This document shows, one piece after another, positions 1-64,000 of a stretch of DNA of 64,000 nucleotides. The stretch spans positions 12,277,001 to 12,341,000 of the forward strand of contig CM067527.1 in NCBI GenBank assembly GCA_034509925.1. The letters run 5' to 3'. Each line of letters starts with the position of its first letter. Positions within the stretch are counted from its first letter, which is position 1. A program made the translations under genes and the position numbers. The stretch comes from Hirudinaria manillensis (taxonomy: Eukaryota > Annelida > Clitellata > Hirudinida > Hirudinidae). The notes under the pieces are model-generated. The model had not been told where the DNA came from and searched no databases. It worked only from the letters and a program-made list of their open reading frames with translations.

Positions 1-2410
1 TATTTCCGATGACACGACAGATTCCAGAGAAATTCAATTTATTGAGCGTACATTGGAATCAGTTGAAAAGCAGATAATAGAATTGGAATTTCATGATCAA
101 GATAAACCTGTCACAGAATCATTGGAATACGTCACTGCACTAGAAAAACAATTGGAAAAAGAAGATGTCCAAGAAATAATAACGTCCACAGCCGATATCG
201 AAGTTACGCAAAAAGATGTGCCAACCCCAACGATCATATCTGAAATCGCTAAAGTAGTTCCAACAGAAGAAATCGAAGAGGTTGTCGAAAAAGAATTTGT
301 GACTGAGAAGGTGGTCGCTGAGGAAGAATCCGTTGCTCTGGAAGAAAAGCCGGAGGCAGAGAAAGAAGCGCCGGTAGAAAAAGCGGAAGTTGCCGTAGAA
401 AAACCTGAACCAGAAGAGTTCGAAGTAACAGAGGAAACTCTGAAAGAAGAGGTACTCGAAAGGCACGAAGAGGTCGAATTCGTAGAAACTGTCGTCGAGC
501 AATTGGAAGAATCAGCGAAAATCGAACCATCTTTGGAGATCGAGGTAAAAGAAACCGAGCCAAGTGTCACTGAAAAAGTTACACCGTCAGAAGAAATCAT
601 CGAAGCTGTCGAAGAAGAAATTGTGACTGAGAAGGTGGTCGCTGAGGTAGAATCCGTTACTCTGGAAGAAAAGCCTGAGGCAGAGAAAGAAGCGCCGGTA
701 GAAAAAGCGGAAGTTGCCGAAGAAAAACCTGAACCAGAGGAGCTCGAAGTAACAGAGGAAACTCTGAAAGAAGAGGTTCTCGAAAGGCACGAAGAGGTCG
801 AATTCGTAGAAACTGTCGCCGAGCAATTGGAAGAATCAGCGAAAATCGAACCATCTTTGGAGATCGAGGTAAAAGAAACCGAGCCACGTGTCACTGAAAA
901 AGTTACACCGTCAGAAGAAATCATCGAAGCCGTCGAAGAAGAAATTGTGACTGAGAAGGTGGTCGCTGAGGAAGAATCCGTTGCTCTGGAAGAAATGCCT
1001 GAGGCAGAGAAAGAAGCGCCGGTAGAAAAAGCGGAAGTTGCCGAAGAAAAACCTGAACCAGAAGAGCTCGAAGTAACAGAGGAAACTCTGAAAGAAGAGG
1101 TTCTCGAAAGGCACGAAGAGGTCGAATTCGTAGAAACTGTCGCCGAGCAATTGGAAGAATCAGCGAAAATCGAACCATCGTTGGAGGTCGAGGTAAAAGA
1201 AACCGAGCCAAGTGTCACTGAAAAAGTTACTCCGTCAGAAGAAATCATCGAAGCCGTCGAAGAAAAAATTGTGACTGAGAAGGTGGTCGCTGAGGTAGAA
1301 TCCGTTATTCTGGAAGAAATGCCTGAGGCAGAGAAAGAAGCGCCGGTAGAAAAAGCGGAAGTTGCCGAAGAAAAACCTGAACCAGAAGAGCTCGAAGTAA
1401 CAGAGGAAACTCTGAAAGAAGAGGTTCTCGAAAGGCACGAAGAGGTCGAATTCGTAGAAACTGTCGCCGAGCAATTGGAAGAATCAGCGAAAATCGAACC
1501 ATCTTTGGAGGTCGAGGTAAAAGAAACCGAGCCACGTGTCACTGAAAAAGTTACACCGTCAGAAGAAATCATCGAAGCCGTCGAAGAAGAAATTGTGACT
1601 GAGAAGGTGGTCGCTGAGGTAGAATCCGTTACTCTGGAAGAAAAGCCTGAGGCAGAAAAAGAAGTGCCGGTGGAAAAAGCGGAAGTTGCCGAAGAAAAAC
1701 CTGAACCAGAAGAGCTCGAAGTAACAGAGGAAACTCTGAAAGAAGAGGTTCTCGAAAGGCACGAAGAGGTCGAATTCGTAGAAACTGTCGCCGAGCAATT
1801 GGAAGAATCAGCGAAAATCGAACCATCTTTGGAGGTCGAGGTAAAAGAAACCGAGCCAAGTGTCACTGAAAAAGTTACTCCGTCAGAAGAAATCATCGAA
1901 GCCGTCGAAGAAGAAATTGTGACTGAGAAGGTGGTCGCTGAGGTAGAATCCGTTATTCTGGAAGAAAAGCCTGAGGCAGAAAAAGAAGTGCCGGTAGAAA
2001 AAGCGGAAGTTGCCGAAGAAAAACCTGAACCAGAAGAGCTCGAAGTGACAGAGGAAACTCTGAAAGAAGAGGTTCTCGAAAGGCACGAAGAGGTCGAATT
2101 CGTAGAAACTGTCGCCGAGCAATTGGAAGAATCAGCGAAAATCGAACCATCTTTGGAGATCGAGGTAAAAGAAACCGAGCCACGTGTCACTGCAAAAGTT
2201 ACACCGTCAGAAGAAATCATCGAAGCCGTCGAAGAAGAAATTGTGACTGAGAAGGTGGTCGCTGAGGAAGAATCCGTTGCTCTGGAAGAAATGCCTGAGG
2301 CAGAGAAAGAAGCGCCGGTAGAAAAAGCGGAAGTTGCCGAAGAAAAACCTGAACCAGAAGAGCTCGAAGTGACAGAGGAAACACTAAAAGAAGAAGTTTT
2401 CGAAGAATTC
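1..2410 (+). repeat. Higher-order block 0: partial linker plus 6-unit array
   Basis: The 3' half of a linker occupies bases 1-298 (type A: motifs DDTTDSREIQF, HDQDKP, EYVTALEK, TQKDVPTP). The array at 299-2410 has six full 324-bp units plus the 168-bp part-unit that precedes every complete linker. Its units closely match those of block 2, which has two fewer. Confidence 0.9.
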
Positions 2411-5400
2411 GAGGTAGGCACAGAGACAGTCGGTGAACCTTCAGAAATCGTACAACGTCTTGATACTGAGATAACGGAAACCTCGCCTCATGTCGTTGAA
2501 GAAGTTCTTGCGTTAGAAAAAACTATCGAGGCCGTGGACAAAGAAGAAACCGAGAAAATTGTACGAGAGGAAGAATTTGAGGAAATTGAATGTCCTTCTG
2601 ACGACCTTGACCAAATTCATGTCGACACTGTGGATGAAATCAAATTGAGACCAACATCTGATGAATATCTAGTTGAAAAGGTTATCACAACAAGCGACAT
2701 TTCTATTTCCGATGACACGACAGATTCCAGAGAAATTCAATTTATTGAGCGTACATTGGAATCAGTTGAAAAGCAGATAATAGAATTGGAATTTCATGAT
2801 CAAGATAAACCTGTCACAGAATCATTGGAATACGTCACTGCACTAGAAAAACAATTGGAAAAAGAAGATGTCCAAGAAATAATAACGTCCACAGCCGATA
2901 TCGAAGTTACGCAAAAAGATGTGCCAACCCCAACGATCATATCTGAAATCGCTAAAGTAGTTCCAACAGAAGAAATCGAAGAGGTTGTCGAAAAAGAATT
3001 TGTGACTGAGAAGGTGGTCGCTGAGGAAGAATCCGTTGCTCTGGAAGAAAAGCCGGAGGCAGAGAAAGAAGCGCCGGTAGAAAAAGCGGAAGTTGCCGTA
3101 GAAAAACCTGAACCAGAAGAGTTCGAAGTAACAGAGGAAACTCTGAAAGAAGAGGTTCTCGAAAGGCACGAAGAGGTCGAATTCGTAGAAACTGTCGCCG
3201 AGCAATTGGAAGAATCAGCGAAAATCGAACCATCTTTGGAGATCGAGGTAAAAGAAACCGAGCCACGTGTCACTGAAAAAGTTACACCGTCAGAAGAAAT
3301 CATCGAAGCCGTCGAAGAAGAAATTGTGACTGAGAAGGTGGTCGCTGAGGTAGAATCCGTTACTCTGGAAGAAAAGCCTGAGGCAGAAAAAGAAGTGCCG
3401 GTGGAAAAAGCGGAGGTTGCCGAAGAAAAACCTGAACCAGAAAAGCTCGAAGTAACAGAGGAAACTGTCGCCGAGCAATTGGAAGACACAGCGAAAATCG
3501 AGCCATCGTTGAAGGTCGAGTTAAAAGAAACCGAGCCAAGTGTCACTGAAAAAGTTACTCCGTCAGAAGAAATCATCGAAGCCGTCGAAGAAGAAATTGT
3601 GACTGAGAAGGTGGTCGCTGAGGTAGAATCCGTTATTCTGGAAGAAAAGCCTGAGGCAGAAAAAGAAGTGCCGGTAGAAAAAGCGGAAGTTGCCGAAGAA
3701 AAACCTGAACCAGAAGAGCTCGAAGTAATAGAGGAAACTCTGAAAGAAGAGGTTCTCGAAGAAGTCGAGGTAGGCACAGAAACAGTCGGTGTACCTTCAG
3801 AAATCGTACAACGTCTTGATACTGAGATAACGGAAACCTCGCCTCATCTCGTTGAAGAAGTTCTTGCGTTAGAAAAAACTATCGAGGCCGTGGACAAAGA
3901 AGAGACCGAGAAAATTGTACGAGAGGAAGAATTTGAGGAAATTGAATATCCTTCTCACGAACTCGACCAGATTCATGTCGACACTGTGGATGAAATCAAA
4001 TTGAGACCAACATCTGATGAATATCTAGTTGAAAAGGTTATCACAACAAGCGACATTTCTATTTCCGATGACACGACAGATTCCAGAGAAATTCAATTTA
4101 TTGAGCGTACATTGGAATCAGTTGAAAAGCAGATAATAGAATTGGAATTTCATGATCAAGATAAACCTGTCACAGAATCATTGGAATACGTCACTGCACT
4201 AGAAAAACAATTGGAAAAAGAAGATGTCCAAGAAATAATAACGTCCACAGCCGATATCGAAGTTACGCAAAAAGATGTGCCAACCCCAACGATCATATCT
4301 GAAATCGCTAAAGTAGTTCCAACAGAAGAAATCGAAGAGGTTGTCGAAAAAGAATTTGTGACTGAGAAGGTGGTCGCTGAGGAAGAATCCGTTGCTCTGG
4401 AAGAAAAGCCGGAGGCAGAGAAAGAAGCGCCGGTAGAAAAAGCGGAAGTTGCCGAAGAAAAACCTGAACCAGAAGAGCTCGAAGTAACAGAGGAAACTCT
4501 GAAAGAAGAGGTTCTCGAAAGGCACGAAGAGGTCGAATTCGTAGAAACTGTCGCCGAGCAATTGGAAGAATCAGCGAAAATCGAACCATCGTTGGAGGTC
4601 GAGGTAAAAGAAACCGAGCCAAGTGTCACTGAAAAAGTTACTCCGTCAGAAGAAATCATCGAAGCCGTCGAAGAAAAAATTGTGACTGAGAAGGTGGTCG
4701 CTGAGGTAGAATCCGTTATTCTGGAAGAAATGCCTGAGGCAGAGAAAGAAGCGCCGGTAGAAAAAGCGGAAGTTGCCGAAGAAAAACCTGAACCAGAAGA
4801 GCTCGAAGTAACAGAGGAAACTCTGAAAGAAGAGGTTCTCGAAAGGCACGAAGAGGTCGAATTCGTAGAAACTGTCGCCGAGCAATTGGAAGAATCAGCG
4901 AAAATCGAACCATCTTTGGAGGTCGAGGTAAAAGAAACCGAGCCACGTGTCACTGAAAAAGTTACACCGTCAGAAGAAATCATCGAAGCTGTCGAAGAAG
5001 AAATTGTGACTGAGAAGGTGGTCGCTGAGGTAGAATCCGTTACTCTGGAAGAAAAGCCTGAGGCAGAAAAAGAAGTGCCGGTGGAAAAAGCGGAAGTTGC
5101 CGAAGAAAAACCTGAACCAGAAGAGCTCGAAGTAACAGAGGAAACTCTGAAAGAAGAGGTTCTCGAAAGGCACGAAGAGGTCGAATTCGTAGAAACTGTC
5201 GCCGAGCAATTGGAAGAATCAGCGAAAATCGAACCATCTTTGGAGGTCGAGGTAAAAGAAACCGAGCCAAGTGTCACTGAAAAAGTTACTCCGTCAGAAG
5301 AAATCATCGAAGCCGTCGAAGAAGAAATTGTGACTGAGAAGGTGGTCGCTGAGGTAGAATCCGTTATTCTGGAAGAAAAGCCTGAGGCAGAAAAAGAAGT

Positions 5401-8400
5401 GCCGGTAGAAAAAGCGGAAGTTGCCGAAGAAAAACCTGAACCAGAAGAGCTCGAAGTGACAGAGGAAACTCTGAAAGAAGAGGTTCTCGAAAGGCACGAA
5501 GAGGTCGAATTCGTAGAAACTGTCGCCGAGCAATTGGAAGAATCAGCGAAAATCGAACCATCTTTGGAGATCGAGGTAAAAGAAACCGAGCCACGTGTCA
5601 CTGCAAAAGTTACACCGTCAGAAGAAATCATCGAAGCCGTCGAAGAAGAAATTGTGACTGAGAAGGTGGTCGCTGAGGAAGAATCCGTTGCTCTGGAAGA
5701 AATGCCTGAGGCAGAGAAAGAAGCGCCGGTAGAAAAAGCGGAAGTTGCCGAAGAAAAACCTGAACCAGAAGAGCTCGAAGTGACAGAGGAAACACTAAAA
5801 GAAGAAGTTTTCGAAGAATTCGAGGTAGGCACAGAGACAGTCGGTGAACCTTCAGAAATCGTACAACGTCTTGATACTGAGATAACGGAAACCTCGCCTC
5901 ATGTCGTTGAAGAAGTTCTTGCGTTAGAAAAAACTATCGAGGCCGTGGACAAAGAAGAAACCGAGAAAATTGTACGAGAGGAAGAATTTGAGGAAATTGA
6001 ATGTCCTTCTGACGACCTTGACCAAATTCATGTCGACACTGTGGATGAAATCAAATTGAGACCAACATCTGATGAATATCTAGTTGAAAAGGTTATCACA
6101 ACAAGCGACATTTCTATTTCCGATGACACGACAGATTCCAGAGAAATTCAATTTATTGAGCGTACATTGGAATCAGTTGAAAAGCAGATAATAGAATTGG
6201 AATTTCATGATCAAGATAAACCTGTCACAGAATCATTGGAATACGTCACTGCACTAGAAAAACAATTGGAAAAAGAAGATGTCCAAGAAATAATAACGTC
6301 CACAGCCGATATCGAAGTTACGCAAAAAGATGTGCCAACCCCAACGATCATATCTGAAATCGCTAAAGTACTTCCAACAGAAGAAATCGAAGAGGTTGTC
6401 GAAAAAGAATTTGTGACTGAGAAGGTGGTCGCTGAGGAAGAATCCGTTGCTCTGGAAGAAAAGCCGGAGGCAGAGAAAGAAGCGCCGGTAGAAAAAGCGG
6501 AAGTTGCCGTAGAAAAACCTGAACCAGAAGAGTTCGAAGTAACAGAGGAAACTCTGAAAGAAGAGGTTCTCGAAAGGCACGAAGAGGTCGAATTCGTAGA
6601 AACTGTCGCCGAGCAATTGGAAGAATCAGCGAAAATCGAACCATCTTTGGAGATCGAGGTAAAAGAAACCGAGCCACGTGTCACTGAAAAAGTTACACCG
6701 TCAGAAGAAATCATCGAAGCCGTCGAAGAAGAAATTGTGACTGAGAAGGTGGTCGCTGAGGAAGAATCCGTTGCTCTGGAAGAAATGCCGGAGGCAGAGA
6801 AAGAAGCGCCGGTAGAAAAAGCGGAAGTTGCCGAAGAAAAACCTGAACCAGAAGAGCTCGAAGTAACAGAGGAAACTCTGAAAGAAGAGGTTCTCGAAAG
6901 GCACGAAGAGGTCGAATTCGTAGAAACTGTCGCCGAGCAATTGGAAGAATCAGCGAAAATCGAACCATCGTTGGAGGTCGAGGTAAAAGAAACCGAGCCA
7001 AGTGTCACTGAAAAAGTTACTCCGTCAGAAGAAATCATCGAAGCCGTCGAAGAAGAAATTGTGACTGAGAAGGTGGTCGCTGAGGTAGAATCCGTTATTC
7101 TGGAAGAAATGCCTGAGGCAGAGAAAGAAGCGCCGGTAGAAAAAGCGGAAGTTGCCGAAGAAAAACCTGAACCAGAAGAGCTCGAAGTAACAGAGGAAAC
7201 TCTGAAAGAAGAGGTTCTCGAAAGGCACGAAGAGGTCGAATTCGTAGAAACTGTCGCCGAGCAATTGGAAGAATCAGCGAAAATCGAACCATCTTTGGAG
7301 ATCGAGGTAAAAGAAACCGAGCCACGTGTCACTGCAAAGGTTACACCGTCAGAAGAAATCATCGAAGCCGTCGAAGAAGAAATTGTGACTGAGAAGGTGG
7401 TCGCTGAGGAAGAATCCGTTGCTCTGGAAGAAATGCCTGAGGCAGAGAAAGAAGCGCCGGTAGAAAAAGCGGAAGTTGCCGAAGAAAAACCTGAACCAGA
7501 AGAGCTCGAAGTGACAGAGGAAACACTAAAAGAAGAAGTTTTCGAAGAATTCGAGGTAGGCACAGAGACAGTCGGTGAACCTTCAGAAATCGTACAACGT
7601 CTTGATACTGAGATAACGGAAACCTCGCCTCATGTCGTTGAAGAAGTTCTTGCGTTAGAAAAAACTATCGAGGCCGTGGACAAAGAAGAAACCGAGAAAA
7701 TTGTACGAGAGGAAGAATTTGAGGAAATTGAATGTCCTTCTGACGACCTTGACCAAATTCATGTCGACACTGTGGATGAAATCAAATTGAGACCAACATC
7801 TGATGAATATCTAGTTGAAAAGGTTATCACAACAAGCGACATTTCTATTTCCGATGACACGACAGATTCCAGAGAAATTCAATTTATTGAGCGTACATTG
7901 GAATCAGTTGAAAAGCAGATAATAGAATTGGAATTTCATGATCAAGATAAACCTGTCACAGAATCATTGGAATACGTCACTGCACTAGAAAAACAATTGG
8001 AAAAAGAAGATGTCCAAGAAATAATAACGTCCACAGCCGATATCGAAGTTACGGAAAAAGATGTGCCAACCCCAACGATCATATCTGAAATCGCTAAAGT
8101 AGTTCCAACAGAAGAAATCGAAGAGGTTGTCGAAAAAGAATTTGTGACTGAGAAGGTGGTCGCTGAGGAAGAATCCGTTGCTCTGGAAGAAAAGCCGGAG
8201 GCAGAGAAAGAAGCGCCGGTAGAAAAAGCGGAAGTTGCCGTAGAAAAACCTGAACCAGAAGAGTTCGAAGTAACAGAGGAAACTCTGAAAGAAGAGGTTC
8301 TCGAAAGGCACGAAGAGGTCGAATTCGTAGAAACTGTCGCCGAGCAATTGGAAGAATCAGCGAAAATCGAACCATCTTTGGAGATCGAGGTAAAAGAAAC

Positions 8401-11400
8401 CGAGCCACGTGTCACTGAAAAAGTTACACCGTCAGAAGAAATCATCGAAGCCGTCGAAGAAGAAATTGTGACTGAGAAGGTGGTCGCTGAGGAAGAATCC
8501 GTTGCTCTGGAAGAAATGCCGGAGGCAGAGAAAGAAGCGCCGGTAGAAAAAGCGGAAGTTGCCGAAGAAAAACCTGAACCAGAAGAGCTCGAAGTAACAG
8601 AGGAAACTCTGAAAGAAGAGGTTCTCGAAAGGCACGAAGAGGTCGAATTCGTAGAAACTGTCGCCGAGCAATTGGAAGAATCAGCGAAAATCGAACCATC
8701 GTTGGAGGTCGAGGTAAAAGAAACCGAGCCACGTGTCACTGAAAAAGTTACACCGTCAGAAGAAATCATCGAAGCTGTCGAAGAAGAAATTTTGACTGAG
8801 AAGGTGGTCGCTGAGGTAGAATCCGTTACTCTGGAAGAAAAGCCTGAGGCAGAAAAAGAAGTGCCGGTGGAAAAAGCGGAAGTTGCCGAAGAAAAACCTG
8901 AACCAGAAAAGCTCGAAGTAACAGAGGAAACTCTGAAAGAAGAGGTTCTCGAAAGGCACGAAGAGGTCGAATTCGTAGAAACTGTCGCCGAGCAATTGGA
9001 AGAATCAGCGAAAATCGAACCATCGTTGGAGGTCGAGGTAAAAGAAACCGAGCCAAGTGTCACTGAAAAAGTTACACCGTCAGAAGAAATCATCGAAGCC
9101 GTCGAAGAAGAAATTGTGACTGAGAAGGTGGTCGCTGAGGTAGAATCCGTTATTCTGGAAGAAAAGCCTGAGGCAGAAAAAGAAGTGCCGGTAGAAAAAG
9201 CGAAAGTTGCCGAAGAAAAACCTGAACCAGAAGAGCTCGAAGTGACAGAGGAAACTCTGAAAGAAGAGGTTCTCGAAAGGCACGAAGAGGTCGAATTCGT
9301 AGAAACTGTCGCCGAGCAATTGGAAGAATCAGCGAAAATCGAACCATCTTTGGAGATCGAGGTAAAAGAAACCGAGCCAAGTGTCACTGAAAAATTTACT
9401 CCGTCAGAAGAAATCATCGAAGCTGTCGAAGAAGAAATTGTGACTGAGAAGGTGGTCGCTGAGGTAGAATCCGTTACTCAGGAAGAAAAGCCTGAGGCAG
9501 AGAAAGAAGCGCCGGTAGAAAAAGCGGAAGTTGCCGAAGAAAAACCTGAACCAGAGGAGCTCGAAGTGACAGAGGAAACTCTGAAAGAAGAGGTTCTCGA
9601 AAGGCACGAAGAGGTCGAATTCGTAGAAACTGTCGCCGAGCAATTGGAAGAATCAGCGAAAATCGAACCATCTTTGGAGATCGAGGTAAAAGAAACCGAG
9701 CCAAGTGTCACTGAAAAATTTACTCCGTCAGAAGAAATCATCGAAGCCGTCGAAGAAGAAATTGTGACTGAGAAGGTGGTCGCTGAGGTAGAATCCGTTA
9801 CTCTGGAAGAAAAGCCTGAGGCAGAGAAAGAAGCGCCGGTAGAAAAAGCGGAAGTTGCCGAAGAAAAACCTGAACCAGAAGAGCTCGAAGTAACAGAGGA
9901 AACTCTGAAAGAAGAGGTTCTCGAAAGGCACGAAGAGGTCGATTTCGTAGAAACTGTTGCCGAGCAAATGGAAGAATCAGCGAAAATCGAACCATCTTTG
10001 GAGATCGAGGTAAAAGAAACCGAGCCACGTGTCACTGAAAAAGTTACACCGTCAGAAGAAATCATCGAAGCCGTCGAAGAAGAAATTGTGACTGAGAAGG
10101 TGGTCGCTGAGGAAGAATCCGTTATTCTGGAAGAAAAGCCTGAGGCAGAAAAAGAAGTGCCGGTAGAAAAAGCGGAAGTTGCCGAAGAAAAACCTGAACC
10201 AGAAGAGCTCGAAGTAACAGAGGAAACTCTGAAAGAAGAGGTTCTCGAAAGGCACGAAGAGGTCGAATTCGTAGAAACTGTCGCCGAGCAATTGGAAGAA
10301 TCAGCGAAAATCGAACCATCGTTGGAGGTCGAGGTAAAAGAAACCGAGCCAAGTGTCACTGAAAAAGTTACTCCGTCAGAAGAAATCATCGAAGCCGTCG
10401 AAGAAGAAATTGTGACTGAGAAGGTGGTCGCTGAGGTAGAATCCGTTATTCTGGAAGAAATGCCTGAGGCAGAGAAAGAAGCGCCGGTAGAAAAAGCGGA
10501 AGTTGCCGAAGAAAAACCTGAACCAGAAGAGCTCGAAGTAACAGAGGAAACTCTGAAAGAAGAGGTTCTCGAAAGGCACGAAGAGGTCGAATTCGTAGAA
10601 ACTGTCGCCGAGCAATTGGAAGAATCAGCGAAAATCGAACCATCTTTGGAGGTCGAGGTAAAAGAAACCGAGCCACGTGTCACTGCAAAAGTTACACCGT
10701 CAGAAGAAATCATCGAAGCCGTCGAAGAAGAAATTGTGACTGAGAAGGTGGTCGCTGAGGAAGAATCCGTTGCTCTGGAAGAAATGCCTGAGGCAGAGAA
10801 AGAAGCGCCGGTAGAAAAAGCGGAAGTTGCCGAAGAAAAACCTGAACCAGAAGAGCTCGAAGTAACAGAGGAAACTCTGAAAGAAGAGGTTCTCGAAAGG
10901 CACGAAGAGGTCGATTTCGTAGAAACTGTTGCCGAGCAAATGGAAGAATCAGCGAAAATCGAACCATCTTTGGAGATCGAGGTAAAAGAAACCGAGCCAC
11001 GTGTCACTGAAAAAGTTACACCGTCAGAAGAAATCATCGAAGCCGTCGAAGAAGAAATTGTGACTGAGAAGGTGGTCGCTGAGGAAGAATCCGTTATTCT
11101 GGAAGAAAAGCCTGAGGCAGAAAAAGAAGTGCCGGTAGAAAAAGCGGAAGTTGCCGAAGAAAAACCTGAACCAGAAGAGCTCGAAGTAACAGAGGAAACT
11201 CTGAAAGAAGAGGTTCTCGAAAGGCACGAAGAGGTCGAATTCGTAGAAACTGTCGCCGAGCAATTGGAAGAATCAGCGAAAATCGAACCATCGTTGGAGG
11301 TCGAGGTAAAAGAAACCGAGCCAAGTGTCACTGAAAAAGTTACTCCGTCAGAAGAAATCATCGAAGCCGTCGAAGAAGAAATTGTGACTGAGAAGGTGGT

Positions 11401-14400
11401 CGCTGAGGTAGAATCCGTTATTCTGGAAGAAAAGCCTGAGGCAGAAAAAGAAGTGCCGGTAGAAAAAGCGAAAGTTGCCGAAGAAAAACCTGAACCAGAT
11501 GAGCTCGAAGTGACAGAGGAAACTCTGAAAGAAGAGGTTCTCGAAAGGCACGAAGAGGTCGAATTCGTAGAAACTGTCGCCGAGCAATTGGAAGAATCAG
11601 CGAAAATCGAACCATCTTTGGAGATCGAGGTAAAAGAAACCGAGCCAAGTGTCACTGAAAAATTTACTCCGTCAGAAGAAATCATCGAAGCTGTCGAAGA
11701 AGAAATTGTGACTGAGAAGGTGGTCGCTGAGGTAGAATCCGTTACTCAGGAAGAAAAGCCTGAGGCAGAGAAAGAAGCGCCGGTAGAAAAAGCGGAAGTT
11801 GCCGAAGAAAAACCTGAACCAGAGGAGCTCGAAGTGACAGAGGAAACTCTGAAAGAAGAGGTTCTCGAAAGGCACGAAGAGGTCGAATTCGTAGAAACTG
11901 TCGCCGAGCAATTGGAAGAATCAGCGAAAATCGAACCATCTTTGGAGATCGAGGTAAAAGAAACCGAGCCAAGTGTCACTGAAAAATTTACTCCGTCAGA
12001 AGAAATCATCGAAGCCGTCGAAGAAGAAATTGTGACTGAGAAGGTGGTCGCTGAGGTAGAATCCGTTACTCTGGAAGAAAAGCCTGAGGCAGAGAAAGAA
12101 GCGCCGGTAGAAAAAGCGGAAGTTGCCGAAGAAAAACCTGAACCAGAAGAGCTCGAAGTAACAGAGGAAACTCTGAAAGAAGAGGTTCTCGAAAGGCACG
12201 AAGAGGTCGAATTCGTAGAAACTGTCGCCGAGCAATTGGAAGAATCAGCGAAAATCGAACCATCGTTGGAGGTCGAGGTAAAAGAAACCGAGCCAAGTGT
12301 CACTGAAAAAGTTACTCCGTCAGAAGAAATCATCGAAGCCGTCGAAGAAGAAATTGTGACTGAGAAGGTGGTCGCTGAGGTAGAATCCGTTATTCTGGAA
12401 GAAATGCCTGAGGCAGAGAAAGAAGCGCCGGTAGAAAAAGCGGAAGTTGCCGAAGAAAAACCTGAACCAGAAGAGCTCGAAGTAACAGAGGAAACTCTGA
12501 AAGAAGAGGTTCTCGAAAGGCACGAAGAGGTCGAATTCGTAGAAACTGTCGCCGAGCAATTGGAAGAATCAGCGAAAATCGAACCATCTTTGGAGATCGA
12601 GGTAAAAGAAACCGAGCCAAGTGTCACTGAAAAAGTTACACCGTCAGAAGAAATCATCGAAGCCGTCGAAGAAGAAATTGTGACTGAGAAGGTGGTCGCT
12701 GAGGTAGAATCCGTTATTCTGGAAGAAAAGCCTGAGGCAGAAAAAGAAGTGCCGGTAGAAAAAGCGAAAGTTGCCGAAGAAAAACCTGAACCAGATGAGC
12801 TCGAAGTGACAGAGGAAACTCTGAAAGAAGAGGTTCTCGAAAGGCACGAAGAGGTCGAATTCGTAGAAACTGTCGCCGAGCAATTGGAAGAATCAGCGAA
12901 AATCGAACCATCTTTGGAGATCGAGGTAAAAGAAACCGAGCCAAGTGTCACTGAAAAATTTACTCCGTCAGAAGAAATCATCGAAGCTGTCGAAGAAGAA
13001 ATTGTGACTGAGAAGGTGGTCGCTGAGGTAGAATCCGTTACTCAGGAAGAAAAGCCTGAGGCAGAGAAAGAAGCGCCGGTAGAAAAAGCGGAAGTTGCCG
13101 AAGAAAAACCTGAACCAGAGGAGCTCGAAGTGACAGAGGAAACTCTGAAAGAAGAGGTTCTCGAAAGGCACGAAGAGGTCGAATTCGTAGAAACTGTCGC
13201 CGAGCAATTGGAAGAATCAGCGAAAATCGAACCATCTTTGGAGATCGAGGTAAAAGAAACCGAGCCAAGTGTCACTGAAAAATTTACTCCGTCAGAAGAA
13301 ATCATCGAAGCCGTCGAAGAAGAAATTGTGACTGAGAAGGTGGTCGCTGAGGTAGAATCCGTTACTCTGGAAGAAAAGCCTGAGGCAGAGAAAGAAGCGC
13401 CGGTAGAAAAAGCGGAAGTTGCCGAAGAAAAACCTGAACCAGAAGAGCTCGAAGTAACAGAGGAAACTCTGAAAGAAGAGGTTCTCGAAAGGCACGAAGA
13501 GGTCGAATTCGTAGAAACTGTCGCCGAGCAATTGGAAGAATCAGCGAAAATCGAACCATCGTTGGAGGTCGAGGTAAAAGAAACCGAGCCAAGTGTCACT
13601 GAAAAAGTTACTCCGTCAGAAGAAATCATCGAAGCCGTCGAAGAAGAAATTGTGACTGAGAAGGTGGTCGCTGAGGTAGAATCCGTTATTCTGGAAGAAA
13701 TGCCTGAGGCAGAGAAAGAAGCGCCGGTAGAAAAAGCGGAAGTTGCCGAAGAAAAACCTGAACCAGAAGAGCTCGAAGTAACAGAGGAAACTCTGAAAGA
13801 AGAGGTTCTCGAAAGGCACGAAGAGGTCGAATTCGTAGAAACTGTCGCCGAGCAATTGGAAGAATCAGCGAAAATCGAACCATCTTTGGAGATCGAGGTA
13901 AAAGAAACCGAGCCAAGTGTCACTGAAAAAGTTACACCGTCAGAAGAAATCATCGAAGCTGTCGAAGAAGAAATTGTGACTGAGAAGGTGGTCGCTGAGG
14001 TAGAATCCGTTACTCTGGAAGAAAAGCCTGAGGCAGAGAAAGAAGCGCCGGTAGAAAAAGCGGAAGTTGCCGAAGAAAAACCTGAACCAGAAGAGCTCGA
14101 AGTAACAGAGGAAACTCTGAAAGAAGAGGTTCTCGAAAGGCACGAAGAGGTCGAATTCGTAGAAACTGTTGCCGAGCAAATGGAAGAATCAGCGAAAATC
14201 GAACCATCTTTGGAGATCGAGGTAAAAGAAACCGAGCCACGTGTCACTGAAAAAGTTACACCGTCAGAAGAAATCATCGAAGCCGTCGAAGAAGAAATTG
14301 TGACTGAGAAGGTGGTCGCTGAGGAAGAATCCGTTATTCTGGAAGAAAAGCCTGAGGCAGAAAAAGAAGTGCCGGTGGAAAAAGCGGAAGTTGCCGAAGA

Positions 14401-17400
14401 AAAACCTGAACCAGAAAAGCTCGAAGTAACAGAGGAAACTCTGAAAGAAGAGGTTCTCGAAAGGCACGAAGAGGTCGAATTCGTAGAAACTGTCGCCGAG
14501 CAATTGGAAGAATCAGCGAAAATCGAACCATCGTTGGAGGTCGAGGTAAAAGAAACCGAGCCAAGTGTCACTGAAAAAGTTACACCGTCAGAAGAAATCA
14601 TCGAAGCCGTCGAAGAAGAAATTGTGACTGAGAAGGTGGTCGCTGAGGTAGAATCCGTTATTCTGGAAGAAAAGCCTGAGGCAGAAAAAGAAGTGCCGGT
14701 AGAAAAAGCGAAAGTTGCCGAAGAAAAACCTGAACCAGATGAGCTCGAAGTGACAGAGGAAACTCTGAAAGAAGAGGTTCTCGAAAGGCACGAAGAGGTC
14801 GAATTCGTAGAAACTGTCGCCGAGCAATTGGAAGAATCAGCGAAAATCGAACCATCTTTGGAGATCGAGGTAAAAGAAACCGAGCCAAGTGTCACTGAAA
14901 AATTTACTCCGTCAGAAGAAATCATCGAAGCTGTCGAAGAAGAAATTGTGACTGAGAAGGTGGTCGCTGAGGTAGAATCCGTTACTCAGGAAGAAAAGCC
15001 TGAGGCAGAGAAAGAAGCGCCGGTAGAAAAAGCGGAAGTTGCCGAAGAAAAACCTGAACCAGAGGAGCTCGAAGTGACAGAGGAAACTCTGAAAGAAGAG
15101 GTTCTCGAAAGGCACGAAGAGGTCGAATTCGTAGAAACTGTCGCCGAGCAATTGGAAGAATCAGCGAAAATCGAACCATCTTTGGAGATCGAGGTAAAAG
15201 AAACCGAGCCAAGTGTCACTGAAAAATTTACTCCGTCAGAAGAAATCATCGAAGCCGTCGAAGAAGAAATTGTGACTGAGAAGGTGGTCGCTGAGGTAGA
15301 ATCCGTTACTCTGGAAGAAAAGCCTGAGGCAGAGAAAGAAGCGCCGGTAGAAAAAGCGGAAGTTGCCGAAGAAAAACCTGAACCAGAAGAGCTCGAAGTA
15401 ACAGAGGAAACTCTGAAAGAAGAGGTTCTCGAAAGGCACGAAGAGGTCGATTTCGTAGAAACTGTTGCCGAGCAAATGGAAGAATCAGCGAAAATCGAAC
15501 CATCTTTGGAGATCGAGGTAAAAGAAACCGAGCCACGTGTCACTGAAAAAGTTACACCGTCAGAAGAAATCATCGAAGCCGTCGAAGAAGAAATTGTGAC
15601 TGAGAAGGTGGTCGCTGAGGAAGAATCCGTTATTCTGGAAGAAAAGCCTGAGGCAGAAAAAGAAGTGCCGGTAGAAAAAGCGGAAGTTGCCGAAGAAAAA
15701 CCTGAACCAGAAGAGCTCGAAGTAACAGAGGAAACTCTGAAAGAAGAGGTTCTCGAAAGGCACGAAGAGGTCGAATTCGTAGAAACTGTCGCCGAGCAAT
15801 TGGAAGAATCAGCGAAAATCGAACCATCGTTGGAGGTCGAGGTAAAAGAAACCGAGCCAAGTGTCACTGAAAAAGTTACTCCGTCAGAAGAAATCATCGA
15901 AGCCGTCGAAGAAGAAATTGTGACTGAGAAGGTGGTCGCTGAGGTAGAATCCGTTATTCTGGAAGAAATGCCTGAGGCAGAGAAAGAAGCGCCGGTAGAA
16001 AAAGCGGAAGTTGCCGAAGAAAAACCTGAACCAGAAGAGCTCGAAGTAACAGAGGAAACTCTGAAAGAAGAGGTTCTCGAAAGGCACGAAGAGGTCGAAT
16101 TCGTAGAAACTGTCGCCGAGCAATTGGAAGAATCAGCGAAAATCGAACCATCTTTGGAGGTCGAGGTAAAAGAAACCGAGCCACGTGTCACTGCAAAAGT
16201 TACACCGTCAGAAGAAATCATCGAAGCCGTCGAAGAAGAAATTGTGACTGAGAAGGTGGTCGCTGAGGAAGAATCCGTTGCTCTGGAAGAAATGCCTGAG
16301 GCAGAGAAAGAAGCGCCGGTAGAAAAAGCGGAAGTTGCCGAAGAAAAACCTGAACCAGAAGAGCTCGAAGTAACAGAGGAAACTCTGAAAGAAGAGGTTC
16401 TCGAAAGGCACGAAGAGGTCGATTTCGTAGAAACTGTTGCCGAGCAAATGGAAGAATCAGCGAAAATCGAACCATCTTTGGAGATCGAGGTAAAAGAAAC
16501 CGAGCCACGTGTCACTGAAAAAGTTACACCGTCAGAAGAAATCATCGAAGCCGTCGAAGAAGAAATTGTGACTGAGAAGGTGGTCGCTGAGGAAGAATCC
16601 GTTATTCTGGAAGAAAAGCCTGAGGCAGAAAAAGAAGTGCCGGTAGAAAAAGCGGAAGTTGCCGAAGAAAAACCTGAACCAGAAGAGCTCGAAGTAACAG
16701 AGGAAACTCTGAAAGAAGAGGTTCTCGAAAGGCACGAAGAGGTCGAATTCGTAGAAACTGTCGCCGAGCAATTGGAAGAATCAGCGAAAATCGAACCATC
16801 GTTGGAGGTCGAGGTAAAAGAAACCGAGCCAAGTGTCACTGAAAAAGTTACTCCGTCAGAAGAAATCATCGAAGCCGTCGAAGAAGAAATTGTGACTGAG
16901 AAGGTGGTCGCTGAGGTAGAATCCGTTATTCTGGAAGAAATGCCTGAGGCAGAGAAAGAAGCGCCGGTAGAAAAAGCGGAAGTTGCCGAAGAAAAACCTG
17001 AACCAGAAGAGCTCGAAGTAACAGAGGAAACTCTGAAAGAAGAGGTTCTCGAAAGGCACGAAGAGGTCGAATTCGTAGAAACTGTCGCCGAGCAATTGGA
17101 AGAATCAGCGAAAATCGAACCATCTTTGGAGATCGAGGTAAAAGAAACCGAGCCAAGTGTCACTGAAAAAGTTACACCGTCAGAAGAAATCATCGAAGCC
17201 GTCGAAGAAGAAATTGTGACTGAGAAGGTGGTCGCTGAGGTAGAATCCGTTACTCTGGAAGAAAAGCCTGAGGCAGAGAAAGAAGCGCCGGTAGAAAAAG
17301 CGGAAGTTGCCGAAGAAAAACCTGAACCAGAAGAGCTCGAAGTAACAGAGGAAACTCTGAAAGAAGAGGTTCTCGAAAGGCACGAAGAGGTCGAATTCGT

Positions 17401-20400
17401 AGAAACTGTTGCCGAGCAAATGGAAGAATCAGCGAAAATCGAACCATCTTTGGAGATCGAGGTAAAAGAAACCGAGCCACGTGTCACTGAAAAAGTTACA
17501 CCGTCAGAAGAAATCATCGAAGCCGTCGAAGAAGAAATTGTGACTGAGAAGGTGGTCGCTGAGGAAGAATCCGTTATTCTGGAAGAAAAGCCTGAGGCAG
17601 AAAAAGAAGTGCCGGTAGAAAAAGCGGAAATTGCCGAAGAAAAACCTGAACCAGAAGAGCTCGAAGTAACAGAGGAAACTCTGAAAGAAGAGGTTCTCGA
17701 AAGGCACGAAGAGGTCGAATTCGTAGAAACTGTCGCCGAGCAATTGGAAGAATCAGCGAAAATCGAACCATCTTTGGAGATCGAGGTAAAAGAAACCGAG
17801 CCAAGTGTCACTGAAAAAGTTACACCGTCAGAAGAAATTATCGAAGCTGTCGAAGAAGAAATTGTGACTGAGAAGGTGGTCGCTGAGGTAGAATCCGTTA
17901 CTCTGGAAGAAAAGCCTGAGGCAGAGAAAGAAGCGCCGGTAGAAAAAGCGGAAGTTAGCGAAGAAAAACCTGAACCAGAAGAGCTCGAAGTAACAGAGGA
18001 AACTCTGAAAGAAGAGGTTCTCGAAAGGCACGAAGAGGTCGAATTCGTAGAAACTGTCGCCGAGCAATTGGAAGAATCAGCGAAAATCGAACCATCTTTG
18101 GAGATCGAGGTAAAAGAAACCGAGCCAAGTGTCACTGAAAAAGTTACACCGTCAGAAGAAATCATCGAAGCTGTCGAAGAAGAAATTGTGACTGAGAAGG
18201 TGGTCGCTGAGGTAGAATCCGTTACTCTGGAAGAAAAGCCTGAGGCAGAGAAAGAAGCGCCGGTAGAAAAAGCGGAAGTTGCCGAAGAAAAACCTGAACC
18301 AGAAGAGCTCGAAGTAACAGAGGAAACTCTGAAAGAAGAGGTTCTCGAAAGGCACGAAGAGGTCGAATTCGTAGAAACTGTTGCCGAGCAAATGGAAGAA
18401 TCAGCGAAAATCGAACCATCTTTGGAGATCGAGGTAAAAGAAACCGAGCCACGTGTCACTGAAAAAGTTACACCGTCAGAAGAAATCATCGAAGCCGTCG
18501 AAGAAGAAATTGTGACTGAGAAGGTGGTCGCTGAGGAAGAATCCGTTATTCTGGAAGAAAAGCCTGAGGCAGAAAAAGAAGTGCCGGTAGAAAAAGCGGA
18601 AATTGCCGAAGAAAAACCTGAACCAGAAGAGCTCGAAGTAACAGAGGAAACTCTGAAAGAAGAGGTTCTCGAAAGGCACGAAGAGGTCGAATTCGTAGAA
18701 ACTGTCGCCGAGCAATTGGAAGAATCAGCGAAAATCGAACCATCTTTGGAGATCGAGGTAAAAGAAACCGAGCCAAGTGTCACTGAAAAAGTTACACCGT
18801 CAGAAGAAATTATCGAAGCTGTCGAAGAAGAAATTGTGACTGAGAAGGTGGTCGCTGAGGTAGAATCCGTTACTCTGGAAGAAAAGCCTGAGGCAGAGAA
18901 AGAAGCGCCGGTAGAAAAAGCGGAAGTTAGCGAAGAAAAACCTGAACCAGAAGAGCTCGAAGTAACAGAGGAAACTCTGAAAGAAGAGGTTCTCGAAAGG
19001 CACGAAGAGGTCGAATTCGTAGAAACTGTTGCCGAGCAAATGGAAGAATCAGCGAAAATCGAACCATCTTTGGAGATCGAGGTAAAAGAAACCGAGCCAC
19101 GTGTCACTGAAAAAGTTACACCGTCAGAAGAAATCATCGAAGCCGTCGAAAAAGAATTTGTGACTGAGAAGGTGGTCGTTGAAGAAGAATCCGTTACTCT
19201 GGAAGAAAAGCCTGACGAAGAGAAAGAAGTGCCGGTAGAAAAAGCGGAAGTTGCCGAAGAAAAACCTGAACCAGAAGAGCTCGAAGTAACAGAGGAAACT
19301 GTCGCCGAGCAATTGGAAGACACAGCGAAAATCGAGCCATCGTTGAAGGTCGAGTTAAAAGAAACCGAGCCAAGTGTTACTGAAAAAGTTACTCCGTTAG
19401 AAGAAATCATCGAAGCCGTCGAAGAAGAAATTGTGACTGAGAAGGTGGTCGCTGAGGTAGAATCCGTTATTCTGGAAGAAAAGCCTGAGGCAGAAAAAGA
19501 AGTGCCGGTAGAAAAAGCGGAAGTTGCCGAAGAAAAACCTGAACCAGAAGAGCTCGAAGTAATAGAGGAAACTCTGAAAGAAGAGGTTCTCGAAGAAGTC
19601 GAGGTAGGCACAGAAACAGTCGGTGTACCTTCAGAAATCGTACAACGTCTTGATACTGAGATAACGGAAACCTCGCCTCATCTCGTTGAAGAAGTTCTTG
19701 CGTTAGAAAAAACTATCGAGGCCGTGGACAAAGAAGAGACCGAGAAAATTGTACGAGAGGAAGAATTTGAGGAAATTGAATATCCTTCTCACGAACTCGA
19801 CCAAATTCATGTCGACACTGTGGATGAAATCAAATTGAGACCAACATCTGATGAATATCTAGTTGAAAAGGTTATCACAACAAGCGACATTTCTATTTCC
19901 GATGACACGACAGATTCCAGAGAAATTCAATTTATTGAGCGTACATTGGAATCAGTTGAAAAGCAGATAATAGAATTGGAATTTCATGATCAAGATAAAC
20001 CTGTCACAGAATCATTGGAATACGTCACTGCACTAGAAAAACAATTGGAAAAAGAAGATGTCCAAGAAATAATAACGTCCACAGCCGATATCGAAGTTAC
20101 GGAAAAAGATGTGCCAACCCCAACGATCATATCTGAAATCGCTAAAGTAGTTCCAACAGAAGAAATCGAAGAGGTTGTCGAAAAAGAATTTGTGACTGAG
20201 AAGGTGGTCGCTGAGGAAGAATCCGTTGCTCTGGAAGAAAAGCCGGAGGCAGAGAAAGAAGCGCCGGTAGAAAAAGCGGAAGTTGCCGTAGAAAAACCTG
20301 AACCAGAGGAGCTCGAAGTGACAGAGGAAACTCTGAAAGAAGAGGTTCTCGAAAGGCACGAAGAGGTCGAATTCGTAGAAACTGTCGCCGAGCAATTGGA

Positions 20401-23400
20401 AGAATCAGCGAAAATCGAACCATCTTTGGAGATCGAGGTAAAAGAAACCGAGCCAAGTGTCACTGAAAAATTTACTCCGTCAGAAGAAATCATCGAAGCT
20501 GTCGAAGAAGAAATTGTGACTGAGAAGGTGGTCGCTGAGGTAGAATCCGTTACTCTGGAAGAAAAGCCTGAGGCAGAGAAAGAAGCCCCGGTAGAAAAAG
20601 CGGAAGTTGCCGAAGAAAAACCTGAACCACAAGAGCTCGAAGTAACAGAGGAAACTCTGAAAGAAGAGGTTCTCGAAAGGCACGAAGAGGTCGAATTCGT
20701 AGAAACTGTTGCCGAGCAAATGGAAGAATCAGCGAAAATCGAACCATCTTTGGAGATCGAGGTAAAAGAAACCGAGCCAAGTGTCACTGAAAAAGTTACA
20801 CCGTCAGAAGAAATCATCGAAGCCGTCGAAGAAGAAATTGTGACTGAGAAGGTGGTCGCTGAGGAAGAATCCGTTATTCTGGAAGAAAAGCCTGAGGCAG
20901 AAAAAGAAGTGCCGGTAGAAAAAGCGGAAGTTGCCGAAGAAAAACCTGAACCAGAAGAGCTCGAAGTAACAGAGGAAACTGTCGCCGAGCAATTGGAAGA
21001 CACAGCGAAAATCGAGCCATCGTTGAAGGTCGAGTTAAAAGAAACCGAGCCAAGTGTCACTGAAAAAGTTACTCCGTCAGAAGAAATCATCGAAGCTGTC
21101 GAAGAAGAAATTGTGACTGAGAAGGTGGTCGCTGAGGTAGAATCCGTTACTCTGGAAGAAATGCCTGAGGCAGAGAAAGAAGCGCCGGTAGAAAAAGCGG
21201 AAGTTGCCGAAGAAAAACCTGAACCAGAGGAGCTCGAAGTGACAGAGGAAACTCTGAAAGAAGAGGTTCTCGAAAGGCACGAAGAGGTCGAATTCGTAGA
21301 AACTGTCGCCGAACAATTGGAAGAATCAGCGAAAATCGAACCATCTTTGGAGATCGAGGTAAAAGAAACCGAGCCAAGTGTCACTGAAAAATTTACTCCG
21401 TCAGAAGAAATCATCGAAGCTGTCGAAGAAGAAATTGTGACTGAGAAGGTGGTCGCTGAGGTAGAATCCGTTACTCTGGAAGAAAAGCCTGACGAAGAGA
21501 AAGAAGCCCCGGTAGAAAAAGCGGAAGTTGCCGAAGAAAAACCTGAACCAGAGGAGCTCGAAGTGACAGAGGAAACTCTGAAAGAAGAGGTTCTCGAAAG
21601 GCACGAAGAGGTCGAATTCGTAGAAACTGTTGCCGAGCAAATGGAAGAATCAGCGAAAATCGAACCATCTTTGGAGATCGAGGTAAAAGAAACCGAGCCA
21701 AGTGTCACTGAAAAAGTTACACCGTCAGAAGAAATCATCGAAGCCGTCGAAGAAGAAATTGTGACTGAGAAGGTGGTCGCTGAGGTAGAATCCGTTATTC
21801 TGGAAGAAAAGCCTGAGGCAGAGAAAGAAGTGCCGGTAGAAAAAGCGGAAGTTGCCGAAGAAAAACCTGAACCAGAAGAGCTAGAAGTAACAGAGGAAAC
21901 TGTCGCCGAGCAATTGGAAGACACAGCGAAAATCGAGCCATCGTTGAAGGTCGAGTTAAAAGAAACCGAGCCAAGTGTCTCTGAAAAAGTTACTCCGTCA
22001 GAAGAAATCATCGAAGCCGTCGAAGAAGAAATTGTGACTGAGAAGGTGGTCGCTGAGGTAGAATCCGTTATTCTGGAAGAAAAGCCTGAGGCAGAGAAAG
22101 AAGTGCCGGTAGAAAAAGCGGAAGTTGCCGAAGAAAAACCTGAACCAGAAGAGCTCGAAGTAACAGAGGAAACTCTGAAAGAAGAGGTTCTCGAAAGGCA
22201 CGAAGAAGTCGAATTCGTAGAAACTGTCGCCGAGCAATTGGAAAAAACAGCGAAAATCGAGACATCGTTGGAGGTCGAGGTAAAAGAAACCGAGCCAAGT
22301 GTCACTGAAAAAGTTACACCGTCAGAAGAAATCATCGAAGCCGTCGAAGAAGAAATTGTGACTGAGAAGGTGATCGCTGAGGTAGAATCCGTTACTGTGG
22401 AAGAAAAGCCTGAGGCAGAGAAAGAAGTGCCGGTAGAAAAAGCGGAAGTTGCCGAAGAAAAACCTGAACCAGAAGAGCTCGAAGTAATAGAGGAAACTCT
22501 GAAAGAAGAGGTTCTCGAAGAAGTCGAGGTAGGCACAGAAACAGTCGGTGTACCTTCAGAAATCGTACAACGTCTTGATACTGAGATAACGGAAACCTCG
22601 CCTCATCTCGTTGAAGAAGTTCTTGCGTTAGAAAAAACTATCGAGGCCGTGGACAAAGAAGAGACCGAGAAAATTGTACGAGAGGAAGAATTTGAGGAAA
22701 TTGAATATCCTTCTCACGAACTCGACCAAATTCATGTCGACACTGTGGATGAAATCAAATTGAGACCAACATCTGATGAATATCTAGTTGAAAAGGTTAT
22801 CACAACAAGCGACATTTCTATTTCCGATGACACGACAGATTCCAGAGAAATTCAATTTATTGAGCGTACATTGGAATCAGTTGAAAAGCAGATAATAGAA
22901 TTGGAATTTCATGATCAAGATAAACCTGTCACAGAATCATTGGAATACGTCACTGCACTAGAAAAACAATTGGAAAAAGAAGATGTTCAAGAAATAATAA
23001 CGTCCACAGCCGATATCGAAGTTACGGAAGAATATGTGCCAACCCCAACGATCATATCTGAAACCGCTAAATTAGTTACAACGAGAAAAATCGAAGAGGT
23101 TGACGAAAAAGAATTTGTGACTGAGAAGGTGGTCGTTGAGGAAGAATCCGTTACTCTGGAAGAAAAGCCTGACGAAGAGAAAGAAGTGCCGGTAGAAAAA
23201 GCGGAAGTTGCCGAAGAAAAACCTGAACCAGAAGAGCTCGAAGTAACAGAGGAAACTCTGAAAGAAGAGGTTCTCGAAAGGCACGAAGAGGTCGAATTCG
23301 TAGAAACTGTCGTCGAGCAATTGGAAGAATCAGCGAAAATCGAACCATCTTTGGAGATCGAGGTAAAAGAAACCGAGCCAAGTGTCACTGAAAAAGTTAC

Positions 23401-26400
23401 ACCGTCAGGCGAAATCATCGAAGCTGTCGAAGAAGAAATTGTGACTGAGAAGGTGGTCGCTGAGGTAGAATCTGTTACTCTGGAAGAAAAGCCTGAGGCA
23501 GAGAAAGAAGCGCCGGTAGAAAAAGCGGAAGTTGCCGAAGAAAAACCTGAACCAGAAGAGCTCGAAGTAACAGAGGAAACTCTGAAAGAAGAGGTTCTCG
23601 AAAGGCACGAAGAGGTCGAATTCGTAGAAACTGTCGCCGAGCAATTGGAAGAATCAGCGAAAATCGAACCATCTTTGGAGAACGAGGTAAAAGAAACCGA
23701 GCCAAGTGTCACTGAAAAATTTACTCCGTCAGAAGAAATCATCGAAGCTGTCGAAGAAGAAATTGTGACTGAGAAGGTGGTCGCTGAGGTAGAATCCGTT
23801 ACTCTGGAAGAAAAGCCTGAGGCAGAAAAAGAAGTGCCGGTAGAAAAAGCGGAAGTTGCCGAAGAAAAACCTGAACCAGAAGAGCTCGAAGTAACAGAGG
23901 AAACTGTCGCCGAGCAATTGGAAGACAAAGCGAAAATCGAGCCATCGTTGAAGGTCGAGTTAAAAGAAACCGAGCCAAGTGTCACTGAAAAAGTTACTCC
24001 GTCAGAAGAAATCATCGAAGCCGTCGAAGAAGAAATTGTGACTGAGAAGGTGGTCGCTGAGGTAGAATCCGTTATTCTGGAAGAAAAGCCTGAGGCAGAA
24101 AAAGAAGTGCCGGTAGAAAAAGCGGAAGTTGCCGAAGAAAAACCTGAACCAGTAGAGCTCGAAGTAACAGAGGAAACTCTGAAAGAAGAAGTTCTCGAAG
24201 AAGTCGAGGTAGGCACAGAAACAGTCGGTGTACCTTCAGAAATCGTACAACGTCTTGATACTGAGATAACGGAAACCTCGCCATATCTCGTTGAAGAAGT
24301 TCTTGCGTTAGAAAAAACTATCGAGGCCGTGGACAAAGAAGAGACCGAGAAAATTGTACGAGAGGAAGAATTTGAGGAAATTGAATATCCTTCTCACGAA
24401 CTCGACCAAATTCATGTCGACACTGTGGATGAAATCAAATTGAGACCAACATCTGATGAATATCTAGTTGAAAAGGTTATCACAACAAGCGACATTTCTA
24501 TTTCCGATGACACGACAGATTCCAGAGAAATTCAATTTATTGAGCGTACATTGGAATCAGTTGAAAAGCAGATAATAGAATTGGAATTTCATGATCAAGA
24601 TAAACCTGTCACAGAATCATTGGAATACGTCACTGCACTAGAAAAACAATTGGAAAAAGAAGATGTTCAAGAAATAATAACGTCCACAGCCGATATCGAA
24701 GTTACGGAAGAATATGTGCCAACCCCAACGATCATATCTGAAACCGCTAAATTAGTTACAACGAGAGAAATCGAAGAGGTTGACGAAAAAGAATTTGTGA
24801 CTGAGAAGGTGGTCGCTGAGGAAGAATCCGTTGCTCTGGAAGAAAAGCCGGAGGCAGAGAAAGAAGCGCCGGTAGAAAAAGCGGAAGTTGCCGTAGAAAA
24901 ACCTGAACCAGAAGATTTCGAAGTAACAGAGGAAACTCTGAAAGAAGAGGTTCTCGAAAGGCACGAAGAGGTCGAATTCGTAGAAACTGTCGTCGAGCAA
25001 TTGGAAGAATCAGCGAAAATCGAACCATCTTTGGAGATCGAGGTAAAAGAAACCGAGCCAAGTGTCACTGAAAAAGTTACACCGTCAGAAGAAATCATCG
25101 AAGCTGTCGAAGAAGAAATTGTGACTGAGAAGGTGGTCGCTGAGGTAGAATCTGTTACTCTGGAAGAAAAGCCTGAGGCAGAGAAAGAAGCGCCGGTAGA
25201 AAAAGCGGAAGTTGCCGAAGAAAAACCTGAACCAGAAGAGCTCGAAGTAACAGAGGAAACTCTGAAAGAAGAGGTTCTCGAAAGGCACGAAGAGGTCGAA
25301 TTCGTAGAAACTGTCGCCGAGCAATTGGAAGAATCAGCGAAAATCGAACCATCTTTGGAGATCGAGGTAAAAGAAACCGAGCCAAGTGTCACTGAAAAAG
25401 TTACACCGTCAGAAGAAATCATCGAAGCTGTCGAAGAAGAAATTGTGACTGAGAAGGTGGTCGCTGAGGTAGAATCCGTTACTCTGGAAGAAAAGCCTGA
25501 GGCAGAGAAAGAAGAGCCGGTAGAAAAAGCGGAAGTTGCCGAAGAAAAACCTGAACCAGAAGAGCTCGAAGTAACAGAGGAAACTCTGAAAGAAGAGGTT
25601 CTCGAAAGGCACGAAGAGGTCGAATTCGTAGAAACTGTTGCCGAGCAAATGGAAGAATCAGCGAAAATCGAACCATCTTTGGAGATCGAGGTAAAAGAAA
25701 CCGAGCCGCGTGTCACTGAAAAAGTTACACCGTCAGAAGAAATCATCGAAGCCGTCGAAGAAGAAATTGTGACTGAGAAGGTGGTCGCTGAGGAAGAATC
25801 CGTTATTCTGGAAGAAAAGCCTGAGGCAGAAAAAGAAGTGCCGGTAGAAAAAGCGGAAGTTGCCGAAGAAAAACCTGAACCAGAAGAGCTCGAAGTAACA
25901 GAGGAAACTGTCGCCGAGCAATTGGAAGACACAGCGAAAATCGAGCCATCGTTGAAGGTCGAGGTAAAAGAAACCGAGCCAAGTGTCACTGAAAAAGTTA
26001 CTCCGTCAGAAGAAATCATCGAAGCCGTCGAAGAAGAAATTGTGACTGAGAAGGTGGTCGCTGAGGAAGAATCCGTTGCTCTGGAAGAAATGCCTGAGGC
26101 AGAGAAAGAAGCGCCGGTAGAAAAAGCGGAAGTTGCCGAAGAAAAACCTGAACCAGAAGAGCTCGAAGTAACAGAGGAAACTCTGAAAGAAGAGGTTCTC
26201 GAAAGGCACGAAGAGGTCGAATTCGTAGAAACTGTCGCCGAGCAATTGGAAGAATCAGCGAAAATCGAACCATCTTTGGAGGTCGAGGTAAAAGAAACCG
26301 AGCCACGTGTCACTGAAAAAGTTACACCGTCAGAAGAAATCATCGAAGCTGTCGAAGAAGAAATTTTGACTGAGAAGGTGGTCGCTGAGGTAGAATCCGT

Positions 26401-29400
26401 TACTCTGGAAGAAAAGCCTGAGGCAGAAAAAGAAGTGCCGGTGGAAAAAGCGGAAGTTGCCGAAGAAAAACCTGAACCAGAAGAGCTCGAAGTAACAGAG
26501 GAAACTGTCGCCGAGCAATTGGAAGAATCAGCGAAAATCGAACCATCTTTGAAGATCGAGGTAAAAGAAACCGAGCCAAGTGTCACTGAAAAAGTTACAC
26601 CGTCAGAAGAAATCATCGAAGCTGTCGAAGAAGAAATTGTGACTGAGAAGGTGGTCGCTGAGGTAGAATCCGTTACTCTGGAAGAAAAGCCTGAGGCAGA
26701 GAAAGAAGCGCCGGTAGAAAAAGCGGAAGTTGCCGAAGAAAAACCTGAACCAGAAGAGCTCGAAGTAATAGAGGAAACTCTGAAAGAAGAGGTTCTCGAA
26801 GAAGTCGAGGTAGGCACAGAAACAGTCGGTGTACCTTCAGAAATCGTACAACGTCTTGATACTGAGATAACGGAAACCTCGCCTCATCTCGTTGAAGAAG
26901 TTCTTGCGTTAGAAAAAACTATCGAGGCCGTGGACAAAGAAGAGACCGAGAAAATTGTACGAGAGGAAGAATTTGAGGAAATTGAATATCCTTCTCACGA
27001 ACTCGACCAAATTCATGTCGACACTGTGGATGAAATCAAATTGAGACCAACATCTGATGAATATCTAGTTGAAAAGGTTATCACAACAAGCGACATTTCT
27101 ATTTCCGATGACACGACAGATTCCAGAGAAATTCAATTTATTGAGCGTACATTGGAATCAGTTGAAAAGCAGATAATAGAATTGGAATTTCATGATCAAG
27201 ATAAACCTGTCACAGAATCATTGGAATACGTCACTGCACTAGAAAAACAATTGGAAAAAGAAGATGTCCAAGAAATAATAACGTCCACAGCCGATATCGA
27301 AGTTACGGAAAAAGATGTGCCAACCCCAACGATCATATCTGAAATCGCTAAAGTAGATCCAACAGAAGAAATCGAAGAGGTTGTCGAAAAAGAATTTGTG
27401 ACTGAGAAGGTGGTCGCTGAGGAAGAATCCATTGCTCTGGAAGAAAAGCCGGAGGCAGAGAAAGAAGCGCCGGTAGAAAAAGCGGAAGTTGCCGTAGAAA
27501 AACCTGAACCAGAAGAGTTCGAAGTAACAGAGGAAACTCTGAAAGAAGAGGTTCTCGAAAGGCACGAAGAGGTCGAATTCGTAGAAACTGTCGTCGAGCA
27601 ATTGGAAGAATCAGCGAAAATCGAACCATCTTTGGAGATCGAGGTAAAAGAAACCGAGCCAAGTGTCACTGAAAAAGTTACACCGTCAGAAGAAATCATC
27701 GAAGCTGTCGAAGAAGAAATTGTGACTGAGAAGGTGGTCGCTGAGGTAGAATCCGTTACTCTGGAAGAAAAGCCTGAGGCAGAGAAAGAAGCGCCGGTAG
27801 AAAAAGCGGAAGTTGCCGAAGAAAAACCTGAACCAGAAGAGCTCGAAGTAACAGAGGAAACTCTGAAAGAAGAGGTTCTCGAAAGGCACGAAGAGGTCGA
27901 ATTCGTAGAAACTGTTGCCGAGCAATTGGAAGAATCAGCGAAAATCGAACCATCTTTGGAGATCGAGGTAAAAGAAACCGAGCCAAGTGTCACTGAAAAA
28001 GTTACACCGTCAGAAGAAATCATCGAAGCTGTCGAAGAAGAAATTGTGACTGAGAAGGTGGTCGCTGAGGTAGAATCCGTTACTCTGGAAGAAAAGCCTG
28101 AGGCAGAGAAAGAAGAGCCGGTAGAAAAAGCGGAAGTTGCCGAAGAAAAACCTGAACCAGAAGAGCTCGAAGTAACAGAGGAAACTCTGAAAGAAGAGGT
28201 TCTCGAAAGGCACGAAGAGGTCGAATTCGTAGAAACTGTCGCCGAGCAATTGGAAGAAACAGCGAAAATCGAGCCATCGTTGGAGGTCGAGGTAAAAGAA
28301 ACCGAGCCACGTGTCACTGAAAAAGTTACACCGTCAGAAGAAATCATCGAAGCTGTCGAAGAAGAAATTGTGACTGAGAAGGTGGTCGCTGAGGTAGAAT
28401 CCGTTATTCTGGAAGAAAAGCCTGAGGCAGAAAAAGAAGTGCCGGTAGAAAAAGCGGAAGTTGCCGAAGAAAAACCTGAACCAGAAGAGCTCGAAGTAAC
28501 AGAGGAAACTGTCGCCGAGCAATTGGAAGACACAGCGAAAATCGAGCCATCGTTGAAGGTCGAGGTAAAAGAAACCGAGCCAAGTGTCACTGAAAAAGTT
28601 ACTCCGTCAGAAGAAATCATCGAAGCTGTCGAAGAAGAAATTTTGACTGAGAAGGTGGTCGCTGAGGTAGAATCCGTTACTCTGGAAGAAAAGCCTGAGG
28701 CAGAAAAAGAAGTGCCGGTGGAAAAAGCGGAAGTTGCCGAAGAAAAACCTGAACCAGAAGAGCTCGAAGTAACAGAGGAAACTGTCGCCGAGCAATTGGA
28801 AGAATCAGCGAAAATCGAACCATCTTTGAAGATCGAGGTAAAAGAAACCGAGCCAAGTGTCACTGAAAAAGTTACACCGTCAGAAGAAATCATCGAAGCT
28901 GTCGAAGAAGAAATTGTGACTGAGAAGGTGGTCGCTGAGGTAGAATCCGTTACTCTGGAAGAAAAGCCTGAGGCAGAGAAAGAAGCGCCGGTAGAAAAAG
29001 CGGAAGTTGCCGAAGAAAAACCTGAACCAGAAGAGCTCGAAGTAATAGAGGAAACTCTGAAAGAAGAGGTTCTCGAAGAAGTCGAGGTAGGCACAGAAAC
29101 AGTCGGTGTACCTTCAGAAATCGTACAACGTCTTGATACTGAGATAACGGAAACCTCGCCTCATCTCGTTGAAGAAGTTCTTGCGTTAGAAAAAACTATC
29201 GAGGCCGTGGACAAAGAAGAGACCGAGAAAATTGTACGAGAGGAAGAATTTGAGGAAATTGAATATCCTTCTCACGAACTCGACCAAATTCATGTCGACA
29301 CTGTGGATGAAATCAAATTGAGACCAACATCTGATGAATATCTAGTTGAAAAGGTTATCACAACAAGCGACATTTCTATTTCCGATGACACGACAGATTC

Positions 29401-32400
29401 CAGAGAAATTCAATTTATTGAGCGTACATTGGAATCAGTTGAAAAGCAGATAATAGAATTGGAATTTCATGATCAAGATAAACCTGTCACAGAATCATTG
29501 GAATACGTCACTGCACTAGAAAAACAATTGGAAAAAGAAGATGTCCAAGAAATAATAACGTCCACAGCCGATATCGAAGTTACGGAAAAAGATGTGCCAA
29601 CCCCAACGATCATATCTGAAATCGCTAAAGTAGATCCAACAGAAGAAATCGAAGAGGTTGTCGAAAAAGAATTTGTGACTGAGAAGGTGGTCGCTGAGGA
29701 AGAATCCATTGCTCTGGAAGAAAAGCCGGAGGCAGAGAAAGAAGCGCCGGTAGAAAAAGCGGAAGTTGCCGTAGAAAAACCTGAACCAGAAGAGTTCGAA
29801 GTAACAGAGGAAACTCTGAAAGAAGAGGTTCTCGAAAGGCACGAAGAGGTCGAATTCGTAGAAACTGTCGTCGAGCAATTGGAAGAATCAGCGAAAATCG
29901 AACCATCTTTGGAGATCGAGGTAAAAGAAACCGAGCCAAGTGTCACTGAAAAAGTTACACCGTCAGAAGAAATCATCGAAGCTGTCGAAGAAGAAATTGT
30001 GACTGAGAAGGTGGTCGCTGAGGTAGAATCCGTTACTCTGGAAGAAAAGCCTGAGGCAGAGAAAGAAGCGCCGGTAGAAAAAGCGGAAGTTGCCGAAGAA
30101 AAACCTGAACCAGAAGAGCTCGAAGTAACAGAGGAAACTCTGAAAGAAGAGGTTCTCGAAAGGCACGAAGAGGTCGAATTCGTAGAAACTGTCGCCGAGC
30201 AATTGGAAGAAACAGCGAAAATCGAGCCATCGTTGGAGGTCGAGGTAAAAGAAACCGAGCCACGTGTCACTGAAAAAGTTACACCGTCAGAAGAAATCAT
30301 CGAAGCTGTCGAAGAAGAAATTGTGACTGAGAAGGTGGTCGCTGAGGTAGAATCCGTTATTCTGGAAGAAAAGCCTGAGGCAGAAAAAGAAGTGCCGGTA
30401 GAAAAAGCGGAAGTTGCCGAAGAAAAACCTGAACCAGAAGAGCTCGAAGTAACAGAGGAAACTGTCGCCGAGCAATTGGAAGACACAGCGAAAATCGAGC
30501 CATCGTTGAAGGTCGAGGTAAAAGAAACCGAGCCAAGTGTCACTGAAAAAGTTACTCCGTCAGAAGAAATCATCGAAGCCGTCGAAGAAGAAATTGTGAC
30601 TGAGAAGGTGGTCGCTGAGGTAGAATCCGTTACTGTGGAAGAAAAGCCTGAGGCAGAGAAAGAAGTGCCGGTAGAAAAAGCGGAAGTTGCCGAAGAAAAA
30701 CCTGAACCAGAAGAGCTCGAAGTAACAGAGGAAACTCTGAAAGAAGAGGTTCTCGAAGAAGTCGAGGTAGGCACAGAAACAGTCGGTGTACCTTCAGAAA
30801 TCGTACAACGTCTTGATACTGAGATAACGGAAACCTCGCCTCATCTCGTTGAAGAAGTTCTTGCGTTAGAAAAAACTATCGAGGCCGTGGACAAAGAAGA
30901 GACCGAGAAAATTGTACGTGAGGAAGAATTTGAGGAAATTGAATATCCTTCTGACGACCTTGACCAAATTCATGTCGACACTGTGGATGAAATCAAATTG
31001 AGACCAACATCTGATGAATATCTAGTTGAAAAGGTTATCACAACAAGCGACATTTCTATTTCTGATGACGCGACAGAATCCAGAGAAATTCAAGTTATTG
31101 AGCGCACATTGGAATCAGTTGAAAAGCAGATAATAGAATTGGAATTTGATGATCAAGATAAACCTGTCACGGAATCATTGGAATACGACACTGCACTAGA
31201 AAAACAATTGGAAAAAGAAGATGTTCAAGAAATAATAACGTCCACAGCCGATATCGAAGTTACGGAAGAATATGTGCCAACCCCAACGATCATATCTGAA
31301 ACCGCTAAATTAGTTACAACGAGAGAAATCGAAGAGGTTGACGAAAAAGAATTTGTGACTGAGAAGGTGGTCGTTGAGGAAGAATCCGTTACTCTGGAAG
31401 AAAAGCCTGACGAAGAAAAAGAAGTGCCGGTAGAAAAAGCGGAAGTTGCCGAAGAAAAACCTGAACCAGAAGAGCTCGAAGTGTCAGAGGAAACTCTGAA
31501 AGAAGAGGTTCTCGAAAGGCACGAAGAGGTCGAATTCGTAGAAACTGTTGCCGAGCAAATGGAAGAATCAGCGAAAATCGAACCATCTTTGGAGATCGAG
31601 GTAAAAGAAACCGAGCCACGTGTCACTGAAAAAGTTACACCGTCAGAAGAAATCATCGAAGCTGTCGAAAAAGAAATTGTGACTGAGAAGGTGGTCGCTG
31701 AGGTAGAATCCGTTACTCTGGAAGAAAAGCCTGAGGCAGAGAAAGAAGCGCCGGTAGAAAAAGCGGAAGTTGCCGTAGAAAAACCTGAACCAGAAGAGTT
31801 CGAAGTAACAGAGGAAACTCTGAAAGAAGAGGTTCTCGAAAGGCACGAAGAGGTCGAATTCGTAGAAACTGTCGTCGAGCAATTGGAAGAATCAGCGAAA
31901 ATCGAACCATCTTTGGAGATCGAGGTAAAAGAAACCGAGCCAAGTGTCACTGAAAAAGTTACACCGTCAGAAGAAATCATCGAAGCTGTCGAAGAAGAAA
32001 TTGTGACTGAGAAGGTGGTCGCTGAGGTAGAATCCGTTACTCTGGAAGAAAAGCCTGAGGCAGAGAAAGAAGCGCCGGTAGAAAAAGCGGAAGTTGCCGA
32101 AGAAAAACCTGAACCAGAAGAGCTCGAAGTAACAGAGGAAACTCTGAAAGAAGAGGTTCTCGAAAGGCACGAAGAGGTCGAATTCGTAGAAACTGTTGCC
32201 GAGCAATTGGAAGAATCAGCGAAAATCGAACCATCTTTGGAGATCGAGGTAAAAGAAACCGAGCCAAGTGTCACTGAAAAAGTTACACTGTCAGAAGAAA
32301 TCATCGAATCTGTCGAAGAAGAAATTGTGACTGAGAAGGTGGTCGCTGAGGTAGAATCCGTTACTGTGGAAGAAAAGCCTGAGGCAGAGAAAGAAGTGCC

Positions 32401-35400
32401 GGTAGAAAAAGCGGAAGTTGCCGAAGAAAAACCTGAACCAGAAGAGGTTCTCGAAAGGCACGAAGAGGTCGAATTCGTAGAATCTGTCGCCGAGCAATTG
32501 GAAGAAACTGCGAAAATCGAGCCATCGTTGGAGGTCGAGGTAAAAGAAACCACGCCAAGTGTCACTGAAAAAGTTACACCGTCAGAAGAAATCATCGAAG
32601 CTGTCGAAGAAGAAATTGTGACTGAGAAGGTGGGCGCTGAGGTAGAATCCGTTACTGTGGAAGAAAAGCCTGAGGCAGAGAAAGAAGTGCCGGTAGAAAA
32701 AGCGGAAGTTGCCGAAGAAAAACCTGAACCAGAAGAGCTCGAAGTAACAGAGGAAACTCTGAAAGAAGTTCTCGAAGAAGTCGAGGTAGGCACAGAAACA
32801 GTCGGTGTACCTTCCGAAATCGTACAACGTCTTGATACTGAGATATCGGAAACCTCGCCTCATCAAGTTGAAGAAGTTCTTCCGTTAGAAAAAACTCTCG
32901 AGGCCGTGGTAAAAGAAGAGACCGAGAAAATTGTACGTGAGGAAGAATTTGAGGAAATTGAATATCCTTCTGACGACCTTGACCAAATTCATGTCGACAC
33001 TGTGGATGAAATCAAATTGAGACCAACATCTGATGAATATCTAGTTGAAAAGGTTATCACAACAAGCGACATTTCTATTTCTGATGACGCGACAGAATCC
33101 AGAGAAATTCAAGTTATTGAGCGCACATTGGAATCAGTTGAAAAGCAGATAATAGAATTGGAATTTGATGAACAAGATAAACCTGTCACGGAATCATTGG
33201 AATACGACACTGCACTAGAAAAACAATTGGAAAAAGAAGATGTTCAAGAAATAATAACGTCCACAGCCGATATCGAAGTTACGGAAGAATATGTGCCAAC
33301 CCCAACGATCATATCTGAAACCGCTAAATTAGTTACAACGAGAGAAATCGAAGAGGTTGTCGAAAAAGAATTTGTGACTGAGAAGGTGGTCGTTGAAGAA
33401 GAATCCGTTACTCTGGAAGAAAAACCTGAACCAGAAGAGCTCGAAGTAACAGAGGAAACTGTCGCCGAGCAATTGGAAGACACAGCGAAAATCGAGCCAT
33501 CGTTGAAGGTCGAGTTAAAAGAAACCGAGCCAAGTGTCACTGAAAAAGTTACTCCGTCAGAAGAAATCATCGAAGCCGTCGAAGAAGAAATTGTGACTGA
33601 GAAGGTGGTCGCTGAGGTAGAATCCGTTATTCTGGAAGAAAAGCCTGAGGCAGAAAAAGAAGTGCCGGTAGAAAAAGCGGAAGTTGCCGAAGAAAAACCT
33701 GAACCAGAAGAGCTCGAAGTAACAGAGGAAACTCTGAAAGAAGAGGTTCTCGAAGAAGTCGAGGTAGGCACAGAAACAGTCGGTGTACCTTCAGAAATCG
33801 TACAACGTCTTGCTACTGAGATATCGGAAACCTCGCCTCATCAAGTTGAAGAAGTTCTTCCGTTAGAAAAAACTCTCGAGGCCGTGGTAAAAGAAGAGAC
33901 CGAGAAAATTGTACGTGAGGAAGAATTTGAGGAAATTGAATATCCTTCTGACGACCTTGACCAAATTCATGTCGACACTGTGGATGAAATCAAATTGAGA
34001 CCAACATCTGATGAATATCTAGTTGAAAAGGTTATCACAACAAGCGACATTTCTATTTCTGATGACGCGACAGAATCCAGAGAAATTCAAGTTATTGAGC
34101 GCACATTGGAATCAGTTGAAAAGCAGATAATAGAATTGGAATTTGATGATCAAGATAAACCTGTCACGGAATCATTGGAATACGACACTGCACTAGAAAA
34201 ACAATTGGAAAAGGAAGATGTCCAAGAAATAATAACGTCCACAGCCGATATCGAAGTTACGGAAGAATATGTGCCAACCCCAACGATCATATCTGAAACC
34301 GCTAAATTAGTTACAACGAGAGAAATCGAAGAGGTTGACGAAAAAGAATTTGTGACTGAGAAGGTGGTCGTTGAGGAAGAATCCGTTACTCTGGAAGAAA
34401 AGCCTGACGAAGAGAAAGAAGTGCCGGTAGAAAAAGCGGAAGTTGCCGAAGAAAAACCTGAACCAGAAGAGCTCGAAGTAACAAAGGAAACTCTGAAAGA
34501 AGAGGTTCTCGAAAGGCACGAAGAGGTCGAATTCGTAGAAACTGTCGCCGAGCAATTGGAAAAAACAGCGAAAATTGAGCCATCGTTGGAGGTCGAGGTA
34601 AAAGAAACCGAGCCACGTGTCACTGAAAAAGTTACACCGTCAGAAGAAATCATCGAAGAAGAAATTGTGACTGAGAAGGTGGTCGCTGAGGTAGAATCCG
34701 TTACTGTGGAAGAAAAGCCTGAGGCAGAGAAAGAAGTGCCGGTAGAAAAAGCGGAAGTTGCCGAAGAAAAACCTGAACCAGAAGAGCTCGAAGTAACAGA
34801 GGAAACTCTGAAAGAAGAGGTTCTCGAAAGGCACGAAGAGGTCGAATTCGTAGAAACTGTCGCCGAGCAATTGGAAGAAACAGCGAAAATCGAGCCATCG
34901 TTGGAGGTCGAGGTAAAAGAAACCGAGCCACGTGTCACTGAAAAAGTTACACCGTCAGATGAAATCATCGAAGCTGTCGAAGAAGAAATTGTGACTGAGA
35001 AGGTGGTCGCTGAGGTAGAATCCGTTACTCTGGAAGAAAAGCCTGAGGCAGAGAAAGAAGTGCCGGTAGAAAAAGCGGAAGTTGCCGAAGAAAAACCTGA
35101 ACCAGAAGAGGTTCTCGAAAGGCACGAAGAGGTCGAATTCGTAGAATCTGTCGCCGAGCAATTGGAAGAAACTGCGAAAATCGAGCCATCGTTGGAGGTC
35201 GAGGTAAAAGAAACCGAGCCAAGTGTCACTGAAAAAGTTACACCGTCAGAAGAAATCATCGAAGCCGTCGAAGAAGAAATTGTGACTGAGAAGGTGATCG
35301 CTGAGGTAGAATCCGTTACTGTGGAAGAAAAGCCTGAGGCAGAGAAAGAAGTGCCGGTAGAAAAAGCGGAAGTTGCCGAAGAAAAACCTGAACCAGAAGA

Positions 35401-38400
35401 GCTCGAAGTAACAGAGGAAACTCTGAAAGAAGAGGTTCTCGAAAGGCACGAAGAAGTCGAATTCGTAGAAACTGTCGCCGAGCAATTGGAAAAAACAGCG
35501 AAAATCGAGACATCGTTGGAGGTCGAGGTAAAAGAAACCGAGCCAAGTGTCACTGAAAAAGTTACACCGTCAGAAGAAATCATCGAAGCCGTCGAAGAAG
35601 AAATTGTGACTGAGAAGGTGATCGCTGAGGTAGAATCCGTTACTGTGGAAGAAAAGCCTGAGGCAGAGAAAGAAGTGCCGGTAGAAAAAGCGGAAGTTGC
35701 CGAAGAAAAACCTGAACCAGAAGAGCTCGAAGTAACAGAGGAAACTCTGAAAGAAGAGGTTCTCGAAAGGCACGAAGAAGTCGAATTCGTAGAAACTGTC
35801 GCCGAGCAATTGGAAAAAACAGCGAAAATCGAGACATCGTTGGAGGTCGAGGTAAAAGAAACCGAGCCAAGTGTCACTGAAAAAGTTACACCGTCAGAAG
35901 AAATCATCGAAGCCGTCGAAGAAGAAATTGTGACTGAGAAGGTGATCGCTGAGGTAGAATCCGTTACTGTGGAAGAAAAGCCTGAGGCAGAGAAAGAAGT
36001 GCCGGTAGAAAAAGCGGAAGTTGCCGAAGAAAAACCTGAACCAGAAGAGCTCGAAGTAACAGAGGAAACTCTGAAAGAAGAGGTTCTCGAAGAAGTCGAG
36101 GTAGGCACAGAAACAGTCGGTGTAACTTCAGAAATCGTACAACGTCTTGATACTGAGATATCGGAAACCTCGCCTCATCTCGTTGAAGAAGTTCTTGCGT
36201 TAGAAAAAACTATCGAGGCCGTGGACAAAGAAGAGACCGAGAAAATTGTACGTGAGGAAGAATTTGAGGAAATTGAATATCCTTCTGACGACCTTGACCA
36301 AATTCATGTCGACACTGTGGATGAAATCAAATTGAGACCAACATCTGATGAATATCTAGTTGAAAAGGTTATCACAACAAGCGACATTTCTATTTCTGAT
36401 GACGCGACAGAATCCAGAGAAATTCAAGTTATTGAGCGCACATTGGAATCAATTGAAAAGCAGATAATAGAATTGGAATTTGATGATCAAGATAAACCTG
36501 TCACGGAATCATTGGAATACGACACTGCACTAGAAAAACAATTGGAAAAAGAAGATGTTCAAGAAATAATAACGTCCACAGCCGATATCGAAGTTACGGA
36601 AGAATATGTGCCAACCCCAACGATCATATCTGAAACCGCTAAATTAGTTACAACGAGAGAAATCGAAGAGGTTGACGAAAAAGAATTTGTGACTGAGAAG
36701 GTGGTCGTTGAGGAAGAATCCGTTACTCTGGAAGAAAAGCCTGACGAAGAGAAAGAAGTGCCGGTAGAAAAAGCGGAAGTTGCCGAAGAAAAACCTGAAC
36801 CAGAAGAGCTCGAAGTAACAGAGGAAACTGTCGCCGAGCAATTGGAAGACACAGCGAAAATCGAGCCATCGTTGAAGGTCGAGTTAAAAGAAACCGAGCC
36901 AAGTGTCACTGAAAAAGTTACTCCGTCAGAAGAAATCATCGAAGCCGTCGAAGAAGAAATTGTGACTGAGAAGGTGGTCGCTGAGGTAGAATCCGTTATT
37001 CTGGAAGAAAAGCCTGAGGCAGAAAAAGAAGTGCCGGTAGAAAAAGCGGAAGTTGCCGAAGAAAAACCTGAACCAGAAGAGCTCGAAGTAACAGAGGAAA
37101 CTCTGAAAGAAGAGGTTCTCGAAGAAGTCGAGGTAGGCACAGAAACAGTCGGTGTACCTTCAGAAATCGTACAACGTCTTGCTACTGAGATATCGGAAAC
37201 CTCGCCTCATCAAGTTGAAGAAGTTCTTCCGTTAGAAAAAACTCTCGAGGCCGTGGTAAAAGAAGAGACCGAGAAAATTGTACGTGAGGAAGAATTTGAG
37301 GAAATTGAATATCCTTCTGACGACCTTGACCAAATTCATGTCGACACTGTGGATGAAATCAAATTGAGACCAACATCTGATGAATATCTAGTTGAAAAGG
37401 TTATCACAACAAGCGACATTTCTATTTCTGATGACGCGACAGAATCCAGAGAAATTCAAGTTATTGAGCGCACATTGGAATCAGTTGAAAAGCAGATAAT
37501 AGAATTGGAATTTGATGATCAAGATAAACCTGTCACGGAATCATTGGAATACGACACTGCACTAGAAAAACAATTGGAAAAGGAAGATGTCCAAGAAATA
37601 ATAACGTCCACAGCCGATATCGAAGTTACGGAAGAATATGTGCCAACCCCAACGATCATATCTGAAACCGCTAAATTAGTTACAACGAGAGAAATCGAAG
37701 AGGTTGACGAAAAAGAATTTGTGACTGAGAAGGTGGTCGTTGAGGAAGAATCCGTTACTCTGGAAGAAAAGCCTGACGAAGAGAAAGAAGTGCCGGTAGA
37801 AAAAGCGGAAGTTGCCGAAGAAAAACCTGAACCAGAAGAGCTCGAAGTAACAAAGGAAACTCTGAAAGAAGAGGTTCTCGAAAGGCACGAAGAGGTCGAA
37901 TTCGTAGAAACTGTCGCCGAGCAATTGGAAAAAACAGCGAAAATTGAGCCATCGTTGGAGGTCGAGGTAAAAGAAACCGAGCCACGTGTCACTGAAAAAG
38001 TTACACCGTCAGAAGAAATCATCGAAGAAGAAATTGTGACTGAGAAGGTGGTCGCTGAGGTAGAATCCGTTACTGTGGAAGAAAAGCCTGAGGCAGAGAA
38101 AGAAGTGCCGGTAGAAAAAGCGGAAGTTGCCGAAGAAAAACCTGAACCAGAAGAGCTCGAAGTAACAGAGGAAACTCTGAAAGAAGAGGTTCTCGAAAGG
38201 CACGAAGAGGTCGAATTCGTAGAAACTGTCGCCGAGCAATTGGAAGAAACAGCGAAAATCGAGCCATCGTTGGAGGTCGAGGTAAAAGAAACCGAGCCAC
38301 GTGTCACTGAAAAAGTTACACCGTCAGATGAAATCATCGAAGCTGTCGAAGAAGAAATTGTGACTGAGAAGGTGGTCGCTGAGGTAGAATCCGTTACTCT

Positions 38401-41400
38401 GGAAGAAAAGCCTGAGGCAGAGAAAGAAGTGCCGGTAGAAAAAGCGGAAGTTGCCGAAGAAAAACCTGAACCAGAAGAGCTCGAAGTAACAGAGGAAACT
38501 CTGAAAGAAGAGGTTCTCGAAAGGCACGAAGAAGTCGAATTCGTAGAAACTGTCGCCGAGCAATTGGAAAAAACAGCGAAAATCGAGACATCGTTGGAGG
38601 TCGAGGTAAAAGAAACCGAGCCAAGTGTCACTGAAAAAGTTACACCGTCAGAAGAAATCATCGAAGCCGTCGAAGAAGAAATTGTGACTGAGAAGGTGAT
38701 CGCTGAGGTAGAATCCGTTACTGTGGAAGAAAAGCCTGAGGCAGAGAAAGAAGTGCCGGTAGAAAAAGCGGAAGTTGCCGAAGAAAAACCTGAACCAGAA
38801 GAGCTCGAAGTAACAGAGGAAACTCTGAAAGAAGAGGTTCTCGAAGAAGTCGAGGTAGGCACAGAAACAGTCGGTGTACCTTCAGAAATCGTACAACGTC
38901 TTGATACTGAGATATCGGAAACCTCGCCTCATCTCGTTGAAGAAGTTCTTGCGTTAGAAAAAACTATCGAGGCCGTGGACAAAGAAGAGACCGAGAAAAT
39001 TGTACGTGAGGAAGAATTTGAGGAAATTGAATATCCTTCTGACGACCTTGACCAAATTCATGTCGACACTGTGGATGAAATCAAATTGAGACCAACATCT
39101 GATGAATATCTAGTTGAAAAGGTTATCACAACAAGCGACATTTCTATTTCTGATGACGCGACAGAATCCAGAGAAATTCAAGTTATTGAGCGCACATTGG
39201 AATCAGTTGAAAAGCAGATAATAGAATTGGAATTTGATGATCAAGATAAACCTGTCACGGAATCATTGGAATACGACACTGCACTAGAAAAACAATTGGA
39301 AAAAGAAGATGTTCAAGAAATAATAACGTCCACAGCCGATATCGAAGTTACGGAAGAATATGTGCCAACCCCAACGATCATATCTGAAACCGCTAAATTA
39401 GTTACAACGAGAGAAATCGAAGAGGTTGACGAAAAAGAATTTGTGACTGAGAAGGTGGTCGTTGAGGAAGAATCCGTTACTCTGGAAGAAAAGCCTGACG
39501 AAGAGAAAGAAGTGCCGGTAGAAAAAGCGGAAGTTGCCGAAGAAAAACCTGAACAAGAAGAGCTCGAAGTAACAAAGGAAACTCTGAAAGAAGAGGTTCT
39601 CGAAAGGCACGAAGAGGTCGAATTCGTAGAAACTGTCGCCGAGCAATTGGAAAAAACAGCGAAAATTGAGCCATCGTTGGAGGTCGAGGTAAAAGAAACC
39701 GAGCCACGTGTCACTGAAAAAGTTACACCGTCAGAAGAAATCATCGAAGCTGTCGAAGAAGAAATTGTGACTGAGAAGGTGGTCGCTGAGGTAGAATCCG
39801 TTACTGTGGAAGAAAAGCCTGAGGCAGAGAAAGAAGTGCCGGTAGAAAAAGCGGAAGTTGCCGAAGAAAAACCTGAACCAGAAGAGCTCGAAGTAACAGA
39901 GGAAACTCTGAAAGAAGAGGTTCTCGAAAGACACGAAGAGGTAGAATTCGTAGAAACTGTCGCCGAGCAATTGGAAAAAACAGCGAAAATCGAGCCATCG
40001 TTGGAAGTCGAGGTAAAAGAAACCGAGCCACGTGTCACTGAAAAAGTTACAACGTCAGAAGAAATCATCGAAGCTGTCGAAGAAGAAATTGTGACTGAGA
40101 AGGTGGTCGCTGAGGAAGAATCCGTTATTCTGGAAGAAAAGCCTGAGTCAGAAGAGCTCGAAGTAACAAAGGAAACTCTGAAAGAAGAGGTTCTCGAAAG
40201 GCACGAAGAGGTCGAATTCGTAGAAACTGTCGCCGAGCAATTGGAAAAAACAGCGAAAATTGAGCCATCGTTGGAGGTCGAGGTAAAAGAAACCGAGCCA
40301 CGTGTCACTGAAAAAGTTACACCGTCAGAAGAAATCATCGAAGCTGTCGAAGAAGAAATTGTGACTGAGAAGGTGGTCGCTGAGGTAGAATCCGTTACTG
40401 TGGAAGAAAAGCCTGAGGCAGAGAAAGAAGTGCCGGTAGAAAAAGCGGAAGTTGCCGAAGAAAAACCTGAACCAGAAGAGCTCGAAGTAACAGAGGAAAC
40501 TCTGAAAGAAGAGGTTCTCGAAAGGCACGAAGAGGTAGAATTCGTAGAAACTGTCGCCGAGCAATTGGAAAAAACAGCGAAAATCGAGCCATCGTTGGAA
40601 GTCGAGGTAAAAGAAACCGAGCCACGTGTCACTGAAAAAGTTACAACGTCAGAAGAAATCATCGAAGCTGTCGAAGAAGAAATTGTGACTGAGAAGGTGG
40701 TCGCTGAGGAAGAATCCGTTATTCTGGAAGAAAAGCCTGAGTCAGAAAAAGAAGTGCCGGTAGAAAAAGCGGAAGTTGCCGAAGAAAAACCTGAACCAGA
40801 AGAGCTCGAAGTGTCAGAGGAAACTCTGAAAGAAGAGGTTCTCGAAAGGCACGAAGAGGTCGAATTCGTAGAAACTGTTGCCGAGCAAATGGAAGAATCA
40901 GCGAAAATCGAACCATCTTTGGAGATCGAGGTAAAAGAAACCGAGCCACGTGTCACTGAAAAAGTTACACCGTCAGAAGAAATCATCGAAGCTGTCGAAA
41001 AAGAAATTGTGACTGAGAAGGTGGTCGCTGAGGTAGAATCCGTTACTCTGGAAGAAAAGCCTGAGGCAGAGAAAGAAGCGCCGGTAGAAAAAGCGGAAGT
41101 TGCCGTAGAAAAACCTGAACCAGAAGAGTTCGAAGTAACAGAGGAAACTCTGAAAGAAGAGGTTCTCGAAAGGCACGAAGAGGTCGAATTCGTAGAAACT
41201 GTCGTCGAGCAATTGGAAGAATCAGCGAAAATCGAACCATCTTTGGAGATCGAGGTAAAAGAAACCGAGCCAAGTGTCACTGAAAAAGTTACACCGTCAG
41301 AAGAAATCATCGAAGCTGTCGAAGAAGAAATTGTGACTGAGAAGGTGGTCGCTGAGGTAGAATCCGTTACTCTGGAAGAAAAGCCTGAGGCAGAGAAAGA

Positions 41401-44400
41401 AGCGCCGGTAGAAAAAGCGGAAGTTGCCGAAGAAAAACCTGAACCAGAAGAGCTCGAAGTAACAGAGGAAACTCTGAAAGAAGAGGTTCTCGAAAGGCAC
41501 GAAGAGGTCGAATTCGTAGAAACTGTTGCCGAGCAATTGGAAGAATCAGCGAAAATCGAACCATCTTTGGAGATCGAGGTAAAAGAAACCGAGCCAAGTG
41601 TCACTGAAAAAGTTACACTGTCAGAAGAAATCATCGAAGCTGTCGAAGAAGAAATTGTGACTGAGAAGGTGGTCGCTGAGGTAGAATCCGTTACTCTGGA
41701 AGAAAAGCCTGAGGCAGAGAAAGAAGAGCCGGTAGAAAAAGCGGAAGTTGCCGAAGAAAAACCTGAACCAGAAGAGCTCGAAGTAACAGAGGAAACTGTC
41801 GCCGAGCAATTGGAAGACACAGCGAAAATCGAGCCATCGTTGAAGGTCGAGTTAAAAGAAACCGAGCCAAGTGTCACTGAAAAAGTTACACCGTCAGAAG
41901 AAATCATCGAAGCTGTCGAAGAAGAAATTGTGACTGAGAAGGTGGTCGCTGAGGTAGAATCCGTTACTGTGGAAGAAAAGCCTGAGGCAGAGAAAGAAGT
42001 GCCGGTAGAAAAAGCGGAAGTTGCCGAAGAAAAACCTGAACCAGAAGAGGTTCTCGAAAGGCACGAAGAGGTAGAATTCGTAGAAACTGTCGCCGAGCAA
42101 TTGGAAAAAACAGCGAAAATCGAGCCATCGTTGGAAGTCGAGGTAAAAGAAACCGAGCCACGTGTCACTGAAAAAGTTACAACGTCAGAAGAAATCATCG
42201 AAGCTGTCGAAGAAGAAATTGTGACTGAGAAGGTGGTCGCTGAGGAAGAATCCGTTATTCTGGAAGAAAAGCCTGAGTCAGAAAAAGAAGTGCCGGTAGA
42301 AAAAGCGGAAGTTGCCGAAGAAAAACCTGAACCAGAAGAGCTCGAAGTGTCAGAGGAAACTCTGAAAGAAGAGGTTCTCGAAAGGCACGAAGAGGTCGAA
42401 TTCGTAGAAACTGTTGCCGAGCAAATGGAAGAATCAGCGAAAATCGAACCATCTTTGGAGATCGAGGTAAAAGAAACCGAGCCACGTGTCACTGAAAAAG
42501 TTACACCGTCAGAAGAAATCATCGAAGCTGTCGAAAAAGAAATTGTGACTGAGAAGGTGGTCGCTGAGGTAGAATCCGTTACTCTGGAAGAAAAGCCTGA
42601 GGCAGAGAAAGAAGCGCCGGTAGAAAAAGCGGAAGTTGCCGTAGAAAAACCTGAACCAGAAGAGTTCGAAGTAACAGAGGAAACTCTGAAAGAAGAGGTT
42701 CTCGAAAGGCACGAAGAGGTCGAATTCGTAGAAACTGTCGTCGAGCAATTGGAAGAATCAGCGAAAATCGAACCATCTTTGGAGATCGAGGTAAAAGAAA
42801 CCGAGCCAAGTGTCACTGAAAAAGTTACACTGTCAGAAGAAATCATCGAAGCTGTCGAAGAAGAAATTGTGACTGAGAAGGTGGTCGCTGAGGTAGAATC
42901 CGTTACTCTGGAAGAAAAGCCTGAGGCAGAGAAAGAAGAGCCGGTAGAAAAAGCGGAAGTTGCCGAAGAAAAACCTGAACCAGAAGAGCTCGAAGTAACA
43001 GAGGAAACTGTCGCCGAGCAATTGGAAGACACAGCGAAAATCGAGCCATCGTTGAAGGTCGAGTTAAAAGAAACCGAGCCAAGTGTCACTGAAAAAGTTA
43101 CACCGTCAGAAGAAATCATCGAAGCTGTCGAAGAAGAAATTGTGACTGAGAAGGTGGTCGCTGAGGTAGAATCCGTTACTGTGGAAGAAAAGCCTGAGGC
43201 AGAGAAAGAAGTGCCGGTAGAAAAAGCGGAAGTTGCCGAAGAAAAACCTGAACCAGAAGAGGTTCTCGAAAGGCACGAAGAGGTCGAATTCGTAGAATCT
43301 GTCGCCGAGCAATTGGAAGAAACTGCGAAAATCGAGCCATCGTTGGAGGTCGAGGTAAAAGAAACCGAGCCAAGTGTCACTGAAAAAGTTACACCGTCAG
43401 AAGAAATCATCGAAGCTGTCGAAGAAGAAATTGTGACTGAGAAGGTGGGCGCTGAGGTAGAATCCGTTACTGTGGAAGAAAAGCCTGAGGCAGAGAAAGA
43501 AGTGCCGGTAGAAAAAGCGGAAGTTGCCGAAGAAAAACCTGAACCAGAAGAGCTCGAAGTAACAGAGGAAACTCTGAAAGAAGTTCTCGAAGAAGTCGAG
43601 GTAGGCACAGAAACAGTCGGTGTACCTTCCGAAATCGTACAACGTCTTGATACTGAGATATCGGAAACCTCGCCTCATCAAGTTGAAGAAGTTCTTCCGT
43701 TAGAAAAAACTCTCGAGGCCGTGGTAAAAGAAGAGACCGAGAAAATTGTACGTGAGGAAGAATTTGAGGAAATTGAATATCCTTCTGACGACCTTGACCA
43801 AATTCATATCGACACTGTGGATGAAATCAAATTGAGACCAACATCTGATGAATATCTAGTTGAAAAGGTTATCACAACAAGCGACATTTGTATTTCTGAT
43901 GACGCGACAGAATCCAGAGAAATTCAAGTTATTGAGCGCACATTGGAATCAGTTGAAAAGCAGATAATAGAATTGGAATTTGATGAACAAGATAAACCTG
44001 TCACGGAATCATTGGAATACGACACTGCACTAGAAAAACAATTGGAAAAAGAAGATGTTCAAGAAATAATAACGTCCACAGCCGATATCGAAGTTACGGA
44101 AGAATATGTGCCAACCCCAACGATCATATCTGAAACCGCTAAATTAGTTACAACGAGAGAAATCGAAGAGGTTGTCGAAAAAGAATTTGTGACTGAGAAG
44201 GTGGTCGTTGAAGAAGAATCCGTTACTCTGGAAGAAAAGCCTGACGAAGAGAAAGAAGTGCCGGTAGAAAAAGCGGAAGTTGCCGAAGAAAAACCTGAAC
44301 CAGAAGAGCTCGAAGTAACAGAGGAAACTGTCGCCGAGCAATTGGAAGACACAGCGAAAATCGAGCCATCGTTGAAGGTCGAGTTAAAAGAAACCGAGCC

Positions 44401-47400
44401 AAGTGTCACTGAAAAAGTTACTCCGTCAGAAGAAATCATCGAAGCCGTCGAAGAAGAAATTGTGACTGAGAAGGTGGTCGCTGAGGTAGAATCCGTTATT
44501 CTGGAAGAAAAGCCTGAGGCAGAAAAAGAAGTGCCGGTAGAAAAAGCGGAAGTTGCCGAAGAAAAACCTGAACCAGAAGAGCTCGAAGTAACAGAGGAAA
44601 CTCTGAAAGAAGAGGTTCTCGAAGAAGTCGAGGTAGGCACAGAAACAGTCGGTGTACCTTCAGAAATCGTACAACGTCTTGCTACTGAGATATCGGAAAC
44701 CTCGCCTCATCAAGTTGAAGAAGTTCTTCCGTTAGAAAAAACTCTCGAGGCCGTGGTAAAAGAAGAGACCGAGAAAATTGTACGTGAGGAAGAATTTGAG
44801 GAAATTGAATATCCTTCTGACGACCTTGACCAAATTCATGTCGACACTGTGGATGAAATCAAATTGAGACCAACATCTGATGAATATCTAGTTGAAAAGG
44901 TTATCACAACAAGCGACATTTCTATTTCTGATGACGCGACAGAATCCAGAGAAATTCAAGTTATTGAGCGCACATTGGAATCAGTTGAAAAGCAGATAAT
45001 AGAATTGGAATTTGATGATCAAGATAAACCTGTCACGGAATCATTGGAATACGACACTGCACTAGAAAAACAATTGGAAAAAGAAGATGTTCAAGAAATA
45101 ATAACGTCCACAGCCGATATCGAAGTTACGGAAGAATATGTGCCAACCCCAACGATCATATCTGAAACCGCTAAATTAGTTACAACGAGAGAAATCGAAG
45201 AGGTTGACGAAAAAGAATTTGTGACTGAGAAGGTGGTCGTTGAGGAAGAATCCGTTACTCTGGAAGAAAAGCCTGACGAAGAGAAAGAAGTGCCGGTAGA
45301 AAAAGCGGAAGTTGCCGAAGAAAAACCTGAACCAGAAGAGCTCGAAGTAACAAAGGAAACTCTGAAAGAAGAGGTTCTCGAAAGGCACGAAGAGGTCGAA
45401 TTCGTAGAAACTGTCGCCGAGCAATTGGAAAAAACAGCGAAAATTGAGCCATCGTTGGAGGTCGAGGTAAAAGAAACCGAGCCACGTGTCACTGAAAAAG
45501 TTACACCGTCAGAAGAAATCATCGAAGCTGTCGAAGAAGAAATTGTGACTGAGAAGGTGGTCGCTGAGGTAGAATCCGTTACTGTGGAAGAAAAGCCTGA
45601 GGCAGAGAAAGAAGTGCCGGTAGAAAAAGCGGAAGTTGCCGAAGAAAAACCTGAACCAGAAGAGGTTCTCGAAAGGCACGAAGAGGTCGAATTCGTAGAA
45701 TCTGTCGCCGAGCAATTGGAAGAAACTGCGAAAATCGAGCCATCGTTGGAGGTCGAGGTAAAAGAAACCGAGCCAAGTGTCACTGAAAAAGTTACACCGT
45801 CAGAAGAAATCATCGAAGCTGTCGAAGAAGAAATTGTGACTGAGAAAGTGGGCGCTGAGGTAGAATCCGTTACTGTGGAAGAAAAGCCTGAGGCAGAGAA
45901 AGAAGTGCCGGTAGAAAAAGCGGAAGTTGCCGAAGAAAAACCTGAACCAGAAGAGCTCGAAGTAACAGAGGAAACTCTGAAAGAAGTTCTCGAAGAAGTC
46001 GAGGTAGGCACAGAAACAGTCGGTGTACCTTCCGAAATCGTACAACGTCTTGATACTGAGATATCGGAAACCTCGCCTCATCAAGTTGAAGAAGTTCTTC
46101 CGTTAGAAAAAACTCTCGAGGCCGTGGTAAAAGAAGAGACCAAGAAAATTGTACGTGAGGAAGAATTTGAGGAAATTGAATATCCTTCTGACGACCTTGA
46201 CCAAATTCATATCGACACTGTGGATGAAATCAAATTGAGACCAACATCTGATGAATATCTAGTTGAAAAGGTTATCACAACAAGCGACATTTGTATTTCT
46301 GATGACGCGACAGAATCCAGAGAAATTCAAGTTATTGAGCGCACATTGGAATCAGTTGAAAAGCAGATAATAGAATTGGAATTTGATGAACAAGATAAAC
46401 CTGTCACGGAATCATTGGAATACGACACTGCACTAGAAAAACAATTGGAAAAAGAAGATGTTCAAGAAATAATAACGTCCACAGCCGATATCGAAGTTAC
46501 GGAAGAATATGTGCCAACCCCAACGATCATATCTGAAACCGCTAAATTAGTTACAACGAGAGAAATCGAAGAGGTTGTCGAAAAAGAATTTGTGACTGAG
46601 AAGGTGGTCGTTGAAGAAGAATCCGTTACTCTGGAAGAAAAGCCTGACGAAGAGAAAGAAGTGCCGGTAGAAAAAGCGGAAGTTGCCGAAGAAAAACCTG
46701 AACCAGAAGAGCTCGAAGTAACAGAGGAAACTGTCGCCGAGCAATTGGAAGACACAGCGAAAATCGAGCCATCGTTGAAGGTCGAGTTAAAAGAAACCGA
46801 GCCAAGTGTCACTGAAAAAGTTACTCCGTCAGAAGAAATCATCGAAGCCGTCGAAGAAGAAATTGTGACTGAGAAGGTGGTCGCTGAGGTAGAATCCGTT
46901 ATTCTGGAAGAAAAGCCTGAGGCAGAAAAAGAAGTGCCGGTAGAAAAAGCGGAAGTTGCCGAAGAAAAACCTGAACCAGAAGAGCTCGAAGTAACAGAGG
47001 AAACTCTGAAAGAAGAGGTTCTCGAAGAAGTCGAGGTAGGCACAGAAACAGTCGGTGTACCTTCAGAAATCGTACAACGTCTTGCTACTGAGATATCGGA
47101 AACCTCGCCTCATCAAGTTGAAGAAGTTCTTCCGTTAGAAAAAACTCTCGAGGCCGTGGTAAAAGAAGAGACCGAGAAAATTGTACGTGAGGAAGAATTT
47201 GAGGAAATTGAATATCCTTCTGACGACCTTGACCAAATTCATGTCGACACTGTGGATGAAATCAAATTGAGACCAACATCTGATGAATATCTAGTTGAAA
47301 AGGTTATCACAACAAGCGACATTTCTATTTCTGATGACGCGACAGAATCCAGAGAAATTCAAGTTATTGAGCGCACATTGGAATCAGTTGAAAAGCAGAT

Positions 47401-50400
47401 AATAGAATTGGAATTTGATGATCAAGATAAACCTGTCACGGAATCATTGGAATACGACACTGCACTAGAAAAACAATTGGAAAAAGAAGATGTTCAAGAA
47501 ATAATAACGTCCACAGCCGATATCGAAGTTACGGAAGAATATGTGCCAACCCCAACGATCATATCTGAAACCGCTAAATTAGTTACAACGAGAGAAATCG
47601 AAGAGGTTGACGAAAAAGAATTTGTGACTGAGAAGGTGGTCGTTGAGGAAGAATCCGTTACTCTGGAAGAAAAGCCTGACGAAGAGAAAGAAGTGCCGGT
47701 AGAAAAAGCGGAAGTTGCCGAAGAAAAACCTGAACCAGAAGAGCTCGAAGTAACAAAGGAAACTCTGAAAGAAGAGGTTCTCGAAAGGCACGAAGAGGTC
47801 GAATTCGTAGAAACTGTCGCCGAGCAATTGGAAAAAACAGCGAAAATTGAGCCATCGTTGGAGGTCGAGGTAAAAGAAACCGAGCCACGTGTCACTGAAA
47901 AAGTTACACCGTCAGAAGAAATCATCGAAGCTGTCGAAGAAGAAATTGTGACTGAGAAGGTGGTCGCTGAGGTAGAATCCGTTACTGTGGAAGAAAAGCC
48001 TGAGGCAGAGAAAGAAGTGCCGGTAGAAAAAGCGGAAGTTGCCGAAGAAAAACCTGAACCAGAAGAGGTTCTCGAAAGGCACGAAGAGGTCGAATTCGTA
48101 GAATCTGTCGCCGAGCAATTGGAAGAAACTGCGAAAATCGAGCCATCGTTGGAGGTCGAGGTAAAAGAAACCGAGCCAAGTGTCACTGAAAAAGTTACAC
48201 CGTCAGAAGAAATCATCGAAGCTGTCGAAGAAGAAATTGTGACTGAGAAGGTGGGCGCTGAGGTAGAATCCGTTACTGTGGAAGAAAAGCCTGAGGCAGA
48301 GAAAGAAGTGCCGGTAGAAAAAGCGGAAGTTGCCGAAGAAAAACCTGAACCAGAAGAGCTCGAAGTAACAGAGGAAACTCTGAAAGAAGAGGTTCTCGAA
48401 AGGCACGAAGAGGTCGAATTCGTAGAAACTGTCGCCGAGCAATTGGAAGAAACAGCGAAAATCGAGCCATCGTTGGAGGTCGAGGTAAAAGAAACCGAGC
48501 CAAGTGTCACTGAAAAAGTTACACCGTCAGAAGAAATCATCGAAGCCGTCGAAGAAGAAATTGTGACTGAGAAGGTGATCGCTGAGGTAGAATCCGTTAC
48601 TGTGGAAGAAAAGCCTGAGGCAGAGAAAGAAGTGCCGGTAGAAAAAGCGGAAGTTGCCGAAGAAAAACCTGAACCAGAAGAGCTCGAAGTAACAGAGGAA
48701 ACTCTGAAAGAAGAGGTTCTCGAAAGGCACGAAGAAGTCGAATTCGTAGAAACTGTCGCCGAGCAATTGGAAAAAACAGCGAAAATCGAGACATCGTTGG
48801 AGGTCGAGGTAAAAGAAACCGAGCCAAGTGTCACTGAAAAAGTTACACCGTCAGAAGAAATCATCGAAGCCGTCGAAGAAGAAATTGTGACTGAGAAGGT
48901 GATCGCTGAGGTAGAATCCGTTACTGTGGAAGAAAAGCCTGAGGCAGAGAAAGAAGTGCCGGTAGAAAAAGCGGAAGTTGCCGAAGAAAAACCTGAACCA
49001 GAAGAGCTCGAAGTAACAGAGGAAACTCTGAAAGAAGAGGTTCTCGAAGAAGTCGAGGTAGGCACAGAAACAGTCGGTGTACCTTCAGAAATCGTACAAC
49101 GTCTTGATACTGAGATATCGGAAACCTCGTCTCATCAAGTTGAAGAAGTTCTTCCGTTAGAAAAAACTCTCGAGGCCGTGGTAAAAGAAGAGACCGAGAA
49201 AATTGTACGTGAGGAAGAATTTGAGGAAATTGAATATCCTTCTGACGACCTTGACCAAATTCATGTCGACACTGTGGATGAAATCAAATTGAGACCAACA
49301 TCTGATGAATATCTAGTTGAAAAGGTTATCACAACAAGCGACATTTCTATTTCTGATGACGCGACAGAATCCAGAGAAATTCAAGTTATTGAGCGCACAT
49401 TGGAATCAGTTGAAAAGCAGATAATAGAATTGGAATTTGATGATCAAGATAAACTTGTCACGGAATCATTGGAATACGACACTGCACTAGAAAAACAATT
49501 GGAAAAAGAAGATGTCCAAGAAATAATAACGTCCACAGCCGATATCGAAGTTACGGAAAAAGATGTGCCAACCCCAACGATCATATCTGAAACCGCTAAA
49601 TTTGTTACAACGGGAGAAATCGAAGAGGTTGTCGAAAAAGAATTTGTGACTGAGAAGGTGGTCGTTGAGGAAGAATCCGTTACTCTGGAAGAAAAGCCTG
49701 ACGAAGAGAAAGAAGTGCCGGTAGAAAAAGCGGAAGTTGCCGAAGAAAAACCTGAACCAGAAGAGCTCGAAGTAACAGAGGAAACTCTGAAAGAAGAGGT
49801 TCTCGAAAGGCACGAAGAAGTCGAATTCGTAGAAACTGTCGCCGAGCAATTGGAAAAAACAGCGAAAATCGAGCCATCGTTGGAGATCGAGGTAAAAGAA
49901 ACCGAGCCAAGTGTCACTGAAAAAGTTACACCGTCAGAAGAAATCATCGAAGCCGTCGAAGAAGAAATTGTGACTGAGAAGGTGGTCGTTGAGGAAGAAT
50001 CCGTTACTCTGGAAGAAAAGCCTGACGAAGAGAAAGAAGTGCCGGTAGAAAAAGCGGAAGTTGCCGATGAAAAACCTGAACCAGAAGAGCTGGAAGTAAC
50101 AGAGGAAAATCTGAAAGAAGAGGTTCTCGAAAGGCACGAAGAGGTCGAATTCGTAGAAACTGTCGCCGAGCAATTGGAAGAAACAGCGAAAATTGAGCCA
50201 TCGTTGGAGGACGAGGTAAAAGAAACCGAGCCAAGTGTCACTGAAAAAGTTACACCGTCAGAAGAAATCATCGAAGCCGTCGAAGAAGAAATTGTGACTG
50301 AGAAGGTGATCGCTGAGGTAGAATCCGTTACTCTGGAAGAAAAGCCTGAGGAAGAGAAAGAAGTGGCGGTAGAAAAAGCGGAAGTTGCCGAAGAAAAACC

Positions 50401-52628
50401 TGAACCAGAAGAGCTCGAAGTAACAGAGGAAACTCTGAAAGAAGAGGTTCTCGAAAAGCACGAAGAGGTCGAATTCGTAGAAACTGTCGCCGAGCAATTG
50501 GAAGAAACAGCGAAAATCGAGCCATCGTTGGAGGTCGAGGTAAAAGAAACCGAGCCACGTGTCACTGAAAAAGTTACACCGTCAGAAGAAATCATCGAAG
50601 CTGTTGAAGAAGAAATTGTGACTGAGAAGGTGGTCGCTGAGGTAGAATCCGTTACTGTGGAAGAAAAGCCTGAGGCAGAGAAAGAAGTGCCGGTAGAAAA
50701 AGCGGAAGTTGCCGAAGAAAAACCTGAACCAGAAGAGCTCGAAGTAACAGAGGAAACTCTGAAAGAAGAGGTTCTCGAAGAAGTCGAGGTAGGCACAGAA
50801 ACAGTCGGTGTACCTTCAGAAATCGTACAACGTCTTGATACTGAGATATCGGAAACCTCGCCTCATCAAGTTGAAGAAGTTTTTCCGTTAGAAAAAACTC
50901 TCGAGGCCGTGGTAAAAGAAGAGACCGAGAAAATTGTACGTGAGGAAGAATTTGAGGAAATTGAATATCCTTCTGACGACCTTGACCAAATTCATGTCGA
51001 CACTGTGGATGAAATCAAATTGAGACCAACATCTGATGAATATCTAGTTGAAAAGGTTATCACAACAAGCGACATTTCTATTTCTGATGACGCGACAGAA
51101 TCCAGAGAAATTCAAGTTATTGAGCGTACATTGGAATCAGTTGAAAAGCAGATAATAGAATTGGAATTTGATGATCAAGATAAACCTGTCACGGAATCAT
51201 TGGAATACGACACTGCACTAGAAAAACAATTGGAAAAAGAAGATGTTCAAGAAATAATAACGTCCACAGCCGATATCGAAGTTACGGAAGAATATGTGCC
51301 AACCCCAACGATCATATCTGACACCGCTAAATTAGTTACAACGGGAGAAATCGAAGAGGTTGTCGAAAAAGAATTTGTGACTGAGAAGGTGGTCGCTGAG
51401 GAAGAATCCGTTACTCTGGAAGAAAAGCCTGATGCAGAGAAAGAAGTGCCGGTAGAAAAAGGGGAAGTTGCCGAAGAAAAACCTGAACCAGAAGAGCTTG
51501 AAATGACAGAAGAAACTCTGAAAGAAGAGGTTCTCGAAAGGCACGAAGAGGTCGAATTCGTAGAAAATCTCGCCGAGCAATTGGAAGAATCAGCGAAAAT
51601 CGAACCATCTTTGGAGGTCGAGGTTAAAGAAACTGAACGAGCCTCTCAGACATTTGAAGATTCATCAGATATTGCAGCCTCTTTTGTCTTTGACGGAGAA
51701 ATTTTTCTGTCTGGGAACCTATCTGACGAGAATGTCATCTCTTCAACATTGGTTCCTTGTACTCAATATGGTTCAGTCAAAAAACAAAAGTTTGATACTT
51801 CGCTTGGTATTTTTGATCCTTTTATTAATAAGGAATGTAATATTGGAGATGTTGTATACGATGACCTGTCTCTAGATGATGGTCCTCCATCTAATTATGA
51901 TTATCTGCCTGAGCATGGCCTCTATTGTTCCTCACAACACGAAGAACTTCGACCTCCACCTGTTGATATATTTGACGACAATCGTGAATGTTCGTCTTCT
52001 TCTGGTAATGTTGTTACTAAAATGATTAGATCTGTTAATCTTGATGGGGATATTAAAGAAACGCTTATTACTGAAACCTTTCCTGATTCTGACAAGGTTG
52101 ATTCTGCTAGCCCTAGATCGAGTATTAGTGAGATTCTAGAAAAGAATTACATTTCACCCGAAGATGAATTTTCGAATTTTCCTGTCATGGTTTATACCGA
52201 GACCTTAGAAACGGAACCTGAAATCGAATCAGAACATTTGGAATACCAAGAATTATTACCTGACGGTACCGTTGTCTCTCGAAAATTATCGCAATTGAAA
52301 CAAACGCAATCAATGACAAGGAGAATATTTTTACATGGAGCTGACGATGGTTTTTCATTCCTTGATGAAACAACTGGGTGTCAAGATTCCGATAACATGC
52401 AGATTAGCAGATTTTCTGACAAACAATCAGAAAGTCCAACCACATATTCAGAGACATTAAAAACAGAAGAAACCGTAGATGGAATTTCTATCAAAAAAGT
52501 CACAACGACTACTTCCAGTCAGCAACTGGTTACTGAAAGGACAGTTCTAAGCGTCAGAGGCTCTCTCAATAACTTATCGAAAGAAAGTGAATTATCGGAT
52601 CTTCTGCGACAATTTTCTGGCGATAAAG
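1..52628 (+). CDS. Giant repetitive exon of a probable giant-ankyrin (Ank2-XL/UNC-44-like) gene, 5' partial
   Basis: One frame stays open from base 2 to the splice donor at 52628 (AAAG|GTAAGA, phase 1): 17,542 codons plus one base. The next in-frame stop (52661-52663) lies just inside the intron. The left edge falls inside a linker, so the exon continues upstream. Codons 1-17,212 or so are a nested repeat (108-aa units in arrays separated by 197-aa linkers), extremely rich in Glu, with Val, Lys, Pro and Thr and almost no Cys or Trp, so it is probably an extended, strongly acidic, disordered chain. The last 330 codons are unique. Every length change among repeats is a multiple of three, which supports translation. 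In invertebrate giant ankyrins such exons encode axonal tails that organise microtubules and the spectrin-actin membrane skeleton; that role here is inferred. A titin-like PEVK spring is the main alternative, but the C-terminal exons show no Ig, FN3 or kinase domain. Coding status is near certain; family identity is moderate. Confidence 0.9.
2411..3766 (+). repeat. Higher-order block 1: linker plus 2-unit array
   Basis: Linker 2411-3001 (591 bp) is type A with the variant ECPSDDLDQ and the FEEFEVGTETVGEP entry shared with blocks 3 and 4. The array has one full unit and one 273-bp unit lacking the 51 bp that encode LKEEVLERHEEVEFVET. Confidence 0.9.
3767..5821 (+). repeat. Higher-order block 2: linker plus 4-unit array
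   Basis: Linker 3767-4357 (591 bp) is type A with the variant EYPSHELDQ. Four full 324-bp units plus the 168-bp part-unit follow. Confidence 0.9.
5822..7552 (+). repeat. Higher-order block 3: linker plus 3-unit array
   Basis: Linker 5822-6412 (591 bp) is type A, ECPSDDLDQ form, with the private change KVLPTEE near its end. Three full units plus the part-unit follow. Confidence 0.9.
7553..19600 (+). repeat. Higher-order block 4: linker plus 35-unit array, the longest
   Basis: Linker 7553-8143 (591 bp) is type A, ECPSDDLDQ form, with TEKDVPTP in place of TQKDVPTP. The array at 8144-19600 measures 11,457 bp: 34 full units, one 273-bp unit near 19290 and the 168-bp part-unit. Marker variants recur at whole-unit spacings: SVTQEEK near 9478, 11746, 13042 and 14986; EEVDFVETVAEQM near 9940, 10912, 15448 and 16420. 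Recent multi-unit duplications therefore built this array. Confidence 0.92.
19601..22525 (+). repeat. Higher-order block 5: linker plus 7-unit array
   Basis: Linker 19601-20191 (591 bp) is type A, EYPSHELDQ form, TEKDVPTP. Seven units follow, two carrying the 51-bp deletion (near 20985 and 21900), plus the part-unit. A TVSEKV variant at about 21978 is private to this block. Confidence 0.9.
22526..24205 (+). repeat. Higher-order block 6: mosaic linker plus 3-unit array
   Basis: Linker 22526-23116 (591 bp) is type A in its first two thirds but ends with TEEYVPTPTIISETAKLVTT, the form found in the right-hand clade. Three units, one with the 51-bp deletion, plus the part-unit follow. Confidence 0.9.
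24206..26806 (+). repeat. Higher-order block 7: mosaic linker plus 6-unit array
   Basis: Linker 24206-24796 (591 bp) has the same mosaic as block 6 and a private TSPYLVEE (His to Tyr). Six units follow, two with the 51-bp deletion, plus the part-unit. Confidence 0.9.
26807..29083 (+). repeat. Higher-order block 8: linker plus 5-unit array
   Basis: Linker 26807-27397 (591 bp) is type A with the KVDPTEE variant. Five units, two with the 51-bp deletion, plus the part-unit follow. Block 9 repeats it 2277 bp later with two units fewer. Confidence 0.9.
29084..30763 (+). repeat. Higher-order block 9: linker plus 3-unit array
   Basis: Linker 29084-29674 (591 bp) shares the KVDPTEE variant with block 8. 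It is the last linker of the left clade. Three units, one with the 51-bp deletion, plus the part-unit follow. Confidence 0.9.
30764..32782 (+). repeat. Higher-order block 10: junction linker plus 4-unit array
   Basis: Linker 30764-31354 (591 bp) begins as type A (TEITETSPHLVEEVLALEK) and continues as type B (YPSDDLDQ, DDATESREIQV, FDDQDKP, EYDTALEK). It marks the switch between linker clades. Four units follow with a 33-bp and a 3-bp deletion, plus the part-unit. Confidence 0.9.
32783..33760 (+). repeat. Higher-order block 11: linker plus one shortened unit
   Basis: Linker 32783-33373 (591 bp) is type B with TSPHQVEEVLPLEK and DEQDKP. A single 219-bp unit carries both the 51-bp deletion and a 54-bp deletion that fuses two EEKP stretches near 33420. 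The part-unit follows. This is the shortest block. Confidence 0.9.
33761..36097 (+). repeat. Higher-order block 12: linker plus 5-unit array
   Basis: Linker 33761-34351 (591 bp) is type B with RLATEIS (Asp to Ala). Five units follow, one lacking 9 bp (IIEEEIV near 34660) and one lacking 33 bp, plus the part-unit. Confidence 0.9.
36098..37129 (+). repeat. Higher-order block 13: linker plus one 273-bp unit
   Basis: Linker 36098-36688 (591 bp) is type B with the left-clade stretch HLVEEVLALEK and private GVTSEIV and LESIEKQ changes. One unit with the 51-bp deletion plus the part-unit follows. Confidence 0.9.
37130..38851 (+). repeat. Higher-order block 14: linker plus 3-unit array
   Basis: Linker 37130-37720 (591 bp) is type B with RLATEIS, as in blocks 12, 17 and 19. 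Three units follow, one with the same 9-bp deletion as block 12, plus the part-unit. It looks like a copy of block 12 that is two units shorter. Confidence 0.9.
38852..43597 (+). repeat. Higher-order block 15: linker plus 13-unit array
   Basis: Linker 38852-39442 (591 bp) is type B with HLVEEVLALEK. Thirteen units follow, carrying one 54-bp, two 51-bp, two 33-bp and one 3-bp deletion. Units resembling the left half (VEQLEESAKIEPSLEIEV forms) occur here at about 40,700-43,000, so material has been exchanged across the exon. An internal duplication of 1536 bp is visible (about 40.7 kb against 42.3 kb). Confidence 0.9.
43598..44629 (+). repeat. Higher-order block 16: linker plus one 273-bp unit
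   Basis: Linker 43598-44188 (591 bp) is type B with DICISDD (a rare Cys) and HIDTVDE, shared only with block 18. One unit with the 51-bp deletion plus the part-unit follows. Confidence 0.9.
44630..46000 (+). repeat. Higher-order block 17: linker plus 2-unit array
   Basis: Linker 44630-45220 (591 bp) is type B with RLATEIS. Two units follow with a 33-bp and a 3-bp deletion. Blocks 16 and 17 together make a 2403-bp super-unit. Confidence 0.9.
46001..47032 (+). repeat. Higher-order block 18: copy of block 16
   Basis: Linker 46001-46591 (591 bp) repeats the DICISDD and HIDTVDE variants exactly 2403 bp after block 16, with one new change (ETKKIV for ETEKIV). One unit with the 51-bp deletion plus the part-unit follows. 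Confidence 0.9.
47033..49054 (+). repeat. Higher-order block 19: copy of block 17 extended by two units
   Basis: Linker 47033-47623 (591 bp) has RLATEIS and sits 2403 bp after that of block 17. Four units follow, one with the 33-bp deletion, plus the part-unit. Confidence 0.9.
49055..50785 (+). repeat. Higher-order block 20: linker plus 3-unit array
   Basis: Linker 49055-49645 (591 bp) is type B with private SSHQVEE and KLVTES changes and a TEKDVPTP, KFVTTGE ending. Three full units plus the part-unit follow. These units are more diverged (VADEKP, EENLKEE, SLEDEV, VAVEKAE) than those in the centre. Confidence 0.9.
50786..51637 (+). repeat. Higher-order block 21: last linker and terminal degenerate unit
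   Basis: Linker 50786-51376 (591 bp) is type B with private EVFPLEK and IISDTAK. The final unit from 51377 is diverged (VEKGEVAEE, LEMTEETL, VENLAEQ) and breaks off at KETER, where unique sequence begins. Greater divergence of the edge copies is typical of arrays homogenised by recombination from within. Confidence 0.9.
51638..52628 (+). other. Unique C-terminal tail at the end of the giant exon
   Basis: About 330 codons of non-repeated coding sequence, acidic and rich in Ser, Thr and Asp, with no membrane segment or recognisable globular domain. Two stretches fit my memory of invertebrate ankyrin tails: VVTKMIRSVNLDGD (near 52010-52050), and LPDGTVVSRK followed by a QTQSMTRRI stretch and a Gly (52256-52340). 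A further TTTTSSQQLVTERTV stretch lies near 52500. I could not check the match by alignment. The coding run ends in phase 1 at 52628. Confidence 0.6.
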
Positions 52629-52720
52629 GTAAGATGAAGCACTTTTCATCAATTTGTATTTAGTGCCGCCGCAATGCTATCAATATTTCAACATTTTCAA
52701 AGTACGTGTATAAATTTCAG

Positions 52721-52816
52721 AGATAGAAAAAGATGATCAAGCTACTTCAAAAGATGATCAAGCGAGTAGCTCAAGTTCAGAAGTCGCCCAGCTGGATGAT
52801 GTTTGCTTACAACAAG
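52721..52816 (+). CDS. Internal exon of the giant gene (96 bp)
   Basis: Acceptor AATTTCAG at 52720 and donor CAAG|GT at 52816 bound an exon that enters and leaves in phase 1, so it matches the exon on each side. It encodes 32 residues beginning EIEKDDQATSKDDQ and ending in DDVCLQQ, acidic and Ser-rich like the flanking tail. Being symmetric, it can be skipped without changing frame. The donor GTTTTT is weak, which would suit alternative use. Confidence 0.7.
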
Positions 52817-53011
52817 GTTTTTAAATTTCCGATAATCACTGATTTTAAATGTTACTAATCTTATTCTGTATAATATTTAACCTTTCTAACGCCATCCTTT
52901 ACTAACTTTTGCGCATGTCATTTTAATCCTCCTGTTTGTTAGAGAACATTTAATGACTTATTACTAGAAATTAGTATTTACGTTTATTATTTTGTAAGTA
53001 TTAATTTCTAG

Positions 53012-54816
53012 AGATCGAATCGGAACTCGATAAATATTCACAAAGCACAGACATCGACGAACCAGTTGATTATGAAATTGAGAATGGAACTCAGCCGAAA
53101 TGTGAAACTTTGAAAGAAAAATGGTCTAAACCAGACGAATCAGAGCCAACGAATAAAGATTGTTTCTCAGGTGTGCACGAAGGGTTAGAATTTCATGAGT
53201 CAAAAGAAGGACAAGAACTCCCATCAGATTTAAAATATCAAGATAGTTGTCAAGTTCCTCAGACGACCGCTTTGCAAGGCTGTATTTTGCCCGCTATATC
53301 AGAAGAGGACGAAAAGAAGTCGAGTTCTCAAAGCAAGACAACGACTTCTTCAGACAAACTAGAAAATGAAACGTCGAATTCGGATTCTTCAAAAAAAAGA
53401 CAGAAATCCAATGCTCTTCGTAATTTAGAAAATAAATTAATGAGCAAAAAATATGCTGATAATACCTCAGTCTCATCTTCGTTGCTTGAATTCGAAAGTT
53501 TGGAAAAAGAAATCCAAGAAAAAGGTAGCATTGATTCAGTTTCCCTAGGACGTTTAAGCACGAGAGGAGTAGTGGAGAGAGATGACGTTTCAGTGACTTC
53601 ATCTCTTGCTGAGTTTGAAAAACTTGAGAAAGAGTGCTTTATTCCATCAGATTCCCAAGGAACTGGTTCGAAAAGTTCTAGCTCTTCGAATATGGATTTC
53701 GAAGTGACTAGAGAGGGTCACAAAAGTCAATTGACGGAGCAGTTAAGATCATCATCATCCTCGCTAGCTGAGTTTGAACAATTGGAACAACAACTGACAG
53801 TGGACGAGGAAGTTTCTGTTGAAGCCAGAAAGGTGGCGAGTATGCTAGAAAAAGGTTCCCTGCCAATAAAGGATGATTTTTCCGACAGTGATTCCAGCAA
53901 AGGTAAATCTAACAAGGATTGTCAAGAAGCCACAGAAAAAAAGAAGCTAACCGAGAAACCTATCTATCCACCTTACCAAGACATAGTTCAAATTATCAGA
54001 CAAGCTTCGGAAAAGGTTCCGTTCTTTGAAGACTTCCAACAAACAGGAGACAAAACTGGTAGCCTAAAACTCCAAGCTTCAGTTTTAAAATCGTCAGAAA
54101 TTGTCGGTCCTTTAACTGACCAAAGCAAATACGTGAGATCACAAAGTAGCTTCATGGAGATTTCAAGTGATTCCCTATCCTCAAAACACACTGCGACATC
54201 TACTCAATCTTTACTTCGTGAAGAATCTGAGATGTTTACATCAACAGACTCTTTAGAGGACGAACAGACAGATGAGATCATTCAGTTGATGATGAGATCG
54301 ACAGATTCACTTGAAACCCAGCAAAATCAAGAAAGCTTCGATACCGATTCATTACAGGACATGACTACGGCTATAACAAAGAGCATGTCACAAGATTCTT
54401 TGAAAGAAACTATTGTTGAAGCCATGGAAATTTCGGCAGAATCAGGAGCCTGGAGCCGTTCAAGTTCACAACAATCCTCTGCAACCTTGATATGTGACCT
54501 CGCAAGCAAAGGCACAGCTACTTCATTGGGTTTCTCGCCCCATACGTCATTAATGAAGGACAGTCTAATGACTCTGGATAACGTTAGTATCACCGACCCG
54601 AAGATTATTGATTCCGAGGGTAATGCTTACGAACCACTGGACAACGGAAGAACCACAAAAGATTTGAAAAAACATCGAAAAAAGCAGGGCGACCTTTCTT
54701 TTGAGAAGAGTACCAGCTCTGATTCTTCAATTCAGGATACCTTAATGGAGTCATACGAAAGTTCATCGACTGCATCCTTGGTAGCACAAGGTACAGTCAG
54801 TTACATATCGAATTAA
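53012..54816 (+). CDS. Large Ser-rich C-terminal exon of the giant gene
   Basis: The acceptor TTTCTAG at 53011 opens in phase 1, and the frame runs about 600 codons to TAA at 54814-54816. It can instead be spliced out of a CAAG|GTACAG donor at 54790, again phase 1. The protein is Ser, Asp and Glu rich and low in hydrophobics. Three copies of a SLxEFExLExx motif lie near 53480, 53600 and 53760, and four DSL(E/Q/K) motifs near 54247-54395, followed by an SAESGAWSRSSS stretch. I associate such motifs with the spectrin-skeleton ankyrin tails of invertebrates; this is from memory and unaligned. No death domain is present. Read-through to the stop gives the ending LVAQGTVSYISN. Confidence 0.75.
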
Positions 54817-54826
54817 TTCATTTAAT

Positions 54827-54845
54827 TCAGTCAGTCAGTCAGTCG
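54827..54845 (+). repeat. TCAG tetranucleotide run
   Basis: About four consecutive TCAG copies directly after the read-through stop codon. Each copy is a potential minimal 3' splice acceptor or simply a microsatellite in the alternative 3' UTR. Confidence 0.7.
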
Positions 54846-55074
54846 CAGATTTTGTTTTCCATTAGCTTAAAGCAAACTGATGGTTACTTTAGCCATGTTT
54901 TTGTATCGCGTTTGAATTTGTTTCTTTTATATTCAAACAGAAATTAACATGAGTGTTCATAACAAATGCAATCCTGCATGGAACTTTGACCCTTAATGAA
55001 ATATTAACCATTTAATCGTCATTGCTAACCTATTACTAAGTAATCTTTTTTTGCTTTTATCAACATTTAGTTTG

Positions 55075-55080
55075 AATAAA
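55075..55080 (+). terminator. Candidate polyadenylation signal (AATAAA), proximal
   Basis: Canonical AATAAA about 260 bp after the TAA at 54814. It would end transcripts that read through the donor at 54790. Confidence 0.4.
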
Positions 55081-55205
55081 CGCCCTTGTCATTCAATAAT
55101 CGGCAATTTCATTAAAAGGGTTAAATTTAATTCTACGAAATGTTTTCGAGTAGTCAATCGACAAAAATTTCAACTTTTCATAAATCGTTGTATTTTTTAA
55201 ACCAG

Positions 55206-55261
55206 AGGAGGGCATACTGACACTAAGCGACGATGAATGGAGTGAATTCAGAAAACAATGA
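55206..55261 (+). CDS. Candidate alternative terminal coding exon
   Basis: Acceptor ACCAG at 55205. Joined in phase 1 to the donor at 54790 it encodes EEGILTLSDDEWSEFRKQ and then TGA. The transcribed exon may run on to a CAAG|GTAAAT donor at 55274. The other two frames stop within a few codons, so only the phase that fits the upstream donor is open. No long repeat or domain is present; the ending is short and acidic. Transcript evidence is needed to prove use. Confidence 0.5.
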
Positions 55262-55372
55262 TTAGTAGCGCAAGGTAAATAAGTTAATAAGTTGAGTTAA
55301 TGGCTGATTAAAACCTAAATGATATTTTGCAAGTATTACTAATTAATTTTGTTCTTAATAATTTAATTACAG

Positions 55373-55401
55373 GAAATCCAAAGTCAAAGAAGTCGAAATG
55401 A
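55373..55401 (+). CDS. Candidate second alternative terminal coding exon
   Basis: Acceptor TTACAG at 55372. If the preceding candidate exon is skipped, the donor at 54790 joins here in phase 1 and gives the basic ending GNPKSKKSK before TGA at 55399-55401. If the preceding exon is included, its own TGA makes this sequence 3' UTR. The contrast between an acidic and a Lys-rich end is notable but unproven. Confidence 0.4.
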
Positions 55402-56440
55402 ATCCTTACTTCACTTCACGTTCATCCTTTTGAATGTTCCTTAGATGACAAAGTAGTAATCAGAAACAGTCCATGCCAACGTGCACCATAACAATGGTTT
55501 TTCACTTTGACACCGTATCGTAATCACTTCAACTCTAAGCGATTTTTTGCCAATGATTCAAGTTTATTCTGCAAAGAATTTATGGTATCGTTACAAACCA
55601 TAAAACGAACTAATGCTTATGATCTGAGTTACATTATTCAATTAGTTCATCTCAACTTGTGATATGGTTTTGATGGTTATCCCGTGCGAAATGTTCTTTT
55701 AAACAGTATGTTTCCTTCAGTTTGTGAGTCTGGCATATTTCGCGAATCACCTTGAAAGTTTGCGCTTAAATTTTAATCAATTCTTTTGTGATAAAACGTT
55801 TCGGCCGTTGAGAAAGTACGCTTCACATGCTCCGTTGTCGATTCTGTTGTTGTATTGCTTTGCGACCGCATACTGCTTACAGCTTCCTAGATTTCTTGAT
55901 ATTTTCAAGTTTTGATTTTTAGTTTCATAATTTTTTTTTTGTTTAACAACAGAAATTATGGATGTCTAAAAATATTGGATTTTTACGGATTATAATGTGA
56001 CTTTTCATTTTTATTTCTCATACGTTTAAGCCGGAACTCTTTTCTTATTAGAATGTACTTTTATAATTCACGTTGTGATGCTTTCCTCACTCGAATTACC
56101 TTACTAGATTTTAAATCAAACTCGTCTGCTCCGTTTTATACTTCAGCGTTTTAAGTTATTTTGTAATTTAGTTCTAGTCAACATGACTTTCATATTTTAG
56201 CCAAATTTAGTTTCTTCTTATTTAAGGTAATGAACATTGCTGAGCAGTAAAGATCATAATCTTTACATATTTACATATTTACATAATCCTCTACAATATA
56301 GCATTTTAAACATTTTAGCTTTTATAGTACCTTGTCAAATTTTTTCTTAGTGTAAAGACTTGTACTGATTATATCATCATGGATTTAATAATTTTGTACA
56401 TAAAACATTTGAATTGAATAAATATTTAATTTATACATTT
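55402..56440 (+). other. Probable distal 3' UTR of the giant gene
   Basis: AT-rich, T-rich sequence with no convincing coding frame, closing with an AATAAA at 56417-56422. A short repeated TTTACATA run lies at about 56263-56286. A 63-codon frame at 55724-55915 starts without ATG and has no coding features. Confidence 0.5.
56417..56422 (+). terminator. Candidate polyadenylation signal (AATAAA), distal
   Basis: Canonical AATAAA in GAATTGAATAAATATTT, about 1 kb after the last candidate coding exon. It is the best candidate for the main 3' end of the giant gene. Confidence 0.45.
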
Positions 56441-56494
56441 AAATCATTATTGAGTTGAAAATTAAAAATATAACTTGTATTTATATTATTTTAG

Positions 56495-56696
56495 GTTGGC
56501 CCTTATGTATGCATGGTGATACAGATTTTTTCTTGAAAGTAATAAATTTGAACCTACCAAACAAATCCATTTCAGTAAAAAAAAAAGATTTCCAAAGTTT
56601 GTTAAACAATAAATTAATACTAACTATTCCATTCGATTATGCTCGGGTCGAATCGGAATACGTTTTTGATATTTATACTTGTACAAACCCGTTGTG
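56495..56696 (+). other. Possible orphan exon
   Basis: A good acceptor (TATTATTTTAG at 56494) and a strong donor (GTTGTG|GTAAGTG, cut after 56696) bound 202 bp that are open in one frame (GWPLCMHGDTDFFLKV at its start). I do not recognise the peptide, and no matching partner exon is obvious in the window. It could be an alternative exon, a relic or chance. Confidence 0.2.
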
Positions 56697-56700
56697 GTAA

Positions 56701-57676
56701 GTGTGTCTCATGAAGAAGTTTGACAAAATTTAAGAAATTGTCATATAGAAGTACTTTCTCAGGCACAAAACATATTTTGAGAAATTCTGCTTCCCTCCAA
56801 GATCACCGGCGCCAAGATGAAGCGTGAAAAAAATGACTGTCACCAAGATAGATCCTTTTCATAAATTTCTTTTTTTAAATAAAATTGGAAGTCTTCCGAA
56901 TTTATATTATTAATATTAAAAGCCAAAAGTTTCTACAAGTAGTTAGGTCTGGGAGCCGCCTAGCCGTCAGTCTCCAGGCTGGAGACTCCACCCGATTTGT
57001 AGATAAGCAAACTGAGCTGGATAACGTTGCAACCGCCGCCGAATTTTAAATTCTATAAAGACTGACCTTATAAATTTAATTCTGTTCGTAACGTGATAAA
57101 GGTGGTTCTAACACATTATTCAGTTTTAGACACTTGATTCATTAACTTTAAGACGCCAAAACTGACCATAGATGGTAACCTCTCCATTTCGACGAACGTT
57201 GAGCAAAAATTATTTGGCGTCTGGAATGTATCAACCTCCACAAGTATGTGGCGGTTAAAAGATTAACTGAAATTGTGTAAATCAATCAGTTAATCGTCAG
57301 ATGTATAGATCCAGTTTTGGCAATGCCGGGTCAAACTGCTGTCGGCTGAAATTCTTCCAAGCTTGTTATTCAAAAACCCTCAACTCAGTGCGAGTTTCAC
57401 TAATTTAATTAAAAGCATTTTTATCTTAATAAGTGAACAATTTATAACGTTTAATAATTAATTAATTAATTAAAAAATGAAAAATATTATTTATCAGTTT
57501 TTTCTCGTATTTATAAATACAACTTAACTTTTGGCCGTGAATTTTTGACTCGCGATGTTCGAATGGCTGTTACGTTTCGAAAGGTGCGGTTCGAACGTTT
57601 GCAATTGCAAGATTTTAAGATATAATTTTTTATTTTGAAGATTAGAGTGAAAGGATGCTATTTATTGCTATCAAGA
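56701..57676. other. Intergenic stretch
   Basis: No open frame or RNA gene is supported. It holds a small GC-rich island (about 56946-56994) with a 9-bp perfect inverted repeat at 56969-56987, and an (TTAA)n-like run near 57458-57472. The promoter of the next gene must lie in or near it, but no clear core element is visible. Confidence 0.5.
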
Positions 57677-58640
57677 ATGAAGTCTTCAATAATAGTTCCA
57701 TGTCCAGCCTTCTCTGTACACGACTTGGGTAGAACAGGTTGAATCAATTTTAAGTGTTTGATAACTCATGAATGCTTATGCTTTGTAAACATGGTTGTGG
57801 TTAATGTAAGCACTAATTATTTAAGGTAAATATCTCCCGTGGAGAATTGTGGACCTGCTTGTTCATTCTCGAAAAAATCACTTTGAACTCAACGGCTTAG
57901 ATTCTGGCTTTGCACATTACAAAGAACTCACAAACGAGTTTTTCACATTTTTTGCTTCCTTAAGAACCACAATATCAAAAGAATTTTACAGTGAAATAGA
58001 TGATCGTCTGTTAAAGGAAAGAGTTCCACTTGAGTCACTCAGCATTGAAACAAGATTAGGCTATGTTGGTAAGAAATCAGCTAGTCTGGTGTACAATTTG
58101 TTGCAATCTCAAAATGAAAAGCGTCATGATGTAGAACCAAGAGTTTTAGCTTCAAATTTATGCCAGATGGTATTTGTTGACAAGATATCTCGCCTTCCAG
58201 CTGCTATTCCAGACTGGTGGCTAAAGAAATATTCAAAGTTTTCAGATCCTGATAAATGTTTGAAGCTTCAAATGACCCATGTTCCATTTTCATCACTTGT
58301 CTTTATATACCATTTCTCTGTTCCTTGGAACCAAACTGACTTTTATCAACATACTCATTTTAATTCTTATGTGGGTTTTTGCTTTGAGGTTGCAAATCAG
58401 GCCATCCACAATGGATTCTTTCCTGATGGCTTCAATTGTTCAGGTGATATTTTAAATAGGAAGGTGAAGTTGATTGAAATGCTCTATCTTAAAGAAAGTC
58501 TTGGTGGAGATAAATTGAGGGCAATTATGTGGATAGACCAACAGGACAACCAGTCTTTGAGGTTTTCTTTTGAAAAGGGTAATCCAAAGCAGAGGAACCA
58601 TAATGTATTGTGTCAGGGTATGATAAGCTTCTATGAGTAG
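57677..58640 (+). CDS. Double-hotdog thioesterase-like protein, two exons
   Basis: Exon 1 is 57677-57737 (ATG AAG, donor ACAG|GTTGAA) and exon 2 is 57826-58640 (acceptor TTTAAG, TGA-free to TAG); the 88-bp intron is in phase 1 and the join reads GRTGKYLPWRIVDLL, 291 aa in all. The C-terminal half (about residues 172-290) looks like a 4HBT/acyl-CoA thioesterase hotdog: VPFSSLVFIYHF leads into DFYQHTHFNSYVGF, in which D192, H196, N200 and Y202 sit where the family has its Asp, His, Asn and Tyr signature. The first half (about residues 95-150) resembles a degenerate hotdog strand set ending in VFVDKISRLPAAIPDWW, as in fused double-hotdog enzymes. Probable activity is hydrolysis of an acyl-CoA thioester; the substrate is unknown. 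There is no signal peptide. Exon 1 is the weaker part: exon 2 alone lacks an ATG at its start, so an upstream exon is required. Confidence 0.7.
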
Positions 58641-58655
58641 GTTCTGCATTTTGTT

Positions 58656-58993
58656 AAATTAGTGAAATAGGAGTAATATTGTAGGGAATTGTCAACATTG
58701 ATATTTTACATCTCAGCTTTATTTTCTTGAGTTATGCTTTGTTCTGTTTGAGACATGATTCTTAGGTTTAAAAAAAAGACGTTTTTACATATTACAACAT
58801 TGTAGTGCATTTTAGATTTTTGTCAAATTAATGAAATAGGAGTAATATTGTAGGGAATTGTCAACATTGATATTTTACATCTCAGCTTTATTTTCTTGAG
58901 TTATGCTTTGTTCTGTTTGAGACATGATTCTTAGGTTTAAAAAAAAGACGTTTTTACATATTACAATATTGTAGTGCATTTTCGATTTTAGTC
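58656..58993 (+). repeat. 169-bp tandem duplication after the thioesterase gene
   Basis: Copy 1 (58656-58824) and copy 2 (58825-58993) are equal in length and differ at only a handful of bases. They begin 16 bp after the stop codon, so they probably lie in the 3' UTR. The near identity points to a recent event. Confidence 0.9.
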
Positions 58994-59907
58994 AAGCAAA
59001 AGAAAAACTAAATGTCTCTTGTTTTGTGTTGATCTGGAATCAAATGTGGTTGGGGTTGAATGGTATTGATGTCAAACAGCTTTTTTTGATTATAGGTGGT
59101 TACACATGAGAAAGATGAACTTTTTGGGTGTACCGTGGGAAATGTGGGGCCGTGTTAGCATCAGGCAAATGGGCGGTTGGAGGGGCCTGAGTTCAGTATT
59201 TCAAAGGGGCTTCAGCGAGCCATTATGTTCTCGGTTCGGGTTCGCATATTTTACAAGTTCTGTGCGTCCAAATTAGTTGCAATTTGACAGGATTCCTCGT
59301 GACAAATAAAACGGCATGATGTGTAAGATTGAATAAATGCTGGACTTTAGTGAGGCCAGAGAAGATTCTGGCATTCTTTGAGGTGGCTAAGAAAAATCTA
59401 ATATTGAAATCCAACTTTGGGTGGAAAAGAAATTTTATTAGCGGGTGGAGCCAAAGCCGAGCAAAATTTATGATTTAAAATCAAATTTGAAGGTTGAATC
59501 TACTTCCTCTAGGTCGTCAAGTCAAACATCGAGTTTTTTCTGAGTCGCGGGGCCTCATCTCCCTAAATGCACCACTGGGTGGAAATAGTAAGATTCAAGG
59601 AAATATTTTGTTCTGAAATCTACGGATTGAAACATGCCCCTACTCAACCAGGTAAAGAGACATCAACTGAAATTAGTTTAAAGTAGCGCGGTATCAGATC
59701 GCGAAATATTCTTAGGATCAAGAGTCCAGTTATTCACTTCTTATCGGAAAGGTTAGATAAATTGTTTTCGAGTGGAGTAGGATGGCAATATAAGATAGGC
59801 ATTGGAACCTACGGTTTTAACGGATTCTATTTGTGATTTCATTCTTATTATTCGTATTTTAATAAAATAATTACGAGGGAATAAAGTTTTGCCGTTATTA
59901 AGCTGTC
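58994..59907. other. Intergenic stretch before the SLC5 gene
   Basis: No gene is supported. AATAAA at 59305-59310 could serve the thioesterase transcript. The part at about 59130-59590 is less AT-rich than its surroundings and has stretches typical of decayed mobile DNA, but I recognise no element. A 64-codon minus-strand frame at 59223-59414 is not recognised. Confidence 0.45.
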
Positions 59908-62900
59908 ATGGACAACCTCAAATTTCATTGGATAGATTACTTGGTGCTTGTCACGGCTCTAAGTCTTTCAGCGCTGGCAGGTGTCGTACAAGGTGTCATA
60001 GATGGAATAAAAAGGAAAAAATTACAGGGACAAATGGACAGTAGACAGGTTGACAGAAACATCTCAGGTTTGTTTTATTAAAATTATTACAGACGATCTC
60101 AGATTTCGTTGAAGTTAGTTTCGAAAGCATAGAATAGTAATAAATTGGCTTTATTTTATTATTTTTACTCCATATTGTCACGTAATGCAAAAATACTGAT
60201 TTTAGTTTGGCCCGCCTCTTTGAGCGTTCTGGCATCAATACTCGCTGCTCCATTTGTGATAGGAGTGCCAGCTGAAATCTACGCCTATGGTTTTCATTTC
60301 GCCTATCTATCGTTTGGTCTTGCCGCATCAATTCCATTATGTGCGCATTTCCTATTCTCTAGATTCTACGAGTTAAAGATCGCCAGCATCTATGAGGTAA
60401 CGTCGAGATATCAAATGGCCGATGATTTTTCAAGTTATTCAAATCTGGTTAAAGAAATTTCAATTACCAATATAATATACCTTACTTTCTCATTTTCATT
60501 ACTATACTAGATGCGTAGCGTTGCATAATTCCATTATGTTTTCGATGTTTTAGAATTGGTTTTGTTGTTATAATAAAATGCTTAATTGCTGTTCTGTTAA
60601 CTCTCACTATATCAAACTTATTAATTTGTATTTTTTTAATCAATTTATTTTAATATTCTGTTACCAGTACCTGGAATTTCGATTCAATAAATTTGTGAGA
60701 TCTCTTTGCTCTGTCAGCTTTGCCTTAAGTTTGGTTAGTGGAAGTTTATAAAAGCATCGCGTCAGTATGAACAGCTAAAATCTTAATTTTAATTATTACA
60801 TTGCGTCTATAATTAATATTTATAAGTAATATTTTTGTCAATAACTCTGAAAGCTGATCTATTTGGGGATTATTACTCTTGCACCTGCTGTTGTCTTCAG
60901 TAAAAGTGAGGCCACTTTTTATGGTTTAATATTTATTATGTAAAGTTTTATTTGCTCGTGGACATTAAACAATGCATTATAATTTAAACGTATTCTAACT
61001 AACATATTCTGGCTAGATATTTTTCGTTGCTAAAGTTTTTCTATGTATTGCAATGTGATAATGTACTAGGACTTATGCGTAGAATAGCATTGTATAAATA
61101 CGTAATAATAACAATAATAATGATAAAGACAATGATAATAATAATAATAACAATAATAATTAATAATAATAATAACAATAATAATTAATAATGATAATAA
61201 TAATAATAATAATAATAACATTGAAATAACCCTGTTTATTTTTCAGTGACCGGAACTTCTGTAGGTTTTTGTGTACTCGGAGTTGGCTTGCTGGGCATCG
61301 GTTATACAGCAGTGGTGAAGTCTTTTAAATTTCATTTATAATATATACCAGCTAATATTAAATCTTTTTTTAATATTAAATCTATATATATTGTAACCAA
61401 AATTCACTTTAACCGATTAACAATAGAGCACTATGTTTATTGCTTTGCTACGATGGATAATATTTTGAATATTTTTGGCATATTAATAATGATTCAACGT
61501 AAAAGCAGATTTCTTCCATAATTATAACTTTTATATTTTGCATAAGAGTGTGCAAGAGTGTGATTAGAGTGTGCAAAAGATTTTATTCACAATAGTTAAA
61601 ATAGTCAAAATTTATTCACAATAGTCTACTAAGCTAAATGTAACATAAAAAAATTTAAGTCCAACAGAAGAAGAACGAATTTTGATAACTTATTGGCTAT
61701 TTTTATCATAAAAGTTTGAAAATCTGAAAAATAAGAAATATATTTAAATAGATATTTTAATACGATAAGCTTCATAGAAATGATAAAACTCTTTAAATCT
61801 TACCTCACTCGTAAACTTCAATTGTCCAAGCCATTCGCCATAGAGTGAATAAACATTTTAGATAGATTAAAATGATCAGACGAAGACAAACTGATACTCG
61901 TGTTTCAGGGTGGGTTAAGGGGAGTGATGTGGGTGGATGCCATACAAATGATGATCATTTTGGCCAGCATATTTGCCATTATCATCGCCGGTAGTATGAA
62001 AGCTGGAGGAGCATCCAAAGTTGTTGATATTGCTTTGTCCGGTGGGAGACTGGAGTTGCCTCTGTTAGTGACATTTTGTTTATAAATTTATTCATAAATT
62101 TAAGAGTACAGTTTTTTTTTAAATTTCCGTCCCCTAGATTGTCTCTCAACCCTTTTTTGCGACACACGTTGTGGACCCAAATTATCGGGGGCAGCATCAC
62201 AACCACGGTTATCTTTACTAATCAGGCAGTCGTCCAAAAGTTTATCGGACTTCCAAGTTTAAAGCACGTCTACATGTCGGTCCTTAATCTTCGAAATACA
62301 ATTCACGACTGCCAACGATATTTTCTAGGTTAATTTAATGATGAATGATAAATCACTTAAAAAAATACTCGCAGAACAACGTATGTATCTATGGTTGCAT
62401 GTATTATCTACTTCTTGCTGTTTGTATCTGCTGGTTTGGTGATATACGCCTACTATTCCACCTGTTCTCCTTTCCTTCTTGGTGAAGTCAAAAGATTGGA
62501 CGAGGTAGGAATGGGAAATAATTTGTAAAACTCTACTAATTGTATATTAAACTAGTATGTAATGCTGTGAAGCAAACATCATCTTTAGAAATGGTTAACT
62601 TAATCTTTTGGATATAATTACAAACCGTATAACTAACATGGTGCCCGATTTGGCCCTGGTATTTGTAAATAATCAGCATGTGTATGCCATTTGCATGTGG
62701 CAATTGATAATGACAGCGCTTTAAATAATATTTGCGGTATTAAAATAATATTCCTCTCAAATTCAATTTTCGTTGATCAGTTTCTATGTGCCCTTTAATA
62801 TTAAAATTCATGTGTTACGGACACTCCGTCATGTTCAGAGGTCTAACATGGCTTCCATTTCACTCTCCTGTCTTATCAGATAATGTTCAATAATTTTGAA

Positions 62901-64000
62901 GATTTTATAGACCAATAGTTTGTCTTTAATTATCTTTTATTCCAATCGACTACGTGACATTATCTAAATAGTTTTGGCTCAAGGATAAATCTCAATCTTA
63001 AGAACTGTTTATTAGATATTGCATTAAATAAACATTAGTAATTGAATAATTTGTCGTAATTGCCGATTTGCTATTTTGCTGAAGTTAGTTCCAATGTTCG
63101 TTCTCGAGATTTTTCAACACCAACACGGCATAAGTGGTTTATTCACTGCAGCAGTTTTCAGCGCATCACTGAGGTTTGTTTGCAGTTTTTTTTTCAGCTT
63201 GTAAAATTAGATATATTCATCTAAATACATCGTTTATACATATAGATGAATTCCACAATAAATGTAAACTAAGATCCCAAGCATTAGTTCAGCTAATTGT
63301 ATACATTTTAAATCTCATTCCTATCTGTAAAATTTAATGCTTTTAGCTTTATATTTTAAACCCGTTTGATTTTTAGGTATTTTTATGGCATTTTTCTACC
63401 AAAAAATTTCAAAACAGTGTTATCTTCTATTAACTCACATTTTTCGTATAATATGATTGTTAACAATTAAATAAATTTGTTTTATCCTTTCTCCATTTTC
63501 TGAAACGTTCTGTTGTATTTTTAAATTATTAATATAATTATTTAGAATATTATGACTTTTAATTGCAGTAGCGTGGCTGGTGGGTTAAATGCTTTGGCCA
63601 CAGTCACCTTTCTTGATGTTTTGCATCCGATCTATAGGAAAAGGAATAATTATAAAGACATGCCTAAGAATTTGGCACTGACAGTTTCCAAATTATTGGG
63701 TATATTGAAAAGTATTTATTTGTTATTTTGTAATCATTTCGTAAAATTGGGTAAATAAATCATTTGAACGGAAATTTTTTTTTTGCTTGAATAACAAACC
63801 TCTGGTGGACCTTGTAAGAAGTTGATTGCATATTTTTTGTTATAATTCCTGGCGCAATTCATTAAATTACCTTTAACAAGAATACAATTACCAATCTATT
63901 GAAATTATTTTCCTTCCTCACAGTAATCATATACGGTCTGTTAACAATAGGATTGGCTTACTTGGCACCCATGCTAGGCAAAGGGTTAATGCACTTGGTT
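59908..64000 (+). CDS. Sodium:solute symporter, SLC5 family, 3' partial
   Basis: Eleven exons with matching phases give 417 codons: 59908-60067, 60206-60396, 60668-60733, 60854-60899, 61247-61314, 61909-62063, 62138-62275, 62375-62504, 63085-63173, 63569-63699 and 63924-64000, where the window ends. Family members are about 580-650 aa, so roughly a third is missing. Landmarks in order: TM1 WIDYLVLVTALSLSALAG; VWPASLSVLASILAA then GVPAEIYAYG; YLEFRFNKFVRSL; GGLRGVMWVDAIQ; RHTLWTQIIGG then NQAVVQKFIGLPSLK; GLVIYAYYSTCSP; and FSASLSSVAGGLNALA, whose paired Ser match the Na2 sodium-site serines of the LeuT-fold symporters. It should be a plasma-membrane Na+-coupled uptake carrier; the GVPAEIY form suits the SLC5A5/A6/A8/A12 (iodide, multivitamin, monocarboxylate) branch, but the substrate cannot be called. 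The donor after 62275 (AT|GTCGG) is poor and was chosen for frame. Introns are 74 to 594 bp. Confidence 0.85.
61103..61220 (+). repeat. AAT-rich microsatellite in an SLC5 intron
   Basis: Imperfect (AAT)n interspersed with AAC and GAT, 20-30 bp upstream of the acceptor of the fifth exon (61247). Length variation here could affect the branch-point region. Confidence 0.85.

Follow-up and report, generated by a model that had tools for sequence, protein, structure and literature searches.

The window, by which we mean the whole 64,000-nucleotide stretch of Hirudinaria manillensis DNA analyzed here (contig C2, positions 12277001-12341000), probably holds most of one giant exon of ~70 kb that lies after the death domain of an ankyrin gene, grew by in-frame duplication of modules, and encodes a neuronal spacer tail. 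Its most likely product is the acidic tail, 23,400 residues long, of a giant neuronal ankyrin, and the spacer role is proposed by analogy with Drosophila Ank2-XL. We reached this reading from the window itself, twelve adjacent 10-kb stretches, and searches of the genome assembly (148,429,096 bases in 23 contigs). Those searches gave at least 46 exon-level innexin matches and at least 63 antistasin matches, as expected of a leech, and speak against a tunicate origin, which the giant ankyrin of Ciona had suggested. Two stretches upstream of the window, 12192501-12195000 and 12207501-12215000, consist of N. The features discussed below, all on the plus strand and numbered by window position unless marked as genome positions, are as follows.

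Genome C2:12259310-12329628, plus strand: whole giant ankyrin exon, predicted from the open frame and splice signals; the assembled length is 70,319 bp, with 17,691 bp to the left of the window
1..52628, plus strand: part of the predicted giant exon inside the window, from the open frame, with acceptor TCTGTTGCAG/AGATG and donor AAAG/GTAAGA (slashes mark the borders)
1..51638 (genome 12260314-12328638, 68,324 bp in total), plus strand: array of ~108-residue R modules and 201-residue S modules, from a tandem repeat scan
2411..3013, plus strand: example S module of 201 residues, one of 24 in the whole array
51639..52628, plus strand: non-repetitive C-terminal part of the exon, ~331 residues, with tail motifs in common with a second ankyrin-like gene
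52629..52634, plus strand: predicted 5′ splice site of the giant exon, GTAAGA, from a splice-signal scan
52721..52816, plus strand: predicted next exon, 96 bp, phase 1-1, with AG/GT borders, a multiple of three, and no stop
53012..54790, plus strand: predicted next exon, 1,779 bp, phase 1-1, within open frame 53005-54813, with AG/GT borders and a multiple of three
55206..55261, plus strand: predicted last coding stretch, EEGILTLSDDEWSEFRKQ plus stop, with a CAG acceptor, in frame, ending in TGA

The open frame and the ankyrin gene upstream

By scanning all frames of the window, we found a plus-strand frame that is free of stops from base 2 up to a TAG at 52661-52663. An earlier note on this DNA had claimed an uninterrupted run of at least 17,542 codons that did not reach its left end. 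Its count was correct, and the frame does go on for 4.5 kb left of the window, to C2:12272493, for a total of 57,168 nt or 19,056 codons without a stop. The ~2 MDa that the note had assigned to the encoded piece also agrees with our estimate of 2.16 MDa for the 19,045 residues on this side of a one-base shift near C2:12272493. Beyond the shift, the shifted frame is open for a further 13,293 nt leftward, to 12259249, and the reading of the repeats is unchanged. The genome search gave matching frame lengths of 19,056 and 4,431 residues. From base composition alone, ~1,431 stops would be expected in 23,439 codons. Left of the shift, the reading frame held none, versus 265 and 215 in the other two plus-strand frames; right of it, the reading frame held one, made by the shift itself, versus 1,171 and 1,194 in the others. 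Long frames also occur on the minus strand across the array, reaching 1,541 residues in the window (97-50796) and 9,609 nt from stop to stop over the whole exon. We rejected these as genes: with 291 to 837 stops per minus-strand frame over the exon, they are side effects of the purine-rich coding strand, and they could mislead annotation.

As the earlier note had predicted, ankyrin repeats, a ZU5, and a UPA lie to the left of the exon, and we located a death domain there as well. The repeats number 23, whole or part, on the plus strand at C2:12245830-12253654, close to the ~24 of a canonical ankyrin; the search listed 24 rows, the extra one being a chance-like 10-residue match far upstream, and neither the first repeat nor a start codon was located. 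They are followed on the same strand by a first ZU5 at 12255129 (E 7.8e-18; end part, E 8.7e-5), a UPA in two pieces (12257165-12257677), and a death domain (PF00531, 12258295-12258531) that passed the cut-off with E 1.2e-5 in the genome search and 2.3e-7 when run alone. The order is thus 23 ankyrin repeats, ZU5, UPA, death domain, and then the exon, all within 14 kb upstream of the exon, with the death domain match ending at 12258531 and the giant exon starting at 12259310. Of seven upstream pieces run against Pfam, six returned the expected family, and the piece expected to hold a second ZU5 (L011:8769-9080) had no Pfam match. Against PDB, the second UPA piece matched only Ankyrin-3, Ankyrin-2, and Ankyrin-1 at E 0.01, one ankyrin-repeat piece had Ankyrin-1/2 chains on top among the best 60 of 307 matches, and the death-domain piece had no match at E 0.1. 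Because these upstream domains stand in canonical order, we conclude that the gene encodes an ankyrin and that its long exon follows the death domain, which supports the note's assignment of the frame to an ankyrin tail. On this gene order we rejected the vertebrate-type arrangement, in which the exon precedes the death domain. We also noted, upstream of the ankyrin gene on the minus strand, a single 1,344-residue frame rich in leucine-rich repeats (C2:12229312-12233343; L013:2312-6343).

The one-base shift may reflect an assembly error or a real truncation. Near C2:12272493, the assembly is one A short in an A5 run, so that the site reads GTCACTGAAAAG, whereas 130 of the 131 copies of the site read GTCACTGAAAAAG (GAAAAAG, versus GAAAAG in 1/131). 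As assembled, the A4 run closes the reading 13.2 kb into the exon. One-base losses in A runs are a common long-read error, and the missing A is most likely an error of assembly or sequencing. Were the loss real in this animal, in at least one haplotype, translation in that allele would stop ~13.2 kb into the exon, leaving the remaining 57 kb, and with it the window frame, untranslated. We consider this unlikely. The assembly does show A4 at this one site of 131, with the frame closing just past it, but the 57 kb downstream contain no further stop, and R-like sequence showed no other gap that breaks the frame. Therefore, any real loss must be very recent. Moreover, the assembly quality score of 33.53 given in the genome report (PMC10671345) permits, by our arithmetic, ~31 errors in 70 kb.

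Exon borders and splicing

As borders of the giant exon, we chose the acceptor TCTGTTGCAG/AGATG at 12259310 and the donor AAAG/GTAAGA after window position 52628. The earlier note had ended its exon at 52628, exactly the last base before this donor-like site, and had proposed a single coding exon longer than 52.6 kb. The features of one exon are indeed present, and from its splice signals and open frame the predicted exon is even longer, at ~70.3 kb. The definable upstream exons, of 45 and 57 bp, are multiples of three and stop-free when read with one base carried over (phase 1-1). The 57-bp exon has a weak acceptor, AAG, and another small exon is suspected between the defined ones. Neither the C-terminal part of the giant exon (51639..52628) nor the following 1,779-bp exon (53012..54790) contained a Pfam family above cut-off. 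As assembled, the giant exon is 70,319 bp long, or 2 mod 3, and one added base would make it symmetric like its neighbors. Skipping it would therefore keep the frame and yield a short ankyrin, as judged from phase, and the giant exon is probably present in only some transcripts.

A related possibility is that the array is transcribed but partly spliced out at weak sites inside its modules, giving a family of shorter tails rather than one 70-kb exon. Such internal splicing is compatible with the sequence, and the exon borders given here are predictions. The array contains 147 weak donors of the form AGGTAAAA, and when we used 12 predicted acceptors of the same gene as a yardstick for pyrimidine tracts, 47 of its 8,067 AGs reached the yardstick median and 3,627 were no poorer than the weakest of the 12. 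However, good signals are scarce. We found no GTRAGT donor in the array versus 2 in 8.5 kb of flank, and AGs with a tract at or above the median occurred at 0.68 per kb in the array versus 13.9 per kb in the flank. In addition, the array is 65% purine, with GAAGAA at 16 per kb, and purine-rich, GAAGAA-rich sequence usually favors exon inclusion. We regard such splicing within the modules as improbable, to about the same degree as a real one-base loss, and retain the single giant exon as the preferred reading.

Several other loci were observed in passing. Further along the window, positions 59909-64000 on the plus strand hold probable exons of a sodium:solute symporter-like gene that seemingly runs past the window end. 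A Pfam SSF match lies at 60208-60393 (E 0.0007; 19 bits versus a cut-off of 22.8), and a second stretch, at 63570-63689, had no match. A 271-residue frame at 57825-58637 gave a borderline thioesterase-like match (PF13279, 25.6 bits versus a cut-off of 25.5), and it is adjoined by a 169-bp tandem repeat of 2.1 copies (58649-58995). Elsewhere in the genome, C9:3026446-3027786 has a COX1 match that scores the same as the mitochondrial contig C23, pointing to a recent nuclear mitochondrial copy or to assembly carry-over.

The repeat array

The array holds 137 R anchors, with 88 of 135 counted intervals exactly 108 residues (324 nt) long, and 24 S modules, each of exactly 201 residues (603 bp). Inside the exon, it is flanked by ~335 unique residues before it and 331 after it. 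In a genome search with the S module, all 24 matches fell within this array, and against solved structures the module had no match at E 1. Right of 12310000 the array contains just 7 of the 88 R units of 324 nt; these are more diverged from the R consensus, with mean differences per 10-kb bin of 9.0 and 10.0 versus 4.8 to 5.9 elsewhere. Array growth may therefore have been more recent on the left, with the caveat that the consensus is dominated by left units.

We next weigh whether the exon length could be an artefact of assembly, with repeat copies merged or added and a true module number quite different from the one counted. The 88 R units are on average 97.35% alike, only 50 of them are distinct, and exact repeats of 2 kb are present. 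Against this, no exact repeat of 3 kb was found in the array, and the genome report gives a mean HiFi read length of 18.73 kb (PMC10671345). Because these reads are longer than the exact repeats, they can span and place the modules, and we consider a grossly wrong module number very unlikely.

The unique ends of the exon offer a view of what preceded the array. A second leech ankyrin-like gene, on contig C5 near 5.57 Mb, has a ZU5 and a UPA, and its tail carries motifs with homology to both ends of the giant exon. The C-terminal part of the exon matched the tail of the C5 gene at 27 of 63 residues (E 8e-14), with a second motif at E 2e-5, and the N-terminal unique part also shares a motif with that tail (E 8e-4). 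By contrast with the giant exon, the C5 gene has no long plus-strand open frame within 10 kb (longest, 906 nt). We therefore read the giant exon as an old ankyrin tail exon inside which the array has grown. Altogether, further ankyrin-like ZU5-UPA genes were seen at C5:5570001-5580000 and C6:6409001-6419000, with no plus-strand frame above 1,056 nt in either 10-kb stretch. The C5 gene also has a stretch that looks death-domain-like by eye and is absent from the Pfam death matches.

The openness of the frame is partly due to the copying of an open unit, and thus a fairer test of coding lies in the changes since copying. We tallied these changes in the 24 S modules and in those 88 R units that are exactly 324 nt long, leaving out R units of other lengths. 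Approximately 5.5 distinct nonsense changes were expected and none was seen (P about 0.004, assuming independent changes). Of 83 gaps relative to the R consensus (a figure that counts copies rather than separate events), 54 were multiples of three, 28 fell into 14 pairs of neighbors, each pair adding up to a multiple of three, and 1 was a single base. Constraint on the residues themselves appeared looser. For R, a sample of 800 out of 3,828 module pairs gave a dN/dS of 0.56; for S, the value over 276 pairs was 0.74. Transversions were no rarer at non-synonymous than at synonymous sites (24/491 versus 4/102 in R; 29/932 versus 4/192 in S), and R diversity was nearly equal at the three codon positions (0.028, 0.025, and 0.027). 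These three results together indicate that the amino acid sequence is weakly constrained. They are also the points in favor of a non-coding satellite that looks coding only because its unit has a length divisible by three and is open by chance, but we consider this explanation highly implausible given that every S-module match in the genome lies inside this gene, the array shares its frame with the non-repetitive ankyrin tail motifs before and after it (each on its own side of the shift), nonsense changes are absent, gaps keep the frame, and the composition is typical of ankyrin long exons.

Comparison with other giant ankyrins and the predicted tail

In human genes, exons reach about 21 kb in MUC16 and 17 kb in titin, and some genes of bacteria are longer than 70 kb. 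The earlier note's suggestion that this exon is among the longest in any genome was too wide, as longer uninterrupted coding frames occur in bacteria. Among titles and abstract openings on long exons and proteins, giant ankyrins, and leech genomes, we found no animal coding exon named as longer than the leech one, and no literature joining Hirudinaria manillensis and ankyrin; for both searches, subscription journals were mostly outside the scope.

Giant ankyrin exons have been surveyed across bilaterians, with long exons reported in 23 of 36 ankyrins at a mean length of 8,103 ± 4,850 bp (n = 30) (PMC5135030). As described in that survey, these exons share a common composition (S, E, T, D, K, and P above 55%, with S+E about 25%) and show fast sequence turnover, a subset contain repeats of 36-228 bp, and in protostomes the long exon sits after the death domain. 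The leech exon resembles them in being very long and open, rich in E, S, T, D, K, and P (61.7% over 23,437 residues, with S+E at 37.6%), placed in the protostome position, and built on the repeats that are optional in the group. It differs in size, at ~13 SD above the survey mean by our arithmetic from the reported mean and SD, and in its repeats of 324 and 603 bp.

The closest described counterpart is Drosophila Ank2-XL, in which a long exon after the death domain is organized around a core repeat array and has been postulated to act as a spacer (PMC5135030). The fly array is given there as 93 repeats of 76 residues, and its C-terminal repeat region has been termed essential for microtubule interaction (PMC6703079). 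The leech repeats are instead of 108 and 201 residues, and the 70.3-kb leech exon is about three times the 21 kb of the fly array (93 × 228 bp; our arithmetic). Vertebrate ANK2 and ANK3 likewise produce a giant isoform through inclusion of one long exon. There, however, the exon precedes the death domain, and the AnkG exons are described as having no repeat array (PMC5135030). Giant repeat-array ankyrin exons are an already established kind, which the earlier note did not mention, and the leech exon looks exceptional among them in size.

As read, the tail comprises 23,437 residues, with a mass of 2.66 MDa, a pI of 4.05, and a net charge of about −5,981, which makes it extremely acidic as well as repetitive. 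An ankyrin core has ~1,500 residues. With the giant exon adding ~23,439 codons and the three following exons another 643, the total comes to ~25,600 residues. Whether the whole 70.3-kb exon is included and translated we regard as evenly balanced; if so, the product of nearly 3 MDa would be the largest ankyrin, the exon possibly the longest coding exon of any animal, and its length a trait.

From these features and the fly analogy, we infer each step that goes beyond the tail of an ankyrin. The array would have grown by repeated in-frame duplication of 108-residue and 201-residue acidic modules in the older ankyrin tail exon. Where the exon was included in mRNA, presumably in neurons, a giant ankyrin of roughly 25,600 residues would result, in which membrane proteins and spectrin would be bound by the folded N-terminal part. 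The tail, with its pI of about 4.05 and charge of about −6,000, may extend into the cytoplasm and act there as a flexible spacer or brush; by analogy with the fly array, such a brush would be charged, very long, and anchored to the spectrin cortex. Like Drosophila Ank2-XL, it might organize microtubules and contribute to axon caliber or to a diffusion barrier.

The roles of giant ankyrins include the shaping of axon initial segments, axon caliber, and synapses. In the fly, axon diameter is reported to need only a fraction of the repeat array (PMC5135030). With an exon about three times as long as the fly array, the leech offers a natural extreme in which tail length could be tested against microtubule spacing or axon diameter. 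Its exon likewise makes a demanding case for splicing (exon definition across 70 kb), translation, and gene annotation. Leeches have long been used for single-neuron work. The published gene prediction for H. manillensis was run on a repeat-masked genome (PMC10671345), and the giant exon may therefore well be hidden from annotation. If the proposed reading is true, the fully stretched tail would exceed 8 micrometers, and its length would be set by recent in-frame duplication of modules, perhaps varying between individuals and between leeches of different axon caliber.
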